Shown here piece by piece: positions 1 to 64,000 of a stretch of DNA of 64,000 nt; within the stretch, counting starts at the first letter, position 1; each line of letters opens with the position of its first letter. Made by a program: the position numbers and the translations under genes. Source of the DNA: Romanomermis culicivorax (lineage: Eukaryota > Nematoda > Enoplea > Mermithida > Mermithidae); assembly GCA_963922205.1 (NCBI GenBank), contig CAWUHX010000141.1, positions 558,001 to 622,000 on the forward strand. The letters run 5' to 3'. Under the pieces are notes generated by a model that was given only the letters and a program-made list of their open reading frames with translations, did not search any database and was not told the origin of the DNA.

Positions 1-836
1 ATATTGTGATCACTGGTAGAAAAGTTTTCCACAACAGTAACATTGCCTATCAAGTTTGGATGATTACAGAATACCAGATCAAGAAAATTTTCTCCTCGAG
101 TAGGGTCTAACACGAATTGTTCAAATCCCGAAATTAAGAAACTATTATTGATGACTTTAGAGAGATGGTCCATTTTGTCTTGGTAGCCATAATTTTTCAG
201 CAAGGGCAAATTGAAGTCACCCAAGATAATATATCTATTATTATCCAACACAAGGGTTTCTACTAATCTGGCTAATTTATTCAATATATTGATACCATTT
301 CCAGGTGGCCTGTAGAACAAAATGAATCTTATTTTATCCAAGAATAAGGTTGTTTCGACAACTAGTACTTCAGGTAGAGAAAGTTCGTGTGGAATATTTA
401 CAAAACTCAAGTTTAACTTTTTGTGAGAAACAATAGCAACACCACCACCAGTCTGATTTATCCTATCACAGTGTAAGATACGATACTCAGAACTTTGACA
501 AATGAGAGCATCTGGGAAACACTCTGATAACCACGTTTCAGTTAAGAAAATCATGTCATAATGACAAGTATTAAGTAGATCTGTAAATTCAGTTAATTTG
601 TTCATTATGCTATGGGAATTGAATAAAAGACAATGAATTTCCTCAGTTTTTGAACATTCTGTCTTCAGAGCTTTAGTCCGCAATCCTTCTGATGCAAGAT
701 AAATTTTGTTACCTCTATTAAAAAGTACACCTCTTGTATAATCAATTGCCCAAAAATTTTCGCTGATATCCTGCTTTTCTTTCAACTGTTTGCGTAATAA
801 TCGGCCCTGCTCTCGCTTTGTAATAAATAATAATGA
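1..836 (-). pseudogene. CR1-like non-LTR retrotransposon, endonuclease region (partial, runs off left edge)
   Basis: Read on the minus strand, one frame stays open from about 836 to 1, roughly 278 codons with no stop. It starts with a charged stretch (REQGRLLRKQLKEKQ) typical of the linker before the endonuclease in nematode CR1-like LINEs. Apurinic endonuclease (EEP) motifs follow: NSHSIMNKL, FLTETWL, GGGVAIVSH, YRPPG, GDFNLP and a terminal SDHN just inside the window edge. The family nicks target DNA and primes reverse transcription. The reverse transcriptase would lie beyond position 1. The 5' side ends abruptly at another repeat (GCGCC-hairpin family), so the element is truncated there or was hit by a later insertion. 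The open frame suggests a fairly young copy. The CR1/L2 assignment is by motif only. Confidence 0.85.
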
Positions 837-1035
837 TTATTAAAGTTATAATCGGCGCGAAGCGCCGGAAAATTTTGAGATTTGAACCTCCTAAAATGCA
901 CCGAAATGTATCTTTTCAATATGCAAACCCAAAATTTTTCTTTCACATTTGTGGAAAGACCTCAAAATTTTTTTTTACACTCCAGATTTTTTTCCGCATT
1001 ATAGTGCAAATGTGGAAAAAACAGTGATCCAAGCA
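837..1035 (+). repeat. GCGCC-hairpin module, partial hAT-like element
   Basis: The stretch begins with AATAATAATGATTATTAAAG, holds the hairpin at 853-868 and the flank GAAAATTTTGAGATTTG, and ends in GTGGAAAAAACAGTG. The same order recurs at 1592-1800, and in reverse complement at 7475-7560 and 52550-52650. It abuts the LINE fragment directly. No target duplication was found, so the outer limits are approximate. Confidence 0.65.
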
Positions 1036-1153
1036 CACATAAACTAACTGAAAATATGTCGTCTTTATTGCAAAAATGATTTTTCTTTTATTTCTTTTAT
1101 ATTCTAAAAAAATTTGGAAAATCCCCCCCCCCTTTTCGAAAATCCTGGATACA

Positions 1154-1371
1154 GGTATGGATCATACCTGTAATTGTCGGAAGTTGGATGGGAGGGGAGC
1201 CCCCCAACTTGGCCAGCCCTATACCCAACCTCTCCAAACTCGGAAAATTGGGGGGGGGGGGGAATTGCCTTTTTTTGGTGGGGATTTTCGACTTTTTTTC
1301 GACCACCCCCCCCCCAAAAAAAAATTTCGGGTTTACCCCCTCCCCAACTGATCAGACCTCTTTCAGGTATG
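1154..1371. mobile_element. Short G/C-tract MITE, CATACCTGTAA family
   Basis: Short inverted ends (CATACCTGTAA near 1162, CAGGTATG at 1364-1371) enclose runs of G and C and the core GGGGAGCCCCCCAACTTGG. The same core and ends occur at 6294-6434, where an 8-bp target duplication is clear, and at 57806-58008, with a fragment near 46640-46681. A perfect palindrome, TACAGGTATG-GAT-CATACCTGTA, spans the left end and suggests two abutting elements. No duplication was found for this copy. Confidence 0.55.
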
Positions 1372-1469
1372 ATTCGGATTAGAACCTAAATTCTTATTTT
1401 CAGTGTTTGATTCAAATAGCATAAATTGATTTCGTTGGGTCAATTTTTAGGTCAATAAATTTTATTAAA

Positions 1470-1800
1470 TATACAGATATAATATTCAAGATTGCCAATT
1501 AAACATGAAATAATACGTTTAAGATGAAGAAAACTATTAAAAATTAAATGATAAGTGAAGGTAGACATGCTAAAAACCGCGCCTGAGCTTGGTAATAAAT
1601 AATAATGATTATATGAAAGTTATAACCGACGCAAAGCGCCGGAAAATTTTGAGATTTGGACCTCCTAAAACGCACCAAAATGCATCTTTTCAATATGAAC
1701 ATCCCAAATTTTCGTTCCACATTTGTGGAAAGACCTCAAAAATTTTTTCCACACTCCAGATTTTTTTCACATTATAGTGCAAATGTGCAAAAAACAGTGG
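1470..1800 (-). repeat. GCGCC-hairpin module, second left-edge copy
   Basis: This copy holds the long form of the module in reverse orientation: an AT-rich arm with AAACTATTAA and GTGAAGGTAGACATG, then GCGCCTGAGCTTGG, AATAATAATGATTATATG, the hairpin at 1626-1642, and an A/T tail ending in GTGCAAAAAACAGTG at about 1798. The same arm follows the hairpin copies at 7530-7700, 31260-31440 and 52590-52760. Confidence 0.65.
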
Positions 1801-2110
1801 TAGTGACCACACCATGAATGAATGAAAGTTTTCCCAAAGTCGGTATGGTGGAAAATAATACTTGAGCTATGTGGATCGTCTATATTTGAAAAGAGGGTTT
1901 TTACACAGGCCAGGTTGCCATGTGCAACTTGTGGAAAAATTTTGGTTGCGCAGACAAATTTTTGGTCGCTCACTCTAAAATCAATAAATAATAAACCACC
2001 AAAAGCTAGTTTTCTTGTATTTCATTCGAATCGCGTTGATTTTAGGCTTTTAAAAACCAATTTTCTGTGTTTTGAAGAGAAAATGAAAAGGTTGGTATGA
2101 GCAACTTATT

Positions 2111-2700
2111 CGGCGCCTAGCGCCGATAATTTTTCGAGATTTTTGATCAGGGTTAGCGGGTTTTGGGGTTGGTGGGTTTTTGGGTTGGAAAATTATGCGT
2201 GTTTAGGATTTTGGGTTTTTTAAGATAAAATTCATTTTTTCCATTTTGTTCTCAAGAATACGAATTCTTCCTGATTTGACAATAAATTGAGACTTGAGCC
2301 AAATGTAGTAACTGCAATGCAGTGTCTTCTGACGCTGACATGACAACAGATTTTAAGATGTGAAATTACACAACGCGACAAACAAATCAAATGCTTCGTA
2401 AATTTTAAATTCAGGAAACTTTTGGCGTTATTCGATTCGATTCATATGACTGTTCTGTTCAGTTGACTTATTTTAATGTAAAAGCTAAAGATTCATATTC
2501 AGTAAATTCAACTTATGTTTGAATTGTTTTTTAGCTGATTCTTTTTCTTGGCTGTGGTTCACTTTGGTAGTTTATCTGAATCTTAGGCAAATTTTACTGC
2601 TCATGAGTCATGAGCAGTGCTAGTGAGCAATGCACATCATTACTTGTAACTGCTAAAGTTTTTGTTATACCTACTCCGAAGGTGCAAAAAACACGGATAT
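2111..2700 (+). repeat. GCGCC hairpin followed by 5' part of a decayed hAT family
   Basis: A hairpin lies at 2111-2125. From about 2141 (CAGGGTTAGCGGGTTTTGG) the sequence matches the 5' part of the hAT relic at 47468-51960, and in reverse the block at 42890-43300. Shared landmarks are GGGTTTTTGGGTTGGAAAATT, TGACATGACAACAGA, CAAATCAAATG and TACTGCTCATGAGTCA. This copy is uninterrupted where the other carries a LINE, so it serves as an empty-site reference. No coding part remains here. Confidence 0.65.
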
Positions 2701-2734
2701 CCGCATATAGAAATTTTTCTGGCGCTTATCACTA

Positions 2735-3770
2735 CTAGGGATGGGACGGATTCTCTTTTTTGATGATATCAGATCTGGATTCGGATCTCAAAAAAATTGC
2801 TTCAACGGATCCAGATCCTGAATGATATATCCGGGCGGATACGGATCTTGTTTGATGGTACATACATGTCCAAATGCTCAAGAATAATTATGTATGATTA
2901 TTATTTATTTTAAATCAAGTTGTATGAATCTATCTTTTTCTGTGCCAATGATATTCATTTCCTTATTTTTGTGTTCGCTTATTGAAATAGTTCACATCAT
3001 TTCACTTTCAGAAATTATGGATTCAAGTTAACTTGCAGAGTGCGGGATTACTACACAGTGCGCCCAGAAGATGAAGAAGAAGCTAAGTGCGGAATACAGC
3101 TATCCAGAAAAGGCTAAATACTGGAAGTCATCGAAAACATCTGGAGAGGAAACACCCAACAGTACAAGCAGCTTGCGGCTAAAGAAGAAGAGGATAGATA
3201 CTGAAAATAGAAGCAATTCAAGAACACATTGTTACCATTGATTGCAAATAACCAACTATTTTTTTTATTTAAAAATAGCCAAAAAAGTGCCTCAAGTGAT
3301 CCTAAAATCAAATTGAGCATGAACTCAAATTTCAGTTTTTGTACAATTGCTTCATGCAGAAAATCAAAGTTCACTCACAAACCTGTTATGGACAGCCAAA
3401 AAATTTTTATCATCACCAGCAACGAGTGTTCCTCCTCCTGACCTGAACAATTATTCAGTTGTGCTGGTCAAATTTACGATACTAGGTACCAGAAATCGCT
3501 CGAAGGGTGATACTGTTGAAAAATTGTTGTTTATAATTTAGCTACTTTTGACTTCGAATTTTTGTGAGACTAAATGCAAACTGAAATGAATAAAGATCTG
3601 ATTATGCCCGGATATTAATCTTTGACATCAGCGGATCTGAATACAAAAAAAATTTGGTTCGTCGAATCTGGATCCAAAAAAATTTGGTTCAGCAGATCCG
3701 GATGGGATACAGATCTGTTAAACCCAATTTTTTTGTATTCGGATCCGCGTTTCAGATGAACAAATAACGT
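2735..3770. mobile_element. Probable non-autonomous DNA element with GGATCC-rich subterminal repeats
   Basis: Degenerate GGATC(C)-GGAT motifs cluster at 2756-2860 and again, mostly inverted, at 3620-3760, each mixed with AAAAAAATTTGGTTC runs. The left end, TAGGGATGGGACGGAT, resembles hAT termini. The middle (3010-3240) is richer in purines and may be a dead transposase fragment, but no frame is convincing. The right end and any target duplication are not resolved. Confidence 0.4.
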
Positions 3771-4132
3771 TTGCATGCAAGCAGCGTAAAAATATTTTAA
3801 ACAAAATAAGTAAATTTTTATTCTTTTAAAACAACAGATTTTTTCATATACCATGGCTGTGAATCTGTGGACCGCATGCGCATGCCCGTAGTTCAAAACT
3901 ACGTGGTTCCCATGCCCTATATGTGTTGCCCATATCTGATCTACTGCTGACCCTCACGAACCGTTTTTTCGCTATTTATTAGTAATTTATGTAATCAGAG
4001 ACAGTCGCTCTTTCTACTAGTTTCTCTTGACTGATTCTTCGCCCTTTAGTCGTTAATTCATTTTTCTTCAGTTTCATAAATTATTACTAATGCATTTAAA
4101 TCGCTAATTAATCAACAAAAAGTTGTCTGAAA
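3771..4132 (+). other. Upstream region of the ASK1-like gene
   Basis: No repeat family is recognised here. A TTTTTCTTCAG/TTTC sequence at about 4065-4075 looks like a nematode splice acceptor 57 bases before the start codon. It could be a spliced-leader site or the end of a 5' UTR intron. No TATA box can be assigned with confidence. Confidence 0.35.
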
Positions 4133-7100
4133 ATGTCACTCGTTACTCCGACAATAACATCCAGCGTTTCGACTTGCGCTATTGTTGACTCACCCAAGAC
4201 CATTGCATCCGTGGGCGTCCATTCGCCCCTGCCCAGGAGTTTGCAAGTGGCCTTGCTTATGGATTTAACGACTAAAGAAGGTCAAGCGGCGCGTAGAATG
4301 GCTTATGATGAGCTGCAGAGGATGGGAGAAGCGCAAAATTTGACTTTACAGGTAATTTTCATAAGGCGATCAAATCATATAATCGTAAATAATGTTCTTG
4401 CTTCAAAATTTGAAAACAGTTACAATGCCCCGATAAGTCTCAAGACCATATCTACACTTCGGGGTGTTAAGTGCAGTGAGAAGCCCACCAATGGTCAGAT
4501 CCGGGCCCCCAAAAATGGCCAGCATGATATCTAAACTCAGATCATCCCTTCGAATCCACTGTCCTATCCAGAGGTTCCCAAGGTCAGATTCTTCAGGTAG
4601 GGGTAAAGTTGAAAATTTGCGGGGGTAGTGTAGCTAAATGCCCACTAAACACTTCATTCTGTCTCAAAATTAGGCACCTAGTGATCAATTTTTAGAACTC
4701 TAGGCACGGGTAATACCTCCCCTCATACCCCCTCCCTATGGGGTAGTCTGGTCCTATCGGATCAAAATCTAACAAAAAATTTAGATTTTTGGCTAAAAAT
4801 GAATTTAGAGGCCAAAAAATGTTCAAAATGTCAAATTCTTTGCTGAATATCGTCGTAAAGAGCCATTTTTGCGGGTTTTTGGGACGTATATTTTGGAATT
4901 TGTGATGCCAAAATTGGTATTTTTCGATTACTACCGACACTTTCCTCTAAATGAGCCACGTCTGCGGTCATTTAGCTGACTGCTGACTGAAATGAGCTAC
5001 CAGACTACCCCATAGAGAGGGGCATGAAGGGGGTTTTGCCCCACATAAAGACCTAAAAATTGATCACTGATTGCCTGATTTTGGAAAATAATAACGTGTT
5101 TAGTGGGTATTTTGCCACACTACCCCTGCACTTTTTAAATATACCCTACCTGAAAATCTGAGCCTGGATGCGTACAGCAGTAAATTTATTCAACGTTTTT
5201 TGTCGGAATTAATGTTTCTATCTTCCAAACTTCATTTTTAGCATATTCCTTTCGAAAAGTTGGATTTCGGTGAAACCGCCAGCTTAGATGCATTTTACAA
5301 CGCCGACGTTGCCATTGTTGATCTCAGCGTCAAATACCAGCAAAGTACGCTTTGCTATCACCTTGGTGTCCGGGAAAGTATGAATCAAACATACAACATC
5401 GTATTGTACAATACGGGAGAATCGTTCAAAGATGAATCAATTTCGCAGCCGTTCAAGGTTTGTCCCCGTTTTTTGTCCTGATTCGGATGACTGCGTTAAA
5501 GTAGGCATTTCCCAGGAACTACCACGACATTTTTGCCTCGTTGATTTTACTACACTTGCAAATAGCGTAAATTTACTTTGTAATCTCTCAATCTTGATCT
5601 TGAATCAAATCTCAATCTAACACTTGCATAAAAAACAGCTCATGTAAAGACAAAATATATATTCAGTGTTAAATTGATGCTTCAAAATTGTTGTCTTATA
5701 TAAATTAATATTTTGGATCATTGGTCGACTTGATTCCGGCGTTAAAGCAAACATTACTTCTTTTACTATTGACTTCGTAGCTGGCGATTGGGCATATGCA
5801 AATTTTCTGTTAATTTTAGCAGGATTTAGGTGCTTATATTTTCAAACAAACGATTTAATTGGAAACATAAATTTTCAAGCTGCTGCGTCGGAAAACCCCA
5901 ATATTACGTATAAATTTTACAAATTGTCAACTGTAATCAGCTGGGCTCCCCTTATTAAAATTTCATCATGCCTAAGTTGATCATTAATGACAGGTTTTGT
6001 TTGATGTAGCACTCCATTTATGTGATACCATGTGAAATAAAGTTTTAGAATTTTTACAAACTCACCCAATTTTCAACATATTATGTAAAAGGCACCGGTG
6101 CAGGTCCCTCGTAAGAATGCAATACGCGAGCTACTCGAACCTGAATAAGTTATTTATCAGATACCTAAATCGAATTCCAATAGTTTTAAAAACTTTTTTC
6201 TGGTTTTATTCGGTTATTATGAATTTCTTAGATTACCTACGAGTGTTCTCAGAACACTCGTATATTCCTGAAAATTAATTTATCAATAGTACACATGCCT
6301 GTAATGGGGAGGGGATTGTGGGGGGAGCCCCCAAACTTGGAAAAAATAAAAAAATCGGGAAAAAGTGCCTTTTTCGGGGAAATTTTCGGCTTTTTCAACC
6401 CGCCCCCCAACTGGTCGGACGTCTTACATGTATGATAGTACATTTATTTATCAATATCTGTAACAGTAACAGCTAAGATGCAGGTACAGTGTAACTGCAT
6501 TTTAGCAAATTAATTTCGACACAGTAATTTTTTGGTAGCTTCAAAACTATAAAAAAGATAAACTTGAATGTTTTGCTGATACAATGAAAACAACTCATAT
6601 GCAAACAGACAGACGGACTTTTTTGGCTCGAACGGAATTTCTTTACCGAGTTAACTGTATAGTACAGTAATAAGATGCATTTTGGTGCACTTCAGACTGT
6701 TGGACTGTTGTGCAGAGCAGTTTTTTTTGCACTGTGCAAGATTTTTTCCGCTCGTGCAAAACTTTTTTTTCAGGTTTTTTGCACTGTGCAAAAAATATTT
6801 ATCAATTGTAGAAAAAAATTTGGCGTTTTCATATAGAAAAGATACATTTTGGTCAGGCTTTTTTTCATTAAAAATTTACAGGCCAAATGGCTCCTAGACC
6901 TAAATTTTTAGGAGCCAAACAGACATTTTTAGGGGCCATAAATAATCAATGCACACTTTTGATAAAAATTAATGCATTATATAATTCGTATAGTTTGATT
7001 GTATTTAATCCAAATTTACTTGTATCACAGATGGGGCAAATTTTTTGAATTCGCTTTTAAACCGGAACTCATCAAAAAAGTATATTTTCAGTCAAAACAC

Positions 7101-10100
7101 GACACGTTTATTCATTACGTTTATTGGCAAAATCACCAGTTTTATATCGCGTTTCTTTAGCCCATATTTTGTAAGCACTTTCGAAATCAAAATTATTACA
7201 ATTGCTGTGGCATTTCTGCTAACGCATCAACACGTCCAAATGTTCAGCCTGATTTGATGATCGATGAAAAATCTAATTTTGCTATTTGATTTCTTGATCG
7301 AGTAAGACCTTACTGTTGTTCGAGACCGAGTTTTCGTCTTTAATCTGTTCACTAGAGAAAAACAACTAAAATTCGGTTAAACTTCAGCTGAATTTTTCGG
7401 AGCCAAATTGGCTCCTTGAAGTAAAATTTTAGGAGCCATTTTCGAACTTTTAGGAGTCCAGGCTCTTAGAATGACTGAAAAAAGCCTGATTTTGGTGCAT
7501 TTTAGTAGACCCAAATTTCAAAATTTTCCGGCGCTTCGCGCCGGTTATAACTTTAATAATCATTATTATTTATTGTCAAGCTCAGGCGCGACTTTTAGCA
7601 TGTCTACCTTCACTTATCACTAATTTTTAATAGTTTTCATCGTCTTAAACGTATTATTTCATGTCTAATTGGCGATTTTCAATTATCATTATATTTAATG
7701 AAGGAAGATCCCCATTTTTCCTTCATGCTTTTTTTGAGAAAGATCAACACATCAACTTGCTGCATTTTAGAAGGTAATAATCTCAAAATTTTCCGTTGCT
7801 TGGCGTTGGTTATAACTTAAATAATCATTATTATGTATTACATAGCTCAGACGCGGCTTTCAGAATGTCTACCTTCACCTATCATGTAATTATAATAGTT
7901 TTCATCATCCCAAACGTATTATCTCATGTTGTACAAAAAAACCCTGTTTATAGTACAAAAAAAATTTTCGGCGTGCAAAACTTTTTTGGTGATTTTTTTG
8001 CACCGTGCAAAAGAGCTCGTGCAAAAAAAACACTGGTGCAGAGTCTAGCAAAATCTGATAATTTTTTAAGGGGAAGTTTTAAGTCAGGGCATCCAGTCGA
8101 CATTGACTAAAAATTTATCCGCAGCGTTGGAGTCATATCTGAGGCATTACTAGAAAATTTTTTTCTAATTGATATGTTTTGGAAAAATATGAGTTAAAAA
8201 CTGAATTACTATCACATTGGAAGAAACATAATCTTCGAATTCCTGCCAAGCTGGGTTAGAAATTTGCATACTCAAAAATCGATTAGTTTCTAGTCAAAAG
8301 TAGAATCATATATAGTTTTATTTCTGGTGCTGAAATCAACTTGATCAATACTCCAGAATGTTGATTATAAGACGAAAAATTCAAGACTAATCGTATGACT
8401 TTTACGTTGAATTTGAATGATGTGTCACACTTGCATTTTTATTTTTATACCTAAGTTTGGATTGTTGATTTCCATGAAGAGATTCACTTAAACTGTACAT
8501 AATTGTATTTCACGCTCTCTGTATTGGTGGAATTAACCATGCCAATATGGCTAGCACCGGAAAACGCCATTGCCTGATAATCTTGGTTCCCTACTCATGC
8601 AGGATTGTTTAAATAACCGCCCCGTTTGAAAAGCCTGTTGTACCCCAGCTATCAATTTACAGTTGCCTTATTCAAAAATAGAGTAAGAAGCAATTTTTAC
8701 TATTACAATGTGAGGTCACTGTAAAAATGCTATAACACAAATTAAAGCTGAGCGGACTAAACATGGATGCACTGTTTCTGAGCGAATTTCGATAATAGAG
8801 AGCAAAAGTACTGCCGCCTGTAAATTTTGCAATTTTATACAATTTTCAATAACTTCCTTGGTTGCGAGCTGTAGAACGATCTGAAATTGATCCTAGAGCA
8901 AACTGAAATCAAATTTTCATAGATTGTGATCTCATTCAGCGGTTTTTCTTCAGAATTAGACAGGGCACTGCATGCGTTTTCGTCCCTTAAATTGTTGATT
9001 CTACGGGATCTATCAAAAACTAATCAATAAAAAACCACAAAAGTGAATGGTTTTGCCTAAAACTACACCAACCATACATCAACAGGGTCCATAATTTTGG
9101 TATGGGTAAATTGATAATGTGGCAGTGTGGATAGTATCGTGATCTTTTTCTCTGGTCAACGGCATGTGTTTAGAGTGTTGTCACAGCGAACTATCATTAC
9201 CAAACATATCCTTTCATTCACCCAGGGTCTGCTTAAGGCTACAAAACATAATAGTTACCTAGGAACCAGCCGTTTTCCATAAATTCGCACAAAGCAGCAT
9301 AAATTATGCGGATTTCAAGTCTGGAGCAGGCAAACTGATTTCATAACTAAGTAAATCGAGCAACAATGTTGTTAACTTCCATAATATTTTTGTGCCAAGC
9401 TGCATTCTTTTCTCCCAATATGCTTTTTAATGATAATAACTGTCTAATTACGACGAAAACCGTACACTATTGCTTGAAGTACAATGAACTATAGCCTAAA
9501 TCAAGTTTTCTCCGACTATTTCTCTATAAATTTGCTCACCTTGTGCACCATTTACCTGGGACATGAACCAATTTGTAATTTTTAAACGTGCATGAGTAAT
9601 TTCATCATCCAATCCTGAATCTTAGATCTTCTCTGTTTACTGTTGGGTAACACATTTAGGGGGACCGGACCACCCTATATATTTATAATTTCGTGTCTTT
9701 CAATCTCCTCTTTTGAGCTGATTGTCTTAAAAGTGAGACGTTCAAGCAAAGTTTGCTTTTATGCCGGCCTCCAAAATTCCAGTCATTCAAATAGTCGGTT
9801 TGGTCTTTGTCTTTACTTAAGTTTATTATTCTATATAGGTCACATTCGGCCATTACAAAATCATTCTTTACACACTGAAAGACGACAACCTCACTTGTTG
9901 GGATCCCAGCCAGCTTTTACCCAATGTTGTAACCACGACTTTGGCCACTGCAGCTCCCATGGTACAAGCGACGTGTTGCAACTTCAAAAATAAAATAAAA
10001 AGGTTCCTGAAAGAAGTTCAAATTGACGCCAGGTGTGTTCATTATTTTTCGGAAGGCGTTTTTTTTCGGCTTTGAATTTTTAAAGTTTTGTCAGTGCTCA

Positions 10101-13100
10101 CAGTCGAGACAAATTTTTGGCCGATTTACGCAAAGCTAGGCAAACTTTTGAAGGAAATAACCTGATGGAGATACTGGATAAGTTACGCACGCGTTTGGAC
10201 GATCCCGCCGTTTTGTCCGTGGACACCGTTGTTAACATGCTACTATCTTACAGGTGACCTCATTTCATATGATTCAGAATTTACTCTGTGATGCTTTGCT
10301 TCAGTTTATATATTTATCACTAAATGAAGTTTTTCAACCGAGAGAAAATGTAGTCCTGTTGGAAAACCATTTTTCAGCCGCAGTGAAAAATCAGAGCACT
10401 AACTAATCGACTAAAATAGATAGCATTGCTTCTGATAGTCTTGTCTATGACCAAAATATTACATATACGTAGTCAGAGTCACTGTGCTTCAGAAAAGTTC
10501 AAAAACTTGAAATTGTTTTGCCAGAATACTAAGTGCAATATTTATGTAATCTCTTTCGAATGACGCCGTCAGTCAGCTAACCAAAGTACTCGCCTTTCGT
10601 TATAATTTTACAAACAAAAAAATTATCATAAATCTGCAGTTAAAATTTTATTTAAGAGATATCCAAAATTACGACGCTATGGTCTCGTTAGTTGAAGATG
10701 TGGCGTCGTTGCCAAATTGTAGAGTTTCAGAAGCGGCAGCCGTGAAGTTCAACTATGCTTTTGCACTTAATCGGTAAATTAGTTCCGCTTTTTATCTATA
10801 TTTTGAATTGTGGTCGTAAAAATAACAGTTCTCTTAGTGGCGGAAAACGAAGTACAGTCAAACTTCGCTATAAGACACCCTGGCTATAACACTTTCCTGG
10901 CTATAAGACACCTAGGTTGTTGGTCCCGGCCACGTTTAGTGTATTAACATATAAGGAAAACTCGCCTATTACACACTCGGATATTAGCTATAAGACACAG
11001 CTGGGAAAGTCCCTTTGTTATACTTGTGTGTTAAAACAACATGGGCTATAAAACACGGCTGTTTGGCTATAAAACACTGCTCGAATAACATGACTAAAAA
11101 AAGAACCTCGGCTATAAAACACGGCTGTTTGGCTATAAAACACCACAATAGGCAAATTTAAGAAACAGTGCACACTAGTTAAGTACACTGTGGTGTAAAT
11201 TGAGTTGTTATCTTTGTAAACTATTAATGTAACGTAGGCTGGTAGGTTAGTCTTGAGCGTGTTGTGCATTGTTGTGCATTATGTCGCAAAAAAAATGTCA
11301 ATCGATTTCAATTGATACGAAATTGAAAATTATTAGTGAATCTAGCAATTTGTCGTATACTGAATTAGCTGCAAAATACAATTTATCGAAAAATTCAATC
11401 GGTAGTATTATACGATCTAAAGATAAACTTACCACCAATGTTGAATCTGGTCAATTTGGAGTGGACTGCAAGAAAATGCGATCAGCTGACAATGTGGATA
11501 TCGAAACATGTTTATTAACGTGGATCAAGCAAGCCAGGGCAAAAGGGATTCCAGTTTCTGGTCCAATTTTACAAGAAAAAGCGATCGACTTCGCAAAACA
11601 ATTTGGCAAAACAGATTTCAAATGTAGTTCTGGTTGGGTCGATCATTTTAAATTGCGTCACAACTTAGTTTTCAAGAAAATTTGTGGGGAATCTAAATCA
11701 GTTGCTGATTGCGATACGGATGACTGGTATCACAATACATTGCCAACTTTGCTGTCCGAATACAACGAGCAGGAAATTTACAATGCAGATGAAACTGGAC
11801 TATTTTGGCGCTTATTACCTGACAAAACGTTAACATTTAAGGTAAAGTTCAATTTTTCACATTTTGTTCTTCAGAGTGTAAAAAATTGTTTGAGTTTTTC
11901 AATTTTTCTGTGAATGCTATTTCATTTTTCATAAAATTTCATCAAGCAGATTGTTTCTCAAAATGCTTTTAGTTTCTTCTTTTCTAATAATTAAGGATGA
12001 TGATTGCAGTGGAGGTAAAAGAAGCAAAGAAAGGCTTACCGTTTTGGTTGGTGCTAATCTAGATGGATCGGATAAATTACCTTTGCTTGCAATAGGAAAG
12101 TTTGAAAAGCCAAGATGTTTCAAAAACGTTAAAAAATTACCACTTGATTACAACTTTAATCGCAAAGCTTGGATGACATCGTCGATTTTTGAAAAATGGC
12201 TCACCAATTGGAATAAAATTCTTAAGAAAAACAAACGTAAAGTTGCCCTAATTATCGATAACTGTCCATCTCATCCAGTTGTAGAACTTTCGAATATTAA
12301 ATTGGTTTTCCTTCCTCCCAACACCACATCAAAAACACAACCTATGGATCAGGGTGTCATAAATTGTTTAAAAATAAATTACCGCCAACTTTTGGTCAAA
12401 GCAATGATTCGGGCTATGGATAAAAAAGAAATTTTTATGCCCACTTTATTGGATGCTATGACCTTTTTATCTCGCGCCTGGGATAACGTCAGTGGGACTA
12501 CAATTTCAAGATGTTTTTCCAAAGCCGGATTTCGTTCAGCGCAAAGTTCTTCAGATGAAGAAAATACCGAAAATCCTTTCATTTCATTTCTTAATAAGCA
12601 CCGTCATCAAATACAAATCAGTGAGGATTTTGATATTCGTAATTATTTGAATGCTGACGAAAATTTAGTAGTGGCGGGTTATATGGAAGATTCTGAAATT
12701 GCTGGACTAGTTAAGCCAACCGAAGTTGCTGAAGTGAACATATTCGATTCGGATGACAGTGATGCCGATGATTTGGGGGAAGAAAACGCAATGTGCAGTT
12801 ACCAGGAAGCAAAATCTGGAATTGTTAAATTGAGAAAATATATTATGACTTTGGACGATTGCGACGAGAAAGTTTTCTCGATGTTGAACAAAATAGAAGA
12901 TATGTGCGACTCTAAACATGAAAAATCAATGAAACAAACGTCAATAACCGATTATTTGCAATAAAAATGTGTTAATTTGCGCTAAAATCTCGCTGTCTAA
13001 AAATAAAATGTTTTCGGTTATAACACACACTCGGCTATAACACACAGCAGGCCACAGTCCCCAGGGGGTGTCTTATATCCGAGTTAGACTGTATTTTACC

Positions 13101-16100
13101 ATATGGCTTATAATCATTGTTTTTTTGCTTTTTTAGTCGCAATCAAGGAAACGATCGTGACAAAGCCTTATCAGTAATGGAAGAGACGCTGAGCTCGCAA
13201 GAAAATCAAGTTCCGGATATGCTTTGCCTGGCCGGGCGTATTTACAAAGACAAATTCGTCGAGTCGAATTATACGAATAACGACGCCCGAGATTCTGCCA
13301 TACACTGGTAAAGTTCTAGAATCTGAATGCATCCAGTTCAAAATTTAATTCCCCGCCTATTAAAGCATTCACTGCATTTCAAACTAAATGTTGAATTTCT
13401 GACGATGCTTATGACACATTTTTATTTTTTATTGTCAATATAGGTTTATAATTTCGAATTTGTACATTCTTCAAAGATAGTCATTTTCTGTCTGGAAGTG
13501 TTCGACACTTTCTATTTTCGTAATTTAATAATAATTTCCCGTCCTTCTTGAGGTACAGAAAAGGATTCGAAGTGCAGCCAAACGAATACGCCGGGATCAA
13601 TTTAGCTACTCTTCTCGTCATTGCTGGAAATAGTTTTCAAACTTCGGCTGAATTGCAACAAATCGGTACAGAAGTTTTTCATATTTTTTAAATTAAAACC
13701 TGAAAAAAGTAAGAACAATTTTTCATTTTAGAAATCTACTTTTTTCAGCTCTTATGTTAAATAGTTTATTGGGTCGGAAAGGATCGCTGGCTAATCTAAA
13801 AGATTATTGGGACGTGGCTACGTTTTTCGAAATATCTGTTTTAGCCGAAGATTATAACAAAGCTTGCCAGGCCGCTCGTCACATGTTCCTATTGAAACCC
13901 CCTTCTTGGTAAACCATCTTCTGTTACTTTCTCGATTTCATTTGGAAGTTGTGGATTATGGTTGTTAACATAAGCGTTACAAATCTTTTTTATTCTAGAA
14001 AACCTGTACATGTTAGAGATAAATTCTAATTGCATAATGTTGGAAAGGCAGTTTATGAACGAAAAATTTCTCGAATTACATTACGTATACAGCAGCATGA
14101 GTGTTCATCAACAAAGAGTAAAATCTCAGATTATAATTGTGTACAAAGTAGGGAATTTCTCACAATCATGAAGTGTCTTGAGTAAATGAAATCTGCTTGT
14201 GTTCTGAAAATACATGTAATAGCTGCGAGGTCTAGAGATAGGTCAAAAGATTTTTTATCGTGAGGTCTTTGACTGCACCTTTGATTTAGGGGCTCAATCA
14301 TTGAAGAAAATAAATTTGCTGCATAAAGTACCGAAAAAGTTACTTTTTTGACCATTTCTTGTCTAGAATGATCATTTACTACCAAAAAATTGACATTTTT
14401 CACTATTTTTCGTCCATAAAGACGGGATTTTTATGGCTAACCCATTATATTGTTCTTATACTGAACATGCGTACCATTGAGTTCTGTTCTATTGTTAGAC
14501 TAATATGATAAATATGATGCTGCGCGTGAAAATAGGGAAGATCAGTTTTATGATAAGATTTTTGTAAAAATTTGCCGATCAGGTATTTTCAGTGAGTTAC
14601 TCAAAGTTTGTCCCTGAAAAAAAATTCACTTCTTGAACAATTCATAACCCATGAGATTTGTCCTACCACTATTGTTCTTTAGAAGCTTTGCTCTCTGTTC
14701 CTCTGGACGGTTGATTATTTTTTGACGTCGATGAAATTGGGGATTACATGTTTTCCGTGACGCCAAGATTAAGCAGACTTTCGAATTACGTTTAGAATCA
14801 AAATTCCTGACTAGAATTTAAAAAAAAACGACTTCCAATTTTTATATCTTTAACAATAATGCCCATTCTCATACATCATTTCTTCAGGTATTTGAAGTCG
14901 ACTATCGGAAACATCAAATTGATTAATAAATTCCGCGAAGGGACTTCACCCAAGTCGCCCGAAGCATTCAGCGATTATAAGCAATTCATTTTTTGGATAG
15001 ATTTTTTCGTCGAAATGTCGAAAAACCACGAAGGCATCGCTGGCGGTCTAGGCGAAAAATCGGACGATACTCGATTTCCGATTTTAATCGCCGAACCTAA
15101 TAAGGTAAAATTCTGCTCTTTCCACAACTTCAAAATTCATGTTATTTTTCCTTTTTATTTATTTTTATCTGTTTCTCAATTTTCGTCACGTCATAGACAT
15201 ATTCGCCGAGCTACACTTTGGTCAATTTGGAAGAAAAATCGCTGTCCATATGGAACGTGATAACTGCCCCCAGTGGACCTAATAAACTTAATGTCCATCA
15301 ATGGCGATTTCCCGTTGATGCTATAAAAGCCGTCAGCGCTTCCAAAAGGGACGATCGCGCTGTTTTTTTGTACGTTTATCAAAATTCCGACGACTTTATG
15401 TTGTTTTTCCCGTCTGATGGCCATCGTGGAAGGTGATTTTGCGCTTTTTGTAGTTGTGTTCACTTCTTAGATTCCTAAATTTGAAGTTCGACAGAGTAAC
15501 CCACGATATTTTCCATTACAATTTATCCGATATTTATTGGTGGTTAGTGTAATCGTAATTGTAGACGCCGGACAAATATATTCCCTGTTCTTGCAGACAT
15601 AGTGATATTTTTCTGCAAAAAACGATCATTCAATCTCAAAATGCTAACGGTCATGTATAGTTTAGTTTATTGATGCACCTGAGTTTTTATTAATCAAAAT
15701 CTATTATGCATGTCACATAATGTAGGTTATTCTGTTTCAGCTATTATATGCCATTCATATATGAAGGTATGTCACATAGTGCCAGGGTTTTTTCGCACAG
15801 AGCGGATTTTTTTGGGGTCGTGCGGAAAATTTTTGGAGAGTTTTCCGCACGGAACGTAAACTTTTTTATGTTTTTAGTGATTTTTAATGGTAGTGCGAAA
15901 ATTTTTCTGGTCGATTTCCGCAAGGTACGGAACGGCCGGTGCGGAAAAAACCCCTGCATAGTGCTCTTGTTTTCTGACGCCATAAAATTTCGTAAAATTG
16001 CCTTTATACCTACTTCCATTTTAGGTTTTTACACCTGATGGAAGACATTACAAGCAATAACGACGGATCGAAATTAATTTTCGATTACGAACGTATTCAA

Positions 16101-19100
16101 ACTGTGAATGTAAGCTGGATACAGACAGTGAAAGATCTCTTCATCTAAATTGTAGAACTCATTTTTTAATTCTTCGTGCAAGAATCTATGTTAGTATAGG
16201 ATGAAAATCACTTGGGTGATATCCACTAAGCAACTTTCGAATCAAAGTCAAGACATTTTCCTGTATATTACTCCTCTATTTGTTTGAGGTAAAAATTTGT
16301 TTTCGACTTTTTCAATGTTTGTTGTGGATGATTGAATCTATTTTCGCCGCTCTCCTGTTCATGTTGTTTATAGTACGCAATTTTTGGTATGCAATGCAAT
16401 CCTACACAATCGATTCCAAAAATGCAGGCTTTATTTTTTTTATTACATACGTAATTGTTGCAATACGGCTAGTATGTTTAGTTACATAGATATTTACTTT
16501 TCAGTATGAATATGAATACGATAGCCTGGGTAACAAAGTTATTTTGGGTAAGGGAACGTTTGGCAAAGTTTTCGCGGGTAGAGATGTCACTAGTCAACGT
16601 GCTATAGCCATCAAAGAAGTCGAAATAAAGAACTCCGAGTAAATTACTTTTACTGTTGTGAACTTTTTATATTTGTTGAATATTTTTTCTGAAAATGGAG
16701 TTTTCTTCAATACATGAAAATTATATTTAGCGCGAGTTTCCTGTCGGACATTTCACTATTTGCTGCATATATGCGACCTGAAAAGTATCGCGGTAGACCC
16801 ACCAATCCAATACAATAGTATTTTTTCTGTATACTTGACCTTCCCTGCCTGATTAATTATCATGATTTACGCCCGAATATGCTAATTAGCTTCTAATCTC
16901 GACAGTCAGCTGTTAATGCTTTGTCACCAATTTTAATTGATCACCGGTAAATTTCATCGTATAAGGTTTCCTTTTAGACACGCGTGCATAGAATGCTTCT
17001 AGAACCTTTTAAACGTTCATTTGGCGTTTCCTGCATTTTGTTGATAGTTACAAATTTTGTAGAGAAATACAACCTTTGATGGAAGAAATCCAACTTCATT
17101 CCACATTGTCGCATAAGAACATCGTACAGTATCTGGGCTGCGAAGTCTCCGAAGACGGTCGAACGTTCAAAATTTTCATGGAACAAGTTCCGGGAGGTAA
17201 AAGCTCGAGAATATTTTTCTTTACAATCGGTCAATGTTTTATTTTCTGGAAATTGGGTTACAAATTATCGTATTTTTTCTAGAAATTTTTAATTTCCGTT
17301 TTAGGGAGTTTATCGTCATTGTTGCGAAGTAAATGGGGTCCCTTGATAGATAACGAATCGACGATTATTTATTACGCTAGGCAAATTCTCGAAGGCCTGA
17401 ACTATTTGGCAAGGAGATCCAGAAAGTTATTTGAGTGTCTTTGTAAATATTTTCTCCGACCATATTTTCAGCATGCCCAACGCATAGCCCATAGGGATAT
17501 CAAAGGCGACAACGTTCTAGTCAACACGTACAGTGGTTTATGTAAAATTTCCGACTTTGGAACATGTAAACGTTTAGCGGGACTTAATCCAGTCACGGAT
17601 ACGTTTACGGGTTCGTTTGAGCGGAAATTCCCGCCTTATGTACATATTATGTAAATTTGTATCATTTTCCACAGGAACGTTGCAGTATATGGCTCCAGAA
17701 GTGATTGATCAAGGTCAACGGGGATACGGAGCTCCTGTGAGTTTAATTTTAGTCAAAAAATAAGCGACGTGTAATAGAGCTACACAATCTTCATATTTGA
17801 AAATTATCATAATTCTTCTCAAGGCTGATATTTGGTCGTTTGGTTGTACTATGATTGAAATGGCAACGGGAAAGCCACCCTTTGTTGAAGTATGTTTTTT
17901 CTTGGAATGTTTCGGTCCTTTAGAGAATGCTATTTTTAGTTGGGCTCTCCTCAAGCGGCCATGTTCAAAGTTGGTATGTTCAAAATGCATCCACCGATTC
18001 CGGAAGAGTTATCCGATGAAGCAAAAGTGTTCATATTGAGGTATTTTTTGATATTATGTACAGGAGCCAATTTTAGAAGGGTATTAGAGTTCTTATTCCA
18101 ACATTTTAATTTTCAGAATGTCAAAAGCTACGTGTAGTATAAAGAATTCGTTAATGTCTAAATTTTCCAGCATTATGACATAAATTTTGATTCTTTAACC
18201 TGGAAGCGGTTTTTACAAATAAAATATTTGATTTTAAGATGTTTCGAACCAGATTCAACGAAAAGACCCACTTGTGCAGAGTTATTACAGGATCCATTTC
18301 TAGAATCGTAAGTTATTTTTAAGAATTTTTCCATGTTTACCGAAAGTAAAGTATAGAAGAATACTAACGCGTTAAAAATATGTTGAGTTTTCTGTTAGTA
18401 TTCGTGAATATTTTAGTTTTTCATGTTAATTTTCAATCGGAGAAATTTTTTCAAAGAGCTCCTCCTATTGAAATGATAATAAACATATGTATATATCCGG
18501 ATGTGTTCGGTTGGGTATACTTTTCTTTCAAACAAGGTATAACCTTGAATTACGGAATCACGCACGATTATTTCAATTTTAGTAACGAATTGTTTAAAGA
18601 TTAAAATACAAAATCGTCGCCAAACTTTTCCTCGTTGTCTTTTTTCGACCTAATTTTCATTTCGATCTTTCACTTCTGAAATGCCATTTTTGAAGCGGAA
18701 ATTTCCGATTCTTACGTACTCTTTTTAATTTTTTTCTCCGTACTAGACTCCGACGACGTCAAGAGACCGGTGCGCGAAAAATCGAAAATAAAATAAAAAA
18801 GACCATCAAAGGTGAACTCTGTTTAATTTTAATATAATTTTTTTCATTCATAATTTATGTAGACGCGTTCAAACGATCGACGTCGTACATTTCTGGAAAT
18901 ACGATAACCACGTCGGCAGACAGGTGAATTTTTTGCATATTATAGCTTTTGCTGCATCTTGCACTCCACAATTTTTGCTCATAGAAAGACATTTTTAAAC
19001 GATGTCTGCAATAAGCGAATATGATACGTGCCCTGCAGAACTTGTTACAGCAGCATGCAGAGATTTACCATTCAAATTTGATTTGCAGGATATATTATCC

Positions 19101-22100
19101 AAGCATGAAGATCGTGAGGGTCGGAAAGTTTTCGAATTATAGAAATAGATTTCATCTGAAAATATGTTTCCTAGTAGTGTTGAAGTTTCGCTTTTGAAAT
19201 TGTGATTTTATATATACACTGCAGACTTCATCCATCAAAAGTCTGTTGATACAATTTTTTCCGCTGTGTAAAATTCGTATTATCGTCGTTTTTGCAACTT
19301 TCTTGGCTATTCAAAAAGGCGAACTATAGTTAGTCGCGATTGAATAATGTGAGACCTTTTGAAATCGCAATAGCGATTTTTTGCTTAGCTCGGTTAGATA
19401 ATCACAATTAATGCCAACTTTTCCTTGTAAATCCCGACCTTACTGTCATAGAAAAACTGATAATTTTTCTTGTTTGCTGCTAATCGGACGTAAAAGCTTA
19501 TCCTAGCTTCCGGATTTCGCTTGCTATTCAACATTTTTAGCAACAGTAACAACAACGACTATGAATATGACTTCGAAACTATCGCCGAAGAACCTGCCGA
19601 AGCGGATTCTAAAATTCCAGCTTCCAGGTTGGTTTTTGGTCTCTAGCTGCACTTCATGTAGTTCGTGTATTTTCTTTTTTGTCTTTCCTTTTTGTTTGTA
19701 TCTAAGGTCAAATTCACAAAGGCATGTTTGCACTATCCTGGGGTAAATACGTCACGTGTTTACCTCGGGTAAGCGCTTAAGTTTTCATGGGATTGCTACA
19801 CTACCCCCAACAGACTCTTATTAATACTGGAATAAATTTTACTCCGGAGTAAAGGGATCCACGGAATAGCTACCCGAGAGTACCACGGTATAAATTAGCC
19901 TACCTTTGTGAATACCTACAGGATATAATGATAGAAAATTTTATTAAAAGTTTAACTCATCCAAAACTTTTGTTAGACGTCAGATTCTGCGTGTGCTCTT
20001 CATGCTTTAGTGTAGTTCATTGTTGGTTAATTCAAATTTTTTCATTTCAGCAAAATGCTGCATGATTGTGCTTCATATCGGATCAAAATATTTAAAACTA
20101 TTCCGAAATTGGTATTGTTCATATTTTAATATACAAGTCTGACTTATTTTTCGGATTTTTACACTTTTAGATAACCTTATTTTAAATGTAGTCAATAATG
20201 CTTGAGATAAACTGCAGTGTGATCTCGATTGACTCTTGTAAATTAAGTCTGAAAAATAGGGTTCAGCCAGGAATCGAACCTGGGTTACCAGCATTCCGGG
20301 CTGATGTCCTCACCACTAGTCCACACGAGGTGAACCCAGATTAAGGTGTTCCCCTAGGCTACAATTTTGTAGCCCACAACTCCAATGCTTGGTGGTCGTG
20401 AACCTACGACCTTTGGCAAGTAGCAGCGTACCTGCTGCTTTTTGAACTGCCCACCAATGAAGTTGGTAACTTTTTAGAAATGAAAATTATATGGAATTTT
20501 TTGGAGTGAAAATATTTTTCAAACTTATTTTCACTCATTTTTCAAACTTATTTTCACCCTATTTTTCAAACTTATTTTCACTCCAAAAAATTCCATATAA
20601 TTTTCATTTCTAAAAAGTTACCAACTTCATTGGTGGGCAGTTCAAAAAGCAGCAGGTACGCTGCTACTTGCCGAAGGTCGTAGGTTTACGACCACCAAGC
20701 ATTAGAGTTGTGTGCTAAAAAATCGTAGCCTAGGGGAACACCTTAATCTGAGTTCGCTTCGTGGTGTGGTGGTCTAGTGGTGAGGACATCAGCCCGGAAT
20801 GCTGGTAACTCAGGTTCGACTCCTAGCTGCACCCTATTTTTCAAACTTATTTCCACTCCAACAAATTCCATATAATATTCATTTCTTGTAAATTAAGTCA
20901 TAAATTAACATGAAGCGTTCCGAAAGTTAGAGTTAAATTTATGTCTTTTTGGTTCGGAGAACGTAAATCTTGCTATGAATCGATAACTGATTACCTACTC
21001 TAACCGGCTTCTAATTTTTCAACTTTTTGAAAAACTGTTTCTGATCTAAGCTTGGTATTGGTGCGGCTTTGGGCTGGCGCCTGCATGTCTTGCTTTTCGT
21101 TTGTGCCGCTACGTTTTTTCCTGTCATAATACTCGTTTTATTCGATATTACAGTAAGGTTCTCATGAATGGAGTTTTTGTAGAATATTGACCCCGAAAAT
21201 CTATTGACCAATGTTGTATTTTGATAACGAATTTTATGCCTAATCATTCATAAAATAGAAAATCGAGAAAAAAAATCGAATTTTATGCCTAAAAATGGTA
21301 AAAAAACAGTATGACACGAAGCGCGAGAAAAATTGATATTTCTCTTTTTTTCATCCAAAGAGATAGGCTTTCTATGGCTATCGCATTACCATGTGACTAT
21401 TTCTGGGGAATTCTTGAAACACTCCACCCCCTCCAGTTACATGTATGTATATAATCGAGGCCGTAGTCAGGATTTTTCTAGATCTGTGGAAATATGACCG
21501 GCGTGAAGGCGTGAGGCACGGAAGCATTTGGTGTTTGGGCCTCCTACGATACATCGGAATCAGATTAATGCTACATTTCTATCTCGATACACTTGGATGA
21601 CTCCCTAAAAGATTGTTTTGTCCCACATTGTGGTATTGTGTAGTTCTGATTCAAGGATACGTGCTGGAAAATTTCAGCTTTCAACATCATGAAATGCACG
21701 AAAATGCTCTATTTTTGTTTGTAGAATTTTCGAAACTCGCTCGAAGTCACTTCCAAATCGTTTCTTAACAAATAATGCTCAAACGAATAGATAATCGGCG
21801 CGCAGCGCCGAAAAATTAGTGATTTTGACCTTCCAAAAGGCAGAAAAATGTATTTTTTTCATTTTGGTGCATTCCTATCTAGTCACTAATTGGTCCGTTG
21901 GATGGGCGATCGCCTCCCCACTCTCCTGCTCACCTTGTACCCATACATGTGACGGAGCTTCGAGCTGTGGTAGATCGAGTGACTTTTTGGGGTCGGACTC
22001 GGAGGGTCATCGATTGCCCAAAATTTCAGGGGTTTTTGAAAAAAGCCTCAAAAAGTTAAAAAAGCAGTTCAAAAAATAGTAATTTTTGCCTGAATCCCTT

Positions 22101-25100
22101 TTAAAAATGTATTTATGGCACGAAACGCGGAAAAAATAGCCATTTTTGACCGTTTTTTGTTCACAAATGACCATTTTTCATTCAAAAATTTACATTTTTC
22201 AGTATCAAACGCAACGGGGATCTCTATGGCTAGCCATAGGATTGGAAAATCTTGAAGGTGGTCAACATATGGCTAACCATAGGACCGGCATTTTCTCAGG
22301 AGGTTCCCTTCTAGACCCCAGGCGTCGCCAAGGTCGGAAATCCGCTTGTAGCTAAAATTCTATATGGCGAGAGTAATACTCTCATACCGCGCGGTTACCT
22401 TTTTTGTTTCGTTTTTTTGCCCGCTGTGTCAGGTCAGCGGGGTGTATATTTCCGTGGTTCCCTGAATACAATAAGTGCACAGCGATGTATAAAGAAACAT
22501 ACTACAAATCACTTATTCCCCAATTTGACATGTTCATCTTATAAAATACACCAAAATTGTTTTTTCACGTCGAATCCCCAACATTTTCCCCTTTCTGAAC
22601 ATTATTTCCTAAATCAGCACAATTTGAGAACAGACAGTGGATTTCCCAATCCGAAGAATTACAAAACAAACTCGGGCGCGATGCGCCAGAAAACTTCTCC
22701 CGCTTTTTCTGATTTTATAGCCTGGAAAACCGGGGCCGGTTTCATCAAAGAACACGCAAAACATATCGATGAAGTTAGGCTGCGGCTGAGCTGCACCTTT
22801 ACGGCAATGGTAAAAGATATAGTTAAACTACAGCTTAAGCTGCAGCTCAGCTTGAGCTTTAGTCTCTTTGATGAAACCGGTTCCCGTTTTCTGACCTTGT
22901 AATCCAGACAAAATATCTTTCGACTTTGTACAAACATACCAAAAACGTTTGTCTCGTACAAAAAAACAGTGGTGCTATGCATCTGTCAATTTTTTCAATT
23001 TCGCGCATCAAAATCATCCATGCAGTATATACATTTTCAAAACTGTGGACGCCGTAAACATAGTTTTCCCAGACTGACTACGCACTCCTAAAAATACCCC
23101 GTTGCAAAAAAGTGTCCACTCACTCATTTCCTTCAAATAGGCTTACCCATTATGACACTGCTCAAAATTTAGTGAACCAGTAAGTCATTTTTCTCTTATT
23201 TCACTCAACCAGTAAGTCATTCTTACCGGAGTGGTAAATGAATTTTCGAACCTACAGCCGAGGTAATACCCCTCATACCTCCCATTGGGGTGGTTTGCTA
23301 CCCCAGATTACATGTATACCTTACCATTTTTACAATTTTTATTTCGCTATTTGCTTTTATTTTTATTTTTCTACACCGAAAGAAGCTTTCTCATTTAGTC
23401 ACATGCCGTTGCTGACATCGTCGACTACGCCGTCGCAAAAAACCGCCGCTCTTTTATTGTCGGCTCCGACCTCTAATAACGCATCGCCGACGCCGGTTGA
23501 TATACGCGTTTCGAGTAATTCGAACGAATTGAGCCCCGGAGTACCGGCTTCGGGTGATCATTCGAATCGATTTTTCTTGTTGAGGAAAGATTCGGAGAGG
23601 CGGGAAACGTTGGTGGCGATTATGACGGACTTTGATAAGGAGGTCGATTACATGAATCCTCTTTTTGAGACCTATTTTATAGACTATTTTACATTATTTT
23701 TATTTTTCTCCTCCCACTTAGTCAAGCATTGTTGTTTTTTTGTTTTTTTTTCCGTGTATTCTGTTTGATATTATTTTGTTTTTTATTCTGCATCATTTCG
23801 GGTTTTCACAATTTCATTTCCGTGTTCATTTTCAATAATTTTACTGTACAAATCGTTTTTATAGATTATTGAATCGTGGCTGGCTGCGATCCGCAAGGAT
23901 ATCCTCAAACCAGTATTGTCTGAAAATTTGCTCACGCCTTTACTTGCGGCTCTTCGCGAACATATTCACTCACGCGATTATTCTATCGTACAGAAAGCTC
24001 TGGGTGAGTTTTTGCTCATTGTATTTAAGTTGATAATATTCTGTATGATTTAGTGTGAAATTTTTATTACGATGTGCGACCTACATAGTGATCGGCGGTG
24101 TTGTACAGCAACGTCCCACTTCAGCATGATACCTAACTCTTCGATTTTTCTCATCTCATTTTTAACATTTCAACAGTTCTCGAAGCCAACGTTAGTGGAG
24201 AGTATAATTTGAAGTATAAACTTAAAATTATTGTCAGAAAGTTTTATATTGTTAAGATTTTCCTTCTCTAATGAAATGTAAAATGTGAATTTCGCTTATA
24301 ATCCATCGGTTAACTAGCTGACCGCAACTAGAAGTTCAAGATTTACAGTTGATACTCAGAGTTTCAAATTGCTGACAAGTTTGTCTACTATAGGATAGCG
24401 AATAAGCGAAATCGATTTCCTTTCTTTGTTACTTTGAATAAAAATACTGATGTGAACACCTTCTTTAAAAACTTTCTTGTACGCATTAAAGATGTACGGC
24501 AAAAAATTTTCCGGGTAGGAAAGGGGTATGCGGTGGTTAAAAATTTATCCGTCTTTCTCAATCCTATTTGCATGTGGTACGCACATTCAACAATCATAAA
24601 CACGCTCCAAAGTTACTGTCGCTACCTACTCCCATGAAATTTCAACACGTGAAGCTTACAAATGAAAGTTGAGAAAAAACGAAACTAGGAATTCTGTATG
24701 ACAGTCAAAAGATGTCTGTTTTGACGAATTTTCGCATTTTTTCTAGACAAGATTCGTTCCGATTTGGATTACGATGCGACCAGCGTCGGACAACTCCATT
24801 TGGCCCTTTTTATGTTACAAGACGCGGTAATTTTTTTGCAAATGTATTATCGAGCGTATGACGTCGACGATTCTTACCTAGGTTCATCCAGTACTAAAAC
24901 AACAACAAATCAAACCGCATTGGATGTTTGCTTTAGATAATTTGATACGATCGGCGGTTCAATGCGCGGTCAACGTGTTGTCGCCAGGTATAAAAATGAC
25001 CTGCCTAAATAAGATGTCCACTTTTCGACTGAAATTTTAGGGCCTTAAGGATGAAATACGAAATTTTTCATGTTCTTTCGTTCAGTATAATTTCAAAACA

Positions 25101-28100
25101 GGGACAAATTTTAGAGCGCGGTTTCGTTTTTCTAGTACTGCATTCAATTTTCGATGTTTACGGTGTTTATTCATCTAAACTTTTAACCGTAGTACTCCTA
25201 ATGTCAGTTCATTTTCATAGTATTTTTTTCTGCATTTTAGATTTAGGCGCTAATATGACTTCGGCCGAAAACGCTGACTCCGCTTCGGCGAGCCAATATT
25301 CGACTGTTGAATCTCGCAAATCGCAAAACGTTTCGGCTGGTCCGGCTAGTCTAAATTTGAAAATGACCAGAGAACCTGTTTTTAGTATATCCAATAATAA
25401 TACACACGTATTTAATGAACTGAAAGATCTTATCGATCAAAATAAGAGGTAAATGTGGCATTTCCTTTTCGAATTGAAAATATTACAGTTTTTATTAAGC
25501 TTTTGACGAATTTTTCATCATTAACGCAAGAATATTTATCAAAATTCTATAAGCTCATACGGTAGGGGGAAGTAAATTCTCCTACCTGAGATCCTAGACA
25601 CCCCCTGGCCCAAAAAAAGTCGTCAAACGCCCCCTTCAACTTTTTAAAGGCAGTGTTTTTGATTATTTTTATGCATATAATGTACAATGAACATGCTTGT
25701 TGAATGGTTTTTTTAATCTTTTGCTCACTCACCCCCATCACACATGTGCATAGGCGGGTCAACCTTCCTACCTGAGACCCTGGACTTCCCTCCCCTAGCC
25801 CGAACAGAATCGTCAAACACCCTCTGAACTTTTTCGAAGACTTTTCTTGATTATTTTTATGCATATTTTGTACGGAAAACATGCTTGTGGACTTTTTTGG
25901 ACTCACCCACCGCTCACCCCATTCAATAAAAATTCCGAGGACCCTCCCCCGGAAAATTCTTGCCGTGCATGTCTGGATAACCTTGCTGATTTTTTTCGAA
26001 ATGCGTACCATATATTGTTGAATTTTTCTCATTTTTATATTCCCTTTCGTTTTATAGATTACTAGACGAATTGATAAACGTAAACCGTCGTTATCAAGAG
26101 CTTTTAAAATGTTCGATACAAGATAAAAATGGGGTATGTCAGTTTTTGACCGAAATGAGTCGTCATTCATACGCCGATAGTGGAGCTTACGTTAATTTCC
26201 ATAGTCCGGCCACATGCGGCCCGTCAACTTCTTCGATATATAGTACACTTTCGAGGTTAGAAAACTAGAATTGCAAATATATGTGAACTGTCCCTGTTTC
26301 ACGTTCTAAAGAGAAAAGTTTTGCGCCAGAAATGTAATCTCAATCAGAACTGACTAAGATCAGCGCATATAGACAATATAATCTTGAAAATGTAAAATTT
26401 CAAAGCTTTCTAAGTTTTCCAAAATCTTTTCGGTTTGGGATTCCGCGCATATTATATAATATTCATCGAGCTGAATTCCGTCAAAAGTCAAATAACAAAG
26501 TTAGTTAAACTATAAAGTCAAACATTGCGGAACAGTGCTTACTTTCTTGATTCAGTGGAAAGTTGGATAGGATTCTAAACTTCTGTATTTGACAAAGAGT
26601 TCAATTTATTCACACAATTTTCTCCATTTCCTGCACGTACATGTATATCTCAGCACCATGGCAAAACCATCTAAATCCATTATTGAAAATGTTGACTCTA
26701 GCAGGTTTTTCATTATGTTATCGATGATCCTGTATCAGATGGCAAAACCTTCTATATCCAATTGTATATATTTAAGATGTAAGACTATCATTGATATAGT
26801 ATGTATTTATTATTTTATGGCACATTATCTAATGGTGTCGAAATGTGATATAGACCGTTCTTCCGTGGTGCCGACGATATGGCCTACAATTTCGATAGGA
26901 TTTTGGTTTTTAAAATTGGAATCCCAGTGAAAAAGTATCCATATTGTGTTTTTAAGTGCTTTTCAATGATAAAACTGGAAGACTGATACTCATGGCCGTG
27001 CGCAAGGGGGGGGGCGGGGGGGCGGCCCCCCCCCCCCATTGAGGCAGTAACTATAAACCGAAAAGATGCGTTTTGGTGGACTTTAAAAGGTCAAAATCTC
27101 AAAATTTTCCGGCGCTTCGCTCCGGTCATGGGTATAATTATAACTATATTCTATCAGGCGCGGCCGTTAGCATATCTACTTCGACTTACTAATTAATCCT
27201 CAACAGTTTCTATCAATCAAGTTAGATCGTTTCATTTTCTAATCGTTTACAGTCAATTATGTCGCCGAAAATAGAGATTTTTCATCATGTCTCTCAATTT
27301 TTTCCCTCGATGATTGGAATTTTTTAAACGTTTGCAATCTGAACTTTTGCGTTTATTGAAGGTGGAAATTGAAGACATTACTCTAGAACGCGATTTCAAA
27401 ACATTTGTTCACGAATTATCTGTTGGAGAGATTTATTTTTCAGCGTTTTAGAATACAAAAACCCGAAAATTTTTCCGGCGCTTCGCGCCGGAACGGAAGG
27501 CAAATTACGCTTCATCAGTCTGATTTTAATTTATTTCTCAACGTTATGAAGGTTCATTTTCCAGCGTTTTAGAAAGTGGAAATCAAAAAATTTTTCCGGC
27601 GCTCCGCGCCGGACCATTTTATAGAACACCAATATATTCTTCATGAGCTCATTTTGACTAACATAACCAGAATTTTCCCAATTTTTTTCCTCATTTTTGC
27701 AGGTTTCTGACTACAAATACAACAAAATGCTTGGGTATGCTCCTAAAATGCATAAAAAAGCAACCGTAGCTACATTATAAGCGTTTTTAAAAATGTGGAA
27801 AATTTTTGGAAAATGAGGAAAAAAATTTTGGTTCCGGTTCTCATGTGGAAAAAATCTTCGAGGAAAAAAAACGATGATGCACACAGTATATCCGCGTAAG
27901 ATCAACATTTCTGGGGCTATTCAGTGAAAAAATCTAGTCCGCCCCCCCCCCCCCCATGAAAAAATCCTGCGCACGGTCCTGCTGATACTATTTCGTATTT
28001 GCATGATTTTATGCTAAAGAATATGTCACATAAGACTGAAAATTCGTGAACATGGTAAACTAACCAAAATTTTCTGAGAGAAAAAATTATATGATATAAG

Positions 28101-31100
28101 CATTGGGTAAAGGTAACAGTGCTGAATTTTGTCGTTTTTCAATTAAGAAGTCTTTTCTAAAAACATCTGTAATAATTGAATATATTTTTTGTCAAATTTT
28201 CAACATGGATTCATTTTTTAGATTAAATTCAACGTCTAGTGTGAAAGATGTCCATCTAGCCAAGTGGCTGAGGGAGCGCGAATTCGACGAACAAATAATA
28301 CGTAAAATCGTTTGTGAAGAAGAATTTACGAAGGAAGATTTTCTGGAATACGTTTCTAGTAGAGAAGAGTTGCTCAGAATAGGACTGAAGTAAGTTGTGG
28401 TGTGAGGCCCGAAAACTGGCCGGAGGCTGGAGATTTTTAGGTAAAGTTTTTCTAAATTACAGTTTTTAAAGGTCAGAAACATCTCTTAAAAGGTGAAATA
28501 TGGTACGAAATTGGTATTTTTTTCTCCTGTTCAGCACGAGCGTCGTACTATCTTTCTTGGCCCGAAAAAGCATCATAAAATTAGGGTAGAATCATAGTTC
28601 AATGGTGGAATCCCGCTTTACAACTCAGAACATATAAGCTAAAACTAAATATGAAAGGCAAATTTTTTTTGTGTTAACATTTGACGAAGGCAAATAATCA
28701 TGGGCAAAACGGTAAGCCGATAATGTGGCGATTGCTCTTACTCCGCTATAGTAATCAATCCTGAAAACAACAAGCATTTCAATCTTTGCTGAACAATGAA
28801 TTCAATGACTTCCGTAAAAATGATAAGACGACATTTTCCAATTTTGACATGCTTGCACAACAAGTTTGCCTGAAAAACGTAAAGCGCTTTTGGATTTTTT
28901 CAGCAGTTTGGATACTGATTAGTGAGTGGGGTGGTCTTACAACCGTGGAATTTTCAAAAACATTCTTACATCGTATTGAATTGATGGAATGTTTCAGTTA
29001 ACCGAAACTGTGAAAACTGTCATTTATTCTCAAACCGAAACCAGTATTTTGGAGGTGAATTTTATTGTTTTTCAGCTGCTTGTTTAATTTTAAAAATGTG
29101 ATAAGAGCAGCAAAATTTTTAACTCCAAGAGAAAACTAAAAATGCTGATGCAATTACAAATTTCACTAAATAACAGAATTAATCCACACGTTTATCGAAA
29201 TACCCACTCAAAAGTCATTTTTTCTCATTCGATTTTTTCTGAAAATTCAATGAAATTATACTTGAAAAAGATAGTTCTTTACCACTGATTTATCCGAAAT
29301 ATGATTTCGTAATGGCTGAAAGATGATTTTCTGTCCTACTGAATAGTTGTTCTGAAAGCACACTAGTTGTGGCTGGTGTAAGGTAACACCTTGCAAATAT
29401 AGCCAAATTCGCGTTACTTTTTTTGTTAACTTTCCACTATTGAAGTGTATCTATATATCGTGCTGTAGCCGTTTTTCATTCAGATATGTTTCAACTTTCT
29501 GTGAGAAGAATGTAATTTTCAGAAAATAATAACTCTGCTGCATTACCAATGAAGTTGATCTGTAAGACCTGAACACATAATTTTGAAGATTTTTGCTTTA
29601 TTATTGTTTGATTCTTGGAGATTTTTTGTGGTAAAATTGGGCCATTTTGTAGTAAAATTGCGATTACCAGCAGTTTTATAGTAAAAACACAATTTCCGGC
29701 GGTTTTTGAATAAAATCGCGATTTCCGACAATTTTCAGTAAAATTGCGATTTATTGTTAGTTCTTAGTTAATTTCCAGCAATTTTTTAGTAAAATCCCGA
29801 TTTCCGGTAATTTTTCAGTAAACTCAAGACTTTTATTCGATATTGGTAACGTTAATCGTAAATAAAATCGATGAGTTTAAAAGACACATGCGATTACCAA
29901 AAATTGGGATCATTAGCGTTAAGTCATTTTAGACATGAGCACATTGAAGTTTTAAATTTGGCCGTCTTCACGTCAGAGAAGCGATAAAAAACAATCTTAA
30001 AGCTACGAATTCTCACTTTCAGTAAAAGTAACGGATGTATATACTGCATAGTTGTAAACGTTGTAAACAGAGTCAAACAAAGTCGGCTGCGTCTCACTCT
30101 GGATGACTGCGCTCCTTGCCATACGGCTACTGCTTACTTGCAAATGGCTGCGTTCCGCCTGCGAGCAATTGCGTTGCACTTGCAAACGTCTGCGTCTCAC
30201 ATGCTGCAGACGGCTGCACAGTCCACCTAAGCGTAGCTCCTATAGTTCAAACAAGTGAGCATGAAAGCATCATGCTTAGAAAACACAGCAAAGAATTTTG
30301 TGTCAGAAATTATTTTTTCGAAGCGATAAACTTACGACAAAATTGTGGAATTAAGGCGTTCCCGGGACCTTGAGTCATGATATAATTGAGGCCATGTTTT
30401 CAAAAAAATATATATTTCGAGTGGGCACTTGATAAATGCACTGGTCGAAGTATTAAGGTCCAGGGAGGCATACCTATTGTGGAACCACGGCAGTGTTTTT
30501 TCTGCGCCGGGCTTTCTGCATAGTGCAGAAAATCTAAAAAAAGTTTTTGCACTGTGGCTTTCGCCTGTTACCACCTTTTTCCCGTTTTTCCATTTTTTGC
30601 CAAATGGGGGAAGGGGTCAAAATTTGTTTCCCGATTTTCCCGAAGTTGTTTTTCGCTTAAATATGTTCATGGACGCTTTATTTATGTATTTTTGAGCTTT
30701 TTCAAACCTTCTGCTGTTTTTTAGAGACGTTAATTCATTAAAATTGAGGAAACATTTGAAATTTTTGGGTTTGGTCGAAGTCTAATCTAGAAGCATCGTG
30801 GAACAAATTTTCCAGCAAACTATCCTAGAGCATAATGACTTTGAATTTCATGAGAAATGGACGGTTTACTACTCTATGATGAGAAGTGAGAGCCCAAACA
30901 AAATATTAATCTTACCGGCGCGAAGCGGCGAAAATTTTTTTTTTGGGTATTGACATCCTGCGACGCTGAAAAATCAATTTTTCTATAATTTATTTCAAGA
31001 ATTAGATTCGAATTTTGTGTTCAAAAGTCGTAATTTCTATAATTTTATATTTGAAAAATTTCAAAACCAGTAATTTATTCCTAAACTTTCATGAACTTAG

Positions 31101-32174
31101 CCGAAAAGATATGAGGAAGAAAAGTAGAAATTTCTGAAAACTACTTCCATGAAGCTTTTGGGTTGATTTTACGTTAAGATAGCAATAATCGACTTCAAAA
31201 AGTTTGCAGACTTGACGTATTGATCTTTCTCAAAAAATGTGTCAAGGAAAAAATGCAAATCTTCATTAAATATCTGGATAAAATATTCATGATTACCAAT
31301 TAAAACATGAGATAATATGTTTGAGATGATGAAAACTATTAATGATTAATGTTAAGTGAAGGTAGACATGTTAGAAGCCGCGCCTGAGCTAGGAAATAAA
31401 TAATAATGCTTATTAAAGTTATAATCGGCGCCAAGCGCCAGAAAATTATGAGATTATGACCGTCTAAAATGCAACGAAATGCATCTTTTCTGTATCCGAT
31501 GTGATCAAACACAAACCAGTGCAGCAATCACAAAAAAATTTGCACGGAGCCTAAAAAGTCTGCACTGTGCAGGAAAAAAACACTGAACCAGGGGAAACTG
31601 GAGGCCCTTAAAAAAGCTGCTTTTGCATGTTTTTCGGGCCCATCAAGCCTCATTTGCATATAGAGCCTCAATGACATCACGGGACACAATTTTTGCCTAT
31701 ATGCCGGATGTTATGCGAAGAACGATATGTCCCTATTTCTAACTGTTTTTCCTCTGGAGGTATCCCCAATTTCAGAGGTCCAAGTTTATTATGAGTTGAC
31801 GCTACCGCGCCACCTATGATAGATACGTATGTTTCTTGAACAAAAGATTCTCAGACGTTGGTCGAAAAGGATGTTTTTTATTCGGAAAATTTGGTGAAAT
31901 CCTGTGCGTAGTTTGTTAGGATATTTATGTGTTACGAAAAATTCGTTGAAATCACAACAGCGTAAGCGTCAGAAAATATTCAACGAAAATTTTTCTACTT
32001 TTTAGGTCAGGAGTTGCTTGCCGATTATGGCGGGCGATTTTACAATACCGAAAAGATAACCACATACGAATTTCACCGGTCTTGACAGTACCCACTAGTG
32101 TTGTAGTCTCCCGGGCTGGGGCCACGCCGATGTCTATAAACGATGAAATGTATACAGTTGCCGAAATGACATAG
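4133..32174 (+). CDS. nsy-1: ASK1/NSY-1-type MAP kinase kinase kinase (30 exons, complete)
   Basis: Exons: 4133-4351, 5242-5457, 9839-10032, 10104-10253, 10657-10773, 13137-13307, 13553-13665, 13749-13908, 14888-15104, 15197-15432, 16025-16109, 16505-16638, 17063-17196, 17305-17408, 17472-17610, 17675-17736, 17824-17889, 17940-18040, 18239-18307, 18747-18811, 18863-18923, 19541-19627, 23399-23642, 23865-24003, 24747-24826, 24882-24987, 25241-25448, 26058-26255, 28222-28389, 32006-32174. They sum to 4212 nt (1403 aa plus stop), close to human ASK1 (1374 aa). The N-terminal regulatory part carries the family block [20 protein letters not shown] and the helical repeat region. Kinase domain about 638-895: GKGTFGKV, Lys663, Glu679, HRDIKGDN (Asp759), DFG (Asp778), activation-loop Thr796 in [12 protein letters not shown]. 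The linker keeps [15 protein letters not shown] coiled-coil-like region and a SAM-like C-terminus (about 1295-1370) follow. The family phosphorylates MAP2Ks upstream of p38/JNK in the cytosol. All introns are GT-AG except the GC-AG intron at 17409. Many introns hold transposons. Exon edges are inferred by eye. Confidence 0.95.
4576..5165. repeat. Long-armed inverted-repeat element in kinase intron 1
   Basis: About 170 bases at the left (GGTCAGATTCTTCAGGTAGG, then GGGGGTAGTGTAGC, CCACTAAACAC, TTGATCA, GGGGTAGTCTGG) recur in reverse order and orientation at 4990-5165, ending CCTACCTGAAAATCTGAGCC. The spacer (4760-4985) is AT-rich and unrecognised. The layout fits a foldback or long-TIR DNA element. 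No target duplication is visible. Confidence 0.6.
5458..6293. other. Kinase intron 2, first part
   Basis: AT-rich sequence with no gene or known repeat. The only structure is a perfect 11-bp-arm palindrome at 6240-6262 (ACGAGTGTTCT-C-AGAACACTCGT). Confidence 0.5.
6294..6434. mobile_element. 141-bp CATACCTGTAA-family MITE with 8-bp target duplication
   Basis: The ends are CATGCCTGTAATG and TTACATGTATG. The flanks are identical 8-mers, ATAGTACA (6286-6293 and 6435-6442). The inside holds GGGGGGAGCCCCCAAACTTGG and CCCCCCAACTGGTCGGAC, matching copies at 1154-1371 and 57806-58008. An 8-bp duplication is the hAT hallmark. There is no coding capacity. Confidence 0.85.
6718..8035. mobile_element. 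Non-autonomous hAT element carrying GCGCC modules, host to a nested element
   Basis: Termini CAGTTTTTTTTGCACTGTGC and GTGCAAAAAAAACACTG are flanked by identical GTGCAGAG 8-mers (6710-6717, 8036-8043). Inside are a hairpin at 7529-7544, a diverged one near 7790-7805, and two tandem copies of the long AT-rich module arm. A second element (6854-7488) is inserted in it. Removing that element restores the motif GATACATTTTGGTGCATTTTAG seen in other module copies. There is no transposase. Confidence 0.9.
6854..7488. mobile_element. Nested hAT-like element (CAGGCTTTTTTT / AAAAAAGCCTG)
   Basis: Inverted ends CAGGCTTTTTTTCATT and GACTGAAAAAAGCCTG are flanked by identical ATTTTGGT 8-mers (6846-6853, 7489-7496). 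Subterminal repeats read AGGAGCCAAA or its complement on both sides. A related element with the same AGGAGCC repeats begins near 62002. There is no coding capacity. Confidence 0.9.
8044..9838. other. Kinase intron 2, last part: nothing recognised
   Basis: No open frame with recognisable content, no inverted ends and no module hairpin were found. The stretch looks like ordinary AT-rich intron sequence ending at the acceptor TATATAG before 9839. Confidence 0.5.
10855..13091 (+). mobile_element. Tigger/pogo-type DNA transposon, apparently full length, in kinase intron 5
   Basis: Terminal inverted repeats of about 30 bp (CAGTCAAACTTCGCTATAAG at the left; the complement of CAGTCTAACTCGGATATAAG at the right) are flanked by TA, the Tc1/mariner-superfamily duplication. 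Both subterminal regions carry many GGCTATAAAACAC-like motifs (10865-11145 and 13016-13045), which could be transposase binding sites. The element contains one two-exon transposase gene in the same orientation as the host kinase gene. Confidence 0.95.
11281..12964 (+). CDS. Pogo/Tigger transposase (CENP-B-type HTH plus DDE domain), one intron
   Basis: Exons 11281-11841 and 11996-12964 join in phase 0 across a 154-bp GT-AG intron, giving 509 aa with no disruption. The N-terminal psq-type helix-turn-helix ([20 protein letters not shown]) and a CENP-B-type second DNA-binding domain (residues about 60-145) bind the element ends. The DDE_1 catalytic domain shows the triad Asp in [17 protein letters not shown] and QPMDQGVI, with the DDD pattern of the pogo family. 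The tail is acidic ([14 protein letters not shown]). The protein excises and reinserts the element at TA sites in the nucleus. The start at MSQKKCQS gives the best match to related proteins; an upstream in-frame codon at 11269 is less likely. Intact coding and matching ends suggest recent activity. Confidence 0.93.
13909..14887. other. Kinase intron 8: nothing recognised
   Basis: AT-rich intron with no repeat ends, hairpin module or coding frame that I can support. Confidence 0.45.
15783..15956. mobile_element. 174-bp hAT MITE in kinase intron 10
   Basis: Ends CAGGGTTTTTTCGCAC and GTGCGGAAAAAACCCCTG are flanked by identical CATAGTGC 8-mers (15775-15782, 15957-15964). The inside is T/A-rich with scattered TGCGGAAAA and TTTTCCGCAC motifs in both orientations. 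It has no coding capacity and no GCGCC hairpin. Confidence 0.92.
17409..17471 (+). other. 63-nt GC-AG intron in the kinase catalytic region, in frame and stop-free
   Basis: The exon ends ...CTGAACTATTTG, the next bases are GCAAGGAG, and the acceptor is ATTTTCAG before CATGCCCAACGC. Family alignment requires EGLNYL to run straight into [14 protein letters not shown], so the 63 bases should be removed. They contain no stop and are a multiple of three. Retention would add 21 residues just before the catalytic loop. Confidence 0.8.
19628..20233. other. Kinase intron 22, first part: nothing recognised
   Basis: AT-rich intron sequence with a TACCTGCGGTAAAT-like patch of short GGGTAA/TACCC motifs at 19738-19895. 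No gene or bounded repeat is visible. Confidence 0.4.
20260..20336 (-). pseudogene. tRNA-like sequence, left arm (degenerate)
   Basis: On the minus strand the stretch keeps A-box-like CTAGTGGTGAGGAC, the same anticodon arm as the right copy, and a perfect T-arm, CCAGGTTCGATTCCTGG. The 5' acceptor side is disrupted and the D-region spacing is off, so it should not fold into a normal tRNA. Confidence 0.7.
20763..20833 (+). tRNA. tRNA-like sequence, right arm (full cloverleaf, probably not functional)
   Basis: The 71 bases fold as a cloverleaf: acceptor GGTGTGG/CTGCACC (7 bp with two G-T pairs), D arm with GTCTAGTGGTGAGGAC, anticodon arm TCAGC-CCGGAAT-GCTGG, a 4-nt variable region, and a T arm with loop TTCGACT and one C-A mismatch. 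The anticodon position would read GGA, but the universal U33 is C and the D arm resembles Glu/Asp/Gly tRNAs rather than Ser. This points to a tRNA-derived repeat, not a working tRNA gene. A and B boxes are present, so Pol III transcription is possible. Confidence 0.6.
21790..22380 (+). repeat. GCGCC-hairpin module copy in kinase intron 22
   Basis: The hairpin at 21796-21810 is followed by GAAAAATTAGTGATTTTGACC. Further on are GGCACGAAACGCGG and short TGGCTAGCCATAGG / GGCTAACCATAGG motifs (22228-22290) that reappear inverted at 36640-36700. The ends are not resolved and there is no coding frame. Confidence 0.5.
22674..22900. mobile_element. GCGCC hairpin next to a short TIR element (CCGGTTTCATCAAAGA)
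   Basis: A module hairpin (GGGCGCGATGCGCC) is at 22675-22688. About 40 bases on, a short element of about 170 bp has inverted ends GGAAAAC..CCGGTTTCATCAAAGA (from 22724) and the complement ending near 22897. The inside (22780-22860) is built from GCTGCAGCT-like repeats. No target duplication was confirmed. Confidence 0.6.
25570..25960. repeat. Tandem duplication, about 190-bp unit, in kinase intron 27
   Basis: CCTACCTGAGA..CTAGACA..CCC near 25580 recurs as CCTACCTGAGACCCTGGACTT near 25768. Both are followed by CGTCAAAC, GAACTTTTT, TGATTATTTTTATGCATAT, ACATGCTTGT and CTCACCC in the same order. The two units have diverged by substitutions and short indels. Confidence 0.75.
26991..27981. mobile_element. 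hAT element, CAGGGCCGTGCGCA family, in kinase intron 28
   Basis: Ends CATGGCCGTGCGCAAGG and TCCTGCGCACGGTCCTG are flanked by identical CTGATACT 8-mers (26983-26990, 27982-27989). Long G and C runs lie just inside both ends. The inside has GCGCC hairpins at 27109, 27475 and 27596 and a peptide-like stretch near 27325-27420 shared with two other copies. It is about 80-90% similar by eye to 56923-57782. There is no transposase. Confidence 0.93.
28390..29620. other. Kinase intron 29, first part: nothing recognised
   Basis: AT-rich intron sequence between the SAM-like exon and the tandem repeats at 29625. I see no bounded repeat and no coding frame with family features. Confidence 0.4.
29625..29835. 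repeat. Degenerate tandem repeat, about 32-bp unit
   Basis: Six or so diverged units follow the theme TTTTCAGTAAAATTGCGATT(T)CCGGC (for example 29640, 29673, 29700, 29735, 29790). The array is in kinase intron 29. Confidence 0.6.
30075..30235. repeat. Degenerate GC-richer minisatellite (CGGCTGCGT / CTTGCAAA units)
   Basis: Units of about 26-29 bp alternate a G-rich CGGCTGCGTC-like half and a CTTGCAAA-like half. This keeps both strands open for 60-85 codons, which explains the spurious open frames there. Confidence 0.5.
30491..31585. mobile_element. hAT element with two GCGCC hairpins in kinase intron 29
   Basis: Ends CAGTGTTTTTTCTGCGC and GTGCAGGAAAAAAACACTG are flanked by AACCACGG (30483-30490) and AACCAGGG (31586-31593), 7 of 8 identical. 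Hairpins are at 30915-30930 and 31424-31440. The long module arm (31260-31420) is in the same orientation as at 1470-1640. There is no coding capacity. Confidence 0.85.
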
Positions 32175-32351
32175 ATTTTCTCGCTCGGTTATATCACGGT
32201 TTGTTTGTACTTTTATTTTACTATAGCTCTTTCGATTTCGATTTTTGACTTTGTGCTGTATGTATATGAATTTCTATTTTTATGATGTGCGTCTGTTCCT
32301 TATGAGAAAGAATTTACAAATTTTGTAAGCTGAAGTTTTGTAGTATTTTCG

Positions 32352-32357
32352 AATAAA
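32352..32357 (+). terminator. Polyadenylation signal of the ASK1-like gene
   Basis: AATAAA lies 178 bases after the stop codon in AT-rich sequence. It is the first canonical hexamer downstream, so it is the likely 3' end signal. Confidence 0.6.
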
Positions 32358-32487
32358 TTTTTAATTTTCTCTTGTTTGTGCTTCCGCAACAATTTTGGAT
32401 CCTCAAAATGAGGGAAATACTCGACAGTAGATTTCGATCATCGCCTCAAAATGCGTCAGCATGTTATCAGAAGCTTGTATATGAGGT

Positions 32488-33645
32488 TTCACCTCTATTG
32501 AGCGAAACTCAATACAGTGATTCTTAAAACAGCGAATCTCAATTCAGCGATGTCTCAATATAGCGATTCTCAATTCAGCGAAGTCTCAATACAGTGATTC
32601 TCAAAACAGCAAAGGATCAGAACAGATACTCGAAATAACAAATTTTCAAAACAATTATCTTTAGAATGGAAAAATTGGGATTGGCGGGGTAGGCGTTTTG
32701 GCACATGGCCTATTTGGTCCTCCTTGTCGATCTGGTGGATGTCGGTTGTCACACATTTTGGCACCAATTGCCAGATTTCTGACATGGCTTTATAGCATGT
32801 TTTTTCACGAGATTACAGCTTTTTATTCTTGTTTGTTTTTTTATTAACATATCCATATGCATGTTTTTTGTTTCTTTTTTCCTTTATCGATTTATTTCTT
32901 TGAATATTCTGATTTTGTGCTAATCTTTTGTATAATTTTTTCAGGTTGTGTACTTTTGTTCTATTTTTTACCTACTATTTCTACATTATTTTACTTCTCA
33001 TGTCTTAATCATTCATTTTTTGTTCTGCTTTTACTGCTTAATTATTTTATTCATTTCCTCTAATTTGTTTATTTTATTTTTTTATTCATTTATTCCATCA
33101 ATTTAATTTTTTTGCAATGCAATTAAGCTGCATACAAAACAGCTTTAATGGAAAATCCTTGTGATAATTTTTTGCCTTTGTTTTTTTCCAACGTTTCAAA
33201 AACAGAAATTTTTTCGTGATTTTGGAATGGTCCGTTCGCGCATACCTACTGCAACTGCAGCACAAAAGCGTGTGAAATTTAGATGACCAAATGCGACTAA
33301 AAATAGACTATCTCAACCATCGAAAACGATTTTAATTTACCTAATTTGCATATTGTGCGCGTTTACTCTAATGCATAGAAATTTTTAGTATTCGCTGTAT
33401 TTAGATTCGCTGTATTGAGACTTCGCTGTGATGAGAATCGCTGTATTGAGATTTCGCTGTAATGAGAATTGCTGTATTGAGACTTCGCTGTAATGAGAAT
33501 CGCTGTATTGAGACTTCGCTGTAATGAGAATCGTTGTTTTGAATCTCGCTATTTTGAGTTTCGCTGTTGTGGGTTTCGCTGTATTGGGTACACGCCGTAT
33601 ATGACCCGGAGTCAAAAAACGATATTACTGTATATTTTTCTAGTA
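32488..33645. mobile_element. DNA element with inverted arrays of TCGCTGTATTGAGA repeats
   Basis: The left cluster (32498-32615) repeats AGCGATTCTCAATTCAGCGA-like units. The right cluster (33393-33590) holds about 6 tandem 30-bp units of TTCGCTGTAATGAGAATCGC type in opposite orientation. The right end reads toward GATATTACTGTA, like a Tc1/pogo terminus, and the repeats echo the GGCTATAAAACAC arrays of the Tigger element. The left end is unclear. The centre (32620-33390) has no coding frame. Confidence 0.6.
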
Positions 33646-33829
33646 ATTTCTCAACATACTTAGATTTCAGGCTGTCATCTCTTTTCGAGACATTTGTATA
33701 AGTTACCTGTCCGAACTGTAACGTACGTAATTAGTGTATCTGTTGTTCTCATTTCGCGGATTTGTACTCGAAAATGTAGGACCATCCTCCTGTTTCTTGG
33801 AACACCCCTTGACGATAGTCCTGTCAGGT

Positions 33830-34170
33830 GTTTATTTGTGCAAAGTCGAAAACCCTTTCCATCAGAAAGTCACGGAAATACGCTTGGTTACACTCGGGAT
33901 AATTTTTTGTGTAAAGTGATCGCATTCATTAAATTTCCTGTGGTCGAAAACCCCATCCACAAAATTATCAGGAAAATATGCTTGTTTGACCCGAAATAAT
34001 TTTTCGTGTAATGGTCCATGGAATCCCAATGGTCGAAAGCCAATCTTCCAAAAATTCACAGGAGTATCCTCATTTATATCAATGATGATTTTTTTGTGTA
34101 CAGACCGCGTCCATTGAATTCGCTTTGGTCGAAAACCCTTAATCCAAAAAATCCTAATAACGCTGCTGGT
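33830..34170. repeat. Tandem repeat, about 95-bp unit, in the kinase-TBC intergenic region
   Basis: TGGTCGAAAACCC or TGGTCGAAAGCC recurs at about 33845, 33941, 34031 and 34126, each followed by CC(A)TCC(A)..AAA, ATAATTTTTTGTGTA and CATTGAAT-like motifs. It consists of four diverged units. Confidence 0.65.
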
Positions 34171-34249
34171 TCAATTGAAACTGCAAAAAATTCTGGCACC
34201 GTAATGCTGCAAAAATTTGTTTTTTGAAGCCGTAAGTTTATAATACAAA

Positions 34250-34607
34250 ACTGTCAAATTTCGCGGTTCCCGAGACTGAGACCATATTTTTAAAAGATAA
34301 AAAATCCTATTTGAGATTGCAACCTCAAGATGCTGACGCCGAAGTATGAAACTTGGATATGGCACACCCATAACGGGGCATAGTGGATCTGGGGCCCCTC
34401 AGAATTGTTTGGAGCCCCACTTGCAGATGTAGGCGAAATGACAAAAGGCACCCCACAGTTTGCCCCTATGCCCGGCTCTAGAGGGGGACATGAAATTTGG
34501 GGGCTATATATTATAGGTTGATGCTATCGCGCCACCTATGATAATCACAACAGAAGTCAGAGGCCTTTCCATATAAGACCTAAATGACCACAGTAAGTCA
34601 GTGTAAA
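34250..34607. other. Short dispersed repeats between the convergent genes
   Basis: A block TTGATGCTATCGCGCCACCTATGATA at 34517-34545 (quoted in part: CGCGCCACCTATGATA) matches 31797-31823 in kinase intron 29. Nothing else is recognised. Confidence 0.4.
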
Positions 34608-34613
34608 TTTATT
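34608..34613 (-). terminator. Polyadenylation signal of the TBC gene
   Basis: AATAAA on the minus strand lies 70 bases past the TBC stop codon. It is the likely 3' end signal and places the two genes tail to tail about 2.3 kb apart. Confidence 0.6.
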
Positions 34614-34682
34614 AGGACTACATATTTCAGACTTTACACCAAGTCATAATCGGATATGTTTAGTTGGAACAACACGATCCTT

Positions 34683-37600
34683 TTAAAACGAATACAATAC
34701 CGAATCTCGGCAATATAAATAAAACAGAGTCTCGGCTTCTTTCAGAACATCGTCCAAACGTAAAGCCGACGGCGACCTGAAGTAAAAACAGAATAATAAT
34801 AAATACCATTTTTATGGAATGCTTCTAAACTGGAAAATGAAAAAATCGGTATTGCGCGCCACATCATTTACGCCAAGTTTTTATAAGAAAGATTTTACGA
34901 AAAAACAGCTGAAAGTTAGCTGAGCATGTTCACTAATTTTCAGTATCATGTGACTAATGATATAGCGGAAAACCGCGAAAATAATACTTTTTGCTTTCGA
35001 AATCAATTATTTAAAATCATTTCAATAACGAGATTTTAATTCGAAAAAAACGTTATCACTCATGCAAAAAAACAAAATTAAATCAAACAGTCAATTTCTG
35101 TGTGAATCCTTCAATTTGTCTTCAACTCAAATCACAAACTAAACTAACCTCGACAATTTTTTTGTTGATTACACTGAACATGGGAGTGTAAAATATTTTG
35201 CGCAAAAGTGATTTTTAATTTCTCTAAAAGAGTGTAAACTTTAGGAATGGTTATGTATTGCTCCGATAGTATCTCGACGAATAGTCGCGCTTTTTCAACG
35301 TCATTTTTCACTGAATGTTGTCGATATGCTACTTGAATTGATGTCGAATTGAATTTATGATTTATTCCTTATGTGCAGCAATGCACTAGACAGAATTTTT
35401 TCTTTTTTCACACTACCTATGTTTTCGAGATATTGCCGTGATTCTAAATTCACCAAACGTTAAAGTTTCAATTTTGTCATCATTCTTCCAGCCTATTAGG
35501 CTGCGAGTTAGCTCAATACATGCCACATATTAACGAAAAAAATAGAAAATTATTCTTTGATATTCAGGTTATATTCAAGAATGTACAAAATATCAAAAAA
35601 TTTCGTCGGATGAACTTGTCCTGTCATAGCTAAATAAAGAATCAAGACTCAAGAGCGAAACTGGTAATTAGTATTTTTGGACGAGTGTCGATGGAAGGAA
35701 TTTATCAATGTCTAACTCGTTGAGTTTCGTAACTAACAATTTTTTCCGTCTGAAACCAGGTATCAAAAATATTGATACATTTTTAGAAACGTTTTTTTTT
35801 ATTAAGAAACTCAATAAGTAAGACATGAATCGATTCTTTTGTGGACGTGAAACCTCAATAAGCTGCGATAATGGAAATCATAAAATAATTAAATACGAGA
35901 ACATTCTTATTTTACGATGCTTCAAGGAGGAATATTTTAGGAACAGACTTTCACTAGTTGAAATTATCAACTCATGTTAATCTTGTGTAGTGCATATGTA
36001 AAATTATATTTTTTACAATGAAACTCCTCATCAGTCATCAGATATTCGTAGCACAAAAAAACACTAGTTAACGAATAAGTGTTACATTTAAACACATCAA
36101 ACATTTTCAGAAAATAATTGCCAATTTAAATTCGAGCCAGTTGGTTTTCAGTTGAAAATATTCATAAATTACCGCAGAATCGCTTGCAGAACGTCCGAAT
36201 CGTCATAATCCGGTTTCAAAATTTCCGATCTACTCAAAGTCAATATGGAGACGGCGATAAATAAATCGAAAGTATATTCGTGGTAAGTCATTTCGCACTG
36301 CACTCCTACGTCTAAAAAATGGGGTAGGTAAACAGAAAAAGTGTAAAACCTTGAGAGCAACTTTCACCTAAATCTTGGCGTTCTTTGCGACAATCGTCGA
36401 TAATCTTCAACCCTAGGGGCGAATTGGAGCCAATTTGTCTCGTGCTCAAAATTTCCAGCAATCTAAGACCATCTTCGAAATGAAATTCTCTTTGAAAGCA
36501 AAGTAGAAGCCACCTAATAGAAAAGCTCATATATATACGTTCTGCATTATAAAAAGTGATAAAATGATATAAAGCAAACATGTAATTGGGGAGGGGGAGG
36601 TGATATTGGAACAACCCCCGCGAGAAATCGTCGGCCATATGATTAGCCATTGGGCGACCCCCCTCAGGATTTTCCAATCTTATGGCTAGCCATATGGTAG
36701 TCATGGCCCCATACTTTTGGTCGGAAAAATACCGAAAAATGTTAATTTTTTGACAAAAAATAATCAAAAACGTCAATTTTCTCGGCGCTTCGCACCATGA
36801 ATACATTTTTTACGAGTATTTTAGACAGAAAAATTTTACATTTTGAATCGTTTTTCGAACTTTTTTGGTGAAAAACCGAATTATTATTCCTTCAGGGACT
36901 CCTCGCGCCAATTTTGGGGATCATTGAATCCTGGCCCAAAAAAGTCGCCCGACCCTTCCCCGGACCTCGGGACCCTGTTAAACGTATGATATAAAATTAG
37001 GTTGAATCTTTTCACTCATTAAAAATCGATCAAATCATCATCAGGCATATAGAAACGACTACGCAGTCAACATCACTAGCAATATTTACTTTTGGCAGAA
37101 GAATAAATCATCCAATTTGTGACCAGAAAGAAATTTATGCAATTGGACGTCTAATCGTTTCAAAAGCGAAGCCATAAGACCTGTAATATGCTCGAAGTTT
37201 AGAGGAATTCTTAAAAACTCTGCTCATATCTTTTCATACTAATCTTTCTGACCATTCCACTTGAACTAAATTCTTCGCGAATATTTTGCACGTAATTGTG
37301 AAAGCACCAAAATGCAAGAGCCTAAAACGGAACTTTAATCTACAGGGGTAACACATTTGGAAAATAGGTTCAACTGGATGCAATTTGGAATCAGATGGAA
37401 TAACTTTTCTATCAGATGAGCATGATCTGCTGCCAAATACCAGATCGACCTTCATATTTTGGTTGATTTCATCTAGTAACATTAAAAGCTACACAAAAAT
37501 GAATATCTTAAACATAACTCTGATAGTTTTAAGCGGAATCGTTTTCTATAACATATCTTGTACTATAACATCTTTATTACCACCGTTTTTTGCACTCGAT

Positions 37601-40536
37601 ACGTTTGTACTGGTGCAAACGACAGTCTAAAATTTGTTTGTACTTCATTGGTTACACTGTGATTGATATATCAAATTCAATCTTCATACCAGAAAATTGT
37701 TTGTAGGCCCAAATTTTTGTTTGTACTCAAGCCAAAAAGTTTGTAAAGTACAAAAAACTATGTTCATTACTACCAGTGTTTTTTGCCGGAGGCAAATGAA
37801 AATTTTTGGCGGCAAATGAAAGTAGAGTTGTTATTTGTACATGTGCAAACGAAAATATTATTAAATTTCATCAATGTAGCATTTTGTGACATATTTTTAT
37901 ACTGTACTTTTAAACCGAATAGATGCATGTTGGTGGACTTTAAAAGGTCAAAATCTCAAAATTTTCCGTCGCTTCGTGCCGGTCATGTGTATAATGATCA
38001 TTATTCTCCATTAGGCGTGACCGTTAGCATATGCACTTTCACTTACTTATCAATGTTCAACAGTTTCCATCAATCAAGTTAGCTCGTCTTATTTTGTAAT
38101 CATTAACAGTCAGTATTACGTCGAAAATTGACATTTTTCATTATTTCTCACAATTTTTTCTCACCGTGTTAGTACTCTGAAGGTGTCAAAAATCGAAAAC
38201 TTAGACCGTAGGGGAGCAGAGGTTACTTAATTTATATCTATTTTTGCTATGTACAAATTGTACAAATCAACTATTGATTGCTGTTTGTACATGGGCAAAT
38301 GGGTCATGTAAAAAAATCCCTGTTTGCCTTGGCAAGCACGAAAACGGTTCGGGAAACAATCAGCTATTTAGGCTGGCTGGTACAAGATGAACTGATAGAG
38401 CCTATCCGGGTACGGTCCAAAAGCTATAAAAGTGTGCGTATAAAGAGATTGTTAAAGATTCACAGCCGAAAAAGCTGAAACACCGCTTTTTTGACTATAT
38501 TAACAAGAACCTGACCTCGGATTGAAGAACGATCAAAAATCTGGCCATCAAGTCGTTCATTCCTTGCACGTAGCCTATTTCCGGGTTTAGTACACAAAAT
38601 GTCAATAAGGCGTCTCTTAGTTCTAGAACGTGAGCACTATTCCTGCGAAATGACGAAAAGTTCGTCTAGTTACAGGCACCTTAACGATAGAAAATTAATA
38701 TACGTGAAATAATTGTGCGATCGATCGGTTCTAGGGACATCTTTAGCAATATATCGTAAAGATTCGACTAAGTTTTCGCCTTTGACTTCTAATCTTCGGG
38801 CAACAATCTGATAAAAAAGATTAGTCAATTAAATGTCAATAGTTAATCAATTGTATTATTTTAAATAATATAGATTCGGTAGGATTCGAGAAGTAAGAAA
38901 AAGCTTTTTTTCATTATACACGTCAAAAATTCTCGTTGGATTCAAAAGAAGACGTTCTAAAGTTTGGCATTCAAAATCTTTAAATAAATATTGCTCGGAA
39001 AGTCAACAATGTGATTTTTCGGCCTGATAGAGTGTTCAAAAATGTCTGAATGTTGGATTAAAAATTTACCTCAGCTTCGATACAATCACGATCTTTGATA
39101 TTCGGATGTACAATGCCATTGGAAATTCGGCTGCTCGTATTTACGAACGAATCGTATGCCGGTTTATTTTCTATTATACAATTGTCCGCTTGATTAATGT
39201 CGAATTCGGTGTAATTTTCGGCCAAAAAATTGAGCCACCTGTTTTTAACGGCGCTATAATGCGCCACTTTGTTGCGAAAAATTTCGTCTTTTTCCAATGA
39301 GGTAGACGACGAAGGGTAAAATGAAAATAAATATGGCCAAACTTCGTTTCTGATGCTATTTTCGCATCCGCCTAAAACAGTTTAGAAGAAATAAAGACAA
39401 AATTGGGGAAGAAAAATAGAATCAACCTCGGAAAACGGTCCTTTTAAAATCGTGCTCGGCCACTAAACGACCGGCCGCATCGAAAAATGAGCGGAATTGA
39501 GATTCGTTCAAGGGTGGACATCGGGAGGCGATCGAGTCGGATAATTCTGAAAATAAAAAAAAAGATTTGAAACGATTAAAAAATAAAGCTTTGAATTAGT
39601 GATGAGAAAAATTTTCACATCCAGATATCCGTGTTTTTTGCATCTTCGGATATCCGGATATTTTTAATGTTCTTTGCAAAGAGGTAAAAAGAAGTCACAT
39701 ATCAAGTAATGATACACTGGGCCAACCACAATACTACTGAACCTTTTGTTATTGAAACTTTGTGTAATAATGTAGGGATATTCACAAGTGAGCGGTTCCA
39801 AACAAGCGACAGAGAATGTAATTACACTTTCTTCACATTTTCTTTTTTTCCCTTATATTTTTCTTAGTATGTATTTCTTTCCTCTTTCGTTCTGTGTGTT
39901 GCTTATGTTTTCGTTTATGTATGTGCGACTACAGTTATTCAAAACAACTTGTAATGTTATTGTATTATGAGCAAAAAAAGAAAAAATTATATGACAAGAA
40001 AGAAAATGAAAGAAGGCACAGACAAAAGATGAAAACGTAAAAACATACATAAACGAAAACATAAGCAATAGACACAGAAAATGAAAGGAAAAAGAAATAC
40101 ATACAAAGAAAAATATAAGGTGAAGGAGGAAAATATGAAGAAAGTCTTATTAAATTCTCGATCTATCGTTTGGAATCGGCCAAATGGGAATTCGCTCAAT
40201 TTGGAATTCATTCACTTGGTATCCGCTCACATGAGAATACCTCATAATGTAGTACTTCTCAGTAACCTTTACTTCTTTTTTGAGCAGTGAAAATATCCGG
40301 ATATTTTTTCACATCCGGATATCCGTTTTTCAAAATATCCGGATATCCGACGCACATCACTAGTTTGAATCATGCAAAAATAATTTGACTGATGGCGAAA
40401 GAATTTATTTACCGTTTCTCGAATCGAAAAGCTCGTTCACGCACAAAACATCGATCGAAGGCGAAGGAGGGCAAGAAATAACTTCGAAATCTTCGACGCA
40501 GCCACTTTCTTCCAGACTAGGCCGAGAGTTTGACAT
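34683..40536 (-). CDS. TBC-domain Rab GTPase-activating protein, TBC1D25-like (10 exons)
   Basis: Exons on the minus strand, in order: 40413-40536, 39427-39546, 39070-39371, 38680-38807, 38516-38615, 37240-37321, 37090-37180, 36368-36513, 36173-36311, 34683-34776. They sum to 1326 nt (441 aa plus stop) with consistent phases and GT-AG introns. The short N-terminus (MSNSRPSLEESGC) leads into a TBC domain from about residue 55. Its arginine finger is Arg208 in IAKDVPRTDR and its glutamine finger is Gln242 in GYVQGMND. Later blocks are ALAFWCF, DDLFFCQKWLLLCFQREFHF and the terminal LRLDDVLKEAETLFYLYCRD. Such proteins speed GTP hydrolysis by Rabs on membranes. The DDLFFC..WLLL block resembles TBC1D25, but its N-terminal ubiquitin-like part is absent. 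A different TBC subfamily is possible. The start codon is the first ATG of exon 1; an upstream exon cannot be excluded. Confidence 0.9.
34777..36172 (-). other. Last intron of the TBC gene: nothing recognised
   Basis: AT-rich intron of 1.4 kb with no bounded repeat or hairpin module that I can see. Confidence 0.4.
36560..36960 (-). repeat. GCGCC hairpin and GGCTAGCCAT-type repeat in TBC intron
   Basis: The hairpin CGGCGCTTCGCACC lies at 36783-36796. Before it, 36640-36700 holds inverted copies of the TGGCTAGCCATA / GATTTTCCAATC motifs seen at 22220-22290, so this is a reverse copy of that element. The ends are not resolved. Confidence 0.55.
37580..38325. mobile_element. hAT-like fragments with TTTGTAC repeats and a GCGCC hairpin in TBC intron 5
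   Basis: 37580-37770 resembles the reverse of the MITE at 45522-45959 (CGTTTGTACTGGTGCAAAC, GTAAAGTACAAAAAAC). At 37774 a CAGTGTTTTTTGCC end begins, followed by GGCAAATGAAA repeats, a hairpin-like CCGTCGCTTCGTGCCGG (37968) and a possible right end, AAAAAAATCCCTG, at 38319. The flanking 8-mers do not match, so the bounds are tentative. Confidence 0.5.
39597..40362. mobile_element. hAT element with GATATCCGGATAT ends and internal foldback, TBC intron 1
   Basis: Ends TAGTGATGAGAAAAATTTTC and GACGCACATCACTA carry nested GGATATCCGGATAT motifs just inside. The flanks CTTTGAAT (39589-39596) and GTTTGAAT (40363-40370) match at 7 of 8. Internally, 39850-39925 and 40042-40120 are inverted copies (TATTTTTC, GTATTTCTTT, CTTATGTTTTCGTTTATGTA and complements), giving a stem of about 75 bp. 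There is no transposase. Confidence 0.8.
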
Positions 40537-40839
40537 TAATTTTTTTTCAACTGAGAAACGTAATTAAAACACAAAAGCACGGCAAATAATATGCAACAGC
40601 ATTTCTAGGAGATTCCAACTAGCGAAGGGTTTCAAAAATTGAATTTTCAAGGCCTAAAGATAAATAATCGCATTAATTGACCCAAATTAATAAAATAAAT
40701 GCTACATCTACCGAAAAATATGGAATCTTAAGAATATCATGCCTGTGCTCGTAAACATTGTCGACAAATGTTTATACGCTGTATATATGCTGTACGTGTT
40801 GGATATGTAGGGATGGGTAGCTAAAGTGCATATAAACCG

Positions 40840-41330
40840 AAAATTTTTGGGTTTTTAGCCTCTGGAATGCTCAAAAGAATAACCAAGTTTAAAAAGACTG
40901 TTACACACTCCTCCAAGAAAAAGTTTATAACCTGGTACGTAGGTAACTGGTCAAAGCCCTGACTGGTAGACTCTTTGCACATCCAGGTTGGAATGTGCAA
41001 CTTGTGGATAAATTTTAATTTACCTTCAAATTTTAGACAGAAAAAAATTTTGAGGTTCGAAGTCGGAAAAGTGCATTTCGATATATTTTTTAGAGAAAAA
41101 CCACATGATTATAGTAATTATTATTTGCTATAATTCACTTCAGGCACGACCGTTAGCATGCTTCACTTCTATAATAGTTTTCGTCATCTAAAATGTATCA
41201 TTCCACTTTTTAATCAGTAATCTTCGATATTCTGTTGGAATATTTGATGAAAATTTAGATTTTTGCATTAATTACCGGAAATTCTTTTTTCTTGCTTTGA
41301 AGATTTTTTTATGAGTTTTGATTTTTTAGT
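40840..41330. repeat. GCGCC-module arm without a clear hairpin
   Basis: The sequence has the CCAGGTTGGAATGTGCAAC motif (40985) shared with 1912, 43562 and 46525, then TTCAGGCACGACCGTTAGCATG, ATAGTTTTCGTCATCTAAAA and AATCAGTAATCTTC, which is the long module arm in forward orientation. The hairpin itself is lost or unrecognisable. No ends were found. Confidence 0.5.
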
Positions 41331-42211
41331 TGGTTAGCTGATTGATCGAAAATATCAGGTCTGAACAGGCCGAAAAATTAAACCCTAAATCTTGAAATAA
41401 GTATTGAAAAGATTCATTTTCAGCGTTCAAAGCATCAAAATGTGAAAATTCAAATACGCTCCGTGTATCTTCACTTCTTGCTGATCGCAGACATGTCAAC
41501 GGTCGAAAATTTAAGCAATTTAATTTTTTATGCCTCAGATCGTTTGACAAGTTCATTTAGTGCAAATAAAGTCACTTAGGCACATCTCAAAATTATACAT
41601 CGGTTACCACCGAAAACTAAAACATGAGAATATTAAATTTAGAGTGAAGATAAAAACTGAACCCCATTAGTGTGAACTGCTTGTAAACAAATGATAATGA
41701 CAGAATGAGAAACGTATGCACAAAGGCGTACAACTTGCGAGAATTGAAATCAACAATAATCCGGTGAACAAAACTAATTTTTTACCGTGCCGTTTTCGAA
41801 AATTTTTAGTTCGAATTAAACGTAATGAACTCTCCTACATGTTGACAGAGTATTTTCAACAAAGATTATACCGCGGTGACGCAGTCAGTCATAAAAAAAT
41901 TTTTCGTTTCTAGCTTCTAAGATGACTGAAAATCAACGGAATTTAGCTTTAGACAAGTAAAAAAATACGTGCTAATTAGCCCAAACTCTCAAAATTTGTT
42001 GTTCTGTTCCAAAATTTTTGTGCCAAAAACAATGTTTTAACACTGGACATAGCCGAAAAGTCCAGTATATGAATTTTTGGTTACTTATGCACTTTATAGC
42101 CATATATGTGATTGGCAGGGGGTTGGGAGGACCCCTCCATCACCATCTTGGTCGAACACTATAATCAAATGATAGAACCCTCCCTCAACTCGAAAAAATT
42201 TGGAAACAAGC

Positions 42212-43300
42212 AAGGGTGGAAAAAAAACATTTTCAAAATTTCGAATTTGTGTTTTTTGGGTTTTTATGGGTTTTTCTGGGTGCATAGTTTTAAAACAAAA
42301 ACACACAAATGAAATCATCGACCTCTGAACCGTCGAAAAAATTGTCGGCATTGAATTTTATGAAGACTAGCTTTTTGACCGATGCAGATGACAATCGATT
42401 ATGCAACTTGATGTGAGCAAAGCCAAATGTTGAAAAATCTTTCGATCCGATGACGCAGTGGACACTGGACACCACCAAGGAAAACATGAGATTATAATAC
42501 GACAGAATTAATTTTGTCTGTTTGTCAATATTAGTCTTAAAAAACGTATACTCTCATGGCAATTTTTTGCAATGAAGACCACGTTTTGCCTTCCGTCAAC
42601 CAATATTGCATAGCAGGTTTTTGACCGCTTCCAGCATTTTGTAACAGACGGAATTTTTTCCTTATCTTCACTTGCCCAGATCATATATTCAGCGAGTTGT
42701 TTGTAAATTGACTTTGCGGGCTGAAAAAAGTTTGATGTTTCTTCAGAATTCATACTGCTTACAGCCACTTAATCAGCATACTTGAGTGGGGCCCCATTTT
42801 AAGTTAATTTCTGGACCCAAAAAGCTGCCAGCTACCTCTCTCTTCAGGGGGTCTGCCGTTTCCCTCAAAATTTCAGGGCTGCTCAAGCTCATGAGTGCTC
42901 ATAACTCATGAGCAGTCAAATCTATACCTAATATTCAGATAAACTATCAAAGCGAATCAACTTCAGTCAAAAGCATAGTCAGCCAAAAAACAATTCAAAC
43001 ATAAGCTAAATTTATTGAATAGGAATCTTAAGCTTTTAGATTAGAATAACTCAACAGAACAGTCATACGAATCGAATCGAATAGCGCTAAAAGTTTCCTG
43101 AGTTGAAAATTTACAAAGCATGTATTTGTTTGTTGTTTTGTGTAATCTCATCTCAAATCTATTGTCATGTCAGTGTCAGAAGAGACTACATTGCGGTTAC
43201 TACAGTTGGCTCAACTCTCAATTTATTGTTAGATCAGAAAAAATTTGTATTCTTGAGAACAAGACTGACTTTTTTGATGAGGTGTAACTTAATTTGATTC
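42212..43300 (-). pseudogene. Deleted hAT transposon relic (transposase N- and C-terminal pieces)
   Basis: Minus-strand order: 5' region (43300-42880, matching 2250-2680), a transposase N-terminal piece (42768-42508, MAVSSMNSEET...), then directly a C-terminal piece (42487-42290) with the hAT dimerisation signature FAHIKLHNRLSSASVKKLVF, and the 3' end TTTTTTGGGTTTTTATGGG near 42212. The whole DDE catalytic core is missing, so this is an internal-deletion derivative. The larger copy at 47468-55861 has the same order. Confidence 0.75.
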
Positions 43301-43389
43301 AGCCGTTACACTAAGTATTCCGTTTATTTTGTATTGTATTAACATTAACTTTCGTAATTAATAAATTGTATCTAAAAAAACATGAAGAA

Positions 43390-43850
43390 GATGAATTTTT
43401 TTCTTTGACAAACCCAAAAAACCGAATGTCCGCCAACCCCGGAAAGAAGTTGCTTTTTTGGGAAAATTTTCGGTTTCTTCCGACTTTTTTGAAGGATTTT
43501 TGGGGACCCCCGAAAATTTTGGGAATTTTTTGGTACCCTCAACCAGGATTTTTTTGCACAGTCCAGGTTGCAATGTGCACATAGGGAAAAATTTTTGTAG
43601 CGGATAAATTTTTAGTTGCTCACTCTAAAATCGATAAATTTGCTTGAATTTAGCGGAAAAACCATCGTAAACTAGTTTTCTTGTATTTCAATCGATGAGC
43701 GTCGGTTTCAGGCTTTTAACACTCTGTTTTCTGATTTTGGAGAGAAAAGGAAAAGATTAATATGACTAGACTAGAGTAATGTGTTCGGCGCATAGCGCCG
43801 AAAATTTTTCCTGAGTTGCAATATTCTAGAACGCTAGAAAATGAATCTTT
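43390..43850. repeat. Fragments of G/C-tract and GCGCC-hairpin repeats
   Basis: GACCCCCGAAAATTTTGGG (43502-43520) and CCGACTTTTTTGAAGG belong to pale copies of the CATACCTGTAA-type MITE. TTGCACAGTCCAGGTTGCA (43551) starts the element that includes hairpin CGGCGCATAGCGCCG at 43788-43802. Confidence 0.45.
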
Positions 43851-44394
43851 CTACCTTCCACTTCCCAGACAGAAGGTTTGATCTCTCAATAAATTTAATG
43901 AATTTTTAGTCGGACAAACTAAAATTAAAAAACTAGGCAAGCGACCAAGAATTTGGATATTTTAACCGAATTTAGCCTAAATGTTTAGACTTTTTCTATT
44001 CTTATAATTCTAGCACTGCCTTACACTCAAAATGTTTTAATCACAGGAAAATCAAAATTTTCATGAAGATCGAAGAAAGATTTTTTGAAAATAACCGAGA
44101 AAAATGTTAGTTTTCATCAAATTCGTTAAAAAACAATAGGGGATCAAACATTTAGGCGAAATTTTATAAGTGGGTCCCGGCTTTCAGCCAAATTACTATA
44201 TATGAGTTGTTTGTTAATTTTGGGCAGTGGCTAGACGGACTCGAGTCCATCGAGCCGAAACACATAAAGTGGCTAAATGGACTCGAGTTTTCTTGTAGTA
44301 CAGTAAACGCATGGATATTGATAGTTGTGAGCCAAATTTTCAAACCTGTACAGTATGACGTCATAACATATAAAAAAACTCTTTTTCTCTTTTC

Positions 44395-45145
44395 GACATG
44401 ATACTGACATCTTATAACATAGTCCCATGTTATACCCCTAATTTATAACATACAAAATTTTTTTTTACATTTTTGACATGTTATAACATAATGGCATGTT
44501 ATAACCTAGCCCTATGTTATAACATACAAAGAAATTTTTTTCATTTTTAGACACATACGACTATGTTATAAAATGTCAGTGCGTTATGATATGTCGCGAA
44601 ATGAAAAAAATTTTTTTAATGTTATAACATGTCAGTATATTATGACATGTCGAAAAATGAAAAATTTTATTTTTTATATGTTACAACATAGGACCATGTT
44701 ATAACATGAGGCTATGCTACAGCATGTCGAAAAATGAGAAAAACAATTTTTGTATCTTATAACACAAGACTATGTTTATGACATGTCGAAGAATGAAATA
44801 TTTTTTTTGAATGTTGTAGCATAGGACCATGTTATAACATAGGACTATGTTATAGCATGTCAGTATGTTATGACATGTCGAAAAATGAAAAAATTTATTT
44901 TCTATGTTATATAACATAGGATCGTGTTATAAGATGAGGCTATGTTATAACATGTTGAAAAATTGAAAAAAAATTTTGTATCTTATAACACAAGACCACG
45001 TTTATAACATTTCGAAGAATTAAATAAATCTTTTTTTGTATGTTATAACATGGGACTATGTTATAACATAGCACTATGTTATAACATGTCGAAAATGAAA
45101 AAAAAATTTTGAATTTTATAACACAATACCATGTTTATAACATGT
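44395..45145. repeat. Tandem array of TATGTTATAACATA palindromes inside the MULE
   Basis: Some 25 copies of TATGTTATAACATA or near variants alternate with TGTCGAAAAATGAAAAAA spacers. A longer unit of about 170 bp (GAGGCTATG..., CTTATAACACAAGAC, TTTATGACATG...) is seen twice, at 44707 and 44936. Each palindrome could form a short hairpin. The motif has no known function that I can name. Confidence 0.8.
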
Positions 45146-45521
45146 GGAAAAGACCGAAAATTTTTTTATACGTTATGACGTCATACCGTACGTATATTTC
45201 ATGTACAGCATGTTTATACATCGCACTATATGGTTCTGAGTCGCTTCTTTTAAAAGGGTATATCTTATAACATGTTATACACTCACAGTTTATTCTTCGA
45301 AGCTCTAGATCTGCAGGTTTGAAAATTTGCTCATAGCTATCAATATCCATACATTTACTGTACTACAAGAAAACTCCAGTCCATTTAGCCACTTTGTGTG
45401 TTTTGGCTTGATGGACTCGAGTCCATTTAGCCATTTTGCAATTTTTGACTAAATGGACTCGAGTCTATTCAGTTATTTAGCGGGTTTTGACTAAATGGAC
45501 TCGAGTCCATTTAGCCACTGC

Positions 45522-45959
45522 CAGTGTTTTTTTGTACTTTACAAACGAAACGGTCCAGAGTACAAACGAAAATTTTGGCTTCGTTTGTACCAGTACAAAC
45601 GAAAATTTTAGGACAAAAAAATTTTTTGTCACTCAACAGCCATTAGTATTCAGTATCAATGGACTTGTTTGTTATGCGTCCCCGTCGATCAGCTATAGCA
45701 TAATAATAAAAGCTTTTTGTGAAGTATTTCACTAGTGCACGTTCTGTGCCTCATGATCAAGTGTTTTATGTGTCTGAATTCGTAGCCTTCTTATGTGTCT
45801 CGTGGAAATAGCCAACGTATTAATATTTCACAGCATGTTTGTTGCATTTTCTAACAATGAATGCTTTTTTAGCAATTTTTCGCAAATTTTGGAGTACAAA
45901 CGGTTTTTGAGAGATCGTTTGTACCAGCACAAATGGACCAAGTACAAAAAAAAACACTG
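45522..45959. mobile_element. 438-bp hAT MITE inserted in the MULE terminus
   Basis: Ends CAGTGTTTTTTTGTACTT and AAGTACAAAAAAAAACACTG are flanked by identical GCCACTGC 8-mers (45514-45521, 45960-45967). Removing it and one 8-mer restores the MULE terminus GAGTCCATTTAGCCACTGCC. Subterminal TTTGTAC / GTACAAACGAAA motifs repeat at both sides. There is no coding capacity. Confidence 0.95.
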
Positions 45960-46011
45960 GCCACTGCCTTAATTTTGAGCATGGATTTCTGTGGATAGTG
46001 TGTATTTATTT

Positions 46012-46135
46012 ATTTTTCCTTTAAAATTTTCCTTAGGCTCAGGCTTAGGGTTCAGCAGCTGCGCCCGGCGCAGCGCTGTTGAGGCTATTCCAAATGAAGT
46101 TGTTATATAAATATCAAGGGTCTTAAAGGAATATA
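46012..46135. repeat. TTAGGC-plus-hairpin repeat, copy 1
   Basis: Order: CCTTTAAAATTTTCCTTAGG, two telomere-like hexamers (one mutated), CAGCAGCTGCGCC-CGGCGCAGCGCTGTTG (strong hairpin), GAGGCTATTCCAAATGAAG, then AAGGGTCTTAAAGGAAT. The same order recurs at 54755-54860 and 56545-56680. Confidence 0.8.
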
Positions 46136-46150
46136 GTGCTGATACTTTCT

Positions 46151-46410
46151 GGTGAAATTGTGTAGTGGTAAACGCATTAAGTCCATAGGCTGACGGACCA
46201 GGTTCGATTCTTGAAGTAGGTAGGATTCATCTGTAGCGACAAGGAGTATGTGACATGTGTGCAGATTTTATGCAAATGAGTTCCTGAATGCCATGAGTCC
46301 CTGGATTTTCAAACTGATCTGGATAGCTGTCATCTTGAGGAGTCGGAAAATGCCAATTTGAACCATAATTGGGAAGGGAACCGACTTGTAAAAAAATTCC
46401 TAATATAAAA
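46151..46410 (+). mobile_element. tRNA-derived SINE
   Basis: The first 72 bases have an A-box-like TGTAGTGGTAAACGC (46161) and a B box GGTTCGATTCT (46201) at tRNA-like spacing. The unrelated body (GACAAGGAGTATGTGACATG, CATGAGTCCCTGG, GGAACCGACTTGTAAAAAAA) ends in an A-rich run near 46400. This layout is that of a Pol III SINE moved by a LINE. The ends are approximate and no duplication was found. Confidence 0.6.
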
Positions 46411-46424
46411 AATTATAAATGAAT

Positions 46425-46700
46425 TAAAACCCGACGCAAAGCGCCGGAAAATTTTCACTTTTCCATTTTAGAACGCATAAAAATCATCTCAGGACAGAAA
46501 AGCCTATAACCCAATCAAAGGGCAGTCAGGCCTCAAGTTGCACTGTGCAATTTGGCAGAAAAAAATTGGTTGCACAGCCCGAAATTTGGTAGCTGTACGC
46601 AAAAAAAGCCTGCCACCAACCCAACCCAGAAATTTGGAGTTTAACTCCCCCCCCCAACTGGTCGGACCTCTTACAGGTATGTTTATGGCCTATCAAATTT
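46425..46700. repeat. GCGCC hairpin and fragments of two MITE families
   Basis: The hairpin CCGACGCAAAGCGCCGG is at 46431-46447, then GAAAATTTTCACTTTTCCATT. At 46525-46560 lies the TTGCACTGTGCAA motif, and at 46640-46681 the right end of a CATACCTGTAA-family MITE (CCCCCAACTGGTCGGACC..ACAGGTATG). Confidence 0.5.
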
Positions 46701-47711
46701 GTCCCATGGTTTTTTACATTGAATTTTATGAAGAATGTTTTTCGAATAATCCAATGCGTGAAAATAGCTGATTGGAGAAAATTTCAGTCGCAGATATTTT
46801 TTTTGTGATTGTATTTTTTCTTGACTTTGCTTTCATTATTGCTGGTGCAAAGAACGATAAATAATTCAAACTTTTATTTCCTGGATATAATGTCTAAATT
46901 TCAACTCAATTCAACTATTTTTCATAAAATCGAGCTGGGTCATATTAAAAACATGCAACTATACCACAACTCAATATAAGCAAGCGGCCGAAAATTTGAA
47001 TTCTACGCCAGCGAAAATTTTTAAAACGCACCAAAATGCATCTTTCCGACATCGAATTCCCAAAAAGTTTCTCGCAATTTCGCGAAAGAGCCCAAAAACT
47101 TTTTTAGCACGCACTCCCAGATTTTTTCGTTTGTAGCAGCGTTTTTTTGTGCACGAAAAAAATTTGTGCCAATGGCACAAAAAAATTTTTCCATTCTAAA
47201 ATATACTGAAAACCTTTAATAAGTCTTAATACTTATGCTAAAAGTTCGATAAAAACATAACTTAAAATACTTTTGCCGCACTAATTTGAATAAAAATCGT
47301 ACCAACTCTGTTTTATCTAAGCACGTCAGGGCGATAAGAAAAACTGATCGAAAAGGCAGTTTATACGATCTGAAAAGAAATCGAATGATGCTGCGAGAAT
47401 TTGCACATTTTTATATATAATTTTTCAGGCATTTCATATTTTCCTTTAATTTTAGACTACAAATTTCCAGGGTTGGCGTGCATTGGGTTTTTGGGTTGAT
47501 GGGTTTTTTTTGGGTTGGAAAATTGGACATTTCTGGGTTTTTGAAGAAAAGAAATTCATTTTTTTTCCATTTTGTTCTCAGGAAAAAGTTTCTTCCTGAT
47601 TTAATAATCAAAATGAAAGTTGAGCCAACTTTAGTAACTGCACTGCAGTCTTTTCTGACACCAACATGACAACAGAGTTGAGATGAGATCACACAACAAA
47701 AAAATCAAATG

Positions 47712-50700
47712 TTTTTTTTTTGAATTAAATATCTTTATTGGCTAAGAGGGGGTATCAAAAAAGGCCTGGTCTTACGGCCCGCGACGATAACAAAAAAACT
47801 ATACAATAATGTCCAGCAATATAAAAACTTGCATGTGATTTATCTGGATTAACGTTATAACTAAATAACATAATTCTTACCTGAAAATTAAAAATATTCA
47901 GACGGAGAAAAAAAATGAAGCGAAAAAACATAAATGACAATTAAACTACAGTAATTTTACATGTGAAATAAATTTTGACGAAACCTTATTTTTCAAACAT
48001 ACGAAAATAATGCGAAAATAGAAAAATCAATATATATTTTGAAACCGCTATAATACAAAAATTTTTTTTCCCCTCAAGAAACGCAAGGATCTGAACGGCC
48101 TTAAAAATTTATTAAAATTTTATATCTACTCTTCTTACATACTTTATTTTTGAGGAAAAAATTTTCCAACACCCTATACTCTAATATATCGTAAAGTCTC
48201 AAAATATAAACCTGGAAATTTTTTCTGAAAATTTCCCAAGGATCTTTTTGTTCCCTTTTATTCTCAAAAGTCATTCTTGTTTGCCAGATACTTTTTTGAG
48301 CAATTTGTATGAATAAATTTGCTAGTATGGTTTTATCCTTGGAAACAAATTTTGGTTTTACCCCAAAAATAAAGTTTTCAATTTCTAAGGAAAAGTTATT
48401 ATCAAGTTTCTTCAAAATTTGTGCAATTTTTACCCATATTTCTGAAACTCTCGGACAGGTAACTAATGCGTGGAAAACATCCTCTCTTTCCTCAACATTT
48501 GAGGCTAAACAGAACTTACAATTCCGATCTGAGCTTGGACTCATATGATTGATTTTAGATCTTGTAAGTAAAAATCTATGAATTATAGAAAAATGCAAAT
48601 TTCTTGTATATCCGTCAGCAAATTTCACAGGTCCTATACTCAAAAGATTTTTTATTACATTAGAATTCACGCCCAATTTCAATTCCCAATATCTTGTTAT
48701 TTTTGGCTCTAAATTTTGTACTTTATCCTTTGTTAGTTGAAAACAAAGTAATTTTGTAGAAATTTGATCCAAATTCAGAGTTTGATTATTTAGCCCAATT
48801 TGCATATTATCCAATAATTCTATTTTTGATTCAATTTCTGCTAATCTAATCCTCTTATATAATTCAGGGGCACTGGTTCTGCTCAATTGTCGTTTTGTTT
48901 TATCTTTTACCTTATCTATAAAAAACCAAAAAATATTACCAAAGTCCTTTTTCTGACATCTAATTCGAAGCATTAAGCTCATTGCTCTAACTTTTGTCTC
49001 TATATCAGCCAAACCCAAACCCCCCACTGATGTAGGTAGTTTAAGCTTAGCAGTAGCCACAAGATTCCTATTTGATTTATTGGACCAAATGAAATTTGCA
49101 GTGAATTTTTCTATCATTTTTAAAAAATCTGAACTAATTTTGCAAAAAAGGGAAGAATACCACAATTTTGATAAAAAATATGTGTCAATTATTTTAGCTC
49201 TTGCATAGTAGGATGTTTTACTTGAGGCTAAATTACCCTTGAATCTGTTGATCTCTTCCTTTAGTAGCTTTAAGTTCTCCTCACAGTCTGTTCCGTGTTT
49301 ATCAAAATAAATTCCATAAATTTTCAATTTTTCACAAACATACTCTCCAAAATCACTTTCCTTAACTTGTTTTTCACTGTCTCCTATACAAAGTATTTTA
49401 GTTTTTTCCTTCTTTAGAGTTGCACCACTAGCTTTTTGAAACCTATCATATACCTTAAAAATTGTGCTAATTGATTTTAAATCCTAAACAAAAAAGTTTG
49501 TATCATCTGCATAACAGTTTACCTTATATTCCTTTAGGTGTAGTCCTTTGACTGATATTTCCGCCCTTAAATAATTACAAACTGTTTCTGAGACTAGGAC
49601 ATACAAGAGAGGAGACAAAGGGCACCCTTGTCTTATGCCTCGGGTCACTTTGAATGGGAAAGTTTCATAGCCGTTTATTATTAAGACTGAATTTGCATAT
49701 CCATTTTTGTAAATTATTCTAATCCAATTTATATATTTTTCACTAATATTAAAATATTTTAGTGTACCAAAAACATATTCCCATTCAATTATGTCAAAGG
49801 CAGACATATGATCTAGTGATACTATTATTCCTGATTTTTTTGTTTCATTCAAATAATTTATTACATTACAAATTCTTAGTAGTCCGTCTCTAATATCTCT
49901 TTCCTTAACAGCACACGTTTGATCTTCATGTACAATTTTTGGCATTATTCTTTTTAGTCTATTTACTAGAATTTTTGCTAATATTTTGTAGTCTACATTT
50001 AACATTGTTATTGGTCTCCAACTAGTCCTTTCTGATTTATCTTTTTCCCCCTTATAGATCTGTGAAATTACACCTTGGTACATTGAACTGCCTAATGTTT
50101 TTGAACCATACATTGCTGTCAACATTTTTTTAAAGAAAGGGACCAAAATATCAACAAATTTTTGATAAAATTCTGATGGAATTCCATCACCCCCAGGGGC
50201 TTTTCCTTTTTTCAATGAAAAAATAGCATCCCTAATTTCTTGTTCTGATATCTCTTCATTTAACCTCTCATTTTCCTCTGTATTCAATTTAGAAGTAGAG
50301 CCTTTTTCCAAAAACAAATTTTTTTGTTGTTTGTCTACCTTGTTAGATTTGAATAATTTTTCATATTGTTTTCTGTATTCTTCTAAAACTTCAAGTTGGT
50401 CCTCAATTAATCTTCCATCTTCACATTTTACTGATTTTATTATTCTATTTTCTGCAGACTTTTTTTGCATCATTTTGGCTGTAGCCAGAGAGCAACGATC
50501 CGCTAAGATATCACTATAATGAGTTTTTATCAACTTTTCTTTAATTTCTTCTTTAACTATGACTTTATATTCGTTTTTTCTTTCCTTATATTCTTCCCTT
50601 AGACTTATGTCTTGTGGATTTTGTTTGACTTTTTCTTGTAGTTTCTGCATGCTTTTTTCTGCATTTTCCTTTGTTTTTGTTCGTATTTTGACTATTTTCT

Positions 50701-51586
50701 TTTTCAATTGTATAAAGTCCTCTTTTATATCCAACTTGAAACTTTCCCATCCTTTGACTATATTTACACTAGTCAAATTTGCTAGTTTTTCAAAGTTGGT
50801 GTAAAAAATTTTTTCTATCTCAATTTTAATCTGAGAATCTTTTGTACTCAAGAAACTGGTGTCCATTTTCCAATACGATCGACCAATTTTTATAGAAAGA
50901 AAGTCTAACTTAAAATTAACAGTAAAAAGTTTGTGATCACTAATTCCCAAGTCTGAGAAACTGAAGCTTTTGAAAGCATCACAAAGTAGTCTAGAACTAT
51001 AAATTCTATCAATTCTTGAACTAGTCTTATGTGCATTTGAAACATGTGAGAAAAGTTTCAATTTTGGGTATCTTTCATGAAAAACATCAAATAGACTCAG
51101 CTTAGACTTTATTAATTCAAAATTATCCTTCCCTGTTTCACTCTCTCGTATTCTTTGGGAATCCCTATCAAGTACACCATTTTCAGTAAAATTAAAATCT
51201 CCTAACACTATCACTTCATCATGATGCCTAAAGTTTTCACAAATTTTCGTGTAAAGTTTATCATAAAATTCTTTTCTCATTGACTCCTTTGCAGGTGCGT
51301 AAATAGTTAAAATGTAAAATTTTTTCTTTTCTATCTCTGCCAAAAAAGCCATTGCTCTTCCCTGTATTTCAAATATTTTTCTTCCTAATCTTAATCTTGA
51401 ACTATGATTAACTAACAAGGCTATGCCTGCAGTATGCATGCTCAGTGAATTTGAAAATTTGAGTAAAAATTGTTTACTAAATATGGATTTACACAAAAAA
51501 GTATCTCTTTTATTTGTAAAATGGGTTTCTTGAATAGACAAAAGATCAAGATTTTTAGTTTTTTCAAAAATCTGACTAATTTTCAG
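47712..51586 (-). mobile_element. L1/Tx1-type LINE, 5'-truncated, with poly-A tail
   Basis: On the minus strand the element starts inside the endonuclease frame at 51586 and ends with AATAAA (complement at 47734-47739), then a 10-base A run (47712-47721). It interrupts the hAT sequence CAAATG/CTTCGTAAATTTT, which is continuous at 2385-2415. By that comparison the target junction shows little or no duplication. Confidence 0.92.
48101..51586 (-). pseudogene. LINE ORF2: endonuclease and reverse transcriptase with one in-frame amber codon
   Basis: A single frame runs from 51586 to the stop at 48101-48103, about 1160 codons, broken only by TAG at 49484-49486. The endonuclease part lacks its first 40 or so residues; it begins KISQIFEKTKNLDLLSIQETH and has GDFNFTENG, RIDRIY and GISDHKLF. 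The reverse transcriptase has KGKAPGGDGIPSEFYQ, SWRPITMLNVDYKILAKIL, SLDHMSAFD, RQGCPLSPLL and the catalytic YADD. The amber codon falls five residues after YADD (TNFFV, then stop). Past it the thumb and a C-terminal zinc-binding stretch (CKFCLASNVEEREDVFHALVTC) follow. The NVDYKILAK and DQTCAV motifs suggest the Tx1 branch of L1. Truncation plus the stop make it inactive. Confidence 0.93.
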
Positions 51587-51979
51587 CTATCGTAAATTTT
51601 CAATTCAGGAGACTTCTTAGCTTTACTCGATTCGGTTCCTACGAATGTTCTGTCGAGTTGACTTATTTTAATCGAAATGCTAAAGATTCATACTCAATAA
51701 ATTCAACTTATGTTTGAATTGTCTTTTGGCTGAAGTTGATTTGATTCAGTAGTGTATCTGAATATTAGGCAGATTTTACTGCTCATGAGTCACGAGTACT
51801 TATGAGCAGTGTTAGTGAGCAATACACAGCATTACTTGTGACTGCTAAAGTCTGCTCACAGCCATCAGCATTTGGTGAACTGACTTGAGCAGCCCTAAAA
51901 TTTTGAGGGAGACAGCAGACCCACGGGAGAAACAGGTAGCTGACGGCTTTTTGGATTCAAAAATGGGTTGAAAATGGAC

Positions 51980-52273
51980 CACCAACCAAGTATTCTGGTT
52001 GAATGGCTGTAAGCAGTATGAATGTTGAAGAAAGAAACATCAAACTTTTTTTCAGTCTGCAAAAACACTATTTACAAGCAACTCAATGAATAAATGATCT
52101 CGGAAAGTGAAGATAATAAAAAAAAAACGTTTTGTTACAAAATGCTGGAGAGCAGCCAAAAATCGGGTAATATGGCCAATATGTCCCTAGAGCAAAATTT
52201 TACAAACAACATATTTTCTGATAGAGTTCATCATGCTGAATCTAATGAAACAGAAATAAACTTGCGGTCTATA
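51980..52273 (+). pseudogene. hAT transposase N-terminal remnant
   Basis: The frame starting MAVSSMN at about 52002 matches the better-preserved piece at 42768-42508 on the other strand, but several stops and frameshifts break it. It ends at the insertion of the TAGAGCTTCACAC element. Confidence 0.6.
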
Positions 52274-52428
52274 TAGAGCTTCACACAGGGTGCCTGAATT
52301 ACCCAGGTATATCCGGGTACAAAATGAAAACCATTACCCGGGTACCTGGGTATACCCGGGTACACGGGTACTTCGGGTACCCGTTTTGTATCACGTATAA
52401 TATGTAGACTTGAGAGTAGAGGTGTATG

Positions 52429-53509
52429 CATAGTTTTTTTAATCTTTTACAAGCCATGGCTTGTTGGACTGACAAAATGGCTTGTAGAATTTTAGTCCAA
52501 CAAGCAAAAATGGCTTGTCAGAATTTTTTGAGTCATGTGTTTGATCATATCAGATACAGAAAAGATGCATTTCGGTGCATTTTAGAAGGTCATTATCTCA
52601 ACCGGTTATAACTTAAATAAGCATCATTATTTATTTCCTAGCTCAGGCGCTGCTTCTAACATGTCTACCTTCATTTATCATTTAATCTTTAATAGTTTTA
52701 ATCATCTTAAACGTATAATCTCATGTTTTAATTGGTAATCTTCAATATTTCATCTTGATATTTAATGAAGATTCACATTTTTCCCTTGACACATTTTTTG
52801 AGAAAGATCAATATACGTCAAGTCTGTAAACTTTTTGAAGTGATTATTCCTTTCTCAACGTAAAATCAATCCAAAAGCTTCATGGAAGTAGTTTTCGGAA
52901 ACTTCTTCTCTTCTTGCTCATATCTATTTGGTCAAGTTCATCAGAGTGTGTGAATAAATTAATTGTTTTAAAATTTTTGAAACATGAAATTCCAGAAATT
53001 ACGACCTTTGAACAGAAAATTCGAATTCTTCAAACAAGTGGTTGGAAAATTGATTTTCCAGTATCGCAGAATGTCAATACTCAAAAAAATTTCCGGCGTT
53101 TCAGGCAGGAAAGATTAATAGCTTTTTTGGGCTCTCACTTGTCATCATAGACGACTTAACCATCGATTTCTCATGTAATTCAAAGTCATTATGTTCTTGG
53201 ATAGTTTGCTGGAAAATTTTTTCCACAATGCTTGTAGATTGGACTTCGATCAAACTCAAAAATTTCAAATGTTTCCTGAATTTTAATGAATTGACGGCTC
53301 TAAAATGTTATTGAATAAATGTTGAATGACATCTCTTTTTTGATCGATTGAGGTGATGCTCAATACATTTCTTTAAAAAATAACCTAGCATTGGAATTTA
53401 TTCACGTATACTGATATTACAAAATTGACTTGCAAAAATTTGGAATGGCATGTAAAATTTAAGGTCAACAAGCCACTTGGCTTGTGACTCGTATATCAAA
53501 AAAACCCTG
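52429..53509. mobile_element. Nested hAT-like element with CAAGCCA..GGCTTG subterminal repeats
   Basis: The left end CATAGTTTTTTTAATC and right end TATATCAAAAAAACCCTG are both followed inward by CAAGCCATGGCTTG / CAAGCCACTTGGCTTG motifs. The flanks GGTGTATG (52421-52428) and GAGGTATG (53510-53517) match at 6 of 8. The inside is the GCGCC module in forward orientation (52555-52950), with the hairpin largely deleted and a decayed one near 53092. Confidence 0.65.
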
Positions 53510-53629
53510 GAGGTATGCAAATTTTGCTTTGTCTCCTCAATAATATTGAGCTACCGTGATGTGATGTGTAGTATTTTGCAGTGTAGGTGCGTCGATGATG
53601 TGTATCAATCATCATCTCTAGCAGAGCAC

Positions 53630-53700
53630 CCCATGGGGGGGGGGGGGTATGGGGGGGTATTACCCCCGTCTTAGATTTGAAAATTCATTTACTACCCCCA
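53630..53700. repeat. G-run fragment of a G/C-tract MITE
   Basis: A GGGGGGGGGG tract at 53635-53648 and TATTACCCCCGTCTTAG recall the TACCCC-rich repeats at 4700-4760 and 23260-23300. It is too short to bound. Confidence 0.35.
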
Positions 53701-54754
53701 TAAAAACAGCTCACTATACCAAAAAATTTTGGTAGACTTCATCCTCTCCCCAGTAGGTTATACTAATTCGAGAAAAATTGCAGAATGTGTGATTCTGAGG
53801 AATTACTCACTGCTCTTTTTGACACATTTACTGAGCAAATGATAATGGGAAAGTATGCAACTTCTGTGCCATATAGCGATTTTTAGGAAAGGATATCAGT
53901 ACATTAATATATACTACTTGTAGGAAATCATTATAAATATAATTAGGAGATGAAATAATGAATGACTTATGTATATGTGATTAATCAAAAAATCGCCCCT
54001 TGGGAAGAAAAACATTATGTCCTTAAAATTCTGCCTCTTCATGCTCTCCTTTCCTTTTCCCCGCTTCTGCGTTGGGTCTTCTGTGCGCATATGGTTACCC
54101 AAGCTGTGGCATACTTTCCTGTTATGAGTTGAGACATGTGAGGTCTGTTGACGTGGATAAGGAGTGGTACTTGGTTTGAAACTAGTAGTTCATAGTCTAA
54201 TGGGATTAATAATACTAAAGCCACATTCAGCATCAGGACTTTCAATTCGAAGCACTTTTCCAAGCCTAATCAGTGATGGGATAAGCCCATACTGTTCCAA
54301 ACGTTTGTGCCCGATTCTTGAAATGTGCAGGAATCAGTTGGCACAACAGTCTTCAAAGTGTGACTATTCTGTACGTATAATTAGTGCATTAAAGTTGCAC
54401 GATTGGGAGCTGGAAAATGGAGTTAAACCAGTAAATGATTTTTGACTGTAAAAACCATAAAGTAGGGGCAAGGGACTACGGAGTGTGTGTAATGCATCAT
54501 TCTATTTTCATAGTGTATATGTCTAATAATATATAAGTACATTGACATTACAACTCATTTTAACATGTACCCGGGTAAACCCGGGTAATTCGGGTACCCG
54601 GGTACGAAATTTTTGTCGTGTGAAGCTCTAGGTCTATAATATTTCGTGATTTATATTTTTGAATTTTCAGACAAAATGGCTCTAAATTTAATCAGGATTT
54701 ATAACATTACAAAAGATAACTACAAGAAATTTGCCAAGATAAAGATAACAGCTG

Positions 54755-54860
54755 ACATTTATTCTTCCTTTAAAATCTTCCTTAGGCTTAGGCTTAGGGT
54801 ACAGCAGCTGCGCCCGCAGGGCGCAGCGCTGTTGAGGCTCCTCCAAATGTGGTAGAACGG
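54755..54860. repeat. TTAGGC-plus-hairpin repeat, copy 2
   Basis: CTTCCTTAGGCTTAGGCTTA gives three telomere-type hexamers in a row, followed by CAGCAGCTGCGCCCGCAGG and GCGCAGCGCTGTTG (hairpin) and GAGGCTCCTCCAAATG. It lies inside the hAT relic. Confidence 0.8.
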
Positions 54861-55289
54861 CTGCTAAAATCACCCTAGTTCTGTTGATGGCAGCGAGCGT
54901 AGCTTGCCTGTTAAAATGAACGTACATCAGTGTTATATCTTTTCTATTATGTATACCTTATAGCGTGTGCGTGTTAAACGGGTGTCAACCAGCTCTACTA
55001 ATACTCAATACATGCCGAAAACAAAAATTTCAAACAGCAGTAACTTCACCAATATTCGCGACCCAATCAAAATTATTCTTGTTCTGAACTCGTCTCATCA
55101 GGAGCTTTCAGAAAATGTATGAATTACGAAAATCGATGAAGGTGATATATATATGTTTTTGCAAATAAAACGTTGACAATTTTTATGTTGTTTTGTATAT
55201 TATCTTTTGAACTACTTGTGACCGCAAGCTAGTTTTTATTTCGTTGGATGCAGAATGAAAAGTTGTTCTAGAAAACATGGTTTTTAAAA

Positions 55290-55640
55290 ATTTTGGCTCT
55301 AGGGATATATTCGCCGACAATTCCCAAAAATCTGCTATGCAATATTGGTTGACGGAAGGCAAAACGTGGCTCTCGTTTCAAAAAATTGCGTTGAGAATAC
55401 GTTTTTTGAGACTACTAATGGCGAGCAAGCGAAGTTTATTTTGTCATGTTATAATCACGTGTTTTCCATTTTGGTGTCCACTGCGTCATCAGAGCGTAAT
55501 TTTTAAACATTTGGCTTTGTTCACCGCAAGTTGCATAATCGATTGCTATCTGCATCAGTCGAAAAGCTGGTCTTCTTAAAATTCAATGCCAACAAATTTT
55601 TTGATGGTGCATTAGTATATGATTTTATTTGTTGTGATAA
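55290..55640 (+). pseudogene. hAT transposase C-terminal remnant with dimerisation signature
   Basis: Across one frameshift and one stop, the plus strand reads a degenerate VSTASSERNF, then FVHRKLHNRLLSASVEKLVF and LKFNANKFFDG. This is the hAT C-terminal dimerisation block. The sister piece at 42487-42290 has the same motif with fewer breaks. No catalytic residues remain here. Confidence 0.75.
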
Positions 55641-56199
55641 GGAATCTGTATTTTTGCTTGAAATCAGTAAAAATGATATGAAAATGTTTTGCATTATGAA
55701 GAATAAAACCTTAGATATGTTGCATTTGCTTTTCTTCCATATACTTAATTCAGATCCACAATTGCGAAATAAAAAAAACCCTGATTAAACCCAGAAAACC
55801 CCATAAAAACCCTAAAAAACTCAAATTCGAAATTTTGAAAATGGGTTTTTTCCCAACCCTGCAACATTCTTCTTAACACCGAACCGATGTAATTAAATTA
55901 AGAGTGTCCATAATTGCTTTCTCCCGAAAAAACTAAGCCGAAAGTTGCGTCGCGTAAATTTCTGGTTGAAAATTGCGCCAACAATGTCAATTTTTCTGTT
56001 CGAATCAAACACAAAAAATAAAAATTTCGATTTCCAATCACACTGAATGAACAGTGGAAGTTAACCATTTCTATTTTTTTTCAGTCATTGACAATCTCAT
56101 AGTTTGTTGCGATCATACAAATATACTATTCGGACACAATTGTCTCAGGTTCTATCTAAACAAATAAAAGTAAACCAATATTATATTTATCGACTAATG

Positions 56200-56345
56200 A
56201 CTTCGGCGTAGAGCGCCGAGAAAATTTTGCGTTTTCATCCCTAAAATGACTAAAAATCAAGAAAATTCAGGCGTTGACCAGTCGAAAAATTTGCGCCAAT
56301 TGGCACAAATGCCCAAAATTTTTTGTGCCATTCCAAATTTTTTGG
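56200..56345 (+). repeat. GCGCC hairpin module fragment
   Basis: The hairpin CGGCGTAGAGCGCCG is at 56203-56217, followed by AGAAAATTTTGCGTTTTCATC. It then runs into GCGCCAATTGGCACAAATGC and ends at the large inverted repeat. Confidence 0.55.
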
Positions 56346-56350
56346 GTAAA

Positions 56351-56838
56351 TTACGGATGACGGTGGCCACGCCGAAATGTCTCTGACGCCGGTTTTTGGG
56401 GGTTTTCATGATGAAGGGAAGAAAGAACAAGCGAAATTATGCATGGGAAAAGCGCCAAAGCGAAGTTATGGGAAAAAATTTGCATAATTATTATGCAGTG
56501 TGACACCGCCGTAAGGGTGGCCACTGCCATGACTAGCGAGTAGACATTAATTTTTCCTTTAAAATTTTCCTTAGGCTTAGGGTACAGCAGCTGCGCCTGA
56601 AGGGCGCAGCGCTGTTGAGGCTCTTCCAAATGAAGTTGTTTAGTTAAAATAGTACCAAGGGTCTTAAAGGAATTCTCTCTAATTTTGAGACTGCATAATA
56701 ATTATTCAAATTTTTTCCCAAAACTTCGCTTTGGCGCTTTTCCCATGCATAATTTCGCTTGTTCTTTCTTCCCTTCATCATGAAAACCCCCAAAAACCGG
56801 CGTCAGAGACATTTCGGCGTGGCCACCGTCATCCGTAA
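56351..56838. repeat. Near-perfect 146-bp inverted repeat (foldback) around a TTAGGC-hairpin copy
   Basis: Left arm 56351-56496 and right arm 56693-56838 are reverse complements with about two mismatches in 146 bases. The arm begins TTACGGATGACGGTGG and ends AATAATTATTATGC. The 196-bp centre holds TTAGGC-hairpin copy 3. A transcript across it would form a long RNA hairpin. No flanking duplication is seen. Confidence 0.92.
56545..56680. repeat. TTAGGC-plus-hairpin repeat, copy 3
   Basis: TTTTCCTTAGGCTTAGGG, CAGCAGCTGCGCC-TGAAG-GGCGCAGCGCTGTTG, GAGGCTCTTCCAAATGAAG and AAGGGTCTTAAAGGAAT follow the order of copies 1 and 2. The hairpin loop differs in each copy while the stem is kept. Confidence 0.8.
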
Positions 56839-56922
56839 AAACTCCCTCCTTCCTAACCGTGAGTCCAAGCCTAAGCCCAGGCCTAAACTAAAGCCTAAGC
56901 CTAAGCCTCCTAAACCCAAGAC

Positions 56923-57782
56923 CAGGGCCGTGCACAAGGGGGGGGGGCGAGGGGGCGCCCCCCCCCCCATTGAGGCAGTAACTCTAAACCGAAAAGATGC
57001 GTTTTGGTAGACTTTAAAAGGTCAAAATCTCAAAATTTTCCGGCGCTTCGCGCCGGTCATGAGTATAATTATGACTATATTCTATCAGGCGCGGCTGTTA
57101 GCATATCTACTTCGACTTACTAATTAATGCTCAACAGTTTCTATCAATCAAGTTAGCTCGTTTCATTTTCTAATCGTTTACAGTCAATTATGTCGCCGAA
57201 AATAGAGATTTTTCATCAAGTCTCTCAATTTTTTCTCTCGATGATTGGAATTTTTTAAACGTTTCCAATCTGAACTTTTGCGTTTATTGAAGGTGGAAAT
57301 TGAAGACATTACTCTAGAACGCGATTTTCAAAACATTTGTTCACGAATTAACTGTTGGAGAGATTTATTTTTCAGCGTTTTAGAAAGTGAAAATCAAAAA
57401 ATTTTTCCGGCACTCCGCGCCGGACGATTCTATTATATTGAACACCAATATATTCTTCATAAGCTCATTTTGACTAATATAACGAGAATTTTCTCAATTT
57501 TTTCCTTATTTTTGCAAGTTTCTGACTACAAATACAACAAAATGCTTGGGTATGCTCTTAAAATGCATAAAAAAGCATCCGTAGCCACATTATAAGCGTT
57601 TTTAAAAATTTTTGGAAAATGAGGAAAAAAATATTGGGTCCGGTTCTCATGTGGAAAAAATCTTCGAGGAAAAAAACGGTGATGCACACAGTATATCCGC
57701 GTAAGATCAACATTTTCTGGGGCTATTCAGTGAAAAAATCTAGTCTGCCCCTCCTCATGAAAAAATCCTGCGCACGGCCCTG
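56923..57782. mobile_element. hAT element, CAGGGCCGTGCGCA family, second copy
   Basis: Ends CAGGGCCGTGCACAAGG and TCCTGCGCACGGCCCTG are flanked by identical CCCAAGAC 8-mers (56915-56922, 57783-57790). Hairpins are at 57040-57056 and 57407-57423. Poly-G and poly-C tracts lie inside the left end. It lacks an inner segment of about 110 bp present in the 26991-27981 copy. There is no transposase. Confidence 0.95.
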
Positions 57783-57805
57783 CCCAAGACTATACGTAAT
57801 CCATA

Positions 57806-58008
57806 TACCTGTACTTGGGGGGGGGGGTTGGGTGGACCCCCCCCAACTTGGCCAACCCTGTACCTAAAATCATTTACCCCTCAACCCCCTCCCCCAGTTT
57901 GAAAAAAATTAAAAAAATTTGCAAAAAAGTGTATATTTTTGGCCTTTTTTGGGGAAAATTTCGACTTTTTTCTACCCCCCTCGCAACTGGTCGGAGGTCT
58001 TACAGGTA
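57806..58008. mobile_element. G/C-tract MITE, CATACCTGTAA family, third copy
   Basis: ATACCTGTAC at the left and TCTTACAGGTATG at the right enclose GGGGGGGG, GGACCCCCCCCAACTTGGCC and CGCAACTGGTCGGAGG. It matches the copies at 1154-1371 and 6294-6434. No duplication is clear for this one. Confidence 0.7.
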
Positions 58009-58109
58009 TGGCCTCAGCGTAAACCTAAGCCTAAGCCAGAAAATTTGCCGGAAACAACTGTAAAAATCAATAAATTTTTTCGATCAATCAAAATGATGAC
58101 AGATTGACA

Positions 58110-59115
58110 GATCTCGCTTCGCAATCACCGTTTTTTTTCCTCGAAGATTTTTTCCACATGAGAACCGGACCCAAAATTTTTTTTCTCATTTTCCAAAAGT
58201 TTTCTACATTTTTAAAAACGCTTATAATGTGGCTACGGATGCTTTTTTATGCATTTTAGGAGCATACCCATGCATTTTGTTGTATTTGGAGTCAGAAACC
58301 TGCAAAAATGAGAAAAAAATTGAGAAAATTCTAGTTATATTAGCCAAAATAAGCTCATGAAGAATATATTGGTGTTCTACGGGAGCGGGTGAAGCATGTT
58401 AATGAATAACGATAGAAATATCAGGAATCTATCCGCTATTAACATTTCTATGGCTCTCATTAGAATCATCTAATTTTATTTAGTTGTTAGTCCGGCGCGG
58501 AGCGCCGGAAAAATTTTTGAATTTTCACTTTCTACAACGTTGGAAATTGAACCTTCACAACGTAATAAATAAATTAAAATCCGACTCATGAAGTATAATT
58601 TGTTTCCCATTCCGGCGCGACGAAGCGCCGGGAAAATTTTTCAGGTTTTATATTCTAAAACGCTGGAAAATAAATCTCTCCAACAGATATTCATAAACAG
58701 AAGTTCTAAAATCGCAGTCTAGAATGATGTCTTCAATTTCTATCTTCAATAAACGCAAAAGTTCAGGTTGCAGACGTTTGAAAAATTCCAAACATCGAGA
58801 GAAAAAATTGAGAAAATTGATGAAAAATCTCAATATTGGGCGACATAATTGACTGTTAACGATCAGAAAATGAAACGAGCTAACTTGATTGATAGAAACT
58901 GTTGAGCATTAATTAGTAAGTCGAAGTAGATATGCTAATAGCCGCACCTGATAGAAAATTGTCAAGACTCAAGATTGTACCCGTGATCGGCGGGAAGCGC
59001 CAGAAAATTTTGAGATTTTGACCCTTTTAAGTCCACCAAAACGCATCTTTTCGGTTTGGAATTCCCCAAAATTTTTTCCTCAATGAGAACCATACCCAAA
59101 ATTTTTTTCCTCATT
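58110..59115 (-). repeat. Reverse partial copy of the CAGGGCCGTGCGCA hAT family with three GCGCC hairpins
   Basis: From 58125 the sequence is the reverse complement of the right part of 56923-57782 (CCTCGAAGATTTTTTCCAC, GGTTTCTGACTACAAATAC-type block, TTCATGAGCTTATTTTGGC). 58490-58960 continues with hairpins at 58494-58509 and 58613-58632 and the leucine-rich peptide-like stretch. Another hairpin is at 58987-59003. The termini are missing. Confidence 0.65.
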
Positions 59116-59360
59116 TCGAAATCTTTTTCCTCAAAAGACCCCATTTGAGGAAAGAACGGTGTTCGCAATTGCTTTTTCTGTAGGAAGAGACGCGAGTGTC
59201 GAATTTTCACAGTAAAAATATCACTGATAACAAAGTTCTGCTTTACAAATGCAACTTGTTATTGCAAATCTCTTCCAGGCAAACCATTCATGAAGTTTAC
59301 TGTTTCGAAAAGTCGATAAAAATTACAAAGAAAATTATTATATGAATTTTGCACAAATTT

Positions 59361-61359
59361 TTAGTGTTTGCCATAAAATCGACGCTTCGGACAAGCGCAA
59401 TATTGGGCGTCTTTGCCAGGTTGGCCTTGGGGTCCTTGACCTCCGGGTTGTCCGCGTCCGCCCTGTTGTCCCGGTTGACCTTGCGATCCTCGGTCACCTG
59501 GCGCGCCTTGCTCGCCAGGTCGACCGTTCGATCCGGGGTTACCTGGTTGTCCGGGTTGTCCATCTTGACCGGGGGTACCACTGTCGCCGCGTTGACCGGG
59601 AGTGTAGGCTGTGGCATCGCGTCCAGGCGATCCTTGCATGCCGGGGTTGCCATCGCGACCTGGTTGACCAGCGGACCCGGGTTGTCCTTGGGGTCCGGTT
59701 TGGCCGGCCATGCCCGGGTTGCCGCTTCGGCCGGGTTGACCTTTGCCACCCTGCAAAAATATGAATTAGAAATGAAATTTTGGTTTTAAACAAAAATCTT
59801 CAATGCACAGATGATCAAAGGTACAGCGTTGCATACAAAGCGTTTGACATAAAAATCGTGATCGTGGGAAGCGCTTAAGTTGACTTTTACACTTGCACTC
59901 TGCACATTAATCACAGTTGTTTTTGTGATCATGCAAAGTCATTTTTACGAATTATGTTGTCGCCATGATATATCGTAATCTCATTACTTTCAACGAAACA
60001 ATAGAAGAATCAGGTAAAAGTTAAAAAAATTGTTAATACCGCTTAAAATTTCATGACTACTTAAAAATTATCCTCATTCAACGGATTTATGCCCTAACTT
60101 CTGAAGCTTAAAAATTATTTATGGTAGTTTTTTGATCTACAAGATGTAATATTGCGTATGTGTAGGTCGTGCACTAACTTGGAAAATTGGTTAACTACTA
60201 CAGCCCATTTACTCTGAAATATAGCAGACGCAGCGCCAATAAAAAGGCAAGTTCAATTTGAGACACAATTTTTGGTGTCGAAAACTAGTGTAGAAAAAAT
60301 TGATTTTTCCGCGACAACGGGAGCAAAAGCCAATTGTTCATTTTGATTTGGATAGAAATGTGCCGACACGGTACAAAATAATCAGTCGGTGTGTTTGTCG
60401 CTGATAGACGAGAATTTTTTTTCATTGATAACAGTAATAAGATTAATATTTTTCGAATATTGAACTTGCATTCATCAGTTTGATGCGTCATTTCAAAACA
60501 AATAGACCATAATGTTGCAAACATGTCACAATAAAGATTGTGAAATGAAAACTGGATGATCCGATGGGGTCGTTTATTTCGATTGTTAGGAACAAAATTA
60601 CTTATGATGGAACTGTTGGATGCATTTTTGAGCCACCTGAATTAGCAGTGAAATGATGAAAGTGGGCCACTTTTTCTTTCATGATTTGCTCGTGCTTCGT
60701 TTTATTTGTTTTTCATACTCTGAAAACTCACTTGTCTTCCAGGCGTTCCAGAGTCACCCGGGTTGCCTTTGGGTCCGGGTGGGCATCGGATGCAAGGCAA
60801 AGGATCTCTGTTGAATTGTCCGGGTCTGGCCGTCCACGCCGGTCCCTTGACACCTGCTTGGCCGGGATTACCGTTCTCCCCATCGCTACCCGGTTCGCCG
60901 ACCGGTCCGGTGGGACCTGGTGGGCAATAGTTTTGTTCGTTGCATTGACACAGACCGGCTAAAAAGAGAGAAAAATTCAAGGGACGGTAAAGTGGGATTT
61001 TTGGGTTATAGCCGTTTCGAGACAGATGGTAGTCACCAAAAGGCCAACAGCTAAGGCAAAACTTACTTTGACCATAAGCTTGTCTGGTTTTCCTCATTGG
61101 CAAGGCTTCTCGTTTCGTTAGTCTGCAAAAAATGTAGTCACATATTGACACCTTGCCAAAGAAGATTCAAGATTGTTCTGTACTTGATCGCGTCCCAAGT
61201 CTCGTCTGACAATACGCGGAATTGCACAACGCCCATGGCCACTTCGCTCTGTATCATGGTGGCTTTTTGGAAAATTAGGGGCAAATAGATCAACGAGCCG
61301 AGTATAGCCGCCAAACTCAAACATATGGCGCCTGTGGCCACCAAGTCGGTGTGGGTCAT
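59361..61359 (-). CDS. Nematode cuticle collagen (4 exons)
   Basis: Minus-strand exons 61184-61359, 61067-61122, 60732-60958 and 59361-59750 sum to 849 nt (282 aa plus stop), a usual size for the family. An N-terminal cuticle-collagen domain has a hydrophobic segment at residues 6-28 (signal anchor) and the block VLSDETWDAIK. A furin-like site RKTR (69-72) precedes the secreted part. Cys81/83/89 (CQCNEQNYC), a CIRC pair and YCAC near the end bracket Gly-X-Y blocks, unusually rich in Gln (GQPG). Such chains trimerise, are processed, and crosslink in the extracellular cuticle. All introns are GT-AG. A plus-strand frame over exon 4 is an artefact of Gly-X-Y codons. TTTTTAAAAATCAG before 61371 could be a spliced-leader acceptor or a further 5' exon. 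The exon 1 donor at 61184 is chosen because the later GT would bring in a stop. Confidence 0.93.
59751..60731 (-). other. Collagen intron 3: nothing recognised
   Basis: AT-rich 981-bp intron between the two triple-helix exons. No repeat module or inverted ends are seen. Confidence 0.45.
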
Positions 61360-61376
61360 TTCAGGGGATTCTGATT

Positions 61377-62000
61377 TTTAAAAATATTTTGAACAATTAA
61401 TTTTACATCAAAATTCTATCCGCCTCTACTCTAACATTCAGCTTTGATCACACCCTATCTATAACAGATTAAATTACGAAAAATCGTGGTCCTTCCGGAT
61501 TATATGGCAGTCATATCAGTCTATGCAAAATAACGAAAGACATTTTCATTCATTTCAGATACCTTGTGATCCAGAAAATTCAAAATCATCTATCGAAAAC
61601 AGATGGTATTCTTCAAGACTTACCAAAAAAAACCTTAAAAACCGAATTTTCGTCAAACAATGGTGGCTACCAACTTTTACGTGTCATTTTTATACCCAAC
61701 ACGGGCTAATTAATGGTTCATCAACGTAAAAATAGTATCCATAATTACGGTCAAGGTATCTCAAAACTGTTTACAGAAGGATATTACAGATTCTAGAAGA
61801 AAATTGTTTACCGTAGTAAGTAAACAAAACTAATTAAGGTAAATCATAATGGTTTTTCCCAAGGCCGTTTGCTTTTATTGGAATTATGGCCCATTTTGTA
61901 TTGACAAAATTATCCAGAAAAGGACCTTGAAAATCGTCGCTTGGTGGAGAAGTTGTCTTTTCGGAGAAAATTATCCCCGGATGTTTGACTTCCACGCAGG
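61377..62000. other. Upstream region of the collagen gene
   Basis: No repeat or gene is recognised. The promoter of the collagen gene probably lies here, but no specific site can be supported from sequence alone. Confidence 0.35.
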
Positions 62001-62230
62001 CTTTTTTTGATCATTTTAGAGGCCTGGGCTCCTAAAAGTTTGGAAATGGCTCCTAAAATTTTAGGTCTAGGAGCCACTTTGGTTCCTAAAATTTTGACTT
62101 ATTCATTTATGTAATAGCGAATTGTAGTTATTTTCATTCAATTTTAGATTTAAAATACGTGTTTTACAGGCTCTAAAATCATAAAACACGGAAAATTTTA
62201 CGGCGCTTAGGGCCGGATCTAATTCTATAA
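62001..62230. repeat. AGGAGCC-repeat element end and GCGCC hairpin
   Basis: CAGGCTTTTTTTGATCATTT at 62002 matches the left end of the element at 6854-7488, with the same AGGAGCCA subterminal repeats to about 62095. A hairpin-like CGGCGCTTAGGGCCGG lies at 62201-62216 after GGAAAATTTTA. The right end was not found. Confidence 0.55.
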
Positions 62231-64000
62231 TTTTTCAACTTAGTCTATTCACTGTTTTTCTACAATTAAACTTTCTGAGGGAAAAATTCTCGAAAAAGGG
62301 GAAAAATATGGGGGTTCGACATGGAAAAGACGAATATTGGTGCATATAAAAGATCAATGTCTTAATTTTTCCATTTTTTGTTACTCTTTTTTTCTATGAA
62401 GCCAATTTTGAATTTGTGCTCATGATGGAGGTGATTTCCATGAATTTTAAGTTTAATTTTAATTTTTCAAATTTGTGCAAGTATTAACATATTTTTTAAT
62501 TTAAAATTATATAAAATGTTTTCAAACCATGTATGTTTATTGAATAAGTTATCCTTAAATTGATTTTCCAGCATTTTTGTATGTCAAAATCTAAAAAAAA
62601 AATCATTCTGTAGTGCTGGAAAGATATAGGAGACAACAGAACAATAAGAACAGAAGCTGCATTTTCAAAACCCTATACTTTTGAGTCAAAAGGAAATGAA
62701 CTCAAGTGCTATCTTGGAAGAAGGTTTGTGCAAGAATCAACGAAAAGTTTTTTTTGCATAAAAAATTTTCTTTGCAGAAAGATTTCTCGGCCGATCTTTT
62801 TACATGTAGAAAGAAGCCTTGTAACCGAAAACGCTGGTTGGAAATCAAATTTTGAACAAATATTTTTTTAACACTTATCGACTGATTGAATATCTATTTA
62901 ACTTAATTATATACGTTCTACAGTGTGTTACAGGCCCGTTTTTCGCTATTCTTCAATTAGTTAGTAGTACAGTGTAAATTTGCACCGTTTCCATAGCTCA
63001 TTTAATTTAAAGCGACGAACGTAGCAACAACCGAAAAAAGTAAGTTGAATTTCATACATAATTTCACATAGTGGAAATCTTTGTACTGTAGAAAAACGCG
63101 AAATTTCTCCATGTGAATGGAAAAAGCCCAAATAATCGAAGAACATCATGCGTCGATTTGGATAGAACTGCATCGATACCTGGAGTCCGAGAAATTGTGA
63201 AAACTTAACCAGGTTAATGAAGGAAATTTTCAGATGTTCTGTTTGCCGCTCATTGACAAACTTTTTTCCGTTGGCTGCAGTGTAAGCTTAACAGTTTTTT
63301 CCGCATTGAACTTAATTTCACGGATGGGTCATTTCTATTCCGCATTGAACTTACTTTCATGGGATCGATCATTTCGAAATGAACGGAGTACATTGTCAAC
63401 TTTCTCACTTTTGAAAAATTTAGTTTTGTCGTTTTATCGTTTCTAGTATCACCTTCACGATTATACCAACTCCAAATACATAATCGAAAATTTAAGACAC
63501 GATTTCTGAGAGATTCTACTTTTTTCAACACAAGCCTACGATAAGTTGAAATATACTCGTACCTAAAAAAACAGAAATTTTGGGTAGTCTTGTTTGCTGA
63601 GTTCTGTGGTACTATTCGTTTTGCTTGTAAACGAAAATTCGCGCCGCTACAGTATGCCAAAGTTTGAAAATTGATGATTTTTTGCATTTTTCAGTGGTCT
63701 TGCTAGCCAAGCGATATTTCAAGATCGGATCGATCTTATTTAATGAATAAATATTCATTTTACAGACGAGAGAATAAACCCTCTTCTGATGTAATATTTA
63801 CAGTAAATGATTGCATATTACATTTTTTCATAAAGTTCAAAGTGTCAAAAATGAGCCGTCAAAATTGGAAAAATTTTGTTTATGGGCACTCCCGAGCACC
63901 CACCCATCGGAAGTTGCAGAATTTTATTTTCTCATATTGTAGCTCATACATTTTTACTGCATTGGTTAAAATTTCATTAAAATTTTTGTACCTTTTTGGG
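62231..64000. other. Right flank: little recognised
   Basis: AT-rich sequence. A small tandem duplication (TTCCGCATTGAACTTA..TTTC..GGGTCATTTC type, 63298-63375) keeps a 145-codon minus-strand frame open at 63250-63687, but that frame shows no domain, no biased composition and no splice context. No other feature is supported. Confidence 0.4.

What the first reader, a model, noticed from the sequence alone, without database searches (positions are those of the whole stretch)
837..62216. A GGCGC-NNN-GCGCC hairpin module shared by many unrelated-looking mobile elements
About two dozen copies of a 13-17 bp GC-rich hairpin, most followed by GAAAATTTT, occur on both strands (about 853, 1626, 2111, 7529, 21796, 22675, 27109, 27475, 27596, 30915, 31424, 36783, 37968, 43788, 46431, 56203, 57040, 57407, 58494, 58613, 58987, 62201). 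Loops vary (GAA, CTA, GCA, GAT, ATA, GGA, CAA) while the stem is kept, which suggests that pairing rather than plain sequence matters. The hairpin sits inside hAT-like elements with different termini (CAGTGTTTTTT, CAGGGCCGTGCGCA, CATAG), so it may be an internal cassette captured by several families, such as a transposase site, a terminator-like structure or an RNA element.
Basis: partly seen in the sequence, partly recalled or inferred. Interest (0 to 1): 0.8.

Follow-up and report, generated by a model that had tools for sequence, protein, structure and literature searches.

The report
Hairpin inside end-swapping nematode transposons
In a nematode genome, a short GC-rich hairpin is an inherited internal part of a group of small hAT-like jumping elements whose insides stayed related while their ends were replaced by unrelated ones; there is little sign that the hairpin is kept for its pairing.

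Summary
The hairpins are real: 20 matches to GGCGCNNNGCGCC with at most 1 mismatch against 0.22 expected; all 22 listed places carry one. The unit is a directional core of about 64 bp, hairpin then A4T4 tail. The tail is recognised with its own family left out in 16 of 22 copies at E<0.01.

The core lies inside hAT-like non-autonomous elements with 8-bp target-site duplications (five at 7-8 of 8, one at 6 of 8). They share interiors but differ in both ends. Copies with CAGGGCCGTGC ends hold the left end of the CACCG type inside them. Another pair is 84% identical inside with unrelated ends. So 'captured cassette' is partly right, but the cassette is most of an element.

'Pairing matters' is not supported: only the outermost of 7 pairs has two-sided changes, no more than shuffles. 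In two of three families the stem decays at about its tail's rate or faster; in the third it is kept.

A shared interior with different ends has a precedent in coral CMITEs (PMC2872659). The host is a nematode (Col_cuticle_N). No whole genome was held.

The parts
56923..57782 (-). E1: complete hAT-like element, 860 bp, ends CAGGGCCGTGC, TSD CCCAAGAC; hairpins at 57042 and 57409
   Evidence: TSD 8/8, TIR 11/12; holds an E3-type left end inside
26991..27981 (-). E2: second copy of the same composite, 991 bp, TSD CTGATACT; hairpins at 27111, 27477, 27598
   Evidence: TSD 8/8, TIR 10/12; 94% identical to E1 over 504 bp
58126..59161 (+). E3: element with the same interior but ends CACCGTT(T/C)TTT, 1036 bp, TSD TTCGCAAT; hairpins at 58494, 58614, 58989
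   Evidence: TSD 8/8, TIR 10/12; alignment with E1/E2
30491..31585 (+). E4: element with ends CAGTGTTTTTT, 1095 bp, TSD AACCACGG/AACCAGGG; hairpins at 30917, 31427
   Evidence: TSD 7/8, TIR 11/12
6718..8035 (-). E5: element with ends CAGTGTTTTTTTTGCAC and CAGTTTTTTTTGCAC, 1318 bp including nested N1, TSD GTGCAGAG; hairpin at 7530 and a decayed core at 7794
   Evidence: TSD 8/8, TIR 10/12; tail hits
6854..7488 (-). N1: GGAGCC-type hAT-like element nested in the tail of the E5 core, TSD ATTTTGGT
   Evidence: TSD 8/8, TIR 11/14
52429..53509 (-). E7: element with ends CATAGTTTTTTT and CAGGGTTTTTTT and an E4-like interior; both hairpins lost or decayed (tails at 52601 and 53094)
   Evidence: TSD only 6/8, TIR 11/14; 84% identical to E4 over 798 bp
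815..1026 (+). Family A core (hairpin 854-866) with its tail and a CACTG-type right end; left end not found; family A sequence begins only about 39 bp upstream of the hairpin
   Evidence: 89% identical to 1587-1799
1457..1799 (+). E6: family A interior (hairpin 1628-1640) and CACTG-type right end; left end not found
37911..38162 (-). Family B interior (hairpin 37968); ends unresolved
   Evidence: 84% identical to E1/E2 over 251-253 bp
43787..43859 (+). Core copy, family D (partner at 2112 lacks the tail)
   Evidence: family-left-out tail E=6e-05; 43551-43810 and 1898-2135 are 73% identical
2112..2135 (+). Hairpin, family D, no recognisable tail
21797..21865 (+). Core copy, with a second, hairpin-less tail at 21668
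   Evidence: left-out tail E=8e-05
46433..46486 (+). Hairpin with a weaker tail; a hairpin-less tail at 47019
   Evidence: left-out E=0.14, so membership is uncertain
56205..56260 (+). Hairpin with a weaker tail
   Evidence: left-out E=0.95, uncertain
62146..62214 (-). Hairpin (62202-62214) with a weaker tail; a hairpin-less tail upstream at 62597
   Evidence: left-out E=8.4, uncertain
22675..22738 (+). Hairpin, relative of the 62202 copy
   Evidence: 22533-22730 aligns to 62357-62161 at 70%; no tail hit when its family is left out
36784..36796 (-). Hairpin without recognisable tail, possibly unrelated
   Evidence: left-out tail E=36

Best explanation
The hairpin is the 5' edge of a core of about 64 bp that belongs to the interior of an old lineage of hAT-like non-autonomous elements (MITE-like) in a nematode. 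The shared plan is: left terminal part, left interior, core 1 (once or twice), middle, core 2 about 125-175 bp from the right end, right terminal part. The cores in an element point the same way. Shown: one lineage of interiors now sits between several unrelated pairs of ends, and a composite with new ends has inserted at two sites (E1 and E2, different target duplications). Inferred: ends were replaced when one element landed in or beside another hAT element and a later deletion, or template switching in gap repair, left the older interior between new outer ends; a different transposase then moved it. The hairpin travelled as part of this cargo. Its presence in many 'families' reflects shared descent, local duplication of the core and, in E1 at least, recombination between cores. 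Any function of the hairpin itself (most plausibly a DNA-level cis element) is unproven.
For: Five elements with 8-bp TSDs at 7/8 or 8/8. A scan of the whole window that ignored hairpins gave 7 CANNG-ended candidates, E1, E3 and E4 among them, against 0, 2, 1 and 0 in four offset controls; E2 and E5 were missed because one end of each departs from CANNG. E1/E2 contain E3's left end from CACCG (CATCG in E2) inward, about 100 bp inside their own CAGG(G/A)CCGTGC ends; shared interiors 86-94% identical. E4 and E7 are 84% identical over 798 bp, their family A parts grouped at 94/92 support, while their terminal 100 bp do not match (z -0.8 to 0.0) and E4's ends match E5's instead (z 10.6, 9.5). E3 and E4 interiors align above every one of 60 shuffles in two segments (z 9.8 and 5.5; the second overlaps the family A/B similarity already known). 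Cores within each of E1-E5 and E7 point one way. The E1 core 1 looks like a hybrid of E2's two tandem cores (reading).
Against: Six hairpins (2112, 22675, 36784, 46433, 56205, 62202) have no tail hit at E<0.01 once their family is left out, and the upstream parts of the D and 62202/22675 families do not align with E3/E4 (z below 3). So 'one lineage' is shown for 14 of 22 hairpins, not all. Between family consensus sequences the arms are identical (0 of 14) while tails differ at 9/54, 16/53 and 20/53, which could mean past constraint. The end comparison is not clean: some ends of different types reach z 4-6 (E1L-E5R 5.8, E3L-E5L 4.5, E1L-E3L 4.4), and the two ends of E3 or of E4 hardly match each other over 100 bp (z 1.1, 1.4). 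In the tree only the split of families A and B passes the support threshold. E7's TSD is only 6/8. No hAT transposase was found, but only 10 of the 27 ORFs listed were scanned.
Confidence: 0.72

Rival explanations
1. The hairpin core is a functional cis element (protein-binding site, promoter or enhancer motif, transposition enhancer, or RNA hairpin) kept by selection while elements are active, and decays only in dead copies.
For: Arms identical between the consensus sequences of families A, B and C although tails differ by 16/53 (A-C) and 20/53 (B-C) (Fisher p 0.016 and 0.006; A-B 9/54, p 0.19). Within family C the stem is conserved (4/140 against 100/480 in the tail); in A and B it diverges less than the 40 bases upstream (119/400 and 87/240, compared without gaps and so inflated by indels). 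Cells that pair, 89.0% against 86.4% shuffled, 3 of 500 shuffles as high. Core 2 lies 125-175 bp from the right end in E1-E5 and E7 after subtracting nested N1 from E5, and about 165 bp in the two CACTG copies. Nematode MITEs that carry functional motifs are known (PMC9757741, passages read).
Against: Copies were found by their stem, so the comparison is biased. Stem divergence is close to the tail's in family A (28/140 against 109/480) and higher in B (18/84 against 18/288). Two-sided changes only at the outermost pair and not above shuffles. 10 of 30 tail copies lack a good hairpin. Recombination between cores would also keep arms alike.
Confidence: 0.17
2. The core is itself a small mobile unit that inserted repeatedly into unrelated elements.
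For: Upstream flanks differ sharply between core types while the core is alignable.
Against: Same orientation of cores within each bounded element, and the tandem cores in E2/E3 look like local duplication. E1-E4 share sequence outside the cores. Target duplications around single cores were not searched for.
Confidence: 0.06
3. The core is a Helitron 3' end or a transcription terminator.
For: A GC-rich hairpin near one end of an element is typical of Helitron ends (recalled).
Against: In the main families homology runs about 51 bp beyond the hairpin, and the elements end in CA..TG with 8-bp TSDs; A4T4, not a T run, follows in most copies.
Confidence: 0.02

Closest known systems
CMITE elements of Acropora corals (PMC2872659; abstract, found passages and Discussion read)
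   Same: MITEs with different TIRs but a shared, highly conserved internal region (75 bases there); tandem copies; a new element made by insertion of one element
   Different: CMITEs are piggyBac-type (TTAA duplications, CC[C/T]T ends, about 100 bp). Here hAT-type, 8-bp duplications, about 0.9-1.3 kb, shared interior of several hundred bp, and a GC hairpin core
CERP2 and CELE2 MITEs of Caenorhabditis (PMC9757741; passages read)
   Same: Nematode MITE families sharing a short motif pair (m1m2), divergent or in tandem
   Different: There the motifs lie in the inverted repeats and were shown to be needed for germline promoter activity, with HIM-17 as linked factor. Here the core is internal and no regulatory activity is known; m1/m2 were not compared
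Mar, a hAT MITE family of Drosophila (PMC3517528; abstract and outline read)
   Same: hAT-type non-autonomous elements with TIRs and target-site duplications
   Different: Mar is said to have originated by internal deletions of a full-length element; the abstract reports no exchange of ends

Membership tests
hAT superfamily (non-autonomous) | 8-bp target-site duplication | tested here: met
   8/8 in E1, E2, E3, E5, N1; 7/8 in E4; 6/8 in E7; four offset controls 0, 2, 1, 0
hAT superfamily (non-autonomous) | Short TIRs of the CA(N)(N)G type | tested here: met
   CAGGG, CACCG, CAGTG, CATAG/CAGGG ends; one end each of E2 (CAGGA) and E5 (CAGTT) and both of N1 (CAGGC) depart at base 5; the type itself is recalled
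hAT superfamily (non-autonomous) | Mobilised by a hAT transposase; autonomous partner | tested here: inconclusive
   None among the 10 of 27 listed ORFs scanned with Pfam; rest of the genome not held
MITE | Short and non-coding | tested here: inconclusive
   860-1318 bp, longer than typical (recalled; PMC2872659 says usually under 500 bp); a 116-aa open frame in E1 (57245-57592) has no Pfam match
CMITE | Different TIRs with conserved interior | tested here: met
CMITE | TTAA duplication and CC[C/T]T ends | tested here: not met
   8-bp duplications and CA..TG ends
CERP2/CELE2 | m1m2 motif pair | not tested
   motif letters not in the passages read
Known structured RNA family (Rfam) | Match above gathering score | tested here: not met
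   Window scan: only two tRNA hits, outside the cores. E2 scanned at E up to 5: 12 matches, all far below their gathering scores; one of them, CRISPR-DR20, 19.1 against 42 bits, lies on a hairpin
Helitron | CTRR end just after a hairpin, no target duplication (recalled) | tested here: not met
   8-bp TSDs; homology continues about 51 bp after the hairpin

The most novel reading that the evidence does not exclude
A non-autonomous interior that survives by repeatedly changing its transposase: it keeps a cis-acting hairpin core near the junction where new terminal domains are joined, so that the core takes part in end replacement or in mobilisation by several hAT transposases.
Probability: 0.1. 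Interest if true: 0.7.

Novelty: new variant of a known kind. Interest (0 to 1): 0.42.

Why it matters
MITE families are usually read as 'same ends, different inside'. Here the reverse is visible in one 64-kb window, with one composite (E1/E2) that keeps an older element type's left terminus inside and has inserted at two sites. This gives a concrete, testable case of non-autonomous elements switching the transposase they depend on, and a warning that a hairpin shared across 'families' can be common descent rather than selected pairing.

Tried and rejected
Looked for relatives outside the window: no match in viral contigs for two patterns. In genome contigs the first pattern gave none and the second gave two bacterial loci, L001 and L002, judged chance hits from their record titles only and not examined further. 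Own genome not held. Literature: the hairpin 15-mer was not found in the held library. Searches for hAT/MITE/nematode interiors and for TIR exchange (one search listed 20 of 24) gave the coral CMITE paper as the only direct precedent I recognised in the listings; only three papers were opened.

Dropped before counts: the candidate 42228-45097 (duplication AAAAAAAA, low complexity), and the weak candidates around 22675, 36784 and 37968. One search, a first scan without the CA..TG rule, gave 27 and 77 candidates, mostly pairs inside longer inverted repeats; only E1 of the reported hairpin elements is among those shown. 2112 and 36784 were never used to build the tail models. 854 was left out of the tree, because its upstream part is not family A. 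The E7 core (52601) was left out, because its hairpin is deleted.

Rejected: other known RNA family; Helitron end (TSDs); core as part of a terminal inverted repeat (cores are direct, not inverted, within elements). Folding z-scores for five copies ran from -0.16 to -3.14; I take the low values as due to the GC hairpin itself, not as a sign of selection. A covariance model was not built: with one window, no independent copies were left to test it on.
Full report
Observation. GGCGCNNNGCGCC with at most 1 mismatch occurs 20 times, against a mean of 0.22 in 100 shuffles. Oriented by their tails, most copies share more than a hairpin: a core of about 64 bp that reads CCGGCGC-GAA-GCGCCGG, AAAATTTT, a variable stretch, then a TTCTAAAACGC-like and an AAAATGNATCT-like stretch (my reading). 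When each copy's own family is left out of the profile, the tail is still found at E<0.01 in 16 of 22 copies. The 6 exceptions are 2112, 22675, 36784, 46433, 56205 and 62202. With the full model there were 30 hits at E<0.05 in the window and 2 in all of 20 shuffled windows. Of those 30, 20 keep the hairpin with at most 2 stem mismatches and 10 do not (my reading).

Host. The window is eukaryotic and from a nematode: an N-terminal nematode cuticle collagen domain (PF01484, E=1.5e-12) and collagen repeats lie at 59.3-61.4 kb. No whole genome is held for it.

The elements. Five complete elements bounded by 8-bp target-site duplications contain 11 of the 22 hairpins: E1 56923-57782, E2 26991-27981, E3 58126-59161, E4 30491-31585 and E5 6718-8035. 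The sixth row, with A-run duplications, was set aside. E5 also carries a nested element N1 (6854-7488, TSD 8/8). A further one, E7 (52429-53509), has a 6/8 duplication and has lost or decayed its hairpins. A separate scan for CANNG-ended elements over the whole window gave 7 candidates, of which E1, E3 and E4 hold hairpins and four others do not; controls with displaced duplications gave 0, 2, 1 and 0. E2 and E5 are missed by that scan because one end of each departs from CANNG. These features fit hAT-type non-autonomous elements. No hAT transposase was found among the 10 of 27 listed ORFs that were scanned.

Shared interiors, different ends. E1, E2 and E3 align over most of their length at 86-94%. 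E1 and E2 have about 100 bp outside the point where E3 begins (101 and 105 bp by the positions): the E3 left terminus (CACCGTTTTTTTTCCTCG; CATCG in E2) lies inside them, next to foreign sequence that ends in CAGG(G/A)CCGTGCGCA. On the right, clear similarity stops about 53 bp after the core 2 hairpin and a G-rich stretch with the same new terminus follows. E1 and E2 have different target duplications, so the composite has inserted at least twice. E4 and E7 share 798 bp at 84%, and their family A parts group together (94/92 support). Yet their terminal 100 bp do not match each other (z -0.8 to 0.0), while E4's ends match E5's (z 10.6 and 9.5) and E7's match N1's (z 11.8 and 11.7). E3's right end matches that of the two CACTG copies (z 10.1, 10.4), although their interiors belong to families B and A. 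E3 and E4 interiors are also related, more distantly (z 9.8 and 5.5 for two of 66 segment pairs compared; the second overlaps the family A/B similarity). Interior relationships and end relationships therefore disagree.

Limits of that result. In the nine-row tree only the split between families A and B passes the support threshold; E4+E7 is just below it, and 4 of 6 inner branches are open. In the end comparison some ends of different types reach z 4-6 (E1L-E5R 5.8, E3L-E5L 4.5, E1L-E3L 4.4), probably through T-rich stretches. The two ends of one element match weakly over 100 bp (z 1.1 in E3, 1.4 in E4, 2.2 in E1, 3.8-5.2 in E2, E5, E7 and N1).

Place and direction of the core. In E1-E5 and E7 the cores in one element point the same way. 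Core 2 lies 125-172 bp from the right end in E1-E4 and E7, about 165 bp in the two family A copies with a CACTG end, and about 175 bp in E5 after subtracting N1 and its duplication (and arithmetic). The core nearest the left end lies 367-432 bp from it in E1-E4 and E7. E2 and E3 have core 1 twice, 121 bp apart; E1 has one, which looks like a hybrid of the two.

Is pairing selected? On 22 aligned hairpins (the 58614 copy with the longer loop dropped, the decayed 7794 copy added), 89.0% of cells pair against 86.4% in shuffles (3 of 500 as high). Only 1 of 7 pairs shows two-sided changes (479 of 500 shuffles at least as high); it holds 4 such cells (57 of 500 as high). That pair is the outermost, next to the A4T4 tract, where a one-base length difference can mimic it. 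The covariation score was reached by 19 of 500 shuffles, which related sequences can give without structure. Within families, pairwise stem divergence was 28/140 in A, 18/84 in B and 4/140 in C; tails were 109/480, 18/288 and 100/480; the 40 bases upstream, compared without gaps, were 119/400 in A and 87/240 in B. A and B speak against constraint on individual copies relative to the tail, C for it. Consensus arms of A, B and C are identical (0 of 14) while tails differ by 9/54, 16/53 and 20/53 (Fisher p 0.19, 0.016, 0.006). This could reflect constraint while elements were active, but the families were recognised by their stem and cores within an element can recombine, so it is weak evidence.

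Comparison with what is known. The general phenomenon, MITEs with different TIRs and a conserved interior, was described for coral CMITEs (PMC2872659; abstract, passages and Discussion read), which are piggyBac-type and about 100 bp long. The authors leave open whether the interior helps transposition and themselves mention search bias. Nematode MITEs sharing a functional motif pair are known from Caenorhabditis (PMC9757741, passages read). I saw no report of this hairpin or of hAT-type elements with exchanged ends in the listings, which cover only the held open-access library; Repbase and Dfam were not available.

Verdict. The hairpin is best read as an inherited, locally duplicated part of the interior of an old non-autonomous hAT-like lineage whose ends have been replaced more than once. 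The end replacement, shown most directly by E1/E2 against E3, is the more interesting result. A function for the hairpin is neither shown nor excluded.

Noticed in passing
45522-45959: 438-bp hAT-like element with perfect 8-bp duplication (GCCACTGC) and 12/12 CAGTGTTTTTTT ends, no hairpin.
   Followed up: no
15783-15956: 174-bp hAT-like element, TSD CATAGTGC 8/8, CAGGG(G)TTTTTT ends, no hairpin.
   Followed up: no
56351-56838: Inverted repeat with 149-bp arms 98.7% identical, 190 bp apart, possibly a young foldback element.
   Followed up: no
44348-45191: Array of palindromic ATGTTATAACAT-type repeats with 18- to 134-bp periods; one candidate pair of ends flanked by TGACGTCA.
   Followed up: no
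20241-20852: Nearly symmetric inverted repeat with a tRNA-Ser (GGA) in one arm and a weaker, partial tRNA match in the other.
   Followed up: no
48104-51586: LINE on the - strand: endonuclease and reverse transcriptase domains, split into two ORFs by a stop.
   Followed up: partly
11257-12961: Tc5/pogo-type transposase in two overlapping ORFs (HTH_Tnp_Tc5, DDE_1).
   Followed up: partly
32501-33589: Two minisatellite arrays (15/31-bp unit) in inverted orientation about 0.8 kb apart.
   Followed up: no
62597 and 62202; 47019 and 46433; 21668 and 21797: Pairs of core tails in one direction, one of each pair without a hairpin, with tail hits starting about 400, 570 and 140 bp apart: possibly further two-core elements.
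   Followed up: partly
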